In this document: positions 1 to 64,000 of the stretch, one piece after another
Numbering within the stretch: the first letter of the stretch is position 1
Layout of the letters: the number at the start of each line of letters is the position of its first letter
DNA from: Chrysaora quinquecirrha
Lineage: Eukaryota; Cnidaria; Scyphozoa; Semaeostomeae; Pelagiidae
NCBI GenBank assembly: GCA_014526335.1
Contig: JACTAT010000060.1
Location: 3,031,445 to 3,095,444 of the forward strand
Reading direction: 5' to 3'
Length of the DNA stretch: 64,000 nucleotides
Made by a program: the position numbers and the translations under genes
The notes under the pieces: generated by a model
What the model was told of the DNA's origin: nothing
Database searches by the model: none
Seen by the model: the letters and a program-made list of their open reading frames with translations, nothing else

Positions 1-504
1 TCAGTCAGCAGCGTAAAGACTGCCTGAATGACACGATAGAGAATCGTCTCTCAAATGCCGTCTGACTCCGTATGTTCTCTTCGCGCACGTAAAACTAAAG
101 CAGCTGAAGATCCTTTTGCTACGAACGATCCCGATAACACCAGGGTGGAAGGTTACTTTATGGGTTACTTTGTGCCGCACATATGGGTAAGTTTTGGGTG
201 CTGAAATCCTCTAAACAAGGTTATGATTTAACCAAAACGTCATATATGTCTGGAAAATTAAAATAACCTCATAACGTTTACGCTATTTGAGACAACCAAG
301 TTTGAAATCACACAGAAGCTGTTCTTAGTACAATTTGAAGTAGTAATAGGCCTAGAAAGACTTATCACTGTCATATTCCGCTCATTTTTGTTCATAATAG
401 AATTTCTGTATCTGCATAGGTCTAAATTATAAGTGGGTGGGTTTGTGGTGGGTTTGTGAAATTCGGGAGGCATATCTCCGTCCATCCATAGGTTATACCT
501 TCCC
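1..504. other. No gene recognised
   Basis: I see no supported coding exon, RNA gene or repeat boundary here. The short open frames have no family resemblance. The right edge runs into the LINE remnant that starts near 505. Confidence 0.4.
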
Positions 505-1610
505 GGGGATCTTTGATGGCAAACTGCTAATTGTTGGTGCTTTTGGAGGATTCAGCAAATCAATCTGATTTAAGATGTCTTCAATTTTCCTTTATCTTTT
601 ATATGTTTGGGTTGTTTTTGAATTTAATCAATTGGGTCGTCTATAGAGTCCTCTAGTCCATCCGCATATGATAAATGTGTTTCATTTCCCTTAGTATCTA
701 GATCTATTAGTATGTTGGCAAAGAGTTCATGAATTATATTTACAATTTGCGCATCAGTTATCAAATTACCGTTCTCGAGAATAGAAATAGATTTGGAGAG
801 GATTTGATTCCATCCGTAAACACAGGTTTCACAGTTTTCAAAAACTTACGATTATCAGTAAAGCATTTTACGTCTAACTTACTAAAGTAGTCCTTTTTAG
901 ATTTCGAACTAGTGTGACACACATTTGTGTCTTTGTTTCTTGTATGCATTATAATTTCCTGTCGATCTTTTTTCATGGTACTGGTTTTTCAATTTGTAGC
1001 AATGCATTATAGCCTTGTGAGCATGCCGATCAATTGTATTCATTTTAGTGCTGTTAGATGATGCGTAGTCCCCCTATACTTGATATAATATTTCTTTGAG
1101 ATTTGAGATTTGTCTGAAACTTTCTTCATTACATTTCTTATCAACTCTAACCCTGTTTTTAAGATTGTAACTATACTAACGAGAAAATCATATTGTCCTG
1201 TCTCGATAATTGAACCACTCCGAAAATTATTTGTCCTGTTAGTCAGGATTAGATATATGCATCGGGGATTAACTTACTTGAAACACGTTGGGTTTTTTAC
1301 TATGCTGCATAAATTATAGTGGTCCATGAAATCATTGATGCGGGTTTCGTTTGCTTCGGAGTTGAAATCAGCCATTATAATGATGTTTTCGTACTTAGGA
1401 TATGAACTATCAAACCCTTTTTCAATTTATCGAGAAAATATTGCTCACATTGAGAGGGGGGGGGTTCAATATATGCATTGAAAAAGCCACTTTTAGTTTT
1501 CTTGATATTAACTCTAGCACTATTATTTCAATATCAGCTGGAAATTCGTGATCTTGGATCTCCTTGACTGCCATCACCTCCTTGGCGTAAATTAACCCTA
1601 ATCCTAGCGG
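505..1610 (-). pseudogene. Decayed non-LTR retrotransposon (CR1/jockey-like LINE) fragment
   Basis: Read on the minus strand, several frames together give recognisable LINE ORF2 pieces. From 1385 down there is an endonuclease-like stretch containing MADFNSEANETRINDF. From 975 to 765 comes the linker between endonuclease and reverse transcriptase (KLDVKCFTDNRKFLKTVKP). Below that is the start of an RT domain, with NQIDLLNPPKAPT-like wording around 560-500. At least four frame changes and stops interrupt it, so it is inactive. The clade is inferred from these phrases only. No target duplication or 3' tail was found. Confidence 0.6.
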
Positions 1611-2591
1611 GGGATGTAATTGACCCCCCCCCCCTTCAAGCTTTTCTTGTCACTGTTATGTTGTGTGATGGATGTAAGCTTCCAAAGCAGGCTGACTTTA
1701 AGCCTATATGTATAAGCTACAATGTGATACAAAAAAGCCCCATAATAATAACAATAGGTCACGTGACATTGCCTTATATGGAAAGCACATATAAATGCCT
1801 ATTTTTGCCAGTAAATTTATCAGCATTGACTGATTCTTTGCAACGTAATAGAAAATAGTTACTAGCAACAAAATGTAAAAAAATTTCCGGACTTCTATTG
1901 ATATTAAGGAATGTCGATTTTTGACTGACTTTGATAGCATGTTTTCATTCAATAGAAGTGAGAGACACCCAATTTACAAACGTTACTCCCAATGCATCGG
2001 CCAATGCCTGTCCTAAGTTTGATTGCTCTAGCTCTACTGGGCAGCAATTTATGGAGGGTTGGCTATGTTAGATTAAAAAATCCCAGTAGGATAAGGGTCA
2101 AAAGACCACCCCTATTTCTAGCTCTATCATTTCAAAAGGGGGTCAATCAACCATGAATTCGCTTGTTCGAAAACTATTATCGTGTTTGGTTTCAGTAATT
2201 GTTAAGATATCGATACTTTCAAAGCGCCGTTTAAGCATTTCAAGAATTAATCATTGGTTTAAGAATTAATATTAAGATTGGCCATAATTGAACAGTTTTA
2301 CCTTTGTATCGTATTGCTTTTAGTTTCCCTAGCGGATTTTCTTCTATAGAGTTGTACATACCGTCTTCAGTAATGTAATGAACCAACGTATCAAGGTAGC
2401 AAACGGTATCATTTGTCAGTTAATGAGCAATAGAATGTAAAAATTCTCTTGCTAGAAATTCAAATTTTTAGCTCAAAATTGACTTTTCAACACATAATCG
2501 TCTTTTTAACCCAATAGCCTTTCCCATTATTCATTTAGCCCTCATTGCTTGCCTCGGTGTCATGCTCGTGCATTACGCGATCAATATTCTA
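1611..2591. other. Intergenic, no gene seen
   Basis: No coding exon is supported. A G/C homopolymer pair lies near 1455 and 1623. The open frame at 1658-1858 has no start context or family resemblance, and a related short segment appears inverted near 3235-3275, which suggests a dispersed repeat. Confidence 0.35.
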
Positions 2592-2833
2592 CAATCATGG
2601 ACAAAATTTTTGAGAAAAAATACAAAACTCCAAAAAATATAATTCATGTACGAACAAATCAACATAGATCTCCCCCGCCCCCCTGATTCAATGTTGGTTT
2701 GTTAGATTACCGCTTCCCGGTGGAGAAAATAAGATAACAACATTGATTTGGGGGGAGGGGGGAGATAAAGTGACCAAAATTTAGGCAGCTATCAAGTATT
2801 TTGAAAAGTCTCAACTAATTTTGTCCATGATTG
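2592..2833. mobile_element. TA-flanked MITE (Tc1/mariner-like)
   Basis: The element begins CAATCATGGACAAAATT and ends with its inverse, AATTTTGTCCATGATTG. It is flanked on both sides by TA (2590-2591 and 2834-2835), the usual target duplication of Tc1/mariner elements. It is 242 bp, non-coding, and has purine-rich and C-rich tracts in the middle. The superfamily is inferred from the TA duplication. Confidence 0.65.
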
Positions 2834-3474
2834 TAGCCTTGATATGGGCTATACCCCCTCTCATTCCTCACTAATATGTACATCTACAAATGTTCCTCAC
2901 TACAATGCAATTTAGGGCGGCACGTCACCAGTACCCAGTCAAAATTAAGTACCCACCTGGGCGTCGAGTTTTCATCTTAAGGCAAATAGCTCCGTAATCG
3001 CGCACATTTTCCGAATAAATCTCGATAACTCCCTACAAACATCGCGACACTCGTTTTCAATGAAAATTTGCGAGTTACCCTTATCTGTTATCAAAACACT
3101 CTTACGTGCAAACATGGACGCTTGAAATTAGTTTATCTCTGCCTCTTGCAGTACTGGGACAAGGTCAAATTTATTATGTAATTGTTGCCAAAACGGTCAA
3201 TCCTAATGCTTTCAGGCTTTACGGCCATCAGGAAGCTAATACATATAGGCTTGAAGTCAGTGAGTTTGAAAGCAGGGCCGTAGGTAGAAGTCAACCAGTG
3301 GTGGATGTAGCTCAGTATTTTACCGACAAAACGGGTGTGGCTTTTAGAAAAGGGTGTGGCCGGGTTGTTGATCTTTCCTTGGCGAATCTTGTTTGGGTTC
3401 CTATCTTTTGCACGCAACCACCAGACATGGAACATTAGTATGCATGCATCGAATACGCCAGGTTGGACGTCATA

Positions 3475-3550
3475 GAAATGAGGGATAAAACCGGGTCCGG
3501 GGGCATGCTCCCGCGGAAAAATTTTGAAAATTTAGACTCTAGAATGATCA
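3475..3550. repeat. Fragment related to the hAT-like element at 63.0-63.8 kb
   Basis: The stretch with GGGGGCATGCTCCCGCGG followed by an A/T-rich block with CTAGAAT closely resembles 63,127-63,183 inside the hAT-like element. It is probably a remnant of the same family. Ends and target duplication were not identified. Confidence 0.4.
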
Positions 3551-6440
3551 TGGCATGATGTTGTCAAAAACTATTAGTAATAGAACGAATATGCAATGAT
3601 GATGATGAATGTCGTAGGATGCAACATTTTCAGATGTTGAACAGCAACATTGTAATCTTTTCTTGTATTCTTTTTGGCTATTTTTGCTTCTGATTTTACC
3701 ATTCTTGACTGTATAATTGCATACTGCATAATTTATGGCTTATTAGATAATGCATTTAAGAGTGCTTTACAGTTTGAATGAGGGCTCAACCTATAACTTT
3801 AGAAAAGGGCGGTGTTGCCGATCCTGTGTATTATCCATCTCCATTCTGTCCGTGCGTATCTGTCATGGCTGGCAAACGAACAAATACAAAATACGAAAGC
3901 ACTTGCTATCGGCATTTGCTCGTCCTTAGCAACCACATAACAGTTATTGACAATTGTTAAATTAAAATCGGCAGCTATGGAAACTGGGTGCTAGTATGAG
4001 TGGGCAACCTTGCTGCTGGACGTTTTTCCGACATTTGACGACACAATATTAAAATATATCTAGTTTCTTTTGTTCCTTTCGATTTGCGGCATTTCTTGCT
4101 CTTAGTGGTCCATTTACGCCCCAGGCGTAAATGATGATTAATGCGAAGGTCTCGGGTCTAGTCCCCTGCTTGCAGCCATGTGCTTGGCATTCAGCCACAA
4201 GAAGCACTGATGATGGAAGCTTCCAATCTTTCTACTAAATAATCAATTTGTTTATAAAGGTTATATACCAAGACTTTGATTTCTTTGTATGAATTATCGA
4301 CTACTGTTCCATTCGAACGGGAATTGTTTGGTGGTTATTGGATTGTTAGTTTTACCTGTAATGCTTCTACAACACAACAGGAGAGAAGACGAGACATTGC
4401 TGGGGCTCGGCCTAACCGATTCAAACAAGCAGTCTAAAGACAATTTGTTCTAGAATCAATTCAGCACCTATGTGGAATCGTTACGTCTCCAAGCCCAACT
4501 GTGATGGGTAATATATTCAACTTGAACAGTATCCTGTAAACTTCGCTAAAGTTTGAAATATGATGGAAATTCGTTTCCTCGAGAAGTATCTGGAAAGTCG
4601 CCAGAGAAGGCTCAGAAAGACCTTGCACGAACGAAAGCAGTTTAAAAGACCTCAAAGTCAGAACTATCAGAGGAGTATGCAGAAACTATAGCGACAGTAG
4701 ATGTTTTAAATCAAGGTCATAGAATGAGTTGAGATCGAAGGGAAGTATTGTTCAATTTTCGTTATAATTCGTACACTGGTACGCCCATCGCGACAAAACT
4801 GACTGCCTTGGAAGCATGCCCTGCCCAAACATTATAAATTGTGTTGTCCTTTTCATCTCAAGCTGAAAACGCCGAGATGGGCGGGCATAGGTTCTCGGCT
4901 TACCTATAGAATACAGGGCCAGATGCTAGTATTCATTGTAGGCTACCTACAGCCAACAGGGTCATTTACTGTAAGGATCAACAATGTGCCTTTGTTCAAT
5001 GAAAATGGTTTTCCGCGCAAGACAATATATACTGAGCGCAAAATCACCTATTGTTTGGATTTGAGTAGTTGAAGAGACGCAGCGGTCATACGAAATGGAC
5101 GAGGCTTCGGTGGCGACTTGTTTCGTGCTGCAGTGTACAGAGGTGTGCTTCTAAGAGTTGTGAAAGACCAGCGGTGTAAATGACAAGGAAAGTGTGTCAA
5201 CTTGGAACGATGCTACATTGTCTTGAACAGTAGTGAGGATAAGTTTGGACTTGGTCTTCTCAATGGTATAGGCCAGCGCCATGTTTGATGCAGGCTTTTA
5301 GGCGTTCCCGCAGTTCAAGCCTCTTTGCTCATGGAGGTGGAAACGAGAAACTTAGACGTGATAGATGGATGGCGGAGGTATAGTGCTACAGATTGAGGCT
5401 ATTTTCAACTTCAGGAAATTGAAAATGTGAGAGTACAAATTCTTCAACAATCGAAATGAAATTCTTGTCCGTTGTCCGATGTTGTTCCAACAAGGTGAGC
5501 ACATTTCTCATTAGCCGTTCTTTGGGTTGGTCTCTGCAAAGCTGGTAATTTTCCGACAGGTCGGACATGTCCGTGATCATAACAGAGTAGGCTAGAAGGG
5601 CAGGCCATTATTGTATTCTAATTTCTTGGTGGTGACTATTTGGGATTTTTGGACAGGCCTATACCATAGGCTTGTGTTAGTAGCGTGAAGGGGTGGGCTG
5701 GGCCTCATTTTTGTGCGTACATGTTCAGGTTAATGCTTACTATAGTTACATTTTGATAAGCCAATAAAAACTCAGAAAGCATTTTTTATTTGGACATGAG
5801 AACAGATTAAATTGAAAAAGCCCACCCTTTGACTGAAAGCTACACTTTGACCACGTTTTGGCTATTTTGTCTGTTAGGAGATCAGATTGGGTTTTAGGGT
5901 TGGGGTCTGGGTTAAGTTTTAGGGGTTTTGAGGTATGCCATCTGTAGGACTCAACAGCATTATTTTTTCAAGTATCTGATGAAACCCATCTGTACCTGAG
6001 TGAATCACTTTCATGTCCTGGGACCCAAATTCAGACTCAGTTTCAGAATCATATGGACATTAATAGTTTCATTGGTAAACAAGCACACACGGAAAGCTAC
6101 ACTTTGACCATGTTTATGCATTTTGCCTGCAAGGGGGTATGAAAACCCTAGGTATTTACTGTATGTAATGATAGATTTGAAAAGATAGCATAAAGTTCTT
6201 GGCTGCTTTATGTCTTAATGTTGTTAGGATTTATCAGTAAGGGTTCCTGATGCAAGCACTATATAGTTTGTGTTTGCATTTGTGGAATTGTAATTGTATT
6301 TCCTATGTTTCTCACAGGTTGGTCTTTGGTGGATTGTTCTTCATCTTATCTTAGTAGTGGAGTGATTGGAATGACTTGATGTCTGTTTGATGTGACAGCT
6401 TGGTTCCATAGGATATGAAAATGTGTATCTTATTGGCTTA
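3551..6440. other. Gene-poor spacer
   Basis: No exon, RNA gene or element boundary is supported over this 2.9 kb. Open frames are short and lack family resemblance. The sequence GGTCTCGGGTCTAGTCCCC near 4146 is weakly like a pol III B box, but no convincing A box accompanies it. Confidence 0.35.
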
Positions 6441-8000
6441 TGATAATTTGCGGAATTTTTGAAAATTTCGCAAAATTTTTGCGAAATTTTCGCAAAATTT
6501 TCGCAAAATTTTCGCAAAATAAATAAATATCCCAAATTCTTAAAGAAATGTACATTTAATGATAAAAACGAGGAGTAAACAGCCTCAGATACTGTGTCAT
6601 GAAGCCATTTTCGTGATTCATCAAGCAAATAGTCCTTATATTAGAAGATTTCAACAAAATATTTCGCAAATTACTAATTTGCGAAATATGTCGCAAATTA
6701 CTTATTAGTAATTTGCGGAATTTTTCTAGAAAGGATTCGGAAGCAGAGACAGGCAGAGCAGGGACGCTGGCAACTTGTTAGGCAATGTTAAATGATGCTA
6801 AATGAACATTAAATTGAAACTTTGAAATGTTGAACACCGGAATACATAAAGAAAACCGGAATATAGTGAATAAACTGTCGCTTAAGCCTAGGCCAAGAGT
6901 GTCAAAAATCAATTGAAAAATTTCTTCATTTAGCATGATAGGCAGGTTGATATGCTTTTGATTGAACTGTAACAGCGATGAAACAAGGGAAAATGCATTA
7001 TTAGAACAACTGCATGTTATTTTGAAAATATTTCGCAAATTACTAATTTGCGAAATATTTCATAAATACTAAATTAGTAATTTGCGAAATTTTTCTAGAA
7101 TGGACTCAGAAGCAGAGACAGGCAGAGCAGGGACGCTGACAACTTGTTAGGCAATGTTAAATGATGCTAAATGAACATGAAATTGAAACTTTGAAATGTT
7201 GAACACCGGAATACGTAAACAGAAATGGAATATAGTGAATAAACTGTCGCTTAAGCCTAGGCCAAGAGTGTCAAAAATCAATTGAAAAATTTCTTCATTT
7301 AGCGTGATAGGCAGGTTGATATGCTTTTGATTGAACTGTAACAGCGATGAAACAAGGGAAAATGCATTATTAGAACAACTGCATGTTATTTTGAAAATAT
7401 TTCGCAAATTACTAACTTGCGAAATATTTCGCAAATTACTAATTAGTAATTTGCGAAATTTTTCTAAAATGGACTCAGAAGCAGAGACAGGCAGAGCAGG
7501 GACGCTGACAACTTGTTAGGCAATGTTAAATGATGCTAAATGAACATTAAATTGAAACTTTGAAATAATTAGTAATTTGCGAAATTTCAACATTTCAAAG
7601 TTTCAATTTAATGTTCATTTAGCATCATTTAACATTGCCTGACAAGTTGTCAGCGTCCCTGCTCTGCCTGTCTCTGCTTCCGAATTCTTTTCTAGAAAAT
7701 TCCGCAAATTACTTGAAATTAGTAAGGACTATTTGCTTGAAATATTTCGCAAATTAGTAATTTGCGAAATATTTTGTTGAAATCTTCTAATATAAGGACT
7801 ATTTGCTTGATGAATCACGAAAATGGCTTCATGACACAGTATCTGAGGCTGTTTACTCCTCGTTTTTATCATTAAATGTACATTTCTTTGAGAATTTGGG
7901 ATATTTATTTGTCAACCAAATATACTGAAAATTGCTGAATAAAATATTTTGACTGTGTGAAAGTGTTGTTGACACTTTTGAAAAATTCCGCAAATTATCA
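6441..8000. mobile_element. Foldback element with TTTCGCAAAA-rich inverted arms
   Basis: The ends are inverted copies: TGATAATTTGCGGAATTTTT at 6441 and its complement ending at 8000. The arms are long. The segment at 6530-6660 (ATGTACATTTAATGATAAAA and following) reappears inverted at 7760-7890. Between the arms a unit of about 368 bp is repeated directly (start points near 6719, 7087 and 7456), and its partner lies inverted at 7575-7690. Palindromic TTTCGCAAATTAC motifs separate the units. Flanking TA dinucleotides suggest a Tc1/mariner-type duplication. No transposase is encoded, so it is non-autonomous. Confidence 0.65.
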
Positions 8001-8742
8001 TAGAAATTCTGTGCCTCCTTTGCTAATAACTCAAGCCCTTATAAATTTGTTTCTGCTTATAATGTATCTTTTAATTACACTGAAAAAGCTAGTGCTCCAG
8101 CAGATCAGTTTTACTAGACTTATTCCCTGAGTCCCAGACATCACTCCTCACAGCAATATTACACCAAACTGATATCGCTCAAATGGTAGTTTCGTTGTCT
8201 AAGTGATTCATTTCAGTAATGATAACTATGACTGAGGGAAAAAGTCTAAGGTTATACTATGAATTCAACAAATAACCAGGCATTGACTGTTGGCAAGCAG
8301 CTGATTTTTATTATACAATACAGATAGGTTATCTTTTGTCTCTCTGCTATTCTGTCAAAAATGCACTGGGACTACTGGACTTTGAAATAACCCTTGCTTA
8401 AGCCTAAACCTTGAATAAATTCCCAGCAAAAAATTCTTTTTTTCACATAAGCTCCTGTGATGATATGTGTAGAGTGGTGGTGTATTGACAATAATCCGTT
8501 GCTAGTGTAGGTGGTGTTAAAAAGGTTAATAATCAGTTGTGATGTTTGAAGTGCCTATTTTTGAGCTAGTTTGGTTACCCTGTCATTATGATATCAAGTA
8601 CCAATGGCAGCTACAGGGTGGTCACTCAGTTTCATTTAAGGTGGCAATTTCAGGTCTTGTATTAGTGGTGTGTAAATCTTATATATTATCTTGTTCAGTT
8701 AGTGGAATCATGGTAAAGACAGTTGTTATCCCTCAATGAACA
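8001..8742. other. Intergenic, no gene seen
   Basis: Nothing beyond unique A/T-rich sequence can be supported. The open frame at 8539-8739 runs into the adjacent minisatellite and has no family resemblance. Confidence 0.3.
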
Positions 8743-9590
8743 TTGCCCGTTTATTAAAGGATCGAAACAAAGCCTTTGTCCCCAAAAAACATTCCCCGTT
8801 AATTAGAATATGGATAAAAATTCCGTTGCCCTGCAACGACTATTGCCCGTTTATTAAAGGATGGAAACAAAGCCTGTACTTCCAACAAACTTTCCCCGTT
8901 TAATTAAAGATTGAATGACACTTCTTACCCCTCAATGAATATTGCCCGTTTATCAAAGGGTGGAAACAAAGCCTTTACCCCCAAAACAAACATTCCCTGT
9001 ATTAGAAGATGGATAAAACTCCTGTTACCCCGCAATGAATATTGCCCGTTTATCTAAAGCATGCAAACAAAGCCTTAACCTCCAACAAACAGTCCCAGTT
9101 CATTAGAAGATTGCAAGTCACTTGTCACCCCTCAACGAATATTGCCCGTCTATTAACGGATGGCAACACAGCCTTTACCCCTAACAAGTATTCCCCGTTT
9201 ATCAACAGATTGAAAGATACTTGCTACCCCTCAACGAATATTTTCCGTTTATTAAAGGATGGAAACAGAGTCTTCACCCCCAACGGACATTCCTGTTTAT
9301 CGAAGGATTGGAACACACTTGTTACCCCTCAACCAATATTACCCGTTTTTAAAGGATGGAAACACAGCCTTTACTCCCACCAAACATTCCCCGTTTATTA
9401 AAAGATTTCAAGACACTTGTTACCCCTCAACCAATATTGCCCGTCCATTAAAGGATGGAAACACAGCCTTTAACCCTAACAAGCATTCCCCATTTATCAA
9501 AAGATCGCAGGACACTTGTTGCCCCTCAAAGAATATTATCCGCTCATTAAAAGATGGAAACAAAGGCTTTACCCCCAACAGATAACACAC
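8743..9590. repeat. Minisatellite, period about 99 bp, 8-9 copies
   Basis: The block ATTGCCCGTTTATTAAAGG and its variants recurs at about 8743, 8842, 8941, 9042, 9142, 9239, 9337, 9436 and 9534. Each unit holds a second half-repeat beginning ATTCCCCGTTTA, so the unit is itself an imperfect duplication. The open frames here (for example 9042-9401) arise because the period is divisible by three. They are not taken as genes. Confidence 0.8.
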
Positions 9591-9599
9591 CTACATAGT

Positions 9600-9890
9600 T
9601 ATGCTGTAGATTCTGGGTTGTACGTCGTAGGTCGTAGGTTCGCCGGAAAACATAGCTGCATACATATGCTCCAGCTTCTAGGTTGTAGGTCGTAGGTGGT
9701 AGGTTCGCCGAAAAACATAGGTACATAGGTATGCTGTAGGTTTTAGGTTGTAGGTCGTAGGTGGTAGGTTCACCAAAAAACATAGCTACATAGGTATGCT
9801 CTAGGTTGTAGGTCGTAGGTGGTAGGTTGGCCGAAAAACATAGGTACATAGGTATGCTCTAGGTTGTAGGTCGTAGGTGGTAGGTTGCTC
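9600..9890. repeat. Minisatellite, period about 64 bp, 5 copies
   Basis: Five copies of a unit containing AGGTTGTAGGTCGTAGGTGG followed by a variable GCCGAAAAACATAG segment. It abuts the preceding 99-bp array and the following 108-bp array, so three unrelated tandem arrays lie side by side. Confidence 0.75.
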
Positions 9891-9984
9891 ACGAAAAAGG
9901 GTATATAACAAGCCAACGTTACGTAATAGGCATATTTATAAAGAAAAAGTAAAATAGAAAAGAAAAAAAGAAGTAAAGAGTGAA

Positions 9985-10515
9985 AGGGTGAAGACACGGA
10001 GTCCGTGTCAATGAGAATGGTAACATAGATATAGGGAACACAAAACGGTGATATTAATAGAGATAGGGGTGTTATGACACCGTAGAGAGTGAAAGGGTGA
10101 AGACACGGAGTCCGTGTCAATGAGAGTGGTAATATAGTCATAAGGAACAGAAATGGTAATATCCTTAGAGATAGGGGTGCTATGGCACTGTAGAGACTGA
10201 AAGGGTGAAGTCACGGAGTCCGTGACAATGAGGATGGTAATATAGTCATCAGGAACAGAAATGGTAATATCAATAGAAATAGGGGTGCTATGACACCGTA
10301 GAGAGTGAAAGGGTGAAGACACGGAGTTCGTGTCAATGAGAGTGGTAATATATACTTAAGGAACAGAAATGGTCATACCAGTCGAGATAGGGGTGCTATG
10401 ACACCGTAGAGAGTGAAAGGGTGAAGTCACGGAGTCCGTGACAATGAGAATGGTAATATCAGTAGCAAAAGTACTCAGTATATAGATATAGGGGGAAGTC
10501 ACAGAGTCTGTGCCC
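9985..10515. repeat. 108-bp tandem repeat with a covarying palindrome
   Basis: A unit of about 108 bp repeats about five times. Each copy carries a 17-nt palindrome: GACACGGAGTCCGTGTC at 9993 and 10102, GTCACGGAGTCCGTGAC at 10210 and 10426, GACACGGAGTTCGTGTC at 10318, and a decayed copy at 10498. The second base of the arm changes A to T in the same copies where its partner changes T to A, so pairing is kept. The conserved context GAAAGGGTGAAG precedes the palindrome in the main copies. Confidence 0.8.
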
Positions 10516-12198
10516 ATTGAAATATTGAATGGTAAACGTATAAACTTCCCTGTCGATATATCAACATGCCGTATATTATTAATGAAATGAAATCGTGGCC
10601 TAAGGTCTGTCAGGTACAATCAGACAAACAATCTACGTCAATTCTAATGCAATACCTTTGCAGGCATACGAGTCTTGCAAGACACCATTGTTATTTCATG
10701 AAACATACCCATGAAGGAATTTTGTCAATGTTATATATTCTCGTATTTGTGAAAACGTAAATGCTGAAGCACTGTTATTTCTTTCTTTAAGTTGTAATAA
10801 AAAGATTGATTACTTGTCGGAAACAAATCATTCAGAAATTGGAAGAAGGTACAACAGTCAGCAAATTCCCGAAGAAGTCCCTGTTGGAAAACCGCTGATG
10901 GAATGCCACGGCCAAAAGTCAGTTATCAAAACAAGTCCTTTAAAGTAGGAGGAAGACTACGATGAAAAATCAAGCGCAACCTTTGATGATCCTCTACGCT
11001 ACACGATCTATGGTGTGCGAGTAGAAAATTCCTCATCCAAAGGAACAAGATTCTCAGAACTGTTTCTCGACGTTGTAAAGCAAGAACAATATATATAATT
11101 AGCAAAAACAATCACACAAGTGACGATAGGCGTAATCCGGATCGTACTAGTCGGGTTGGCCACCAAGAATTTGGTGGCAAATGATAATTCATAAACAAAT
11201 GTATCATTATGAATAGTTATTATAGTGAATTTTGCCAAATACGATCCCAAATACTGCCAACCCTATGTGTGTTATTGCCTCATTTGTCTGTCTTAGAGAC
11301 CGCTGCGCATTAATTACTATTGCCAAAAATTTCCGCTCTTCTCAGATTTGCCGACGACCAACTTGCCTGGGGGTTGTCACACCCCCACACCCCCCAGTAG
11401 CTTAACCTGTTTTGAAAGCTTGCATCTACAAGACAACAGTCAAGCAAAAACTAAACCTTCATGGTCGGATGAAAAATACCCCCGAGACAATTTTATTCGC
11501 TTGTAAACTGCAACTAGTGCATATTCCCTTCAACAAAGAAAGAATGAGCAGTTTGCATGCATTATAAAGAACCCTATAACTAGGTGTCTTTTATTTCTAA
11601 AAGTCTAAAAATGTCTTAAATGTTTATAATGTCTGAAAACCGATGCAGCAAGGTTTTAAAAACATTAATGTTTATTTCGGATGATCGTTCTTTTTTAAAA
11701 AACAAGTAAGCAACAATTAGGTATTGAAAGCTAAGGCTAGGAACATGGAAAATGGAAAGTGTTTTAAGTATATTATGCAAAGTTCTTTAGTTCTTTAGAG
11801 AACCTTTAGTAGAGAATCTTTAGTTCTTTTGACTAACAAACTTTTGAAAACGGGTTTATCTTACAAAAATAATATATAATTACACCTATAACTTATGGTT
11901 CATGTAGCCAAACAGACTATTTTCCTTCTCGCAGGTGATACAATTAAGAAGCAACAAAAAGGGAGTGTTTCACATAAAAAGAAGAAATTGTGAATTTGTG
12001 TTTATCCTTAGATTTAACTCCTCAAACAAATGTGTCAAGTTTGAAAAAATGGAGCTTGTTTGTTTGAAGAAAATTGGTACTCTCTCTTTGTTTGTTGCTT
12101 CACCTGCCCCAGCTGCTTTGTGCAAAATACTATAAAACATGCAACTGATCATGGAGCAATTCGAGAAGTTCCACAGAAATTTTTCAAGCAACTCAAAG
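10516..12198. other. Spacer ending in a probable 5' UTR exon of the astacin gene
   Basis: No coding exon is supported. A C-rich segment near 11,375-11,395 resembles the 3' end of the hAT-like element at 63.7 kb. The last part probably contains a non-coding first exon of the astacin gene: the sequence ends CTCAAAG at 12,198 before a good donor (GTAAGG), and the coding exon at 12,517 is preceded by an acceptor CAG. The transcription start is not visible to me. Confidence 0.35.
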
Positions 12199-12516
12199 GT
12201 AAGGTACTTTGCTCAGTTTTTTAATAAGTTAGAATGGAAAAACTTTTTTAGGTATGAAGCTATTATTTTCATCATCTGCTAGTTAGAATATAAGATTTCT
12301 TCTATGGGCACTTTCATTTTTCCTTTTTTAATTATTTTATCAGATGTATCTAAATTACACATAATCAGTACTTTCAGAAGTTATAAATGTCCTGTGCAGA
12401 TTATTTTTCATTATACTGCGCCTATTATTGTTTAAGTATCACTTTTCTTCCAATCGATATAGCCTTACCCGTTCTTTCAATGTTGCCTTTAAACATTGTA
12501 TTGTTTATGTAAACAG

Positions 12517-15500
12517 ATGAGGTGGCTTTGCGTGCTTCTTTTCGCATTTTGCTGTGAAAAAGTGTTTTCTGGACATCCAGAATTCGATCAAAATGGTATG
12601 TAAATCTAAAATGTCTTTAATTAATTAAGGTGTAACATTTCACAAATTTCCATATTTTGAACTTTGGGTTTAGCCACAAAGTACAATTGCTCAAGTGTTT
12701 GAAATTATCACCAGTGAATGATAACAGATTTGAGAAGTTTCTATATCAAATCATAAATTAAATGCCAAGAATGTGGAGACATTTATTACCAAGTCTGATC
12801 TTATCTACGCAAATTTTCTTTTTTCGCAACAAAAACACAAATTACTAAAATAAACCACCAATGGAAAATATTTTCAAATTTTCAAACAACAAGCTAATCA
12901 GGAATTATACTCTTACACTGCTAGATTCACAAAACACCCCTGACTTGATGCAAGATTATTCATTTAATGACATTAAGCTGACTGAAATTCAAGAAGATGC
13001 TATAAGAAAAGGAAAAGACGTTCGTTCACATCAAGGACTCGCCTTCGCCGGAAATAACGAAGTCACTAAAAAATGGCCGAATGCTATAATCCCATTCAAA
13101 ATAGACTGCAGTTTAGGTAATTTACTGAAACACTTCTTCTTGTTTTATTTTTGTATCAGTGACATTATTTCAACTTCAGACTATGCTAAACTGTCTTTTA
13201 CAAATCTTTGACTATCATAGTTGGAGTGTATTATTTAATATGCTTGGTAGTGCTTATTTCCCTTCTTTGATCATCTGACATCTCTTTCCACCAGAGTACA
13301 TGCCGAGCGCTTTAACTGCAATAAGAAAAGCAATGGATCAATGGGAAAGTAAAACGTGCATTCGTTTTGTGAACCGTACTAATGAAAAGGAATATGTGAC
13401 ATTCTTCAGAAGTGGGGGGTAAGTGAAGCAGATGCCAATTCCCAATCTATCTATCATACTTTATTGATGATTGCTGCAATGATGTTTCGATAACTTCAGT
13501 TTTTACTGAATATGTGATTCTTACATTCTTATATTTCAAGAAATGATGTCTTTTAGATGCTGGAGCTATGTGGGAATAGTAGGTGGTGGTAGAAACAAGA
13601 TATCAGTAGGCCCCAGATGTGATTATGAGCATGTAATGGTGCATGAAATTGGTCACACTATTGGCTTCTGGCATGAACAAAGTAGGCCAGACAGAGATGA
13701 CTATATCGAGATTCATTGGGAGAATATTCACGAATGTAAGGATCATTGTGTTCGCGTCTTTAAGATTCTTGATTTACTAATGTTTAAGCTGTATTTATTG
13801 TTAATGTTGCTGTCTTTTATTCTGTGATGTTGTCTTCAAGGGTTCAACCTATCTTAGACTATCTAGAAAGAAGAAAATCTTTTTCTTAATTATGAAACAA
13901 ACGATCCAGAATCCCAAAATATTTTGCAAATTTAGAGCAAAATATATGTTTTATAAACAAGTTTGTCTACGTATTTTGACATTATCTAACTTTCAAATAG
14001 CGATGAAGAGAAATTTTAGAAAAGTCAATGATTCATACAGCTATGGAGTTCCTTACGATTACGCATCGATTATGCATTACCCGTGGACTGCTTTCTCAAA
14101 GAATAGAAAACCAACTATGTCACCAAAGAAGACTGTTACTATTCAGCCCTACATAGCTTTAAGTGATGGAGATGCTTTGCAAGCGAACAGAATGTACAAC
14201 TGCAAAGGTTAGTAATGCTTAGATAGAAGAGCAACAAAGCTGTTATGTAATAGAATTTAACTCCTGTAATCGAGATAGATGCTGGGTGAATTATTACATT
14301 GATAGATTTTGATCCCACACAAATAGCTCAAGGCCTTTCATCTTAAAAGTAGATATTGCTGAATGGATAAAGCAGTTTATTGATGGAATTCAATTAATGC
14401 AACTTTAACTAATAAATACAGAACTAGGTTGAAACGAAAATCGGTACATCCATACATATTTTTTTAGTTCAATATTTGAAAATAAGAAGGCAGTAGGTTA
14501 CAAAATTTTTATCATGAAATGCAAGGTGTAGTAAATAGATGCTATAATCAGCAACAGTAAAAAATTACCCAATAAATAGCAAATATTTTTTGCTCAAAGT
14601 TTCAAGCTTCAATTGCTATCTAGTTATTAAAACTAGTTATTTGGCGAACCTATGTCGAGTCAAACCGATAAACGAGTTTCGGCAAAGTCTACAGTTTTCA
14701 AAATAAATTACGCTATTGAACATCGAGAGTCTTTTTCGAATATTGTTCTTGAGTGCTATGCTCTGATTTAAAGGTGTATGAAGGATAATTTCAGGCCAAA
14801 TTCGACCTATGTCAGCAATTCCATCATCTTTCGCTGTCACCTTAATATCTGCTCGCTGATACCTTAATATCTTGAAGGAAATGATGCGGATCCGGTGACA
14901 ATACGTTGGTACTTTGATGAATTATGATGATTTTACTTTTTCTTATCTTCCTCAATTCTAGCTATTAGGAAGAAGAGGTCTTTGTCTTCTGGTAAGCGAT
15001 AATAAATTTTTAGGCATATTTTCTGTAAAGTTAGACGATAATCCTAGACGATCTTGAGCTCTGCATGGCTATGCATTATTTACAAAACTATACGTATATC
15101 AGAATACACATTTTCAACATCATGTTACTATCTACTTGAATTAAATGAACTTTGACCAGTTGTATAGGCAAGTTTTTAGAGTACTATTCTACATCAATGC
15201 TACAACTACATCGTCTCAAAGCAACACCCTTACAAAAAAACTTGCTTTTTTGCTTTCTGCAGTTTAGCAAATTACTAGCATTCAATATTTTTTCAGGTTG
15301 TGTAGATATAGAACCAACAGCTTATTGCGAAAAAATGTCAAGAGAAAAAATGCTTGCAACAGAAACCACACGATGTTAAACAACTGTCAAAAAACATGCA
15401 AGTCTCCTCTGTGTGATGAAAGTGGTAAGAAATTTTTTTGCGACCGTAGGCGAATTCTCTACTGCTCAGAAAACCATCAAATCGTCCTGTGACCTCAAAT

Positions 15501-18500
15501 TGCGCATTGAAAGCCTTCGTAATTTTAGAGAGCAAGGGCAAAAAACTCTGTTTTGTTTCTAATGATTATTGAATACCAACTAGAACAGCAAAAGACTTAC
15601 TTTAGAATTACAGCTTTACTAAGCTAAGTCCAGGCCAATGTTCAATATACCCTTTAGAAATGTCACTTTGTGAAGTGTGGAAATGCGTGTGGTGTCTCTT
15701 TTAAATTTTCTTATAACAACTGATTAAAATTATTGTCCTTTGTTATAAATTTCCCAATCTTACGCAACCAAATGAAGTGCTGATGCAGTTACATGCGAAT
15801 ATTGCAATCTAGATCCAAGTCCCGTTGCAAAAACTCTCAAACTAGACAACACCAGATCCCACATCGTGACATAAAAAACAAAACAACCTCCTTGTGGCAT
15901 TATCCCCGCTTAAACCTTTGCTTTAACAGGTAATTCGAGGCCAGGTCAATTCCCTAATCTGTTTTACTCGGTAAAATAAGATTAATTCTTTCTTCCTATC
16001 AGTAATTTTGAGCTGGTTTGCTTCCTTTTATTACAACTAGTCCATCCTTCTATGTTTTTAATTTTTTGTGGAAAATATTTGCCTTCCTTATTTTCCGCGA
16101 TTCCCCAAAACCTTCATAGGCAGGGTAGCGTAGCGCAGTATTCTGAACCCTAGAATATTGTGCTGCATATGCTTTGTCCTTTTGATACACGCTTATTCAT
16201 GAAGAACAACTTTATAACGACCGTATTAGACATGTTTCGGGAGGATCCGTCTGCCATCATCGGACAATGAGAAATGTGGTTTCTTGCCTATTTATTACAA
16301 AGGTCGGATCGAAAAGTGTGAAATTAACCGGACCTGCGAGGAAGCTCGGAATTTTTGGACGCTAAATTTATAAAATTTGCGGCGCCAAAATTGCGTTCAG
16401 TGCAACTTTTGATGTTATTCATCAAGATTTCTTGGATTGAGTAAGATGCTTGATTGATACAAGCAGTTGATAGAACTGAGTGAATGCTTTCTTTAACAAG
16501 TCTGTTTTTCCAGTTCTTATCCTCATCACTCACTGAAATATGTTATCCCAATCCATCTGGTGTTTTTCCGTCCAACAATGATTGGCAAGATCACTTTTGT
16601 CAATTCGACCATGGTTCACATTCGATTTATGTTCTTTGAGCCTAGTTCCTGTCTCTCTTTTCGATTGTCCTATATATGATTTAGGACAATCTCTACATGG
16701 TATTTTTTATACCACGTTTGATTTTTCAAGATCCTCAACTTTGTCTTTTGGCCTTGACAGCGAGTTTTTAAGTGTATTAAGAAAATATATAGTACACCTT
16801 ATATTTTGTTTAGACAAAGATCGACGGATTTTCTCACTTGTCCTTCTGATGTATTGCAGGTTCATTGAACATTCAGGCTCCTCTTTGTCAGCCTCAGTAT
16901 TCTGTCTGGGCTTTGAGATTTTTCTCGTGACCTTGCGTATGTCTTTTTGTTTATATTCATTGGCCTTTAGAACGCTTGAGATCCTTTTGTACTCATTATC
17001 TAGATCATCAAGAGTGCTCGTGATAGATTTTGCTCTGTTGAAGAGAGAAGATATGACACTGTGTTTGACACTGTCTCAGTGATGCGAGTTCGCATTCAGG
17101 TATTGGTCAGTGTGAGTTGGCTTCCTGTACACTGATACGCTTAGACTTTTATTGGCATTCCGTTGCATTTCAGTGTCAAGGAAGGCTAGTTTTCCACCAT
17201 TCGCTATCTCTGTAGTGAACTTCAATTTCACAGGTAGGGATTGATGTGCTTATAGAAATCTTTCATATTGTCCCTCTTCATAATCACGAACACATCATCT
17301 ACATATCTCTCCCATACTTTTGGTTTCTCAATGGATGAATCAAGGGCAAAAGATTCTTTTTCTTGCATAAAGATTTCAGCAACAACAGCAGCAGCAGTTC
17401 TATCAACTCCTTGTATCAATCAAGTATCTTACTCAATCCCAGAAATCTGGTTGAATAACATCAAAAGTTGAACTGAACGCACTTTTGGCGCCACAAATTT
17501 TAGAAATCGAGCGCCAAAAAATTCCGAGCTTCCTCGCAGGTCCGGTTAATTTCACACCTTTCAATCCCACCTTTGCAATAAATAGGCAAGAAACCACATT
17601 TCTCATCCGTCTCCCGATGATGGGAGACGGATCTCTCCTAATATCAAAGGTTTGTCATGATAAGTGGTGACTATCATGTCTAATACGTTGTCAAAAACAG
17701 CCTTGATAAGTCCGAATATATTAACTTTATAATGAATCTACATGTAGGAGGCCAAAAGATTTAAAGAAATTATACTACTAAATGTGAAAACGCTAAGGAA
17801 TGTTTAATCACAGCAACCAATCAAGAATTGGGAAGCTTTCGCAGTCAAAGCACAGATAGATCGGATGTTACGCATGTATCAAATGTTTCAAGATTTTTTC
17901 ACGAACAAATTTTACCTTAAAACAGTCATTGCACTTACATTTAGTTAAAAATTAATGAACTATTAAGAAACTTTTGATGCTACAATTCAATGAAAAGAGG
18001 TCCAAAAATAAGGAAGTTTAGGGGCTAGATATTGATCTAGGTTCTTTATAAAACGGAAAGCGTGTACTTTGTTCCCTTTTTCCGAGATTAGAGTTTCTTT
18101 GGTATTCTGTATATTGAAACTACAAGTGTACTTTGACTTAGATCACCGGTCAGGACTTTTCTATATTTTCAACGTTTACGTAAAAGAAATAGAGCCGTCA
18201 GTTAAAAATCTTTAGCTATATGGCTCAAAATAACATAAAAATTAACAAGACGGGGTCACGCTTCGATCCCAGATATACGTCCAAAGACTGCTATGAGCAT
18301 AATTTTATTTCATATTTTCTGAGAATGAAACCATATATGAAATTTCATGCTGAATATAAGACAAATAAATTGCATGTCTCGTCTCGTCGTAACTTTTAAC
18401 TACATTTTACAGATTTTTGACGGCATAGGACGACTCAATTCATGGCCCTCACATGTCAACTCAGTCTGTAGATAATTTCATAAACATGCATAGGTTATAG

Positions 18501-21500
18501 AGTAAGCTGCTTTTGCCTTGAAACAGAAATATTAGCTACAATGCAAAGTAAGAAATTTTTGAAAATAAGGATACTACATACAATATTTAGAAGAAAAAAA
18601 TTAATCAGAAATCAATTTGAAATGCTATGTAGCTTTGTCCTCCATGGCTAATACAGTAGATGCATTATTTAAATTGGAACATAAATATTTTTTACAGTGC
18701 CGTGTGTAAACAAGCATAAGTACTGTGAACCCTGGGCAAATGATCCTAAAGATTTTTGCAAGATAAGTCGCATTGTTCAGCAATTGTGCATAAAAAGCTG
18801 CGCCAAAAGATGCATTCGTAAGTAATTTTTGTCATTAATGTTGAATACTTTTTATTGTTAAATTTTCGAATCCCGCTCATATTTGCTTTGTTACTATTAC
18901 TCTTGGACCTCGAATAAGCGGGACCCCCCACTTTGTTTCTGAAATTTTCCAACCTGCTGCTCTTATGAGGACATCGATCAGTGGAAACGTTGTTTGATCT
19001 CTGATCACGAGGCCCTGGGTTCAAATCCCATCAGTTGTGATATGCTACTTGTGGAAAAATCTATCACTGTAATGAAAATAGAAAAAAGAGCCCCTCCCGC
19101 TTATTCCAATCCCTGTTTATTTCATTTCACTAAATTCTCCGACCGCCATATTTTTAAAACCCTCTTTTATTCGGGACTGAGAGTAAACTGAGACGACTTT
19201 TCTGTTTTTCTCAAAGATGCACACGTGACATTTTGAAAGTTTGAACTTGTTGCAAAAAGATTTTTGCCAACAGTGCCAAATTTTCGTCATAAGTTACATA
19301 ATGATTTTTTTGAACTTCAAAGACATATACGTACAGAATATTTCAGTACAGAGATATAAGGAGAAGTACATTTTCTCGAATTGGTTTCTTTGCAACCTTT
19401 TAGAAGACGGTGTTGATAATCCTTTCAATCCTGACTGTTCAGAATAAATATCATTTCATCAGAAAGTAAAATAACAAACGAGTTAATGATATAGGTTCAG
19501 AAATGCTGTTTTTGCAACAAAAACAATGCAGACGCAATCTTCACTTATATCCTAGATTTATTATTTTCTGTCCTATATCGATATCCAATATCCCTCTCCT
19601 CAAGAAGCATGATACACGAGGATTCGCTTACAGTAACTACTATTGCAAGATTACATGAGGACCTGTAACCGCCAATTTTAACAGACAGAACTTATACATA
19701 TCTAAGCATGTTCTCATGTCACTTATACATGTCTACAAAATTTCATTATCACACGGCACATTGAGATAATACGTATTCAAATCTTCTTTAGCACCGGAAC
19801 CGCCAACAACAACATCAAGGCCAACAACACAGAGACCTACGACGCAGAGACCAACAACACAAAGGCCAACAGAGGCACCAAAGAAAATAAAAAAAGGCGT
19901 TAGACTTGGAAAAGGTCAGTGAAGTTCTCCTATTATGTTTTCAGAGAAATGTCAATTTCATCTTAGATAATTCATAGTAGAAGTTTTCTAAGAACTTTCT
20001 AAATGCATTTTTTAACATTACAATAACATAGTGGCATCTTAGGTAATGGAATTTGTGTTGCACGCTGCCCATGGGAAGCGTGCTTAACAGTAGCCAAGGT
20101 ATATAAGATTATCAAGACGTGCAAAGCTTTATAGGTCGATAGCAAGTGATGATGTAATTTAGGTTCCCTCCCGCCCAACCCTTCATTTCAACTTAGACAA
20201 GCAAATTTTCGATTTTGTCCACATATCACAAATCTTGCTACACTGACCTCACTATTAACTTGTATTTTGTTTAGTTAATAAATTAAGATATTTTCCTTTG
20301 AATAAAATGAATTAGAAAATAATAGCAGTTTATACGGTACTAAATTTATCTCTCATCAGACAATGTATGTTGTTCCTGGAGCTTTGACATTAGTCTGCAA
20401 AACGTCTGTAACAATGTCGTCTTTTCAGGGACGCTATGTCTAGACAAACACGTGAAATGTCCCGTGTGGGTAACTTGGGGTCACTGTGCCATAGAGAATG
20501 GATATGTTCCGAAAAACTGCAAGTTAAGCTGTAATGCAACAGACTGTGACCGTGGAATTGAAAGACCAAAAGGTGCAGTGTTTCACTAGAAGTATTCTTT
20601 ATTTTTAAAAAGATTGAAACATTCATATTGAATTACAACTTTCTTAAACATAAAGTGATCTTTTTCACTGCATTTTGTAATTTCAGGCACTTGTAACAAC
20701 CCTCTTGGTATTGCATGGAACGGCACTGGCTCAAGAATCCCTGACTCTGCATTGACTTCAAATTCGGAGTATTCATTAGGTTAGCAGGAAATTTCTTATT
20801 CATTTTTTATTTCACTGTTTTTCTAATGGATAGAGTATACACTGCATACTTGCCAAGCTCAAAGAAATATAATTTATGGGTTAAAATTATTTTTGTTTTT
20901 ATCAGGGGCTTGGACATATGGTGCAAAGCGTGGGCGACTTTATCAAACAGTTGATAAAAAAAAATTTATGGACAGTTCATGGTGTGTAAAAAGTTGGGAC
21001 GATTTCAGAAATAAGAACCCTTATATGCAGGTTGATTTGGGACGAACAATGAATATCAAGTATATTGCAACACAAGGTATGTTATAACCTTTTGCTTATT
21101 ATAGCCAATCTTGGATACCCGCTGATTTTACGTTGCAATTTTTCAAACGTTTCTTGCTGTTGTACAAGTGGGCTGTACATCTTTCAGTTTGATAGTTAGT
21201 ATTATGCCAATATATTTTCCTGTAACTCCTAATACAGTTACTTAATTCCAGTTATTGTTATACGGCAACGATGTTTAGCCGATTTTAACGACGAATACAG
21301 ATAATATTCTGAATAATCTATTTAGTCTAAATCATTGAAATCATTTTTCATTGTGTGTAGCACAGAGGAGGAACTTATAACATACTAGCCCTGGTACCCG
21401 TCGATGCCGGGTTGAAATTCTTCAACTTCCTTAGATAAAGTGGAGACTTTTCTGAGATACAATTCATTCACATGTTTTATTTGACGTATTAATCGTTTCT

Positions 21501-24480
21501 CGCACCAATCGGTTTTTGTTTAGCCGAATCGTACAACTAATAAGCATCATGTTGATTAATTCGACGTCAACATGGCTTCAAAAAATCGGAACCCCGTCGC
21601 TTTTACTTCCATTCTACTACCTATTTGCCTATTATTTAATTTTTTTAATTTATAAAGCTTTTGAAAAAATTTTTCGCCGAGGACACTCTCCCGAAAATGC
21701 CGATTATAAAGATAACTTTTGTTCTGTGGTCCGTGGAGTAGTTCTTGAGTTATAAGCGAACATATATACATACATACATATATATACTTACATACATACA
21801 AACAGTTCTGTTTTATATATATAGATGCAACAAAAGAGCCATCAATTTACACTTGCATTCTTGTGATTAAAATCTACAAAATCAACCTTGATTACACTCT
21901 TGAAGATTGCATTAATCTTGTTCATTTAGAGTAACATTTTTCCTGAAACATTTTTCCGTATTTGCATAATTATACAGTCTGCATTTTGGCAATCTGGGCA
22001 GCCCAACAAGTAAAGGTACAAATGTTTGAAAAATCGGCTAATTTCTTTGGTCAAGGAGATTTTGAATGATCAAAAGCGAAAACAACTATCGGTCTTCGGA
22101 TTTTTTCGCTTATTTGATCCTATCTCAGATACTGTCGCTTGAGAATAGTGCACAATTACCGAAAAAACCTCTATTAAGACCTTTTTCTCAAGTGAAAATT
22201 TGAAGGGAGCCCCCCACCCTCTATTGTGTCCACTATTTTGCCCACTCGACGACAGTTAGATAGTTAATATATGAAATGAAATGAAAATTTATGTTTTCAA
22301 GTGTTATCATACTAAAGTTACATATAACTACTAAATACTATGTAACTACGAAGTTCGTGTTATTGCTATCTGATGTTATAAGTTCATATTTTAGACTCTA
22401 TAGCACCTGTTTTGATGAATAGCTGAATATGTTCAGGTATTTGTTAAGACCTCCTTGATAATAAGCCCCTTCTCTACCGTTACCCGTCGACAACTTCCAA
22501 AATATAATTTTCTTCCCTTGGGCTTATCAAAGCTTGTTCGATATGCATCCAATATTATCGAATTTTGCAATGCAGTACCAGAGACAGCATGATTAGTCAT
22601 GCCAATTATGAAGCAGCGATTTTTGAAAGTTTATTTAGGCATCGAGACGTTTTTTGAAAAATAACATGGATATGTAAATAAAGAATGAGTTGCAAAAAAT
22701 TGGCCTTAATTATCCAATACTGTCGAAACCTTGACGTATCTGCTGATAAGCCACCAAAATACGGAGCTCTCCGTAGGCTTTGCTTAAAGATGGGTGAATC
22801 GATGCACAGAAAAAAGCGCCGAATGTATGTTAGATTAAACAATATAAGCAAATAGAGGGACCTTGAGTTAGGCTGCTTAGTGCAGTGGAGTAGTCGACTG
22901 ATTTGTTGTCCAGAAGGTCACGGTTTCGAATCCAGATCAAGGTACTTTTAACAATTCCGGTAGCCAATTTATGATTAAATAAGAAAACAGAAATATAGAT
23001 GTCAATATAAATAGAACTCTCTATTCCCAAATCTCAAGAAATTTGAATATCAAGATATACTACGCAACGAAAAACGGAAAGAAAAAGGCCGTACCTTTAT
23101 ACTTTTAGACTTATCTATGGTAATTAACGACATGCAAGACTCAATACGAATTCAAATGTTGCTTATTGGTTTCTCTTCTCCCAAATGTTAGTATTACTTT
23201 CCTTAGTGAAATTTATAAAAAAAACATTCATTGGAATTTGCAAAAAAAGACTTCTAAGGGCCTGTTTATATGAACAAAATCATCCCACCTTCCAGCCCTT
23301 CAGCTGAGCAGTGAGACGAAATTTTCAAGAGTTTACATGTAGAATTCCATCCCACCTTCCAGCCACTTGTCTCATATTTCCGCTTTTGTTTAATTTTCTC
23401 AGACAATAGGATTATGTCTGGCGCTTGCGCATAATGAGCAATTTCATCCCACCGTCCAGCTTTCATCCCATCTTCCAGCGTTTATATGAGAAAATTTCAT
23501 CCCACCCAGGTGAGATCTCACCTGACCGGGATGAAACGTTTTCCATATAAACAGAAGATGAAAATCACAAAGGTTTGTATTGGAAGATGAGATCTCATCT
23601 CTCAGCTACAGGGCTGAAAGGTGGGATGATTTTCCCCATATAAACAGGCCCTAACTTCCCTACTCAAGAAAGGAACAATAAAAACAAAAAACATAGTTTT
23701 GGATTTAGGCCTTCTTTCTGATTTATCATTTCCAGAAATATGATAGATAACAAAAAGCATACAGTATATATCAGTCCAGGTTTTCCAAAACAGCAGTTAA
23801 CGATAGAGAAGAATGTCGGCTCTTAAAATGAAACATAGGATTCATTCTTTTTAAACATGAACTTGCCTTGTGAGCTAATAGCTTGCAAATAACTGACTAT
23901 AACTCAACAAGATGAAAAACAACAAATTAAAAGTCGCATGAAATTTCAATAAAACGACAATTGCATCGCTCTATTGATCCAAACACATGAAACTTCTTCT
24001 AGTAACAAATTTCCTTGTATTACAGGCAGAGATAACCAGTACGAAAGGGTATCAAAGTACAAGGTTGCTTACAGTAACAATGGAAAAGACTTTCAATATT
24101 ATATGGAGGATAACATGGAAACGGTATAAAGTTATTTATTCTCTCTGCTAATGTAGTCACCGGCAACAAAATATATTTCGATACTTTTAAGATTTCCAAA
24201 AAACTTTTTTCAAATTCTTCCAGGATTTGCACCAACGAGTATAGTTGCAAAAATTATCAAGCCATTACCCAGAAATTCAATTTCTTCCCATCTTTCTAAT
24301 ATAATACTTAAAAGGACAGTTCATTTGTATTTCTCTTTTTTTTAGATTTTCGGAGGAAATTGTGATCACTTTACTCCAGTTGTGAACGAATTTGAGAATG
24401 TCATTACAGCCAGATATGTTAGAGTTCATCCGCTCGAAGCTAACTACCCTTGCATGAGGATGGAGCTTTATGGATGTTAA
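12517..24480 (+). CDS. Secreted astacin metalloprotease with ShK domains and C-terminal F5/8C (discoidin) domain
   Basis: A zinc endopeptidase of the astacin (M12A) family, predicted to be secreted. Exons inferred from splice sites and frame: 12517-12595, 12925-13116, 13295-13418, 13557-13735, 14001-14207, 14962-14991, 15297-15424, 18698-18817, 19792-19914, 20429-20572, 20687-20779, 20906-21076, 24026-24123, 24346-24480. Phases match at every junction, mostly phase 1. Domain order: signal peptide (starts MRWLCVLLFAFCC), short propeptide, astacin domain, basic linker, ShK, ShK, Thr/Pro-rich linker, ShK, discoidin. The start ATG follows an intron acceptor directly. The exon at 15297-15424 is out of frame, so the locus is either a pseudogene, a null allele, skips that exon, or holds a sequence error. 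The introns contain a Penelope remnant and a MITE. Known astacins process matrix, peptides or prey proteins. The substrate here is unknown. Confidence 0.8.
12925..14207 (+). CDS. Astacin propeptide and catalytic domain (exons 2-5)
   Basis: The catalytic zinc motif reads HEIGHTIGFWHEQSRPDRDD in exon 13557-13735, matching the astacin signature HExxHxxGFxHE with three zinc-binding His and the catalytic Glu. The Met-turn SIMHYPW lies in exon 14001-14207. The mature domain probably starts near KKWPNAIIPF at the end of exon 12925-13116. Upstream, the usual FxGD aspartate-switch motif appears as SFNDIKLT, one residue shorter and without the Gly. Cysteines in the CIRF and GGCWS contexts fit the astacin disulphides. 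Intron donors and acceptors all follow GT-AG. Confidence 0.88.
15297..15424 (+). pseudogene. ShK-domain exon with internal frameshift
   Basis: The exon enters in phase 1 and reads CVDIEPTAYC, then continues to a third Cys (TTRC), followed immediately by a TAA stop at 15,377-15,379. In the next frame the rest of a ShK domain continues (MLNNCQKTCKSPLC) up to a good donor at 15,425. All six ShK cysteines are therefore present but split over two frames, and the spacing between the third and fourth is short. This suggests a small deletion rather than a single-base error. If translated as is, the protein would stop after the astacin domain and lose the later ShK and discoidin modules. Confidence 0.7.
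16262..17612 (-). mobile_element. Penelope-like retroelement remnant with inverted flanks
   Basis: On the minus strand, 17419-17228 encodes an RT segment with the catalytic YVDDVF motif. After a frame change it continues as a stretch with FLDTEMQRN and SVYRKPTHTDQYL, typical of Penelope-like RTs. At about 16690-16540 there is a GIY-YIG-type segment (CRDCPKSYIGQSKRETGTR). About 210 bp at 16,265-16,475 returns inverted at 17,395-17,612, which fits the terminal arrangements seen in Penelope elements. Stops and frame changes show it is dead. It lies in the intron between the first two ShK exons of the astacin gene. Confidence 0.7.
18698..18817 (+). CDS. ShK domain exon of the astacin gene
   Basis: A phase 1-1 exon encoding a complete six-cysteine ShK module: PCVNKHKYC, EPWA, DFCKIS, LCIKSC, AKRC in order. 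ShK modules are small disulphide-rich domains found in cnidarian and nematode secreted proteins and are often attached to astacins. The symmetrical phases make it a portable, skippable module. It is intact here, unlike the preceding ShK exon. Confidence 0.8.
19792..19914 (+). CDS. Thr/Pro-rich linker exon of the astacin gene
   Basis: A phase 1-1 exon encoding a low-complexity PTTQRPTTQRPTTQRPTE-type repeat followed by a basic tail, KKIKKGVRLGK. Such mucin-like linkers are normally O-glycosylated and separate extracellular domains. The tandem 21-24-base unit at DNA level suggests the linker length varies among alleles. Confidence 0.7.
20429..20572 (+). CDS. ShK domain exon (last) of the astacin gene
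   Basis: A phase 1-1 exon with the ShK pattern CLDKHVKCPVW, WGHC, NCKLSC and TDC in order, ending in a short linker DRGIERPK. All six cysteines are in one frame. It is preceded by the acceptor TTTTCAG and followed by GTGCAG. It directly precedes the discoidin domain. Confidence 0.8.
20687..21076 (+). CDS. F5/8C (discoidin) domain, first half (two exons)
   Basis: Exons 20687-20779 and 20906-21076. The first opens with CNNPLGIAWNGTGSRIPDSA, the usual start of a discoidin domain. The second carries WTYGAKRGRLY and MQVDLGRTMNIKYIATQ, the conserved VDLG...TQG strand. Discoidin domains bind membrane lipids or glycans, so this part probably tethers the protease to a surface or matrix. Intron phases are 1-1 throughout. 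Confidence 0.82.
22870..22940 (+). repeat. tRNA-derived SINE-like head
   Basis: An A-box-like TAGTGCAGTGG (22,878-22,888) and a B-box-like GGTTTCGAATCC (22,922-22,933) lie at tRNA-like spacing. A related block sits near 27,000-27,070 in the duplicated copy. It does not fold into a full tRNA by eye, so I call it a SINE head rather than a tRNA gene. Confidence 0.4.
23258..23651. mobile_element. PIF/Harbinger-like MITE, 394 bp
   Basis: The termini are GGGCCTGTTTATATG and its inverse CATATAAACAGGCCC. TAA flanks both ends (23,255-23,257 and 23,652-23,654), a typical 3-bp Harbinger duplication. Internal inverted blocks (CATCCCACCTTCCAGCCC and its complement) extend the hairpin. The duplicated copy of this region (near 27,380) reads straight through at the same place, which gives an empty site. 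Confidence 0.8.
24026..24480 (+). CDS. F5/8C (discoidin) domain, second half and stop (two exons)
   Basis: Exons 24026-24123 and 24346-24480. The first encodes YERVSKYKVAYSNNGKDFQ, the second GGNCDHF, ITARYVRVHP and RMELYGC followed by TAA. The last Cys pairs with the first Cys of the domain in this family. The domain is complete across four exons, at about 160 residues. The exon at 24026 has a second, incomplete copy at 29,725. Confidence 0.82.
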
Positions 24481-25180
24481 ATTAGCTGATGACTTTTTCA
24501 TCAAGCATATTTTGGTAGTCACGTAATGTAGTTATTACTTACCGGAGATGAAAATTGACCATCGATACAACCTCAATGGTGTTCTTTTTTTGTTTACTTG
24601 TGCTTTGCATGGCTAACATTCATCAAGTTGGGTTTGTTGATTCTGGGCGCTGAATCGTATCTGTATTTCTGCATATAAGAATGATTATGGAAAGGCCAGA
24701 TTATCTTATCCTCTGAGAAATACGATCTAAATTCAATCAGGCAGCAACGTCATGAAGCAACACATCCACCTTCTTCAGTCAATGTTGTTTTTGATTATTT
24801 TTCGTGAATTTCAAGGAACCTCACTAAAGTCTATGCGAAGGGTAAACAACAGTCTCAGTTACTATCACTGAGCACACAATTATGAGTCGATTTAGCTAGT
24901 TACGCGACGAAAAACTTCCAACCTTATTTCAATGTGTCAATTTAAACTTTAACTACATATTCCTTTCCTGCTTTTCCATGGTTATTTATATGGAGTAGTC
25001 GATATGCACCACTTCTGCTTTCCATTACTTGCAGGAGAATAGGGAAGAAAATAGAAATCGCTATTCTGTGTCAAAATATTACACTTTTTCATTTCATGAT
25101 GTCATCATTTCCGATTTTTAGAACTTAAAATTAACAATTTTTTTGTCCGAAGGCCATAATGAGAGAGTGTTTGTAGAAGG
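24481..25180. other. 3' flank of the astacin gene
   Basis: Probable 3' UTR and intergenic sequence. About 175 bp at 24,967-25,142 (TTTTCCATGGTTATTTATAT and following) recurs in direct orientation near 30,490-30,675 and is a dispersed repeat of unknown family. Confidence 0.4.
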
Positions 25181-25218
25181 CATGCGTGTGTGTGTATGTG
25201 TGTGTGTGTGTGTGTATA
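25181..25218 (+). repeat. (TG)n microsatellite
   Basis: A run of TG dinucleotides with a few interruptions directly precedes the LINE fragment. The open frame that starts in it is extended artificially by the repeat. Confidence 0.7.
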
Positions 25219-25221
25219 CAC

Positions 25222-26226
25222 GCAGACGCTTTTCGGGTAACAATAGACAAGCCACAAATTTATCTGAAGAATTTTATTCCTTCAAGAGAACTACAATATC
25301 AATGCGATGATGAATCAGTTGAATCAAAATTTGTTGAGATAACTTTGGCAAACAATGAGAAATTATTATGTGGTGTAATCTATCGCAGTCCTTCGTATAA
25401 TAATCATGAACCACTACGCAATTTGCTGAACCAGATCATAGAATCAAAACAGCATCAGCATATTCTAATCACAGCAGATTTTAATTACCCAGAGATAAAC
25501 TGGGAAAAGCACACGACTATAACTGATTGCTATCACCCGGCTAACTTGTTTTTGAATACAATTTATGACTGTTTTTTGATGCAACATATTCATCAGCCAA
25601 CAAGAAATCGAGCGAACCAAAAATCAAACTGCCTTGATCTTGCATTAACTACAAACAAAAATTATGTACAGAAAGTTGAGCTTATAACCCCTTTAGGTCC
25701 GAGTGATCACATGGTAATTGAATTTATGTACTGCTTAAAATCTGAATCAAATTATAACCCCATTTGTGAAAAAGAGAGGTTTTCGTATGAGAAGGGTGAT
25801 TACCTGAGTATAAATGAATTCTTTAAAGAAATAGACTGGAGGAGAGAAATTAAAGGTCTCGATGTAACAGATATGATGAATTTTCTTGATTCTAAAATAC
25901 AATTTGCTATGAAGAAATTCATCCCAAGCGTTTTCACCAAAGAAGATTTTAGTAATATACCATCGTTTTCATCCAGTTATAAAGGATCAATTATTGAAAA
26001 TATCGACATAAAAGAAAACGATGTTATAGAAATCTTGCATTCATTAAATTCATCACAATCTCCAGGTCCAGATGGTTTACACCCTCGGGTTCTAATGGAA
26101 ATCAGTTATTCAATCGCAAAGCCTCTGACTTATATTTTCGAATTCAGTATGAATACAGGAAAGCTCCCTGACATTTGGAAGCTAGCTCTTGTAACCCCGA
26201 TTCACAAAAAACACTTTCGCTTGTAA
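25222..26226 (+). pseudogene. Truncated LINE ORF2 (endonuclease plus start of reverse transcriptase)
   Basis: One open frame holds the C-terminal half of an AP-type endonuclease (CGVIYRSPS, LITADFNYPEINW, CLDLALTT, GPSDHMVIEF) and then the RT N-terminus (SQSPGPDGLHPRVL, ALVTPIHKK). The join at KKFIPSVFTKEDFSNI skips the usual linker, so an internal deletion is likely. The 5' end of the endonuclease and most of the RT are missing. It stops exactly where the segmental duplication begins (about 26,212). The family resembles CR1/L2-type LINEs. The frame is open despite truncation, so the insertion may not be very old. Confidence 0.75.
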
Positions 26227-27773
26227 ATAGTGCAGACTTACCGTAAAAACTCTATTAAGCCCCCTCTCTAAAGTGAAAATTTGGAATAAGCCCCCCACCC
26301 TCTATTGAGTCCACTTATTTTTGCCATTCGACAACATTTCCATAGTTAACTTATGAAATGCAAAAAATTTAGTGCTCACGTTTTTGTCATACTAAAGCTG
26401 TCTCATAACTAATAATTACTATGTAAGGACGACGCTCATGTGATCTGATGTTTACAATTACTTATACAGTTCATATTTTAGAGCCTGTGTCATCTTCCAA
26501 AATATAATTTGCACCCCTTGGGCGTATCAAAGCAATTTTGGTATGCATCAAATATATTTGAGTATATTAATTACTATAGTATCTTATTATGCACTGCATT
26601 GCCAGAGAAAGAATGATTAGCCAAGACGACTATGAAGTAGCAAAATCAGACAGTTTGAACACATTTTGGCCCCCTTTCCAAAACTTTTTCTTATCGCCCC
26701 AAAGCACATTGTTTCAAATCGCAAAGATCCACTCTCCAACGCTAGCCTTGTTTTTAAAGTTTATGTAGCCATTGAAACTTTTTTGAAGAATAATAACGGT
26801 CCAAAAAATACAGTATGATTCGCAAAAAAATGCGTCTTACTTCTCCATATCATAGAAACTTTGATGTATCTGATGATAGGCCACCAAAATACGCAGCTTC
26901 CGTAGGCCTTGCTTACTGGCCTTGCAATAGATGACAGAAAAAAGCGCCAAGAGTGTGTTAGACAATATATGCAAATAGAGGGGCCTCGAGTTAGACTGAC
27001 TTCTTAATCTCCTTGCAGGGGAGTAGCCAACTAGGTTGTTGTCCAGAAGGTCATAGGCTCGATTCCCAAACAAGATAGTACTTATAACAATTATGGTAGC
27101 CAACTGAAATAAGCAGACAGAATTATTGATGTCACTACAAATAGTAACGTCTATTCGAAAATCTCAAGAAATTGAATATCGAGTTTCCCTACGGAACGAG
27201 AAATCAGAAAGAAAAAGGCCGTACCTTTCTACGGTTAGGCTTATCTGCGGCAGTTAACGTCATGCGAGACTCTATACGAATTCCAATATTGCTTATTGGT
27301 CTCCCTTCTCTCAGTGTTAGTTCAATTACCTGTGATGAAATTTGCAAAAAACACTCATTGATATTTTCAGAAAATGACTTCTGACTTCCCTTTTCAAGAA
27401 AGGAATACCAAAACAAAATACCCAGTTCTGGACAAATACCTTCTCTCTGGTCTAACATTTCCGGAAATTAACAAAATACATTATTTCTGGTTTGTCTTTT
27501 AACAAAACGCCTTCTCTCTGGTTTATCATTTCCAGAAATTTTTAAATAACAAAAGGAATACAGTTTATTCCAGCCCAGATTTTCCAAAACAGCAATTAAC
27601 GACAGAGAATGTTGACTCTTACAATAAAGCATAGGATTCATTGTTTTTAAACATGAACTAATAGCTTGCATATGAACTGACTAGCTCAACAAGTGGAAAA
27701 CGACAAATATAATAAAAAGTCAGATTAAATGACGCGACGATTCATTGCCTCATTGACCCATACACAAGAGTTT

Positions 27774-29693
27774 CACCCCGTACAACGTGGTGTGCAGTAA
27801 CGTGGAGGATGTGCAGTATAGTGGAGGGTGCCAATACAACGTGGAGGGATACCATCATGTAAGTAGAGGGTGCCAATACAACGTGGAGGGTTATCATCAT
27901 GTAAGTGGAGGATGCGGAGTATCGTGGAGGGTTATCATCATGTAAGTGGAGGGATATCATTTCTAACGTGGAGGATACCATCATGTAAGTGGAGGATGCG
28001 GAGTATCGTGGAGGTTATCATCATGTAAGTGGAGGATATCCTATTTAACGTGGAGGATACCATCGTGTAAGTGGAGGTGCCAATACAACGTGGAGGTTAT
28101 CATCATGTAAGTGGAGGATGCAGAGTATCGTGGAGGGTTTTCATCATGCAAGTGGAGGGATATCATTTTTAACGTGGAGGGATATCATCATGTAAGTGGA
28201 GGATGCGGAGTATCGTGGAGGGCTATCATCATGTAAGTGGAGGGTTGCGACGAATACTGAAATGTTGCAAGGAAATTGCATGGAAGTTAGAGAGGATGGC
28301 CCTCTCTAATAGTCATGAAAACTCTGCTTGTACTGTATTCGAAGAAATGGTCGATGTGATAAATCGTGTTTACTTATTAGAATACTGTACATACGCCAAA
28401 ATGTAAAACGCAGACCTTCAGTACGATTGACTTTCCTAACTGATGCTCGGAAATTTTGCATTGATGCAACAATGAAAAAGGCCAGGCAATGCAACTACAT
28501 AAATATGATTGTTCTTCCGTAAAACAACCCGAGTCAACTGTTTTAATTGAAATACACAACACGAGAACCCGATTTGAAAAGAGTTTTATCATTTATGCCA
28601 CGTCCACTGCATGGATGGCAAGGGAAAGGGGTCAAGTGAGATGCAAAGTTTTGAGCTTTCTCTTGCGTTGCTTTTGTAAACAAAGCTAAACCACATTTCC
28701 GCCATCACGTAAATAGGATTTTTTGCAGCATGATCACAGAATTAATTTAAGCGCTCTATTTACAACATAACAAACAAATCACCCGAAAGGAAAACAAAGT
28801 GAGTAATAAATATTAAAAACTTTGGTTTAGCTTTGTTTACAAAAGCAACGCAAGAAAAAGCTCAAAACTTTGCATCTCACTTGACCCCTTTCCCTTGCCA
28901 TCCATGCAGTGGACGTGGCATAAATGATAAAACTCTTTTCAAATCGGGTTCTCGTGTTGTGTATTTCAATTAAAACAGTTGTCTCGGGTTGTTTTACGGA
29001 AAAACAATCATATTTATGTAGTTGCATTGCCTGGCCTTTTTCATTGTTGCATCAATGCAAAATTTCCGAGCATCAGTTAGCAAAGTCAATCGTACTGAAG
29101 GTCTGCGTTTTACATTTTGGCGTATGTACAGTATTCTAATAAGTAAATAAGATTTATCAGATCGACCATTTCTTCGAATACAGTACAAGCAGAGTTTTCG
29201 TGACTATTAGAATAGGCCATATCCTCTCTAACTTCCATGCAATTTCCATGCAACATTTCAGTTTTCGTCGCAACCCTCCACTTATATGATGATAACCCTC
29301 CACGATACTCCGCATCCTCCACTTACATGATGATATCCCTCCACGTTAAAAATGATATCCCTCCACTTGCATGATGATAACCCTCCACGATACTCCGCAT
29401 CCTCCACTTACATGATGATAACCCTCCACGTTGTATTGGCACCCTCCACTTACACGATGGTACTCCGCATCCTCCACTTACACGATGGTATCCCTCCACG
29501 TTAAATATGATATCCCTCCACTTACATGATGATAACCCTCCACGATAATCCGCATCCTCCACTTACATGATGATAACCCTCCACGTTGTATTGGCACCTT
29601 CCACTTACATGATGGTGTCCCTCCACGTTGTATTGGCACCCTCCACTATACTGCACATCCTCCACGTTACTGCACACCACGTTGTACGGGGTG
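27774..29693. mobile_element. Foldback element, 1.9 kb near-perfect palindrome
   Basis: It begins CACCCCGTACAACGTGGTG and ends with the inverse. AGTTT on each side (27,769-27,773 and 29,694-29,698) is the probable target duplication. The outer arms are built from short tandem units containing GTGGAGG with ATCATCATGTAAG, CGGAGTATC and TATCATTTTTAACG. The inner arms (28,250-28,690 and 28,820-29,270) are near-identical inverted unique sequence. The centre, about 28,700-28,800, is the spacer. No transposase is visible. Confidence 0.8.
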
Positions 29694-29724
29694 AGTTTTT
29701 CAAACAAATTTCTTCCTTTTCCAG

Positions 29725-29822
29725 GCAGAGATAACCAGTACGAAAGGGTATCAAAGCACAAGGTCGCATACAGTAGCAATTTTAAAGACTTTCAATATTA
29801 TATGGAAGATAACATGGAAACG
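29725..29822 (+). pseudogene. Duplicated discoidin exon (orphan copy)
   Basis: A 98-nt copy of exon 24026-24123, with acceptor TTTTCCAG and donor GTATGA still present and the frame open (SSNFKDFQ in place of SNNGKDFQ). The next exon, with the domain end and stop, is not found downstream, so it cannot make a full discoidin domain. It could only function as a read-through alternative exon. Confidence 0.75.
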
Positions 29823-29840
29823 GTATGAAGTTATTTATTC

Positions 29841-32800
29841 TGTCGTCAAAAAACTAACAACAGGCTGCCGGCCGCATCCACAGATGCTTGTGTCAAAGAA
29901 CATTGATGAAATTATTGTTTCAGAGAAACGAGACGAAGCGGCAGATATGGCTCAATCAAAAAAGCAGCAATTACATGCATCTGTATGTCTAATTAACCTA
30001 TTTCACATGGGGTATTTTCTGTTGATTTTGCAAGGGGTGCATTTTACGCCCCCCTAATTTTCGCAGTACATGTTGCAGCTACAGTTACCAAACTTGGTAC
30101 AAAGCATCAAGACCTCATGGAGATTCTTAATATACATTTGGATTTTAATTAGTCACGTGACGCATTGCTAAGCAACAGATTTTTCGCCGTTTTATTTATG
30201 CATTTATCGAGCCCCAAACATTTTTTAAAAAATTTTTTCCCATTTGGACCAAAATCGGACATTTTTTTGAGACCACGCCTCACAATTAGCACCTAATCAA
30301 TAGATTAGGGTGTGACAAAAAACTTTTTGTCGATTTGTATATTAAATATAATGCCCAGAGCACCAGTCCAGAAAGTTTGAGCTTTCTGTCGCAATTGTAA
30401 CACCGTTTTTATATGGGGGGGGCAAATATGCCCCCCTTGCGTGTTTACAGTCATTTTCGACCCCGTGTGGAATAGGTTTAACTCGATTTTTTTTTGCTTT
30501 TCCATGGTAATTTATAGGGAGTGGTCGATATGCACCACTTCTGCTTTCCATTACATGCAGGAGAATTGGAATGAAAGTTGAAACCCCTATGACGTGTCAA
30601 ATATGCACTTTTGATTTTATGACGTTATTATGACATCATTTTCGATTTTTAGAACTTGAAATTACCAATTTTAAGATTATATTTAAGGCCCTCTTACATT
30701 GAAAATTTGAGGTTCAAAAAGAGGTATCGTAGGCACCAACGGCGTGCAAAAAACACAGAGTTTTTGGAAAGAATTAATTGACACATCCACGAAAAAATTA
30801 TGCTTCTATATTTTTTACATGTGATATTAACTTTAAATGCTGGTCGAAAGCCCTTCTGAATGCCAATTTAACAGGCTTAACAGACAAAATTTAAATTATC
30901 AGCAAATTCTTTCTAACTTCGAATCACCGAACGAGTTCGACAAAGTTTTTGCGCGCCACATCTTCAAATTGGCAGACATGAAGAAAATACTTTTAAAAGT
31001 ACATCCAGTGTTTGGTTTTATTATTTTCTGTTGTAATGTTGTATAAGATACAATATTTACAAGACAAAACCTCTAAAACTCGTCTTGGATTTACACCCTT
31101 CCTCCTTACACGCCTTTGCTCACGGCTGTACTTACATTTTTGTCCAGAGGGGAAACATTCACTGTCCAAACATGGACAACTAATCAATTTATGAGTAAAA
31201 CAAACATTCTTCTTTGTATTTATAAAAAACTTCAATTGTTTGCTCTTAAAATGTGTATTCGGGGTTCTTTTAGGACCCAAGAAGAAATTTAGGTCATATT
31301 CAACGTGCCTACGGAAGATGTCCCCAAAATCATATTTCTATAGTCGAAAAAAGCAAGAAAGATCAATAGATAGAAAAAAATGAAATCGATTTAGAAAAAA
31401 TGTTTTACTACTTTTGAAGCCTTTACCACTTTTAAGCTTCTCTTTTTCAACGTGTGAGAGCTATGAGAATGGATCTACCATTCCCAATGGAACCAGCACG
31501 TGAAGCCAAATTCTTTGGTCAAATCTAGAGGGCGCAAACTCGGGAGGATCAGATCAACCAATCAAATCAAAGTAGATTTGTGTGATATCTATACCCCGTG
31601 ACATACCTCTAATTATCCTTTGTTTACCAAGTGTAAGTGCATGAATTTAATAAATGGGGGATCAGTAGTTTAGGAATAATCAGGACTCTCTTTACTGTAG
31701 AATTGTAACCTGAAGTTTAAGGGACGAATCGGAGAGGAGTTACGGAAAATTCAGTTTGTTTAATTACGGACAAAATATGTAAGCAGATTATGGACGCGAA
31801 AATTCAATTATCCATAATTTGTTATGAAAAAATGTTTGCAATGATCCTAGAGTCCCTTGTTTGGTCTTGGATTATGCTGGGTTACTAGGCTGCAGTCTGC
31901 ACAAATTTTAGAAGAGAAAACTTGAATTGTAACCAGTTGCAGTTACTGCGTGGCTCTTCCCTTCGTAATATGTAGGAAAGCTTATTAAGTATTCGGACTG
32001 TAGTTTTGCAACCTGGACAAGAAAACTCTTCAACCCAACGAAAACGTTGTGTTCTAAGAACATGATTCTTCACCACAAACAAGTACCTTGTTTTAGAGAA
32101 TGAAAAGGTTATCGCGTACAGCATCGCCTGACTAAGATAAATATTTTGCTTTGTGAAAAGGTTGACAGAACAAGCTTAAACAGCACCATAAATGACATAA
32201 TTTCCCTTGTTATTCTGTGAAGAAACGAACGTCTAATTGCTAGCTTCAACTCGATCCAAGCATCTGTCTATAACATCATCTCTCACGTGAAAAAAAAAAG
32301 ATTATTACGATTATACCTCTGCGTCCTGAGTTTCAGTGAAATTAATACTAAGGCTCTTCTGACTGACGTACACATCAAACCCATTTTGTAGGAGGATAAG
32401 TTGAAAGAAAAAAAGCTAGTTAATAAGCCATTGCAGGTCTTTGTACGGTGAATGGATGCTTTGGCGAAGAAAATTTTGGTATCTAGACCCTCTAAAACGG
32501 CTATTTTGGCAATTTGAGCACCTCATCTTTGGAATGAAAGAAATAATAAACCCGCAAAAAAGAGAAGGAAAACCCTTAGAATTTCAAATTAAAACTGTAG
32601 AAAACTTAACAGTTTATATGATCGGCTTTGCTCTGGTGAAGATTCACCTGCAAGATAAGAAGAATGATTTTGCGTGTGGTCGCACGACGTACGGCACGAA
32701 ACGATTGTAATATCTATCCGTTTTTAAGAATTGGCTCACAAAAACTGCAGATATCGGTCATTGTGGGGCCCTACTCATGGCTGTAATACTTCGGTGTATG

Positions 32801-33559
32801 TAAATTATCTTCTCGAACTTTCACGGAAAGGTCCCGTAATTTTTCTGTTACGTTCATCAATTAGAGAGCCCGGAGGGCAATCACCACTTTGCCTCCGTAA
32901 AAACACAAAATTCGAAAGTCAGATTTTCACTGACCTTAACTTTTCTACGTGATCGATGACGTCACAACCATTGATTTGCCAGAACGTTCTCAAGTCTTAA
33001 AGTAACCACCCACCACCAAAGAGTCCAAAACTACTTCAAAAATTCCGGTTACCCAAGTTTACTAGAATGTTGCCAAAAAATTCCCTGTCTAACCTATTTA
33101 AAAATATTCTATTGTTTTTGGTCCATGTTGCTCTCACATTTCTAGTCGGAAAATTTAATAATACCTTCTCGCATGTCCCTTCCTATTAAAAAAGTGAAAT
33201 GACCGAAAGCGAGATTTCTGAATTTCAGTTCGAACGTAGAAGAATTATTTTACCATCGGTCTGTTATCTTTGATTTTCTAGGGATCCTATTCAGAAATTT
33301 GCGGCAACCCGATACATGATCTTGCTACATATTGCATGTGAACTTTTATAACAGCATCACATACATTGCTGACAAGATACATACATTTTGAGAGAATTTT
33401 TTTTCAAGATGCGAGACCATCCCGAACTTTCCCTTCGTTTGTTTTGAACTCTTATTAACAGTTTAGCTCTTCCTCTATCATTATCTTAAATGTTTTGGTT
33501 TTTTCACACGTTTGATATCTAAGCCATTTAGTTATAATATTTTATTTACCTGGGCCTTA
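29841..33559. other. Gene-poor spacer
   Basis: No gene is supported. It contains the dispersed repeat near 30,490-30,675 (see 24,967-25,142) and G/C homopolymers near 30,413 and 30,430. The remaining open frames are short and unlike known proteins. Confidence 0.35.
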
Positions 33560-33960
33560 TTAGTTGTGCGAGGGTGCCTAATTATCATGAATTCTGTTTT
33601 CTTGGATTGGCATTTGACTTGATCAATCGCATCCAATCAGAACCATTTATCAGCTCTTCTTCTTTCTTATTTACTAGTTCTAACAATTTAATGATGTAAC
33701 TGTTCGATACCGGCCTTGAAAGCTTTCAAAAATTTTCAAAGATATTCATGTATATTATGAAGAGAAGAGACCCGACACAGGATCCCTGTGGTATGCCATA
33801 TGTTAATTCTTGAAAGACCAAACAAACTTTCTTTCAAGATAGCAAACGCTCATTTCTCAACATGTTTAGGGGCCTGCTCTTAAAAATTTCTATTGCAATG
33901 ACCCTATATTTTTTTGCCCAGGACCTCACTCTACAATACAACCGAATAGCTCAGGGAAAA
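33560..33960 (-). pseudogene. LINE reverse transcriptase fragment
   Basis: On the minus strand, 33,801-33,740 encodes GIPQGSCVGSLLFIIYMNIF, the conserved RT block just before the catalytic strand. Further on, about 33,610-33,565 reads KKTEFMIIRHPRTT, the block after it. The segment between is disrupted by stops and frame changes and lacks a readable catalytic YxDD. It is a dead non-LTR element. Confidence 0.65.
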
Positions 33961-34966
33961 TAGTTTTTATACGCTACGGAAACACTCCAGCAACACCAAA
34001 CCCTGTCAGCAAATTAGGCTGCTTGGCCTTTTGCACCCTTAAACATGCTTTTAGTCTTATCCCTGAAGATATTGAAAGAAAGGTTTCATAACAGAACTTG
34101 TTAACAAAATTCGTGTCAGCTTTCTGAGATCTTTGTCCGCGTTACAACATTGTATATTTCGGTCTCCGTCTGCGTAACATCAGCAGCGCTAAATGATCAA
34201 TCCTTTTACATTTACAATACCCACATTTACAACCTCTGCGAAAAAATAAAAAAGCTTTCAAGTATGTTCAAAAATGTTTCCGCTGCTTCTTGCAATATTG
34301 AAATTTTTTTTATTTACTCAAAGACTACTCTGCGAAAATATAAAAACTGCCAACTTACTATTTCCCTTTGCTCAATAATGAGAGAAGGTATCTTCCGAAA
34401 GGTTGCCTGTTAGATTATCTTGATAATTACGTGATAAAAGTCAAACAGCAAAATTTTATGGTGTGGTAATTTTTTTAAATCGTTTACTTTTCCCTTACAT
34501 CTGTAGGACCTATAGTGTACGATATTTAGAGGGGGGGGGGGGCAGCCATGATCAGTGTAACTGTGTACCGGCTTTTTTTGCAAGCATACCAGTCAGTATT
34601 CAGTTTTCACGCAAGCGCATATTATGGCTTTGATTACCGTTTACCATGTACAAGAGTGCGCTTGCACCACACCGGGTCGCTTTTAAGCTTGTCGTACCAT
34701 ATACCGGGTGCTCTCTACGGGTCGTTCAATAATTACGTTCAATAATTACGTATAAAAATCCTCGATAAAGTATTTTTTGTATAATTTGTCAAAAAAGACG
34801 TTGTTTTAGTTTTACCACAGTTCTCTTTTATATACTTTGTAATGTACATAGTGTTTTAATATCGAATTCGAATCAATGGACGCAAAACCACTCATCATAC
34901 TGCGGAACAAAGGAGCCGCGTACAGTTGCCAAAAGCGCTGAAACAAGAAAAGTACAACCGCAAAGA
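33961..34966. other. Spacer left of the BEL element
   Basis: No gene recognised. A G12-like homopolymer lies near 34,533. The BEL insertion at 34,972 interrupts sequence that continues at 60,831, and the joined flank has no family I recognise. Confidence 0.35.
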
Positions 34967-34971
34967 GTTGC
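34967..34971. repeat. BEL target site duplication (left), GTTGC
   Basis: GTTGC abuts the left LTR and is repeated at 60,826-60,830 after the right LTR. Five bases fits BEL/Pao integration. Confidence 0.9.
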
Positions 34972-35268
34972 TGTTGTGTAGTTTTAGGGAGTAAGACAGA
35001 TCAGAGTAGAGAAAGACTCGTCTTCGTTTTCATAGCATAACATAACACAACAAATCCAAAAGCACTACTGAATAATCGTGACAAAAGCTTTACTAAAAAC
35101 CTTGAAATTCAATACAAGCTATGATCTTTGACATTTGGCATAATCTTCCAAACACGATACACGAATCATTGCAAAGCTAAAGCTATTTTTAAATCAAGCA
35201 ATACATTTTATCCAGATTACATAATATTAATAAGTGATATTCAATACGAGGCTTCAGAGTTCTCAACA
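34972..35268 (-). repeat. BEL 3' LTR
   Basis: 297 bp, TG...CA ends, one mismatch with the other LTR. It lies downstream of pol because the element reads on the minus strand. Confidence 0.92.
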
Positions 35269-35281
35269 CACTCCCCCGGTT
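35269..35281 (-). other. Polypurine tract
   Basis: Immediately inside the 3' LTR the minus strand reads ACCGGGGGAGTG, a purine-rich tract where plus-strand DNA synthesis would be primed. Confidence 0.7.
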
Positions 35282-35400
35282 TGATTCACGGAAGTGATCA
35301 AAACTAAATACTTATACATTGATCATGCTTAAAAATATATAAAAAATAACAAAATGATTACACAATGAAAAAAGGTTGATTGAATACAATTGCGAGTTTT

Positions 35401-35833
35401 TTAAGAGACTTGATCTCGCCTAACAAGTTCACCGATAACAGCAGCGTTCCGCTTAGGTCTTGCTGGCTGCTGCGCTATGCGCTGCGTCGCTTGCTGCGCC
35501 GGCTGCGTGTTTTGCAACGGCTGCGCGCGTTGCTGCGTGTCCTGTTGCATGCTGAGCAGTCTAGGATTAGTTGCCTTGAAGATCTTATTAGAAGAATCGG
35601 TACCAATAGTTCTACATCTTACTTCTAGTGGAATAAGAAACTTGATAGCTCTTGTAAAAGTCTTATTCTTACCTTCACCTGAGGCTACCTGAATCTTTGC
35701 AGAACGCACTGAGCCATCTTGACCCTTCAGCAACTCCAACACTTTACACAATTTCAAAAATGATCTTTTCGTCTGTTCGTTCCGTAAAACGACGACATCT
35801 CCAACTTCAATCCTTGACTCTGCATTGCTATTT
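35401..35833 (-). pseudogene. BEL pol C-terminus (DUF5641-type domain), separated by the Polinton
   Basis: The minus-strand frame contains LRNEQTKRSFLKLCKVLELL and a Gln/Ala-rich tail ending RRDQVS before a stop at 35,401. This is the small C-terminal domain that follows the integrase in BEL/Pao polyproteins. Its upstream partner (integrase core) lies beyond the Polinton at 51,728. The frame is open from the Polinton edge, and the CTATTT duplication at 35,828-35,833 belongs to this codon series. Confidence 0.8.
35828..35833. repeat. Polinton target site duplication (left), CTATTT
   Basis: CTATTT precedes the terminal AGTAGGTTG of the Polinton and is repeated at 51,728-51,733. Six bases is the Polinton standard. 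Confidence 0.92.
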
Positions 35834-35881
35834 AGTAGGTTGTAAACAGTGGGACCTACTCCAGGGCGGCTCCTACTCCAG

Positions 35882-35923
35882 TGACGTCATCAGTGACGTC
35901 ATCAGGTCGCGCTATAGCGCGAC
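35882..35923. promoter_or_regulatory. Tandem CRE sites and 18-bp palindrome (left TIR)
   Basis: Two perfect TGACGTCA motifs (35,882-35,889 and 35,894-35,901) are followed by the palindrome GTCGCGCTATAGCGCGAC (35,906-35,923). TGACGTCA is the consensus for CREB/ATF bZIP factors. The same trio occurs in the right TIR at 51,637-51,678. Binding is inferred. Confidence 0.65.
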
Positions 35924-36082
35924 GGTTTTTAGCCGGTTTTTCCAGCCTCGTTTTCAAGAGTCCCAGATCCTAGCGCACGCGGCTCATACTACCAATAACA
36001 TCATTAGATCGCGCTATAGTACGACGAGTTTCTCCAACCTCAAGAGTTCCTTAACCGCTAGCCTTGTTTCCGATTTAACAAT

Positions 36083-36108
36083 CTAGAATTTTCCAGAATG
36101 TTCCAGAA
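36083..36108. promoter_or_regulatory. Heat-shock-element array A
   Basis: GAA and TTC triplets alternate every five bases: GAA 36,086, TTC 36,091 or 36,092, GAA 36,096, TTC 36,102, GAA 36,106. It lies upstream of array B in the left TIR. Confidence 0.6.
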
Positions 36109-36140
36109 CGTCCCTAAGAATCCTCTTATCTGATTGGTTA

Positions 36141-36193
36141 GAACTTTCCAGAAGTTTCCAGAAGTTTCCAGAAAGTTCCACAAGATTCTAGAA
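36141..36193. promoter_or_regulatory. Heat-shock-element array B, 11 pentamers
   Basis: Triplets start at 36,141 and every 5 bases to 36,191: GAA, TTC, GAA, TTC, GAA, TTC, GAA, TTC, CAA, TTC, GAA. Only one of 11 departs from the HSF consensus (alternating nGAAn and nTTCn). An inverted CCAAT box (GATTGG) lies directly before (36,132-36,137) and another after (36,213-36,218). It is about 110 bp upstream of the TIR gene start. Confidence 0.8.
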
Positions 36194-36226
36194 ACGAGAA
36201 ATCCGGCAATCTGATTGGTTAATAAT

Positions 36227-36260
36227 TCGAACGTCGCGTTCGATCGATCGATCTATAAAA
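36227..36260 (+). promoter_or_regulatory. Core promoter of the left TIR gene: palindrome plus TATA box
   Basis: TCGAACGTCGCGTTCGA (36,227-36,243), then CTATAAAA (36,253-36,260), about 40 bp before the ATG at 36,301. The sequence AAATCAGTTCAGTT between TATA and ATG is shared with other copies and probably spans the initiator. Confidence 0.7.
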
Positions 36261-36300
36261 TCGAAGCGTAAGACGAAATCAGTTCAGTTTGAAATTAATC

Positions 36301-36978
36301 ATGAAGAGAAGTAGTCAAGAAGCAGGTTTTCAACAAACTTCATCAAAGAAGAGAATTCGATTTTCTTGCGATGTTTGCCAGAAACACTTTAGCTCAAGAA
36401 TCAAAATGAGATGCCACATGATGTCTATACATTCAACCCCATCTATTCTATCAACTTCTCAAATTATACGTTGTGGAAAGTATTTACAACTGCCTACATA
36501 CATCAAAAACAAGCGAGCCGTTCTCAATGTACAGAACAGAGACGATAAATGCTTCGTCTGGGCAATCCTATCCCGTCTACATCCACGATCGCAGAATCCA
36601 GAGAGAGCCGCGCCATACCGGCGATACTTAGATGAACTTAACTGTGAAGGATTGACATATCCAGTAAATGCATCTGATAAAAAGATGATTGATACATTTG
36701 AAATAAACAACAACATTTCAATCAATATCTATATGGATGAAGATGGTGAAATTGTACCAGTAAGAATAACTGGAAATAAACGCGAAAAACATGTGCATTT
36801 GCTATTAGTATTCAATGACGATGGTGAGAGTCACTATTGCTGGATAAAGGACTTGAGTCGTCTTTTAGCAGGTCGTGATGGTCATAAAAATAAACGAAAA
36901 CGTTATTACTGTCCTCTATGCTTATCAGGATGTAAAACTCAAGAAAATTTGGAAAAACATAAAAAGTTATGTAAATAA
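36301..36978 (+). CDS. TIR-encoded zinc-finger / putative cysteine-protease-like protein (left copy), related to the PolB N-terminus
   Basis: A 225-residue protein. The N-terminus has a C2H2 finger (C23, C26, H39, H44) in FSCDVCQKHFSSRIKMRCH. A middle domain begins YLQLPTYIKNKRAVLNVQN and contains DDKCFVWAIL (C84) and, later, SHYCWIKDLSRL. The C-terminus has a second finger, YYCPLCLSG...KHKKLC. The same domain series forms the N-terminal part of this element's PolB (48,559-50,138). The Cys and His blocks resemble papain-fold proteases, but that function is my inference. ATG 36,301 is chosen because it follows the TATA box and matches the right-hand copy. The frame is fully open, unlike PolB. 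Confidence 0.75.
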   Translation: MKRSSQEAGFQQTSSKKRIRFSCDVCQKHFSSRIKMRCHMMSIHSTPSILSTSQIIRCGKYLQLPTYIKNKRAVLNVQNRDDKCFVWAILSRLHPRSQNPERAAPYRRYLDELNCEGLTYPVNASDKKMIDTFEINNNISINIYMDEDGEIVPVRITGNKREKHVHLLLVFNDDGESHYCWIKDLSRLLAGRDGHKNKRKRYYCPLCLSGCKTQENLEKHKKLCK

Positions 36979-37092
36979 AAGACATGTTTTTAATTTCCCC
37001 GAAACATTCGTTTAAATACTAACATTAGAATATCTGTGAATTGTTTTAAAGCTGTAAAAATTATTGTAAGTTCTACTTCACAAACTTTTAAA

Positions 37093-37506
37093 TCATATAT
37101 CGTCAAGAATCTCTTTTAACTCCCAAGTTTTTTCATGAATATATTTTCGATTGTAGTAAAAAACTTTATATCCCTCCTTTATGTATTTTCTCGCTTTATT
37201 TAGAAATTCAATGTCTTTCATTCTATGACACTCTTCAAAATTATCCAGTTCTTTTTCTAATAGGTCTAAATCGTCAAGGGAAATTTCTACTTCCTTCCCT
37301 TCAAAATAATCATCATCTCCACTTTTTCTCCAAAGCTTTTCCATAAAGGCATCTAGTTTTTCATGTGTGTTCCACTCTTGAATTTCTTCCTCATAATCCA
37401 ATTCATAAATATACTCCACTCTTTCTTCATATCGCCAGTTCTTAATTCGATATTCAAGATATCTAATTCTGTTAGTCGGGTCTACTCTCGCGTATGCTAC
37501 TTGCAT
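37093..37506 (-). CDS. Acidic protein of unknown function, divergent from the Bcl-2-like gene
   Basis: About 137 residues, rich in Glu, Asp, Lys and Tyr, predicted mostly helical, with no signal peptide or membrane segment. It starts MQVAYARVDPTNRIRYLEY. I recognise no family. A TATA box on the minus strand (37,583-37,590) lies about 80 bp upstream, and heat-shock array C (37,647-37,679) sits just beyond it, shared with the divergent gene at 37,805. The conserved promoter layout argues the frame is real. The upstream TTG in the same frame is not preferred. Confidence 0.55.
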   Translation of the reverse strand: MQVAYARVDPTNRIRYLEYRIKNWRYEERVEYIYELDYEEEIQEWNTHEKLDAFMEKLWRKSGDDDYFEGKEVEISLDDLDLLEKELDNFEECHRMKDIEFLNKARKYIKEGYKVFYYNRKYIHEKTWELKEILDDI

Positions 37507-37582
37507 TTTCGAATAAACAATCAATATGACTTCTATTTTGAATAAAGCAACTTCGTCGGTACTGAAAATCTTCTCTCCTACT

Positions 37583-37758
37583 TTTATATACTGTCTAGCA
37601 TGTTTTATAAACTGTTCATGTAAGAATCCTACAATCTGATTGGTTAGAACTTTCCAGAAGTTTCCAGAATGTTCCAGAACGTCCCTAAGAATCCTCTTAA
37701 CTGATTGGTTAGAAGTTTCCAGAAGTTTCCAGAAATCTCCAAAGTATAGCTATATAAA
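37583..37758. promoter_or_regulatory. Bidirectional heat-shock-type promoter
   Basis: Left to right: minus-strand TATA (37,583-37,590), inverted CCAAT, array C with seven GAA/TTC pentamers (37,647-37,679), a second inverted CCAAT, array D with five pentamers (37,712-37,734), and plus-strand TATATAAA (37,751-37,758). It drives the acidic protein leftward and the Bcl-2-like protein rightward. Both gaps from array to TATA are short. Confidence 0.75.
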
Positions 37759-37804
37759 TCGAGAAGAAGCAACAGTCTGGTCATACCACTCGATAGATGC
37801 GAAG

Positions 37805-38293
37805 ATGATTTCAGCGGCGTTCCTGATATTCAACGCTGTGAAGAAGGAGCGGGAATTAACTAGAAAAAATCTAGTTGCATATTCTTTGGAGAGGAACTAT
37901 GAATGTCACAAGTTAGGAGTTGTATCTTTCGAGAGACAATCAATCCCAATCAGAAGCTCATACTGTCATTGGATGCAAGATCTTCTAACATATGCAAGAG
38001 CTAGCTCTAAAAACTCAATAAAGTCTCGAGTAGAACAACATCAAGTCTTATCCAAGCTAGAAGCTAAAGGCTTAGTTTGTGAACTTTTTTCGATTATGGA
38101 TAAAGAAGGAAATTGGGGAAGAATGGCTATGTTAATGATTTTTATTGAAGAACTTGCTGATGGTTTAATGAAATATCATGATAGGACTGTAGCAACATCA
38201 TTCATAGAAGAAATAAAAGAAGAAATCAATGATAAAGCATTAGGAGATTGGGGTGAAAAGCTGTTAATTGACTCTGAATGTTTTATGTTATAA
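37805..38293 (+). CDS. Bcl-2-like protein (putative viral-type apoptosis regulator)
   Basis: 162 residues. The segment ELFSIMDKEGNWGRMAMLMI matches the Bcl-2 BH1 signature (NWGR preceded by an acidic or Gly turn). About 40 residues later, KALGDWGEKL resembles BH2. Spacing and length suit a small Bcl-2 fold. A clear BH3 and a C-terminal membrane anchor are not seen. Animal adintoviruses and other DNA viruses are known to carry Bcl-2 homologues, which block host cell death. The ATG at 37,805 is chosen because the frame upstream of it is promoter DNA (heat-shock arrays, TATA at 37,751). The frame is intact. Distant homology, so moderate confidence. Confidence 0.6.
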   Translation: MISAAFLIFNAVKKERELTRKNLVAYSLERNYECHKLGVVSFERQSIPIRSSYCHWMQDLLTYARASSKNSIKSRVEQHQVLSKLEAKGLVCELFSIMDKEGNWGRMAMLMIFIEELADGLMKYHDRTVATSFIEEIKEEINDKALGDWGEKLLIDSECFML

Positions 38294-38330
38294 GTTGTCT
38301 TAAATTACTACATTTAATTATATAGAAATA

Positions 38331-38691
38331 ATGTTAAATTCAATTAACGAGACAGAAAATGAAGTTGGTGATTTACATGATGCCTCTATCTATTTGAAAA
38401 CTATTAGAGAATATACCAATCAGTTAACAATTAAGGTCAGTTAACTAACCTCTTAGATGATAGAAATATTCAACCTCACGAATTTCTGCGAAAGTTTTTA
38501 CAAATACATCCTTTTCCAGATGGTAATGGTAGACTGGCGAAACTCTTGTATTGTTTCCTGTCTAATAAATGCATAATATGGGAAGATCAAGAATAGTATA
38601 TAAGGCTTTAAGAAAATCTGATAAAAGTTTACAAGAATATCTTAGTAATCTATACTTTTTCCAGCTTAAAAATAGTATAAAAGAGATGTAG
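38331..38691 (+). pseudogene. Fic-domain gene remnant
   Basis: The first frame (38,331-38,446) encodes a helix-rich start with GDLHDASIYLKTIREY and ends at TAA. The next frame (from 38,450) reads LLDDRNIQPHEFLRKFLQI then HPFPDGNGRLAKLL, the complete Fic catalytic motif HPFxxGNGR (38,507-38,533), and ends at TAG. A third frame supplies a plausible C-terminus, LQEYLSNLYFFQL, to 38,691. Two frame changes mean no intact protein. Fic enzymes attach AMP or other nucleotides to target proteins, and the catalytic His is present. It follows the Bcl-2-like gene by 37 bp. Frame errors in the read cannot be excluded. Confidence 0.65.
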
Positions 38692-38722
38692 TTTCTAGAA
38701 GATTCAGTTAGTCATAGCAAAA

Positions 38723-38866
38723 ATGCGTCTTATTTTACTCTTACTGACATTTATATTATCCGTATTAAGTAATACATCTTACGGATTTATCAGAGGATAT
38801 TGTAAGCATAAGCGTTGGACTGGATGTATTGGTAAAAGACTACCACCAGCTCGCTTAGAGAAATAA
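38723..38866 (+). CDS. Small secreted peptide, 47 aa
   Basis: It starts MRLILLLLTFILSVLSN, a convincing signal peptide with likely cleavage after SYG near residue 21. The mature part is about 26 residues, basic, with two cysteines (GYCKHKRWTGC) that could form one disulphide. I recognise no family. It is too short for usual gene finders, but the hydrophobic start and position in the accessory block make it credible. No own TATA box is evident; it may share the upstream transcript. Confidence 0.5.
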   Translation: MRLILLLLTFILSVLSNTSYGFIRGYCKHKRWTGCIGKRLPPARLEK

Positions 38867-38934
38867 AACAGTTATGAATATCTAAGTCATCTCAAATCTC
38901 TTATAAATACAATGCATGCACCTAGTAATTAAAG

Positions 38935-39228
38935 ATGGGTAAGCGTAAGAGGCAGGGTAGAAAGAAACAGCGTACAAAGCGACGACCCATAAAGAGAATT
39001 AGGGGTAAAGGTCTTTTTAAAAACCTTCAAAATTGGATTGTCAAAACAGCGATTGGCATTACACCATTACCAGGCTTACAGCGCGAATTGAAACCGAGAA
39101 TTAGGAAAAAGGGGTGGAAAAAAGATAAACCTTTACAATTTATCCCTAGAGAAGTCTGGAGAGCTGCGGGGGTACCAAAGAAAACGCTGAATAAATTCGC
39201 ATATGCTAAAAAATCCGATTTCAAATAA
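38935..39228 (+). CDS. Small basic virion/core-like protein
   Basis: 97 residues, very basic N-terminus (GKRKRQGRKKQRTKRRPIKR), middle hydrophobic patch (WIVKTAIGITPLPG). A TATAAATA box lies about 35 bp upstream (near 38,901). It overlaps the next gene by one base (TAATG at 39,226-39,230), so the two are probably translated from one message. Position and charge resemble the DNA-binding core proteins of Polintons and adenoviruses, but there is no motif that proves it. Confidence 0.55.
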   Translation: MGKRKRQGRKKQRTKRRPIKRIRGKGLFKNLQNWIVKTAIGITPLPGLQRELKPRIRKKGWKKDKPLQFIPREVWRAAGVPKKTLNKFAYAKKSDFK

Positions 39229-39641
39229 TGGCATCACTAGCAGGAACTATTATTGCTTCGATGATTATTGATGATATGTTAAAAAATGATGGCGGACAGG
39301 AAGCATTCGAGTTGATGAGAGGTGGCTATAAAAGGAAGTCAACATTAGAAAATTCTAGAAAGATGGGGTCCGCATTAGCGCGAGCAGCAGTTAGGCAAGC
39401 AATTAAGCAAGGAGGAAGAGCAGTGACTAGAAATATTAGCAAACAAGCCGTAAAGAAATTCGCATTAAAAGGAGCAAAAGCAGCTGCAAAAGGCGGTGCC
39501 ATAGCTGCAACTGGTTTAGGTGTTGAGACTGGTTTAAGAAAATTAGCCGGTGGCGGTGTGAGAAGAAAGCGTAGAAAGCGACTTAATGGTGGTAGGAAAA
39601 CAACCAGAAAACATAGACGAAAGAAGAGAAAAATTCGCTAA
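39228..39641 (+). CDS. Ala/Lys/Arg-rich virion protein
   Basis: 137 residues. The N-terminus is hydrophobic (MASLAGTIIASMIIDDML), the middle is an Ala/Gly-rich helix (AAKGGAIAATGLGVETG), and the tail is strongly basic (RKRRKRLNGGRK and more). This hydrophobic-then-basic design resembles pVI or core proteins of adenovirus-type virions. It overlaps the preceding gene by one base. No enzyme motif. Confidence 0.55.
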   Translation: MASLAGTIIASMIIDDMLKNDGGQEAFELMRGGYKRKSTLENSRKMGSALARAAVRQAIKQGGRAVTRNISKQAVKKFALKGAKAAAKGGAIAATGLGVETGLRKLAGGGVRRKRRKRLNGGRKTTRKHRRKKRKIR

Positions 39642-39675
39642 TCTGATTTTCAAAAAATGACGTAATAATCCTGCA

Positions 39676-39723
39676 ATCTGATTGGTTAATAATTCGAACG
39701 TCACGTTCGATCAAACTATAAAA
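39676..39723 (+). promoter_or_regulatory. Core promoter of the 327-aa gene
   Basis: Inverted CCAAT (GATTGG near 39,680), palindrome TCGAACGTCACGTTCGA (39,694-39,710), TATAAAA (39,717-39,723), then the shared AAATCAGTTCAGTT. It is the same cassette as at 36,227 and, inverted, at 50,179-50,212, but has no heat-shock array. Confidence 0.65.
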
Positions 39724-39800
39724 TCGATGCGCAAAATCAAATCAGTTCAGTTGTAACAAGTCGTCGTAGAGTGCGGAGCTTAAAAAATCACTAAAGAGTC

Positions 39801-40784
39801 ATGGCTGCAATTTACGAAGTAAGAGATGAAGAGGGCCTAATCAAGTCATCATTTGCTGTCCAACCCGGTTCTAACAAATGGTTGTTAGTGGTGAAAGATA
39901 CAATTAAAGATGGATTAGCTGTTAAATCAATGGGTATTTCTCATACAGCACTGTCTCGTCTCTTGGAAATAGTTGATGAAAACATAAACGATCAATTCCA
40001 GTTCCGCGGAGAAGATGTTGAAAGTCTGTTTGAGAAGAACAAAGCACACATTCAATCAAAACAGTACTTTGGCAGAATCACACAGTTTCTAACACTATAC
40101 ACTGAAGTTTTGAGCAAAGAAGAAGCATATGAGGATAAGCTGGAAATCTATTTGCAGAAAAATGGTGATTTCCCTCTACGACTCTGTCTTGGAATTCGAA
40201 GATGGAAGAATGAGAAACCATCAAAGACGGGAATAAATCTAAAAGAAGAAATGCTGAAAGCATTATATGGAAAGGTTGCTGATCTGAAAATGCTTCCACA
40301 ACCATCCCGGAAAAGACCAGCGAGTGATGATGATGGGCAGATTCAAAAGAAGAAAAAGAAACAAGAAGAAGAAGATCCGGCAAAGATTGATGCTCGAGTG
40401 CAAGAAGCATATGCTGAAATTCTCCTGAAATACATTTTCAACAAAGCAAAAGAGTATTGTGAAAAGTGTGCAACTACAGAGATGTGGGCAAAACAAATTG
40501 ATGCTGCTGATCATAAGCAAGATTGTATGGTACATAATGCTTTTAGATTTCTAACATTTCACATTAGTTATGTCAACTCCGACATGCTGGCTGAAGGGAA
40601 AGAATCGTTTAAGAAATCAATGTTTGATGAGCTGAAGAAGAAGAATGGTCGACTGAATCAAACAATCAAATTCAGAGTTGAAAATCTGCATGATGAATTA
40701 TCTCATCCAAGTCTCTTCACATCGATGTATCTGCTGCAAATATTGAGCAGAATAATAAACAATTTAATCATGGCATTTGCCTAG
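39801..40784 (+). CDS. 327-aa protein of unknown function with basic NLS-like tract
   Basis: An intact frame after a strong promoter. Around residues 170-190 there is an acidic-basic region, RKRPASDDD then a lysine run, suitable as a nuclear signal. A later segment (EYCEKCATTEMW ... DCMVHNAF) holds a C-x2-C pair and a spaced His/Cys that could bind zinc. No helicase, primase or capsid motif is visible. Sharing its promoter cassette with PolB and the TIR genes suggests an early, nuclear role such as replication or transcription. I do not assign a family. Confidence 0.6.
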   Translation: MAAIYEVRDEEGLIKSSFAVQPGSNKWLLVVKDTIKDGLAVKSMGISHTALSRLLEIVDENINDQFQFRGEDVESLFEKNKAHIQSKQYFGRITQFLTLYTEVLSKEEAYEDKLEIYLQKNGDFPLRLCLGIRRWKNEKPSKTGINLKEEMLKALYGKVADLKMLPQPSRKRPASDDDGQIQKKKKKQEEEDPAKIDARVQEAYAEILLKYIFNKAKEYCEKCATTEMWAKQIDAADHKQDCMVHNAFRFLTFHISYVNSDMLAEGKESFKKSMFDELKKKNGRLNQTIKFRVENLHDELSHPSLFTSMYLLQILSRIINNLIMAFA

Positions 40785-40837
40785 ACTGAGCGTTGTTATA
40801 CAGTTGTTATTCATGAGATGTTTAAAATTAGTGAACA

Positions 40838-40918
40838 TTAGTTTGATGTTATAGATATTAGTTTGATGTTATAGATATTAGTTCAATGTTATAGATATTA
40901 TTTCAATGTTGTAGCTAG
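40838..40918 (+). repeat. Short tandem repeat, about 21 bp x 4
   Basis: Four copies of ATTAGTTTGATGTTATAGAT and close variants lie between the 327-aa gene and the ATPase gene. Probably 3' UTR or spacer. Confidence 0.6.
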
Positions 40919-40983
40919 ATGTAAAGAATTTGTTATAAATAGATGTTGTCTGTTGTATGAGATGTTTAAAGTTTGTTATAAAT

Positions 40984-41657
40984 ATGAGTTATGATTTGAG
41001 ATTTAAAGCACCTTTTTCTTTGATTTTATCTGGAGTAAGCGGAAGCGGTAAAACGACTTGGGTAGAAAATCTGCTGAAAAATTATAACAATATAATTGAT
41101 AATGGCAGACAATATCCCAATCTTATGTGGATCTCGGGAACAAATCAACCGGAATTGTTTGAGCGCGTTAAAAAAAGTTTTAACGGGAATTGTAGATTTA
41201 TTACTGAGCTACCTGAAAACTTGTACGAAGAAATCGAAAGATCGGACAAAAGATTAACTATTGTTGTCGATGATTTAATGCATGAAATTGCCAACTTTAA
41301 AGATTTGGGAAAATTGTTCACAAAGGAAGATCTCATCTAAACATCAATGTAATTGTTATGATGCAAAACCCTTTTCCAAGAGGAACAGAAATGAGAAATT
41401 TAGCTCTCAATACTCAGTATCAAGTTCTTTTCAAGAATCCTCGAGATAGAAGTCAAATTAGATTTCTTGCGCGACAAATTATGCCCTCATCTCCAAAAAC
41501 ATTCCTTGACATTTACAATGATGCAACAGCAAGAATGTACGGCTACTTACTTTGTGATTTCACACAATCGATTGGAGAAGATATGAGATTTCGCACTAAT
41601 ATTTTCCCTAATGAAGCTCCTTTAGTGGTGTACAAGTCTAGAAAAGGTTATAAATAG
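40984..41657 (+). pseudogene. Packaging ATPase (FtsK/HerA type), one frameshift
   Basis: Genome-packaging ATPase of Polintons. Walker A is SGVSGSGKTTW (residues about 16-26) and Walker B is LTIVVDDLM (about residues 91-99). The first frame ends at 41,340. The second frame (to 41,657) continues with VIVMMQNPFPRG and LALNTQYQVLF, the expected sensor region and C-terminus. The shift lies near 41,325-41,345, one or two bases. A TATAAATA box is within 15 bp of the ATG. The ATG at 40,984 (MSYDLRF) is preferred over the upstream frame start because the upstream stretch overlaps the promoter. Confidence 0.8.
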
Positions 41658-41685
41658 AGATCAACAATTCTATAAGACAGTAAAA

Positions 41686-41832
41686 ATGAATTCATTTGAA
41701 AAGATAGTCATGGAGCCAAGCAAATCTGACGATGAACCAGTGAAAAAAAAGCCTAAAAAGGTTATAAATAAAGGAAGAAATGCAAGAAAAGAAAGCGACG
41801 AAGAAAGAAGTGTACAAATGTTAAATTGTTAG
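41686..41832 (+). CDS. Small charged ORF, 48 aa
   Basis: Starts MNSFEKIVMEPSKSDDEP, followed by a Lys-rich stretch. It lies between the ATPase and integrase genes and ends 19 bp before the integrase ATG. No family; it may be a leader peptide or chance frame. Confidence 0.3.
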   Translation: MNSFEKIVMEPSKSDDEPVKKKPKKVINKGRNARKESDEERSVQMLNC

Positions 41833-41851
41833 AATTGTTAATTGATTTATT

Positions 41852-42897
41852 ATGAGTTTAGAAAAGTTATATTCTGATCCTTCTGTTCCGGGTTCTCTCG
41901 GGGGTTTAGATAAAGCGTATAGAGAATTCAAAAAAGTAATTCCTAATTTGAAAAGGAAAGATGTTGAAGAATGGAGTAAAACTAGTCTTGCCTATTCGCT
42001 GCACAAACCAAGTAGGAAGAACTTTAAACGGGAGCGGATACTAACCAATAACATTGATTATTTGTGGGAATGTGATCTTGTTGATATGACGCATTTGAAA
42101 AAAGAAAACGACAACATTACCTTCCTCTTGTGCTGTATTGATACTTTTAGCAAGTATGCGTGGGTAAAGCCTCTAAAAAGAAAAACTGCAAAAGAAATTG
42201 TCAATGCGTTTAGAGAAATTTTATCCGAAAGAAAACCTAAAAAGGTACGATCCGACAAAGGCAGCGAGTTTATAAACAAAGAATTCCAAGCTTTGTTGAA
42301 GAAAAACGATATTGGATTTTACACAGCAAATAATGAAGTAAAGGCAGCAATTGTTGAACGCTTTAACAGAACATTAAAAGGACGAATGTATAGATACTTT
42401 ACAGCACAAAATACGTTGAGATATATTGATAATTTGCAAGATTTTGTCAACTCATACAATAATACATATCACAGATCGATTGGTATGAGACCTTCTGAAG
42501 TCAATCAAGACAATGTCGACACTGTTCGAAAAAGATTGTTTAAAAAAGAAACCAGAAAAAATAAAAAGCTTTTCAAAACTGGAGATTGAGTTTGAAGAAG
42601 AGAATGTTTAAGAAAGGTTACTTGCAAAATTACACTGAAGAAATATTCAAGATCAGTAAAGTCTTTAAAGAAAGATATCCAGCAATGTATGAAATTGAAG
42701 ATCTACAAGGTGAAAAGATAGTTGATCGTTTCTATAAAGAAGAGCTACAACGTGTGTATCTTCCAAAAACATTTGTTGTCGAACAAGTGTTGAAAACTAA
42801 GAAGAAGAGCGGCAAAAACTTCTATTTAATCAGATGGAGAGGTTATCCTCCACAATTTGATGAGTGGGTAGCTGAAAGTCAATTGGAGACAATATGA
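41852..42897 (+). pseudogene. Polinton integrase (DDE) with C-terminal chromodomain, one frameshift
   Basis: Retroviral-type integrase that inserts the linear element. Frame 1 (41,852-42,589) holds the catalytic core: D75 (WECDLVDM), D135 (VRSDKGSEF) and E169 (AAIVERFNRT). Frame 2 (to 42,897) continues with KGYLQNYTEEIFKISKVF, an SH3-like region, and a chromodomain (FVVEQVLK ... YLIRWRGYPPQFDEWV). The break is at about 42,585-42,595 within the GD motif. All key residues are present, so one or two bases separate it from an intact gene. It ends with an ATGA overlap into the next gene. Confidence 0.88.
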
Positions 42898-43928
42898 TTG
42901 ATGAAGAATTCGATTTGGTTCTTCCTTCGGGATTTGCTACCGATAGAATGAAATTAGTAGATTTCACAGTTGATTTACCTCACGTATTTCAATTAAACAA
43001 CAAGAGAAAGTGGGAAATGGCATTGTTACAAATGACGTTGCCGGATAGAGGAGAAAAATCACTACAAGATCAATATTGGTTTTCAATTGCAAATGAGTAT
43101 GTAACAGTCACGGATGAAGAGGGAAAATTGATTGATTGGGGTATAAATGATTTTTTTAATGAAAAAATCTATCTTGATAAAGAAATTATTGAAACACGCG
43201 ATAATACTCTCATGTATTATGAATTCAAAAGGCTTTTCAATGATAGGGTATTGAATTTCCCTGAGTTTGGTTATGAGTTGAAAAACATGTTATCAGTATC
43301 ATTGATCGGTGGAAAGATACAGTTTGAAATGAAAGATGATTTGAAATCATTGGGATATTCAACATATCACGGTAAAACGATGAAATTTACCAGTGCACTT
43401 CTCATGAAATTTTCAAGACCTTTGGCACATTTCCTTGGTTTGGAAGATCAAATGAATAACACATTGCCAAATGGTTCAACATTAACATACTTTGAATACA
43501 AGACTTCTGACAGTATTCAACCTCACCAGGCTATGTATCTGATTGTATATAAGACGAAGGCAGATGGAGATCCGTTAACTGGAGGAAAGATCAACTGTTT
43601 GAGTAGAATAAAGGACGGTGTTCATTTAAATGAACATACATCTATAAATATAGAATGTGATCTATTGGAAAGCAATTATCTTGGTGGTATTGAGAAAAGG
43701 CGAGTTTTGAGAAAACTAACATTTTACGATACAGATCTCGATACATATGTTAGATATTATGCTCCAAAGAATATAATTTTCACACCATTGGAGAGGTTGC
43801 AGTTTCAACAAATTCCAATACGATTGGTAGATGATGAAGGGAATCTTATAAAATTAACATCTCTCTATTCCGCAAAGCAATATATTGGAGAAACATCACT
43901 AACAGTTAGAATTAGACCGGTAATATGA
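42894..43928 (+). CDS. Minor-capsid-like protein, 344 aa
   Basis: An intact frame overlapping the integrase stop by ATGA. It opens MIDEEFDLVLPSGFATDRM. The phrase NNKRKWEMALLQMTLPD is shared in form with the next gene (LHGKWEVALVEMVY), so the two are paralogues. Polintons carry minor capsid (penton-like) proteins at this position, and the predicted beta-rich character fits. Assignment is by context; there is no diagnostic residue. Confidence 0.6.
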   Translation: MIDEEFDLVLPSGFATDRMKLVDFTVDLPHVFQLNNKRKWEMALLQMTLPDRGEKSLQDQYWFSIANEYVTVTDEEGKLIDWGINDFFNEKIYLDKEIIETRDNTLMYYEFKRLFNDRVLNFPEFGYELKNMLSVSLIGGKIQFEMKDDLKSLGYSTYHGKTMKFTSALLMKFSRPLAHFLGLEDQMNNTLPNGSTLTYFEYKTSDSIQPHQAMYLIVYKTKADGDPLTGGKINCLSRIKDGVHLNEHTSINIECDLLESNYLGGIEKRRVLRKLTFYDTDLDTYVRYYAPKNIIFTPLERLQFQQIPIRLVDDEGNLIKLTSLYSAKQYIGETSLTVRIRPVI

Positions 43929-44275
43929 ATGTAACTTTAAATAATAGACATGTAATTTTGTTAATCCACTTCCAGTGGATACAAGTTGAAATGTAGCATG
44001 ATTGCTTGTACGCTATATCGAAAAGAAAAGATGAGAATGAAAAGTGTTTGCTGTTTGTTGTGATTTCATTATAAGTAAGGATGCTGTTCCTCTGTTGGGT
44101 CTAGTTATTGACGATTCACAATCGATTCATAGATCAACTATAAATCCTGCATCGTATAGAGTAACAAGATCTCATATAAAATCATTTGATATTAAAATCA
44201 TCAACTGGGAAACGTTGGAAGATATATCGGATAAATTTGAAGACAATTGTCAGATTGACTTGTTTTTCAGCAAAG
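43929..44275 (+). other. Degenerate spacer between minor-capsid-like genes
   Basis: An open frame at 44,044-44,283 lacks an ATG and is preceded by a stop at 44,038-44,040. It reads like coding sequence (PLLGLVIDDSQSIH) but I recognise nothing. It may be a remnant of a small gene. Confidence 0.35.
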
Positions 44276-45282
44276 ATGATTAATGACTTTTATCTTACAT
44301 GTACCAACGATTCAGATTCAGCAATAAAACTTAAAGAACAATTACATTTACATGGAAAATGGGAGGTGGCATTGGTGGAAATGGTCTATGAACTGAGCGA
44401 TAGATTTGTATTTAATCCCGCAGAATTCAAATATGGGAAATATGAACCCTGGCGAATGATGGGATTTTTCCAAATTGGTACCGACAAGGTTGGTTTTGAA
44501 GATTTGAACGTGAGATTGGTAATATCTGATGAATATACAAAGAAATGGAATCAGGCAGCTGATAAGCGCGAGTATTATGTACGTCTTAGTCACCTTATTG
44601 GTGAAATCTCAGAGGGGAGATGTCGTTCACAAATTAACAATGAGAGAAATTGTTTCAATTATGAATGAAGACATTCGCGCGCAAGAGGGAAGAATAAAAG
44701 AATATGTAAAAGAATTAGGTTTGCCTTACGAAGATCTGCCACAGTTTTCAATTGTAGATTCAAAAAATCAAGATAACCTTTCCAAAGTACGTTAAAAGAG
44801 TTGCATTGGGAAAAGATTTGTGCAAATTGTTTGGTTTCGTTGAAGCTACAGAGGAATATAATAAAAACATGAATAATGTTTATTACAGAGATGTGAGATG
44901 GACACCATGTCCATTTACTGGAACTTTTCTAGACAAACCATTAACAGATTATGTATTCAATGCAATCGAAAGAACGACTGATGTGGTGGGTGATGAACAT
45001 TTCCAAGTCAATGCAGAAGGGAAGAATATGTTTATATATTGCTCGTTGTTAGACTATCGTGTAGTTGGAAAAATTAGCACGCCACTGTTACGCTTCATTC
45101 CGTTGAAAATTAACAAGCACGTTGTAAATTTTGTGGAATTTGAAAATTTGTTCTATTATCCATTATTGTACAACGATATCAACGAATTTACTATAAAAGT
45201 CTACAACGAGTTGGGAAAAGAGATACAATTCTACAAAACAAAGACAACATTCTTGCTACACTTTAGAAGAAAACATGTATGA
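44276..45282 (+). pseudogene. Second minor-capsid-like gene, two frameshifts
   Basis: Three consecutive frames make one protein. 44,276-44,615 starts MINDFYLTCTNDSDSAIK and includes GKWEVALVEM. The frame then shifts near 44,615 and continues GDVVHKLTMREIVSIMNEDI to 44,795. It shifts again near 44,775-44,800 to KRVALGKDLCKLFGFVEA, ending at 45,282. It is a paralogue of 42,894-43,928 by the shared KWE(M/V)AL motif. The stop overlaps the next ATG (GTATGA). Confidence 0.6.
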
Positions 45283-45835
45283 TTTCCCAATTTACAAATC
45301 AACTCCGTATTTTTACACCTACCAGCGTGGAAGAGGAGTAGGTAGTATTTTCAGGAAAGCCGGATCTATTTTTAAAAGAGCTGTTAAAGCTGCAATGCCA
45401 ACAATAAAGAAACAAGGTGTAAAAGCTGCTGAGAAAATTTTAAAACCTGTTTTAGAAGAAGAAGGAGAGAAGGCAGTCGATCGGATATTAGCTGGTGAGA
45501 ATGTTGGAGAAGTTGTTAAAAATACTGCCAAATCTTCTATGAGAGGAATTAAAAGGAAGGCTACTGAAGAAATCGCCGATGTTGTGAAGAAATATGTCAA
45601 GAAATCGACTGCTGGTAAGAAATCGACTGCTGGTAAGAAATCAACTGCTGGTAAGAAATCGACTGCTGGTAAGAAATCAAGAGTTCGTCCTAAAAGATCT
45701 ATAAAAGAAAGCACCATGAGAGGGATATTCATACCTAAGCAGCCGGTGAAGAAGAGAAGAGCTAAGAAAGCTAAGAAACCTGATTTGAAAAAAACTTTGT
45801 TGAAGAAACTGTTGAAGAAGAATTTGCAACAATGA
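45275..45835 (+). CDS. Core/minor virion protein (PX-like) with KKSTAG repeats
   Basis: 186 residues. The segment YQRGRGVGSIFRKAGSIFKR is the hallmark start of a Polinton/adenovirus-type membrane-active or core protein, followed by a helix (KQGVKAAEKILKPVLEE). Near residues 108-132 there are four direct GKKSTA units (18-bp DNA repeat at about 45,599-45,676), then a Lys-rich tail. It overlaps both neighbours (ATGA at 45,832), so it sits in a polycistronic-like block. Confidence 0.7.
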   Translation: MYDFPIYKSTPYFYTYQRGRGVGSIFRKAGSIFKRAVKAAMPTIKKQGVKAAEKILKPVLEEEGEKAVDRILAGENVGEVVKNTAKSSMRGIKRKATEEIADVVKKYVKKSTAGKKSTAGKKSTAGKKSTAGKKSRVRPKRSIKESTMRGIFIPKQPVKKRRAKKAKKPDLKKTLLKKLLKKNLQQ

Positions 45836-47142
45836 GCATAAAGCCAGAATATACTGAATGTCCTAGTGAAAGTTTGGATTTATTCTGTCCACCAGTAATT
45901 CAAAACGATGTCAAGTATTTTAAAGATGTTGAATATTTTCCACAAACTGCTGCTCTCAATGCCTCAAAACAAACTGTTGTGTTTGACATTCCTGCTCAGC
46001 CTGATCATATGATTGACTTGAATCATTCTTATTTCGTCTCGACTCTGCCTATTAAAAGAGTCGATGGAAGTAATATTGGAAAAACCACTGCAGAATTTGC
46101 TGGAGTAATAAATAATATTGGTCAATCCATGTGGAAGCAGATAGAGTTGGTTTTGAATGACACTCCCGTCACAGAAGCAAATGGAATGTATGCCTATCAA
46201 TCTTACTTGGAAACAATTCTGACGTTTGATGAAACCAGAGCTAAAAACTATTTGAAAATGACAAACTGGGTCAGTGATACGATTGGCAAAGAAAATGTTG
46301 GTTTTCCAACAACCGCAACGTTAAAAAATCTGGGTTTAAATGCAAGATCTGCACCATTTGACGAGAGTGAAAAGGTTAAAGTGTTGACAAAACCTCATGT
46401 TAATATTTGCAATCAAAGCAAATACTTGCTGCCTGGTGTTCGTCTTCAATGGCGATTGAGTCCAAACAGTGATGTGTTTTGTTTGATGAGAAAGACTGGA
46501 AACACTTCGCGCTTATACATTTCCGAAGTGAAACTGGTGCTTCGTCACATACATCTTAAAGATGATGTATTGAAAGGAATTGAAAGAACACTGATGAAAA
46601 CGAATGCGGTTTACCCAGTCTGTCAACCTCACATGGCAAGCTACTTAATCAATGCCGCAACAACCAACTGGGTTCAAGATAATGTGTTCAATGGAAAGAT
46701 TCCAAACAGATTGTTTTTTGCGTTGGTTGATAATTCATCATTCAATGGAGCGGATGAAGGAAATCCGTTTGAGTTTGAACATGTTTCTGTTTCTGCCATT
46801 CAAGTGACTGTTGACAATCAAGAAATTACCCCACCTCTAAGATTGAATTATGATGATGATGATTACTTTGATGCCTACAGCCGCTTGGTGACCAGCTTGA
46901 ATAATTCACCTAGTCTAATTGATTATGATAGATTCAAACAAGGATCGGCAATCTATGGGTTTGATTTGACACCAAAAGGAAACTGTGCAGATGAGCAATA
47001 TTTGCTTAAAAGAGAGGGTAATCTGAGAATCAGTATAAATTTTGCAAACGCTGTTGACAGTTTGATGAACATTGTAATTTTGGGTGAATTTGATAGAGTC
47101 ATTCAAATTGATAGTCATAAAAACATCATTCGAGATTGGTAA
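45832..47142 (+). CDS. Major capsid protein (double jelly-roll)
   Basis: 436 residues, frame intact. It opens MSIKPEYTECPSESLDLFCP. Landmarks of Polinton capsid proteins: the N-terminal ESLDLF phrase, INNIGQSMWKQIELVLNDTP, ANGMYAYQSYLETILTF, and the late LRISINFANAV block near the C-terminus. Length and order match the Polinton major capsid family (relatives are often annotated F54H12.2-like in animals). It overlaps the preceding gene by four bases and is followed at once by the protease. This is the best-preserved structural gene in the element. Confidence 0.87.
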   Translation: MSIKPEYTECPSESLDLFCPPVIQNDVKYFKDVEYFPQTAALNASKQTVVFDIPAQPDHMIDLNHSYFVSTLPIKRVDGSNIGKTTAEFAGVINNIGQSMWKQIELVLNDTPVTEANGMYAYQSYLETILTFDETRAKNYLKMTNWVSDTIGKENVGFPTTATLKNLGLNARSAPFDESEKVKVLTKPHVNICNQSKYLLPGVRLQWRLSPNSDVFCLMRKTGNTSRLYISEVKLVLRHIHLKDDVLKGIERTLMKTNAVYPVCQPHMASYLINAATTNWVQDNVFNGKIPNRLFFALVDNSSFNGADEGNPFEFEHVSVSAIQVTVDNQEITPPLRLNYDDDDYFDAYSRLVTSLNNSPSLIDYDRFKQGSAIYGFDLTPKGNCADEQYLLKREGNLRISINFANAVDSLMNIVILGEFDRVIQIDSHKNIIRDW

Positions 47143-47144
47143 TT

Positions 47145-47630
47145 ATGGATGATATAACGATTAATAACTTACTTGTAAAACGTGAAAAGCTACCTCATTT
47201 CCATGGTGTATTTGGGAAAGATGAAATCAAAAACATCGACATTCATTCTCTACCTTGCTCATTTATTTTCAATGAAGATAATTTTACTGGTAAAGGAACC
47301 CACTGGGTAGCTGTCTATATTGCTGATGATGGTCGATTGGATTTCTATGATTCGTTTGGTGAACCTCCTATGTTGAAAGAATTTCTAGATTTTATTAGAC
47401 CGTTCCAGCTCGCTTATAACAAGGTTCAAGTTCAATCCTATGAGACTGCTACATGTGGACAACATTGCATATTCTTTCTAATCAATAGAACAAAAAACAT
47501 TTCAATGAACTCAATGGTTAATAAATATTTCAACATTCAGAACAAGTTAGATAACGATTTATTTGTTTACAACTATGTTAAACGAAGATATAATTTAAGT
47601 TTGTTAAAACAATTTGTTACAACAGTTTAG
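47145..47630 (+). CDS. Adenain-like maturation protease
   Basis: 161 residues, frame intact. The catalytic set is visible: H53 (GTHWVAV), D69 (FYDSFG), Q97 seven residues before C104 (SYETATCGQHC). The Q-x6-C spacing matches adenovirus protease. It would cleave capsid and core proteins during maturation. The ATG at 47,145 is chosen because the frame before it has no ATG. It ends convergent to PolB, with a TTGTTACAACAG repeat (47,606-47,680) between. Confidence 0.88.
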   Translation: MDDITINNLLVKREKLPHFHGVFGKDEIKNIDIHSLPCSFIFNEDNFTGKGTHWVAVYIADDGRLDFYDSFGEPPMLKEFLDFIRPFQLAYNKVQVQSYETATCGQHCIFFLINRTKNISMNSMVNKYFNIQNKLDNDLFVYNYVKRRYNLSLLKQFVTTV

Positions 47631-47686
47631 AATAATGTTACAACAGTTTAGTTTAGAATATTGTTACAACAGTTTGTTAAAACAGT

Positions 47687-50138
47687 TCAATCAATGTTTT
47701 CTTCTTCGCAGCGTCTTTCTAGCGAATAATGTCCATATGGCAGCGTGTTAAATCCATCATCAAGAATGTATCTTTTATCATCAAAGGGATTCAGCGATGC
47801 CTTTTTTCTTTCCGTAGTGTAGATGGTGTGACAGTGTGATTCAATGTTGCGTTGAATGTGTGCATCTGCTCTCATTTCCATCAAGCATTTCACATAATCT
47901 TCATGCTTCATTTGCTTCTTCACAACATACTTTTTGATTCCTTCGCTTTTTTGATTGTATTTCCATCATTGATTTGGCAGCTATACATCTTTGATCTCAA
48001 TCCAACAAATTCTTTCATTCCCACACCACCAAGCTCATCTTTCATTTTCCCAATAACTTTCTTGTTTCTTGTAGAGTAATTTGGATGTTCTTTATCATAA
48101 TTGCTGAAATCGAATCCATCGTCGTGATCTTTCAATACTTTATCGACTTGATCTTTAGACATTGGTATGTCATAGATGAAACTATCAGTATCCATGTAGC
48201 ATAGCTCAACATTTGGAAGGTTTGGCTTTGCAAAGTTATAGTGGAAATCATACATCAATGTTTTGCTAATATCCAATATGCTGAAACCAATATACATTGG
48301 TTTGTTGAGTATAACTTTCTTCTTCTTTTTCTCAACCAAAAGCGTGTCTTCGTTGATTTCAATTACTCCGTAAAAGTTTGGATTTCTTACCCATTTTCTC
48401 AAGACTTCTCCATCAGTACAGATTTCAAAACGTCCATGATTTCTTACATTTTCCATTTTTCATCCCAAACACGGAATTGTTCATCAACTTGAACAGATCT
48501 TTTTCAAAGTCGTTTCTTGCAACAGTTCTCTTCTGGGTATTAAAATCAATGTATTCTTTCAACCATAGATCGGGATCGTGTGAGTGTTTGCTATTATATC
48601 TAGATGTTTGAAGTTGCAATACTTGCAAGCTGGTCCTCTGTATTTCCCAGTAATGTGGCAATGATCTTTGACTTTTCTTCTATTGTTACCATCAAATAAC
48701 TGCTTGCAGCAATAGCAGTGTGTAGCCATATCATGTCTTGCATTTTCTTCGGGTGTTAATCTAATCATCGGCATGGTTTTCTTGAACACTGCTCGGATTT
48801 CCACATTCAATTCATCTAGGCGATTCATCAACACCTCCATGCAGTCTTCACCAGTATAACATTCCAGCGGTTGTTGCCATCTATCATCGATTGATTTAAC
48901 ATAAATGCAATAACTGATCGGCTTGTGTTCTTGATAAGCAGCTCTTTTGTTTGAGCTTTCCAGAATGGATTCAGTATCTGCATAGATGATAAATGGTAGC
49001 AAGCTCTGATGTTTCAAATGTTCAAACTTTAATTCCGTATCTTGAGGATATTCAAAAGCTTGAGGGGTCTTACATAGTTTTTCATGCTTTTCCAAATTTT
49101 CTTGAGTTTTACACGATGATAAGCATAGAGGACAGTAAAAACGTTTTCCGTGATGTTTGTGACCATCTCGACCTGCAAAAAGACGGCTGAAGTTCTTTAT
49201 CCAGCAATAGTGGCTCTCACCATCGTCATTGAATACTAATAGCAAATGCACATGTTTTTCGCGTTTATTTCCAGTTATTCTTACTGGTACAATTTCGCCA
49301 TCTTCATCCACATAGATGTTGATTGAAATGTTGTTGTTTATTTCAAATGTATCAATCATCTTTTTATCAGATGCATTTACTGGATATGACAATCCTTCAC
49401 AGTTAAGTTCATGTAAGTATCGCCGATACGGTGCGGCTCTCTCTGCATGTGTTGATTGTGGATGTAGAGCGGATAGAATTGCCCAGATGAAGCATTTATT
49501 GTCTCTGTTCTGTACATTGAGAACGGCTTGCTTGTTTTTGATGTATGTAGGTAGTTGTAAATACGTTCCACCACGAATTGCATCATAATCAAACATCTTC
49601 ACTTGTAGTTGGGTAAACTTTGTAAATATCCAACCACTTCCATTCTCCAAGAATTCATCAACCTTGTCTCGTAGTGTGTTGATAGCTTCAACTACCTGAT
49701 CTTCAGCAACGTCATACTCTGACCATAGAAGCGTCTGCACGGTGGTTCTGAATGTGGGTGGTGGTTCTGTAACCATAGACTTATCACCATACTTTTTAAA
49801 TTCGGCATCAATAGTGATATAATACTTCATCCCCTGCTTGTGATCTGGCAATTCTTCTTTAATTTCTCGAATACTATGCTGTGCGATTCTTGCCCAGTCT
49901 TTGATATCTTCTTCTTTGATATATATTCTGAATGCTTTCTCATCCATCTTGTTCATGTTCTTACCTTCACCGACCAATTTATTTTGTTCTGCTTCTGACG
50001 GATGTATACCATGTGCTGTTCGCTTATGTGATGCGTGATTTAACATTCTGTCAAACAATTTCTCACATACATCACAAGCGATTTTTCTTCGCTTACTATT
50101 ATTGGCGCTGAGCTCTCCTCTTCGTGTGACCTCTTCAT
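47687..50138 (-). pseudogene. Protein-primed DNA polymerase B, internally deleted and frameshifted
   Basis: The N-terminal frame (50,138 to about 48,600) has a C2H2 finger (CDVCEKLFDRMLNHASHKRTAH), the domain shared with the TIR genes, the exonuclease I motif FIIYADTESIL, and a Cys-rich [20 protein letters not shown]. It then jumps within a few residues to [17 protein letters not shown] (polymerase motif B). YMDTDSF (motif C) follows. Exonuclease II and III and motif A are missing, so several hundred codons are deleted near 48,600. Further breaks lie near 50,100 (start), 48,450 and 47,920. The C-terminus (DDKRYILDDGFNTLPYGHY) is at 47,687-47,923. It cannot be active. Confidence 0.88.
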
Positions 50139-50178
50139 GATTAATTTCCAACTAGACTGATTTCGCCTTACGCTTCGA

Positions 50179-50212
50179 TTTTATAGATTGATCGATCGAA
50201 CGTGACGTTTGA
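50179..50212 (-). promoter_or_regulatory. PolB core promoter: TATA box and palindrome
   Basis: On the minus strand CTATAAAA (50,186-50,179) follows the palindrome TCGAACGTGACGTTTGA region (50,196-50,212, one mismatch) and precedes AAATCAGTCTAGTT. It is the same cassette as at 36,227 and 39,694. Confidence 0.65.
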
Positions 50213-50245
50213 ATTATTAACCAATCAGATTGTAGGATTTCTCGT

Positions 50246-50497
50246 TTCTAGAATCTTGTGGAACTTTCTGGAAACTTTTGGAAAGTTCTAGCCAATCAGA
50301 TTGCAGGATTTCTCGTTTCTAGAATCTTGTGGAACTTTCTGGAAACTTCTGGAAAGTTCTAGTTATCCAGATTGTAGGATTATTATGTTATTTTATTTCA
50401 TAAACGATTCGAACGTCGCGTTCGAATTATTATTACGCCATCATAATCAATCAGATTGTAGGATTTCTGGAAACTTCTCGAAACTTCTGGAAAGTTC
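50246..50497. promoter_or_regulatory. Heat-shock-element arrays E, F and G upstream of polB
   Basis: Array E: nine pentamers from TTC 50,246 to TTC 50,286, with TTG and TTT as the only departures. Array F: nine from TTC 50,317 to TTC 50,357, with TTG once. Array G: seven perfect ones from TTC 50,465 to TTC 50,495. CCAAT boxes sit beside each (near 50,221, 50,291, 50,499), and a further palindrome copy lies at 50,409-50,425. Spacer bases vary while triplets do not. Confidence 0.78.
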
Positions 50498-50717
50498 TAA
50501 CCAATCGGATTGCAGGATTCTTACATCATTTTTAATGCTGCGAATCTAACGCTGAGGAGGAGGAGTCTTTAGTAATTAAACTCTTGTTAATCTTGAGTAA
50601 TTGAATTATAACAATTTCTGTAGAACTTACAACAATTTTTACAGCTTTAAAACAATTTATAGATATTCTAATGTTAGTATTTAAACGAATGTTTCGGGGA
50701 AATTAAAAACGTGTCTT

Positions 50718-51395
50718 TTATTTACATAACTTTTTGTGCTTTTCCAAATTTTCTTGATTTACACATGATGTTAGACATAGGGGACAGATAAAACGTTTTC
50801 CATGATGTTTATGGCCATCTCGGCCTGCAAAAAGACGACTCAAGTCCTTTATCCAGCAATAGTGACTCTCACCATCCTCATTGGTTATCAATAGCAAATG
50901 CACATGTTTTTTACGATGAACTTTAGTTATTCTTACTGGTACAATTTCACCATCTTCATCCATATAGATGTTGATTGAAATGTTATTATTCATTTCAAAT
51001 GTATCAATCATCTTTTCATCATCTGCTTTTACTGGATATGTCAATCCTTCACAGTTAAGTTCATGTAAGTATCGCCGGTACGGTGCGGCTCTCTCTGCAT
51101 GTGTTGATTGTGGATGTAGAGCGGATAGAATTGTCCAGATGAAGCATTTATCGTCTCTGTTCTGTACATTGAGAACGGCTTGCTTGTTTTTGATGTATGT
51201 TGGTAGTTGCAAATAGTTTCCACAACGTATAATTTGAGAAGTTGATAGAATAGATGGAGTTGAATGTATAGACATCATGTGGCATCTCATTTTGATTCTT
51301 GAGCTAAAGTGTTTCTGACAAACATGACAAGAAAATCGAGTTCTCTTCTTAGAAGAAGTTGGTTGAAAACCTGCTTCTTGACTACTTCTCTTCAT
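50718..51395 (-). CDS. TIR-encoded zinc-finger / putative cysteine-protease-like protein (right copy)
   Basis: 225 residues, intact. Same architecture as the left copy: C2H2 finger (FSCHVCQKHFSSRIKMRCH), DDKCFIWTIL, SHYCWIKDLSRLF, and a final finger with ICPLCLTSC. It differs from the left copy in blocks. The segment around ALHPQSTHAERAA matches PolB, while VRITKVHRKKHVHLLLITNED is unique. Keeping both frames open while PolB is broken suggests selection on the short protein. The promoter has the palindrome (51,450-51,466) but a poor TATA box. Confidence 0.75.
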   Translation of the reverse strand: MKRSSQEAGFQPTSSKKRTRFSCHVCQKHFSSRIKMRCHMMSIHSTPSILSTSQIIRCGNYLQLPTYIKNKQAVLNVQNRDDKCFIWTILSALHPQSTHAERAAPYRRYLHELNCEGLTYPVKADDEKMIDTFEMNNNISINIYMDEDGEIVPVRITKVHRKKHVHLLLITNEDGESHYCWIKDLSRLFAGRDGHKHHGKRFICPLCLTSCVNQENLEKHKKLCK

Positions 51396-51449
51396 GATTA
51401 ATTTGTAACTGAACTGATTTCGCTTTACGTCCCGATTTTCATAAACGAT

Positions 51450-51542
51450 TCGAACGTCGCGTTCGAATTATTAACCAACCAGATTGTAGGATTTCTGGTT
51501 TCTAGAATCTTGTGGAACATTCTGGAAACTTCTGGAAAGTTC
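51450..51542. promoter_or_regulatory. Palindrome and heat-shock array H (right TIR gene)
   Basis: Palindrome TCGAACGTCGCGTTCGA at 51,450-51,466. Array H has nine pentamers from TTC 51,500 to TTC 51,540, with TTG once. The TATA element present in the left TIR is degraded here. Confidence 0.7.
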
Positions 51543-51636
51543 TAGATTGTAAAGGTTGTTAAATCGGAAACGAGGCTAGCGGTTTCAGACAAGGATTGTA
51601 AGAACTCTTGAGGTTGGAGAAATCATATTAAAACTC

Positions 51637-51678
51637 GTCGCACTATAGCGCGACCTGATGACGTCACTGATGACGTCA
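51637..51678. promoter_or_regulatory. 18-bp palindrome and tandem CRE sites (right TIR)
   Basis: GTCGCACTATAGCGCGAC (51,637-51,654, one arm mismatch) followed by two TGACGTCA motifs (51,659-51,666 and 51,671-51,678). Mirror image of 35,882-35,923. Confidence 0.65.
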
Positions 51679-51727
51679 TTGGTAGTCGTTTGCTCGTGGT
51701 AGTCGTGAGCTTCCTTTGCAACCTACT

Positions 51728-51733
51728 CTATTT
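51728..51733. repeat. Polinton target site duplication (right), CTATTT
   Basis: Partner of 35,828-35,833. Confidence 0.92.
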
Positions 51734-52589
51734 TTCGGCTTGTATGCTTCTAACAAACCTAAAAGGTACTCGTTCTTCCAAAGTTTTGTAAACTCATACA
51801 GCAATCGATGATGATAACGAGCGCGTTTGCTCAAACTTTCATAAGTACTGATAATTTCGAAATGAGAATCGTTTGACGAAAGTTCTAAGTTTCTACCGTT
51901 AACTAGATGTGACGGACTTAGAGGATAGGATATGCCTTCTTTATCGTCGAAAAGATACGTAATCGGCCTAGAGTTTATGACACTTTCGACTTCTACTAAG
52001 ATTGTGCCTAATTCAGAATTGCTTAATAACGAGCGTCCTATAACTTTAACTAGACAGCGCTTTACACTGCGAATTAATCTTTCCCAGTGCCCACCTTGCC
52101 ACGGGGCAAGTTCAACGATAAACTTCCATTTTACTTTACGCATCGACAAGTATTCATCGAGTCTTGGCGAACGCAATAATTGTTGTATTTCTTTTGCCGA
52201 AGATTTAAACGTTTTTGCGTTATCGCTTATAATTGTTGCCGGCAGGCCCCTGCGTGCACAAAAGCGTCTGAACGCACGTATGAATGAGTCGACATCGAGA
52301 GATTCAACGAGCTCCAAATGAACGGCCCTTGTAGAAGAGCAAGTAAATAGGCAAATATAACGCTTTTGGGATGGTTTTTCCCTTCAATCTTGTCTGATAC
52401 CACCAACGGTCCTGCGAAATCCACCCCAACGTGTGTGAACGGGGGGCTGTCATCTACTCTAAAGTGCGGCAAATTGGGTCAAAACGATGATTTGAATGGT
52501 AAACCTTCGAGTTTTCTACAGATAATGCACTTGCGAATTACTGATTTAACCTTCTCCCTCCCCCGGAGAACCCAATACTTCTGTCTTAA
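51734..52589 (-). pseudogene. BEL integrase (zinc-binding half and catalytic core)
   Basis: Minus-strand frames give the HHCC tail (RKCIICRKLEG), then GVDFAGPL (first Asp), IISDNAKTFKSS (second Asp), PWQGGHWERLI (Glu) and the C-terminal LSPSHLVNGRNL. A TGA stop lies just after KSSF near 52,480, and a frame change lies near 52,335-52,350. At its C-terminal end the frame runs into the Polinton edge and continues at 35,833. Confidence 0.85.
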
Positions 52590-53195
52590 CTCTTTAGCTA
52601 CCCAATTGTTGTTTTGGATTACGCCGCATGCAACTGAGATCGGCTCCCTGCTCTAAATCGATTCTGCTTCATAAGATTAAAAACAGAAAGTAACAAAACT
52701 ATATATTTTTTAAATCCTTAATAAAAGAGCTTCAAAATGATGTAACTTCTATTTGGATATAATTGATATTTTTCACTAAAAAATAAATTGTTTACTTAGT
52801 GGTCTAATGGGCCTAGCCATCGTCTTTGCCTTCCTATTATCCACGATATTTTTTCCATAAATGATTCCTTGGTACTCTAAGTCAGCAAAAAAGCTTTTAT
52901 ATGAATAAAACACTCCGTTGCTATCGTTTTCTTGCCAAATCGATACATAAAAGCGACGAGTTCCTCTTCGAAAAAAACATTTTGAAAAATGGCGGCCATT
53001 TTGATGCTTTTCTGAAAATTCAAAACGCCATTTCTCCGTAGTGCTTCAAGTAAAGACCTTGAAATCTTCAATGAAGCCTTGCTATGATAAGATTGACCTC
53101 TGGTGCAAATTTTAGCCTTCTATCTGCAATATGGACCACAGAATTCCGGAAAATATGCTAGGGGGTCATTAATGACCCCCATTGTAGCTAAAGAG
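52590..53195. mobile_element. TTAA-flanked MITE inside BEL integrase
   Basis: 606 bp flanked by TTAA (52,586-52,589 and 53,196-53,199). Termini are CTCTTTAGCTAC and its inverse GTAGCTAAAGAG. A palindrome GGGGTCATTAATGACCCC lies just inside the right end (53,162-53,179). TTAA duplications mark piggyBac-like (or Kolobok-like) elements. No ORF. The BEL frame is continuous across the single TTAA. Confidence 0.82.
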
Positions 53196-55184
53196 TTAAC
53201 GAATTAAGAGTATCGCGTATGCCATTATGAAAAACCTTCTCATGAAATTCTATAATAAGAAGTTCTGAGAATCGATGCTTCGACGGTAATAAGATAGGGT
53301 TCTTTGAGTTGTCTGGCAATGAAACATTACTTAAGCGTGATTTACATCGAAGAATTTTGTTCTCATCTAAGAACAAATTGAACTGATTGATTAACAACGA
53401 CGGCTTTACAACCCCATCTTTACGCCTAATATATTGGATTTCTTTAGCGAAGAACTGATTCTGAATGGAACGTATCAATAGATTTTCCGCAAACTTATTT
53501 TCCTCTACACTTAAAGATCTTTCCTTTTTCGTTTCATGATTGGACGACTTAGACGATCTCAGATTGCTAACGAATCTTAGCACCCATGCGACTGTGCGAA
53601 ATAATTTACTCTTCGTGCTAAAACGTTCTATATCTACAATATTTTCGATTTTCGGACACGATTCGGTAACTAGCATAGCATGTGTGATATCTGGTACCTT
53701 TTTTACCTTTTCGTTCAGCGCGACAGGCGTTTCGAGCTCGCTGCCATTTGGTGACTTAGGCCATACTTCTGAACCACCCTTGAGATATTCAGGTCCTTCC
53801 CACCAGCAGAGATTGGCAGCGAGGTTGTCAAACTTACCACGCGAGGGCAAGTCTGCGGGATTTTGTGCCCCTGGACAATGATGCCACTGATCACGAGATG
53901 TAGTGGATAATATCAGCGACACCCTATGGCGAACATACTGGGTCCATGCCTTGTTATTACGTATCCAACACAGTACAGCGATCGAGTCTACCCAGCAAAA
54001 CGTTTCAATGGGCTGATTGCCTAATTCTTCTGCTAGCGTAATCTTAACTGTGTTTACCAGTTTAGCCAGTAAGCAAGCACCTAATAACTCTAGGCGCGGC
54101 ATGCTCTGCTTTTTTATGGGACATACCTTTGATTTAGACGCTACAAATTTCACCTCAACGTCACCTGAGTTATATTCTACACGTAAATACACAACTGCGC
54201 CGTATGCACGTTCGCTTGCGTCGGAAAAACCATGCAGTTCTACTTTTCTTACGGAATCCGTTTTGCGGAAAATACACCTAGATATGCTTATGCCATTCAA
54301 AGTTTCTAACTGCGAAATGTACGACTCAAATGCCTTTTTTGCCGAAGGTGGCAACGGTTCCTCCCAACCAACTTTATCGACGCACAGTTGTTGAAGCAGA
54401 ATCTTCAAATTGATGGTGAATACGTTTAAACAACCCAACGGATCGAATATTTTCGCCGCTACTTTGAGAACAGAACGTTTAGTGGGAGGTAGTGATTTTG
54501 CGAACTCAATCACTTGTGACAAGTCTACATACAATTCATCGGAATTGCTGTCCCAGTTGACCCCTAGAACTTTGGAGTTTCCTCCAATACTATTTGATCC
54601 TACTGCATACTGCCAATACGTTTGATCGTCTTCTACGACTTCGTTACCCTGCGATACGTTACTAACTTCATAAGAAGTTTCGAGAGCATTAATTTTACGT
54701 ATGAGCTGCTTGTCGTTAGATTCCCATTTGCGCATGTTGAATCCACCCTGTGTCATTATGTTTTTAACGCTCTTATACGTTTCGAACGCTTCATCGCTAT
54801 TACTTAGACTACACGACAAATCATCGGCATATAAACGGCGTAATATGCTAACTACTTCGGGATTTTGGGCTTCGAATTTATTGACATGATTTCTAATCGT
54901 TTGTCCCAGGAGGGCTGGACTAGATTTCAACCCGAATAAAAGTCGTTTATATCGATATTGAACGATAGACGGATTCGAACTGTTAACGTCATCATGCCAC
55001 AAAAAACGCAATACGTCTCTATCATCTTCATGGATGCCGATCTGTAAAAACGCTTTCTCGATATCACCGGTTAATGCTATAGGTTTAGTACGAAAACGGA
55101 TCAAGGTTTCAAACAACAAGGGCATATAATTCTCACCCACGTCTAAACAATCATTGAGCGATAGCGACTCATTAGACGGCTTAG
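53196..55184 (-). pseudogene. BEL pol: reverse transcriptase (most), RNase H and integrase N-terminus
   Basis: One long open frame. RT: ALTGDIEKAFLQIGI (motif A region) and LRRLYADDLSCSL (catalytic YADD). RNase H: ELHGFSDASERAYGAVVY, SMPRLELLGACLLAKLV. Then CPGAQNPADLPSRG and the integrase zinc-binding start ending HNGIRDTLNS at the MITE. All catalytic blocks look intact. The N-terminal part of RT lies beyond the insertion at 55,185-58,013. Confidence 0.88.
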
Positions 55185-58013
55185 CCCGGCGGGTCCACTG
55201 CCATAAGAACTTATATACCATGTGTGTTCCCAAAATCTCTGAGAAAGGGTGCCAGATTTCATAGGAATCTAGGACAGAGAATTTCAAAATAAGGGGTGTT
55301 TTATGGAGTCAGAGATTTAAAAAATAGTTAACTTCTGCTATAATGAAAAAAAAGTGTTTGTATATTTTTTTTCACTGTTCTTTAAGCCAGATAATAACTA
55401 AAAACTAAGTAAATGTGAAGACTTAAACCCAATTGTAGATGTTTATTGGTGGTAATGTGTATGTATACTGTATATGTGTGTACAATTTGGTAATATATAT
55501 ATTAATATATTAATATATATATATATTAATATATTTACATAGGTCATGCAATAGAATCCCATTTTCCCTAGTCATAAGGAAGATTAATTTTTGTTCAATT
55601 AATACATATGTGTATATACATATACAGAGGCTCTTAAAACTAACCTGACAAAGGTAGAGCATACTTTAGAAATCAAATTTCAAATATAATATTCTCTGCT
55701 GCTACCCTACCAAACTACAGCAAAATGAAAAATCTTACAGAGTTCATTGCAACTTTTTGCAGAGGTGACGAATCATCATACTCAAACTTTTAACTTGTTT
55801 CCGTTACACGTGCTACAAAAGGTTTCTGGCTGCTCCACAGACTTCCATGTTCCATATGTTTGCTAGACTTGTCCCAAGTCCCTAACTTTCGCTCACATTG
55901 AATTGAATTGATGTTGTTGTTGTTCGCTGCAGTCAGGGACTTGTTCAAAAGCGCGTCTGAAAGTGGCAAAAATTTTCCACTTTGCACCCGAAAAATTGGT
56001 GCACCAATCAGAGAGCAGTATTTGAGTTTTTAACAATAGACTATTGTGTTTTTTACAAAAGATATTGTTTTATTGGCCAATCAAATTTGTTTCTGATTTC
56101 GAAATATAAAACTTCGGTTTGTTTGGATAAAACTGCGAGCCCCTGGATTACAAGAGATTTTTGGCTGGCAATGGAGGGAAAACTTCATCGCAGCTTCGCA
56201 CAGGCTCTGCAACAAATGATGTAAATCGAAAAGTTGAGGGTCTTGAAAGGCATTTTTCAATTCAACTTTGATTTCAATAGATGATTTCTCTACGCTGTTT
56301 AAATTTGGAGTGGCAAAAAAGTTTTTCCTTTAAAATTGTTGGATTCAAACGCAGAAGACTGAAGCGGGACCGAAAAACCTAAATTGAAAACCGTCAAGTC
56401 AAAGGAACTGCAGCAGTAAATATTTCTGAACTTTATTGTGCCATCGAGAAAATTTCTTTTTGTAGATACTTTACGTGCCTGTAGTAGAAAGTTGAAGTTG
56501 ATTCAGCTTCCTGACATTTTGTTTAAGATTCTCCACAGTTTTCTCTGGTTTGAGTTCCAAGGTCTCCGCTCTCCAACCTTCCTCGTCAAAAACTGTAGAG
56601 AACAAAAAGGCTGTATAGCTACCCGAGCCCTCATCTACATTTTGTTGCATTATCCGTAATGTTGACTTTATGTCCTTATTCGTTCACCGTTAGAAAATAG
56701 AAGTTGAATCAAATTTGCAATTTAACATTGTCGCATTGAATCGCACATTGAATCCGCCAGAAAATCTAGATTTTTGTTTGTTATTTTTTGTTTAGATAGT
56801 AGCCGCCATCTAAGATGTGCCACCCATCAAATTTAACATGTAACGTTAACATAATTTAACAAATTATGTTAACGTAAATGAGAATTGCATTACAGTTTGT
56901 TTTGATATTTCATGTCTTTTGCCTTGATGTTTTTCTGTCTGCGTTGTAAAAATATTGCATAAACTTTGGACATGCATGTCTTACTTGAGTAATAAAATTA
57001 TTACAGAGGAAAGAGTTATGATTTAGTTTTCAGTAAGAGAAGAATAGATAAAGTGTGCTTTGTTTTGCTTTTTTTTTAATTTTGGATTAAAAAGTCCTTT
57101 GCTGATAAATGTTTTTATTTGTTTAAATTAGCAATCGAACAAATTTGTTGTTCAGTCGAGTTGAGTGGAGTTTGCATTTTGCAGCAAAAAGTGAGATGAG
57201 AGAGATTTCTGTCAGGGGGTCGCAGTATCTTCAATCGAACACAATTATGGAAACAAGGCAAAAAATGTCAGTCCACTTTCGCAAACGAATTTGAATGAGT
57301 CGTTAGTTTGAGCGTCCAGCAATTCAATTCAATAGCGATAACTACGACTCAGGTAATAAGTCTATATGTTTGCTTGTTTTTGAATGAAGAATTGTTAATG
57401 AAGAATGGAAAAACAACCTTTTTGTAAGAGAGGCTATTATTTGGCGAGAACTTTTCTCGGCCTTTATTGGGCCTAGGCTAGAACAGGGCTAGTCTAGGTC
57501 TTGTAGAAGTTTGCCTTGGTTAATGTTGGTGTTTTAAAAATCAATGTCAAACTTGTGATAGCAGTTGGAAAAAGTTTTTAGAATTGTGTGGAGTACTGTT
57601 ACAATCTATCTAATTGTAAATAATATTTCCAGCAAGCAAATATCTACTCACTAACCCAGTGAACAACTCAGACAAGACAATGACATGGCAAAACAATGGC
57701 AAAAGAAAGCCTTTTTGGACATACTTGGCTTCTATGGTAGCCCACATACATACACTGCAATTTTCTTAAATATCAGCAACAAAAGTCTTCAATCAAGAAG
57801 ATATTTAATTTTCTTTGCTAAGTAGTATGAACATGTATTTTCAGGGAATGACGATGACAACTTATTCGATAATCAGAGAAAGGGGGTCATATGTCACAGA
57901 ATTGTCAGAGAAAAGGGGGTATGATTGTACTTTCTTTGCCAGAGATAAGGGGTCAGGATTATTTTTGGGAACTCACATGGTATATAAGTTCTTATGGAAG
58001 TGGACCCGCCGGG
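55185..58013. mobile_element. 2.8 kb non-autonomous DNA transposon, 8-bp duplications, inside BEL RT
   Basis: Termini are CCCGGCGGGTCCAC and inverse, with inverted repeats about 51 bp long and two mismatches (55,185-55,235 and 57,963-58,013). CGGCTTAG is duplicated at 55,177-55,184 and 58,014-58,021. Just inside the right end, AGAGAAAGGGGGTCATA, CAGAGAAAAGGGGGTATG and CAGAGATAAGGGGTCAGG are subterminal repeats. The body is A/T-rich and has no convincing gene; short frames at 55,982 and 56,438 are unsupported. An 8-bp duplication fits hAT, P or Zisupton-type families. The TIR does not match one I know. Confidence 0.82.
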
Positions 58014-58021
58014 CGGCTTAG

Positions 58022-58496
58022 CGGATCCATCGAATACAATACGCAATTTGGTAGTAGCTCTATCGTTTCTAACTACTCCAAAATGACAGAGATAATGGGC
58101 GTCATCCTTACCTTCTAGTTCTTCGGGTACTCTTTCAATGACGCCTGATGCTAGCTGTTCTTCAAAAATGTCATTATATTGTCGCAAGAGATCGGGTTTT
58201 TCCTTAAGACGTAAATACAACGATTTCAACCTGGTTTTGCACATTTCGATATTAGTAGGCAAAGATTTTGAAATATCGTCCTTCCAAGGAAGGCTTACCT
58301 CGTATTTTCCTTCCTTCATCTTTATGTCGGCATTCTTTATCTTCTGGTCTGGCTATTTGACATCGGCAATTCCTGCAGCTTCGTGTTTCCAAAATTCACC
58401 TAGGGAATCTACAATTTCTCTATGTTCATCATAAACTTCTGCATGAGATGGTAGGACATCTAAACAGAGACTGGATATAGCATTGAAACAAGAAAA
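58022..58496 (-). pseudogene. BEL pol N-terminal part of reverse transcriptase
   Basis: It reads YEVSLPWKDD, EEQLASGVIERVPEE, YLCHFGVVRND and TKLRIVFDGSAKP, the standard BEL/Pao RT lead-in. In the same frame as the gag-protease ORF there are two TAG codons (58,496-58,494 and near 58,358), the only interruptions between gag and RT. Both could come from CAG by C-to-T change. Confidence 0.82.
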
Positions 58497-60485
58497 CTAA
58501 TTAGAGTTACTATCGTTACAAGAAACTGGTCCTGAAAGCAACCAACCTATCTTGCTATTTGTTGCAACTGGGCCTGAGCTGCCTTTCCTAACTTCGCCAA
58601 GCACTATCCTATGGTAGTAATCCGCACCAATTAAGATATCTACGCGTCTTTCGCCGCTAATGTTGCCATCGGCAAGCTTAAGACCTTGAAGATGTGGAAA
58701 GCTGTTGATATCTACATACGACGATATTGCAGAACAGATTACAGGTACGCTTAAAACAGATAATGACATAACTTGATCGCCTACTTCTAAATTGACGTTT
58801 ACCCTTTCTACGGTTTTCTTTGCATACTTATCCGATCCAAAAGTGTTCAAATTTAACTGCTCTTTCATTTCAGCTTTGAGTTTCAACTTGTTTTTCGTTT
58901 CTTCTGCAATATAGCTTCGCTGACTACCTCCATCAAATAGAATATTGACATGTAACTTCTGGCCATTGTCTTCCCCAAAGGCATATGTTGTAGCTGTTTG
59001 CAAAAGGACGTTACTTGCAATTTTGGTCGTTGCAGTCACAGAGTTTGACTCTTCAACTTGTTGACTGTTACCTTCGGGTTGTTCTTGTTTTGAATCTTTA
59101 AGGCAGATTGCGGTATGGTGTTTCTTATTGCATTTGCGGCATCTGCCCTGGTTTGTGCATGATTTAACGTTGTGTCCTAGCTTGAGACAATTAAAGCAAA
59201 GTTTTGAACTTACCAAGATCTTCTTGCGTTCTTTTGGATCTTTTACCTCTTGACATTGATTTGAAAAATGTGCCCTTTTGCAAAAGCAACATTCCTTGCT
59301 GTTGTTGCTGTCTCCTTTGGTCACAAAAGACTTAGTTGTACCGCCAAGTGGACTGGTGCGTTTGATTGAAGCTTGCCTTTTACTTTTCGAGGAAATTTTT
59401 TCGCTCATTTCTCTGGCTTCTATTTCTCTTCTGATAATGTCCATTATGTCTTGTATTTTCCAGATATCCTCCGATGTCTTTCGAGCCACTTGTAAGGATA
59501 TCTCTGGTGGCATTCTTGACATTATGACAGGAATCAGTAAGCTGCCATACTGTTGAGAGGATATTCCAAGTGACTCCAGACCTCTAACATGAACATTTAT
59601 GTTGTCGAAGATATTCCTCAGTTGTATGATATTTTCGTTCGGGTGATTTTGTAAGCTGAGTAACTCTTGCATGTGCGCACTCACAATTTGCTGACTTTTT
59701 CCAAATCTGTCTTTCAATGTGTCTTTTGCATGTTGATAGTTTTCTGCCACAAGCTCTAAACCTTCGATAGCTTTGAAGGCTGATCCTTCTAGAGAGTTGA
59801 TGAGATAATTAAGCTTATTTACCTCTGATATCGTTTCATTTTCGTCGATTGCACACTTAAAACTTTGCCAAAAGGACTGATATTTGGTTATATCACCACT
59901 GAATTTCGGTAAGCAAATTTTCGGTAGCTTGACACCTGTGTGTATGTTTGAATTCGAACTTCGAGTAGGGCTTGGATTGATCCGAAATGGGCCAAATGGC
60001 CTTGCTGTTGGTGATAAGTTACTTACGATTGGTGTAGCTTGAGTTTCTTGCGGTTGTGTTTCGTTGTCTTCATGCATTAGAAAGCCTTGAACGTCTCGTG
60101 TTGTAGATGCTTGAACAGTTTGCCTTTCGTTGTTTTTGAATGCATTTATTCTTGCTAATACTTCGTCTATTTTAGAACTGATTTCGGTTGAGTCTTGTAT
60201 TTCTTGATCGATTTCGGTTAATTCACATTTGCTAAGAATTTCTTCGTCAAGTTTTTGCAAGAGAACTTTTTTCTCGCGAAGGGTCTTTGAGATTGAATCT
60301 ATTCGGTTTAAACCGTCTGAGTCTAGATTACTTGCAGTCTTATAAAGAAAAATCTTGTCATCTGCTTCTTTTGTGAGTTTGGTAACAACTGCTCGGTTAA
60401 CTCCGCGAATTCTCTTGTTTCTCTCAACCCCTGCATTCTCCTGCCTTCCTTCGTGCTCGTTGTTCTGGATTTCGCTTGTTGCCAT
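58497..60485 (-). CDS. BEL gag and aspartic protease
   Basis: 662 residues. Order: charged coiled-coil start, gag domain (LPKICLPKFSGDITKYQSFW ... LNYLINSLEGSAFKAIEGL; DUF1759-type), zinc knuckles (CCFCKRAHFSNQC, CFNCLKLGHNVKSC, CRKCNKKHHTAIC), then a retropepsin-like domain with ILFDGGSQRSYI, where the usual DSG or DTG reads DGG. ATG at 60,485 is 24 bases inside the primer site. The ORF ends at TAG 58,497, after LLSGPVSCNDSNSN. Confidence 0.85.
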   Translation of the reverse strand: MATSEIQNNEHEGRQENAGVERNKRIRGVNRAVVTKLTKEADDKIFLYKTASNLDSDGLNRIDSISKTLREKKVLLQKLDEEILSKCELTEIDQEIQDSTEISSKIDEVLARINAFKNNERQTVQASTTRDVQGFLMHEDNETQPQETQATPIVSNLSPTARPFGPFRINPSPTRSSNSNIHTGVKLPKICLPKFSGDITKYQSFWQSFKCAIDENETISEVNKLNYLINSLEGSAFKAIEGLELVAENYQHAKDTLKDRFGKSQQIVSAHMQELLSLQNHPNENIIQLRNIFDNINVHVRGLESLGISSQQYGSLLIPVIMSRMPPEISLQVARKTSEDIWKIQDIMDIIRREIEAREMSEKISSKSKRQASIKRTSPLGGTTKSFVTKGDSNNSKECCFCKRAHFSNQCQEVKDPKERKKILVSSKLCFNCLKLGHNVKSCTNQGRCRKCNKKHHTAICLKDSKQEQPEGNSQQVEESNSVTATTKIASNVLLQTATTYAFGEDNGQKLHVNILFDGGSQRSYIAEETKNKLKLKAEMKEQLNLNTFGSDKYAKKTVERVNVNLEVGDQVMSLSVLSVPVICSAISSYVDINSFPHLQGLKLADGNISGERRVDILIGADYYHRIVLGEVRKGSSGPVATNSKIGWLLSGPVSCNDSNSN

Positions 60486-60508
60486 AGTGGTTTCTCTGAC
60501 TGCTTACT

Positions 60509-60526
60509 GCCCCACGTTGGGCGCCA
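60509..60526 (-). other. Primer binding site, tRNA-Lys type
   Basis: The minus strand reads TGGCGCCCAACGTGGGGC, complementary to the 3' end of animal tRNA-Lys(CUU) including CCA, over 18 bases. It starts two bases inside the 5' LTR. The tRNA identity is from memory of the tRNA 3' end. Confidence 0.8.
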
Positions 60527-60528
60527 TG

Positions 60529-60825
60529 TGTTGTGTAGTTTTAGGGAGTAAGACAGATCAGAGTAGAGAAAGACTCGTCTTCGTTTTCATAGCATAACAT
60601 AACACAACAAATCCAAAAGCACTACTGAATAATCGTGACAAAAGCTTTACTAAAAACCTTGAAATTCAATACAAGCTATGATCTTTGACATTTGGCATAA
60701 TCTTCCAAACACGATACACGAATCATTGCAAAGCTAAAGCTATTTTTAAATCAAGCAATACATTTTATCCAGATTACATAATATTAACAAGTGATATTCA
60801 ATACGAGGCTTCAGAGTTCTCAACA
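60529..60825 (-). repeat. BEL 5' LTR
   Basis: 297 bp, same length as the other LTR with one substitution. For transcription on the minus strand this is the promoter LTR. Confidence 0.92.
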
Positions 60826-60830
60826 GTTGC
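60826..60830. repeat. BEL target site duplication (right), GTTGC
   Basis: Partner of 34,967-34,971. Confidence 0.9.
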
Positions 60831-63028
60831 AGCCCGCTGCCAAAAAGAATTGCTATGTGTAATGGCGTTTCAGGAGCTTGAATGACATACAGCTGATGAC
60901 GTTGAATTTTACGACAATGAGTCCGATATTTCAGAGGTTCCCAAAAGTAAAACCCCATGTTAAATGACGTCGATCGAATTTGGACAAGCGATTGATTATC
61001 TAGGTGATAGGATATAGCATATGATTGTTATTCTATTTGTTACTTACATATCTGTTCATTTGTTAAATGTATGAAAGAAACTTACATTCCTCTATTTTTT
61101 CTGTCTGGAACTCTATATTTTTTTTGGAGGGGAGGGGTTTATCTCTACCAAACGTGATGTCACGCAAAGGGGGTTTTATATAATAACGTGATGGAGCGTG
61201 ATGAGGAAGGACAGATGGTTCTAAAAAGGCAAATTTAGCGTGACGTTATCATTGAACAGCCCTTTACACATTCGTTGTGAAGTGAAAGAACAAATACACT
61301 CGTCAATCGGCTATGAAACGAACAACGGTAAACTGTGGATGAATGTTTGTATCAAAAGAATCGATATCAATCCATAAAATTGTGATTTCACATTTTGCCT
61401 TGAAATTCAGCAATTATTTTTATCCCTTCTTGATACTTTCACTTTAATGTTCACATTTATTGGGGTTATAGAATTATCACCGTTTTCCAAGACAGCATTA
61501 CTTTTAATCCCAGGGAGACGTTTCACTTTACCTGCAAGGTTTTCTTAAAATCTCTTCCGTTAAGTAAAAGTTACAAAATGTTCGAGAATTTCCAAAAATA
61601 GCACTACGTAACCAAGGTGCTGCTGTGTCGTGGTCAATTCAGCTGTCTTGTGGTGTCTGAAGCTTAGCGTCTGGGTTCGAGTTCAGCTACTGTAGTATTA
61701 CAGCCCGGGGCAAGGTCTCGATCAGTTGACCTACTACTGAGAATAGCAACTGGAGCTAAAAACATCATACCTGTGCCATAAGTAAAACCTAACTGGAGTG
61801 CAGTGATGCCAGTTGATAGTAAGTCTTTTCAGAATTTACTCATGTTTTGCTGCGTAGAGGAAATTTAGGAAAGGTCAATTTGTTGAAAGGTCAGTTTGAT
61901 AGCTTGTTTTTATTAGGATGTCAGTTTAACACAATTTTATCATTAAGAACCCTAGCTTGCCTTTTGTAATGCAGTAGTCAATATCTGTGCCAAGTATTTC
62001 TAATGGGGATTGGGATCCACTTATACGCAAGACAATAAAAGCCCTTCAAGATTAGAATTAAAACGCCGATCGAGCAATCATTACTTCAGTTTGACTTTTC
62101 GTAAATCTTTAATCTCAACTTTATTAATAACAGTCTATTTCCTGAAACAACAAAAAAGAACAGACCATAGACTAAGGATTAAGGAATAAGAAAGTCGAGG
62201 AGTGCGAGTCATAGGGCAGCAACATATGAGCACTATATCTTTCTCGAGGTTTTTGTATTTGTAACGGCAATATCACAAAGTAGAAAGTTGCGATTCCAGC
62301 CTTGGGTATTTTGAAACGAAACTTACCTTTGCAAATGAAGCCATTAATATTTTGCCAAGTCTCTATGCAGAGGTAACCGACACTGCAATTGACAAAATGG
62401 AATCTTTGGCCTATCCGTGAAGGACACATAAAAGCATTGTTATTTGGGACTAAGATTATTTCTAAATAGGGTAATCGATTATTTTAAACTTTGCTAAGGA
62501 CGACCACTCCAGATAATTTCAAAACAATTCGAGGCTTTGTATCGATATTCATCGTAAGAAACTTGGAATTCGAATCGAAGATGAACATATATCGGTGTTA
62601 AATCCTGAAAAAATTAGTTGCACTTTATGTATAATATCGTGCTTTTTTAGCATTACATGCAAGATAACATGGCAAATAAAAACCGTCCTCCAGTCCCACA
62701 AACGATGATCTTCTTTATTCCTTGTTATATTCTTTACATATTAAAACTGAAATCAGTAGCCTTGACTTCGGGTCACCCATGATTTTCAAAAATCAAGCAG
62801 CATGAGCTGCACGAAGGACTGTAAGAAATGCGAGAGCTGAGTTGCACAAAGACTAAAAATTATATTCATGAAAAAAGTTACGAATTTAACATAAGCTTCC
62901 TATTTTAACCTCTGAGGTTTCAGTCTTTGAATAAGAACAGTAGAAGGAAGAATTAGAAGAAGAATTCTTAAGAAATTCGGGAATAAGATACAACATAACA
63001 TGTGAATGATAAATCTCCTATTGCATAA
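60831..63028. other. Gene-poor right flank
   Basis: The joined flank continues from 34,966 but no gene is recognisable. The open frame at 62,172-62,429 has no family. A GGGTTCGAGTTCAGC near 61,672 is weakly B-box-like. Nothing else is supported. Confidence 0.35.
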
Positions 63029-63036
63029 ATTATAAT

Positions 63037-63766
63037 CAGGGGCGCAAATCAAAAAAATTTTTGGGGGGTGTCATGAAGTGGGACCGAAGGGTATTGGTCT
63101 TTGTGTGCCGAAAAGCGCATCCACCTAGGGGGGTTCGGGGGCATGCTCCCCCGGAAAATTTTGAAAAATTGGGTTGCTAGAATCGCTCTGGTGACCATTT
63201 CAGGACTCTTTTAATGTAATTTTTGCTCAGCCCAGCTGTTGAAGGAACTCAAGAAACAACAAATTTTGTCAAAAGTTATGTCGATGTTGTCGCCTGGCGC
63301 CAGGAATTGTCCAGAAACATAAAAAATAAGGCCAGAATTGGCTGACACAACTTGTCTTTGTTGTAGAGCTAGGCATCTCCTGACTAACGGCAGTATTGAC
63401 TACCAATACATCGTACTGTCATGAAGGGATTGGGTTGCAATTGGCCGAAAGTTGTCCCGCCTAGCTGCTCTGGCCCTTTTGTTTGCTAATTTGTTCTTTC
63501 AAGGAAACATCATCACTATTTCTTGCTATGCAAAACAGCGTGGTGAGTTAAGTTCAATGTTCAATGATCTGCATGAGAGCAATTTTTTACCGATTTTTCT
63601 TTGGGTTTCGGGTACAACTCTGTTTATTACTATTGAAAATGGAAATAATTTAGTCCAGAGCCGGATCGGGACCGACTTTATCACTATAAAGCAGCTACTG
63701 GGACCGGTTGGAAAAATTATTGCGGGGTGTGACACCCCCCACACCCCCCCCTCATTTGCGCCCCTG
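63037..63766. mobile_element. hAT-like non-autonomous element, 730 bp
   Basis: Ends are CAGGGGCGCAAAT and ATTTGCGCCCCTG. ATTATAAT is duplicated at 63,029-63,036 and 63,767-63,774, the 8-bp duplication and CAGGG start expected of hAT elements. G- and C-rich blocks lie near both ends (GGGGGGTGTCATG; GTGTGACACCCCCC). The open frame at 63,452-63,922 runs out of the element and is not a gene. Fragments of the same family lie near 3.5 kb and 11.4 kb. Confidence 0.85.
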
Positions 63767-63774
63767 ATTATAAT

Positions 63775-64000
63775 AACATCATCGTTTTTCATTCATTACC
63801 AATTTATATTTCTTCAACAGTACTTACAGAAATTCGCCAGCAGAATACATAACTTCAAACCCCTTACATGTAAAAATTATTGTTTTAGAATAAACTATGT
63901 TGATTGTTGTTTTTTCAGTTGAAAGTTTGCCATTCTTCCGTCCGAAGCTGCAATCTGACTTTCACAAAGACACTTCAAAAGAGAGGCGAAATGTGAAGTG
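63775..64000. other. Window edge, nothing recognised
   Basis: A/T-rich unique sequence. No exon or repeat supported. Confidence 0.3.

What the first reader, a model, noticed from the sequence alone, without database searches (positions are those of the whole stretch)
36083..51542. A Polinton whose early genes are wired to long heat-shock-element arrays
Seen directly: eight arrays (36,083-36,108; 36,141-36,193; 37,647-37,679; 37,712-37,734; 50,246-50,288; 50,317-50,359; 50,465-50,497; 51,500-51,542) in which GAA and TTC triplets alternate at exactly 5-bp steps, up to 11 in a row. Spacer dinucleotides vary (CT, CA, GT, AG, TA, TC, TG, AC) while triplets persist, which argues against a mere 10-bp tandem repeat. 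Established: HSF trimers bind three or more alternating nGAAn pentamers. Inference: heat or proteotoxic stress would switch on the TIR genes, the acidic/Bcl-2-like pair and polB. I know of no description of HSF-driven Polintons.
Basis: partly seen in the sequence, partly recalled or inferred. Interest (0 to 1): 0.92.

Follow-up and report, generated by a model that had tools for sequence, protein, structure and literature searches.

The report
Polinton with heat-shock-gene-style early promoters
A Polinton-type virus-like mobile element carries long arrays of the DNA motif recognised by heat-shock factor, just upstream of its terminal-repeat genes, a predicted Bcl-2-like gene and a likely polymerase gene, so stress that damages proteins would likely switch these genes on, as in heat-inducible transposons of plants and worms.

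Summary
The arrays are real. Eight stretches of alternating GAA/TTC at 5-bp steps lie at the stated places (5 to 11 units; longest perfect run 8; four of eight contain one or two imperfect triplets). Seven perfect runs of 5 or more fall in the 15.8-kb element; shuffles give 0.005, and the other 48 kb of the window has none above 3. A perfect 7-unit run occurs in 41 stretches of 257 Gb of prokaryotic DNA, which has no such factor; this element holds three. All eight lie upstream of ORFs, in four regions, three of which have CCAAT and TATA boxes. The arrays are copies of one CCAAT-plus-HSE module, not eight independent events. Between copies triplets stay almost fixed (1 of 102 bases changed) while head-to-head spacers drift (6 of 30). 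The best reading is host HSF driving a stress-responsive early-gene set. Binding and heat induction are untested, no related copy could be compared (the host-genome search did not complete), and this copy looks decayed. HSF-driven transposons are known (ONSEN, Helitron1_CE); my searches found no HSF-driven Polinton in print.

The parts
35880..51680 (.). Polinton-type element; approximate ends, set by the terminal inverted repeat tips
   Evidence: Inverted arms 35878-35931/51629-51682 (54 nt, 93%) and 36257-37076/50620-51439 (820 nt, 90%); integrase and capsid genes; no target-site duplication of 5 or more bases found
36086..36108 (+). HSE array A1, 5 perfect units, starts at -215 from ATG 36301
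36141..36193 (+). HSE array A2, 11 units with 1 imperfect, starts at -160 from ATG 36301
37647..37679 (+). HSE array A3, 7 perfect units, between the acidic ORF and the Bcl-2-like ORF (divergent), starts at -158 from ATG 37805
37712..37734 (+). HSE array A4, 5 perfect units, starts at -93 from ATG 37805
50246..50288 (-). HSE array A5, 9 units with 2 imperfect
50317..50359 (-). HSE array A6, 9 units with 1 imperfect
50465..50497 (-). HSE array A7, 7 perfect units
51500..51542 (-). HSE array A8, 9 units with 1 imperfect, starts at -147 from ATG 51395 of the right terminal-repeat gene
36254..36259 (+). TATAAA, -47 from ATG 36301; like boxes at -52 from ATG 37805 and at about 50180-50185 (minus strand) in the polymerase-side promoter; none found in the right terminal-repeat promoter
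   Evidence: consensus match only
36130..36137 (+). CTGATTGG (inverted CCAAT box) beside the array; also 36211, 37636, 37701, 39678, 50221, 50292
   Evidence: 11 in the window, 2.24 expected in shuffles; these 7 lie in the element's promoters, 2 more (37946, 38416) elsewhere in the element, 2 outside it
36225..36243 (+). Shared near-palindrome ATTCGAACGTCGCGTTCGA between the CCAAT box and TATA; also at 39692, 50196, 50407, 51448
   Evidence: 8 matches at 5 sites with up to 3 mismatches, 0.03 expected
35882..35901 (+). Two TGACGTCA (CRE/ATF-type) sites at the left tip; mirrored by two at 51659-51678
   Evidence: 5 in the window, 0.58 expected; 4 of the 5 are at the element's tips
36301..36978 (+). 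Left terminal-repeat gene, 225 aa, C2H2-type fingers (weak matches, below cut-off)
   Evidence: dN/dS 0.41 against the right copy
37093..37506 (-). Acidic 137-aa ORF, no family
37805..38293 (+). Bcl-2-like ORF, 162 aa
   Evidence: PF00452 E 2.2e-4 (22.2 bits, cut-off 31.4); homologue P0006 E 3.1e-7 (31.3 bits); structure comparison middling
39801..40784 (+). 327-aa ORF whose promoter has CCAAT, palindrome and TATA but no HSE array
40957..41340 (+). P-loop ATPase-like ORF, 127 aa
   Evidence: weak AAA/Pox_A32 matches, below cut-off
41852..42589 (+). Retroviral-type integrase
   Evidence: PF00665 rve, 46.5 bits, above cut-off
45832..47142 (+). Major capsid protein, double jelly-roll
   Evidence: model pLDDT 77.9; Foldseek best E 1.5e-16 to PBCV-1 capsid, also Sputnik and mavirus
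47145..47630 (+). Adenovirus-type protease, tentative
   Evidence: PF00770 E 0.01, below cut-off
47920..50140 (-). Third copy of part of the terminal-repeat gene, continuing into endonuclease VII and a probable PolB remnant; reading frame interrupted
   Evidence: ORFs 48559-50046 and 47920-48456; PF02945 E 2.2e-6; shared 509-nt arm; YMDTDS-like motif read by eye, no PolB family match
50718..51395 (-). Right terminal-repeat gene, 225 aa

Best explanation
The eight arrays are heat-shock elements by sequence, placed upstream of the element's terminal-repeat genes, predicted Bcl-2-like gene and likely polymerase gene, where host heat-shock factor would bind as cooperating trimers and likely switch these genes on when the cell's proteins are damaged. 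Shown: array grammar, excess over chance, copying of one CCAAT+HSE module among promoter regions, triplet-biased conservation, and position upstream of ORFs with CCAAT/TATA core promoters in three of four regions. Inferred: HSF binding, induction by heat or proteotoxic stress, and an early expression class that includes replication and an anti-death function. The module probably spread by duplication and by copying between the inverted repeats, as ONSEN's heat element grew by duplication of a proto-site (PMC5059998). Two CRE/ATF-type sites at each tip hint at a second stress input. The likely benefit is leaving or replicating when the host cell is in danger, with the Bcl-2-like protein perhaps keeping that cell alive; this last step is speculative.
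For: Density: 7 perfect runs of 5 or more against 0.005 in shuffles; three runs of 7 or more in 15.8 kb against 41 stretches in 257 Gb of prokaryotic genomes. Spacing: in the element TTC-nn-GAA and GAA-nn-TTC peak at a 2-base spacer (30 and 25; spacers 0, 1 and 3-8 give 2-14), which argues against STAT-like 3-4 base spacing. Fine structure: tail-to-tail spacers are pyrimidine-purine in 26 of 27 over the eight arrays, and in 8 of 9 under the same cut as the controls (perfect runs of 7 or more), against 29 of 183 in 49 control arrays from DNA without HSF. Conservation: in four of the 21 inverted pairs, 1 of 102 triplet bases changed, against 6 of 30 head-to-head, 1 of 30 tail-to-tail and 21 of 228 other bases (Fisher triplet against other p=0.0036; with only two pairs that share no array, 0 of 48 against 15 of 111 non-triplet bases, p=0.006). 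Against NFAT/Rel: TTC is intact in 27 of 27 units, the TTTCC core in only 16 of 27. Position: 8 of 8 outside ORFs, in 1385 bp of upstream regions that I drew around these starts after seeing the arrays. Gene copies behind the promoters show dN/dS 0.41, 0.35, 0.32 at dS about 0.2. Precedents for HSEs driving mobile elements: PMC3907296, PMC5059998, PMC6765114, PMC6927752 (passages).
Against: No binding or expression data. The arrays descend from one module, so eight arrays are perhaps one or two origins, and the conservation test has few independent events. GAA units are perfect in 30 of 35, less strict than TTC (27 of 27). TRF sees five of eight arrays as imperfect 10- or 20-bp repeats. Long GAA/TTC runs do arise without HSF (41 bacterial or archaeal and 9 IMG/VR stretches), and 7 of 49 of these also have only pyrimidine-purine tail-to-tail spacers. 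The promoter of the 327-aa ORF lacks an array, and the right terminal-repeat promoter lacks a TATA box and has an altered CCAAT box. This copy looks decayed (the polymerase-side frame is interrupted), so it may be silent. No other copy was compared. The tail-to-tail preference of HSF is recalled, not from a call.
Confidence: 0.77

Rival explanations
1. The arrays bind HSF, but their main use is developmental or germline expression, where HSF acts without heat; stress induction is secondary.
For: Same sequence evidence as above; that HSFs act outside stress I saw only in a search listing (HSF5 in meiosis, PMC11059408). A mobile element gains from germline expression (general knowledge).
Against: Long arrays of 5-11 units resemble strong stress-type elements; PMC12047821 (passages) says HSF1 prefers long HSEs and HSF2 short ones. 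No expression data either way.
Confidence: 0.13
2. The arrays are ordinary decaying 10-bp tandem repeats in a Polinton end and bind nothing of note.
For: TRF calls 36140-36193 and 50465-50498 10-bp repeats and three others 20-bp repeats; HSE-like runs exist in IMG/VR and prokaryotic DNA; the arrays share one ancestor.
Against: 38 of 49 control arrays are 90% or more self-identical at lag 10, while the element's three perfect runs of 7 or more are at 0.87-0.89; changes avoid triplets; tail-to-tail spacers are pyrimidine-purine in 26 of 27; seven of eight arrays sit in regions with CCAAT and TATA boxes.
Confidence: 0.07
3. Another factor uses the arrays (NFAT/Rel-type TGGAAA, or a zinc-finger protein encoded by the element itself).
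For: TTTCC, the reverse of the GGAAA core, occurs in 16 of 27 units; the terminal-repeat genes have weak C2H2 matches.
Against: The TTTCC core is lost in 11 of 27 units while TTC is kept in all 27; strict alternation at a 2-base spacer is the HSF grammar.
Confidence: 0.03

Closest known systems
ONSEN/COPIA78 and related heat-responsive COPIA elements of Brassicaceae (PMC3907296, PMC5059998; passages seen)
   Same: Mobile element whose promoter carries contiguous nGAAn units bound by host HSF; the site grew by duplication of a proto-HSE
   Different: LTR retrotransposons with clusters of about four to six units in the LTR; here a capsid-encoding DNA element with 5-11 units repeated in several promoters
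Helitron1_CE of Caenorhabditis (PMC6765114, PMC6927752; passages seen)
   Same: Animal DNA transposon with clustered HSEs upstream of its Rep-helicase gene; HSF-1 binding and heat induction were shown there
   Different: Helitron-type element, not a capsid- and integrase-encoding one (general knowledge)
Human gamma-herpesvirus lytic-switch promoters with HSF2 (PMC12047821; passages seen)
   Same: A persistent DNA virus has an HSE upstream of its lytic-switch gene, bound by an HSF
   Different: Two or three units, HSF2, no arrays
Polintons/Mavericks and adintoviruses
   Same: Inverted repeats, rve integrase, double jelly-roll capsid protein
   Different: HSE-array control not found in the papers searched

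Membership tests
Heat-shock element (HSE) | Three or more contiguous nGAAn pentamers in alternate orientation | tested here: met
   5-11 units in eight arrays
Heat-shock element (HSE) | Excess over chance and over HSF-free DNA | tested here: met
Heat-shock element (HSE) | Located in a pol II promoter | tested here: met
   Upstream of ORF starts in four regions; CCAAT and TATA boxes in three of the four, by consensus only; transcription starts not mapped
Heat-shock element (HSE) | Bound by HSF and heat-responsive | not testable with these tools
   Needs ChIP and RNA data
Polinton/Maverick | Long terminal inverted repeats | tested here: met
Polinton/Maverick | Retroviral-type (rve) integrase | tested here: met
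   PF00665 above cut-off
Polinton/Maverick | Double jelly-roll major capsid protein | tested here: met
   Model and Foldseek
Polinton/Maverick | Protein-primed DNA polymerase B | tested here: inconclusive
   Only interrupted pieces; YMDTDS-like motif by eye; no family match
Polinton/Maverick | A32/FtsK-type ATPase and adenovirus-type protease | tested here: inconclusive
   Pox_A32 E 3e-4 and Peptidase_C5 E 0.01, both below cut-off
Polinton/Maverick | 5-6 bp target-site duplication (a sign of integration rather than of membership) | tested here: inconclusive
   No shared word of 5 or more bases near the two tips; the long arms differ by about 10%, so loss by decay is possible
Bcl-2 family | PF00452 match and Bcl-2 fold | tested here: inconclusive

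The most novel reading that the evidence does not exclude
A virus-like Polinton has copied the regulatory logic of heat-shock genes (CCAAT box, HSE array, TATA box) into several of its promoters, so that host HSF, perhaps with CREB/ATF at its tips, acts as a master stress switch that jointly turns on replication-linked genes and a cell-protecting Bcl-2-like gene: a stress-induced escape programme of what looks like an animal provirus.
Probability: 0.45. Interest if true: 0.82.

Novelty: new variant of a known kind. Interest (0 to 1): 0.66.

Why it matters
What triggers Polintons, which are thought to behave as both transposons and viruses, is largely open (general knowledge). A hard-wired HSF switch would name the trigger, make it testable quickly by heat treatment and reporter assays, and tie a capsid-encoding element of a likely animal host to temperature stress, adding a very different kind of mobile element to ONSEN and Helitrons.

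Tried and rejected
Comparison with other copies: the host-genome search was asked 15 times with the same request and never answered, so array conservation in sister copies is untested. IMG/VR gave no relative of the capsid protein (single sequence, alignment), the terminal-repeat protein, integrase or protease.

Array hits in IMG/VR (9 stretches): I considered HSF use by other viruses. ORFs listed for four of the nine (L004, L007, L008, L009) look phage-like by eye, without a family search; I treat all nine as controls. The 49 control arrays were made distinct by sequence only, so one array seen on both strands (L001, L008) counts twice.

STAT-like and NFAT/Rel-like readings were set aside on spacing and core counts. 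Independence of the eight arrays was rejected. The Bcl-2 fold could not be settled: Foldseek's best row was unrelated at E 1.0, the second look gave middling Z mixed with designed helical proteins, and a profile search of PDB sequences gave E 0.83-0.99 for Bcl-2-related A1, below BlaR1 rows at 0.21-0.29. The capsid profile matched no PDB sequence; only the fold did. PolB could not be confirmed. The host was not identified: the word search 'biopygen' found no paper, and Rfam had no match at gathering score. The paper search for adintovirus or Bcl-2 listed 5 of 121,667, all general Bcl-2 papers; adintovirus with Polinton held 20, 15 listed, of which I looked into PMC11071296 (no occurrence of heat shock, promoter or Bcl).

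For the capsid alignment A2 I used 11 of the 14 hits; P0014, P0016 and P0017 (fused or partial predictions) were left out. Alignment A1 used all 4 hits.

Full report
Observation. Reading the sequence and scanning it confirms eight arrays of alternating GAA/TTC at 5-bp steps at the stated places, with small corrections: the first begins at 36086; the longest perfect run is 8 units; the 11-unit array (36141) has one imperfect triplet, the 9-unit array at 50246 has two, and the 9-unit arrays at 50317 and 51500 have one each. Over the eight arrays TTC is perfect in 27 of 27 units and GAA in 30 of 35. In the element (15,805 bases) there are 7 perfect runs of 5 or more; 200 dinucleotide-preserving shuffles gave 0.005 per shuffle, none longer than 5. 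The remaining 48,195 bases have no run above 3.

Control against plain repetition. Prokaryotic and phage DNA is not read by a heat-shock factor of this kind (general knowledge). A perfect 7-unit pattern was found in 41 stretches of the GTDB collection (257 Gb by the tool's description) and 9 of IMG/VR; the element alone has three runs that long. The 49 distinct control arrays differ in kind: 38 of 49 are at least 90% self-identical at lag 10 and 21 of 49 have wholly constant spacers; their TTC-nn-GAA spacers are pyrimidine-purine in 29 of 183. The element's three perfect runs of 7 or more are 87-89% self-identical with 8 of 9 such spacers pyrimidine-purine, and over all eight arrays it is 26 of 27. 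That HSF sites prefer TTC-TA/CA-GAA is recalled. Against this, 7 of 49 control arrays have only pyrimidine-purine tail-to-tail spacers, L004 among them.

Evolution of the arrays. The arrays are copies: the inverted arms and local 65- and 71-bp repeats contain a CCAAT-type box followed by the array in most copies. In four of the 21 inverted pairs, triplet bases changed in 1 of 102, head-to-head spacers in 6 of 30, tail-to-tail in 1 of 30, other bases in 21 of 228; Fisher p=0.0036 for triplet against other. Three of the four pairs share one arm; using only the two pairs that share no array (A2/A8 and A3/A7), 0 of 48 triplet bases changed against 4 of 14 head-to-head bases (p=0.0018) and 15 of 111 non-triplet bases (p=0.006). 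A minimum-change count over the first 23 columns of all eight arrays gives 1 change in 15 triplet columns, 4 in 4 head-to-head and 1 in 4 tail-to-tail columns (p about 0.01-0.02). These are modest numbers but point one way. The genes behind the promoters show dN/dS of 0.41, 0.35 and 0.32 at dS 0.19-0.25.

Promoter anatomy (consensus matches only). Left terminal-repeat gene: arrays from -215 and -160, CCAAT boxes, palindrome, TATAAA at -47. Bcl-2-like gene: arrays from -158 and -93, two CCAAT boxes, TATAAA at -52; the same region faces the acidic ORF. Third gene (polymerase side): three arrays, CCAAT boxes, palindrome, TATAAA at about 50180-50185, some 47 bases before an ATG at 50138 read by eye (one search counts 53 from a point six bases further on). 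Right terminal-repeat gene: one array, palindrome, no TATA, the CCAAT box next to the array altered (CCAAC). Of the eight other upstream regions scanned, seven have no HSE of three or more units: those before the ORFs at 39228, 39801 (same core promoter, no array), 40957, 41852, 42894, 44276 and 45832. The eighth, before a small ORF at 38723, has one 3-unit match at 38693-38705. Over the whole element the only strict runs of 3 or more outside the arrays are this one and 39348-39360, inside an ORF. All eight arrays lie outside ORFs. 'Early' is my inference from this contrast with integrase and capsid genes.

Element. Integrase (PF00665) and a double jelly-roll capsid protein (model pLDDT 77.9, Foldseek E 1.5e-16 to PBCV-1, also Sputnik and mavirus) with long inverted repeats support a Polinton-type element. 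ATPase and protease matches are weak. The polymerase-side gene is interrupted and matched no polymerase family; I infer polymerase from position and a motif seen by eye. No target-site duplication was found. The right flank holds a BEL/Pao retrotransposon pol (PF05380). Of 14 capsid relatives, seven are 54-84% identical over at least 79% of the length, two are partial and five are 24-29% identical; a 93%-identical Bcl-2-like protein exists too. Some may be the host's own, and their DNA could not be reached.

Mechanism. Host HSF would bind these long arrays cooperatively and activate the core promoters next to them. PMC5059998 (passages) links four-unit elements to up to thousand-fold heat induction of COPIA elements and describes growth of the site by duplication; PMC6765114 and PMC6927752 (passages) show HSF-1-dependent heat induction of Helitron1_CE, one copy of which has 14 HSEs in its promoter region; PMC12047821 (passages) reports HSF2 at herpesvirus lytic-switch promoters and that HSF1 prefers long HSEs. 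TGACGTCA occurs twice at each tip; that adenovirus ends also hold ATF sites is recalled.

Novelty. Searches for Polinton with heat shock (26 papers, 25 listed), heat shock elements with Maverick and transposon (0), Polinton with Bcl-2 (3), a five-term promoter search (2) and the passages seen in four papers showed no HSE-driven Polinton; the other listed papers I saw only as listings. In PMC6431247 the Bcl-2 mention concerns a planarian LTR element, not a Polinton. PMC6505742 lists one Polinton-annotated transcript in a table of transposon transcripts from sea anemones at low pH (value 5.95, column head not seen), without HSEs. The library lacks most subscription papers, so this is absence in these searches only. 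I rate it a new variant of a known kind.

Noticed in passing
window 35882-35901 and 51659-51678: Two TGACGTCA (CRE/ATF-type) sites at each tip of the element, 4 of the 5 in the whole window, followed inward by a TCGCGCTATAGCGCGA palindrome (left) and its near copy (right).
   Followed up: partly
window 36225, 39692, 50196, 50407, 51448: A near-palindrome ATTCGAACGTCGCGTTCGA repeated in the promoters, including the one without an HSE array; binding factor unknown.
   Followed up: partly
window 37805-38293: A Bcl-2-like gene inside a Polinton, with a 93%-identical and three further relatives in public data; the paper search for Polinton with Bcl-2 held 3 papers, and passages seen in two of them show no such gene.
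   Followed up: partly
window 40817-40916: About four copies of a 20-bp tandem unit (ATTAGTTTGATGTTATAGAT) upstream of the ATPase-like ORF.
   Followed up: no
window 36301-36978, 50718-51395, 49070-49578: Three copies of one gene segment, two whole in the inverted repeats and one within the polymerase-side gene, diverged at dS about 0.2 with dN/dS 0.32-0.41.
   Followed up: partly
window 38723-38867: Small ORF read by eye as a hydrophobic leader followed by a basic tail, with a TATA box and a 3-unit HSE just upstream.
   Followed up: no
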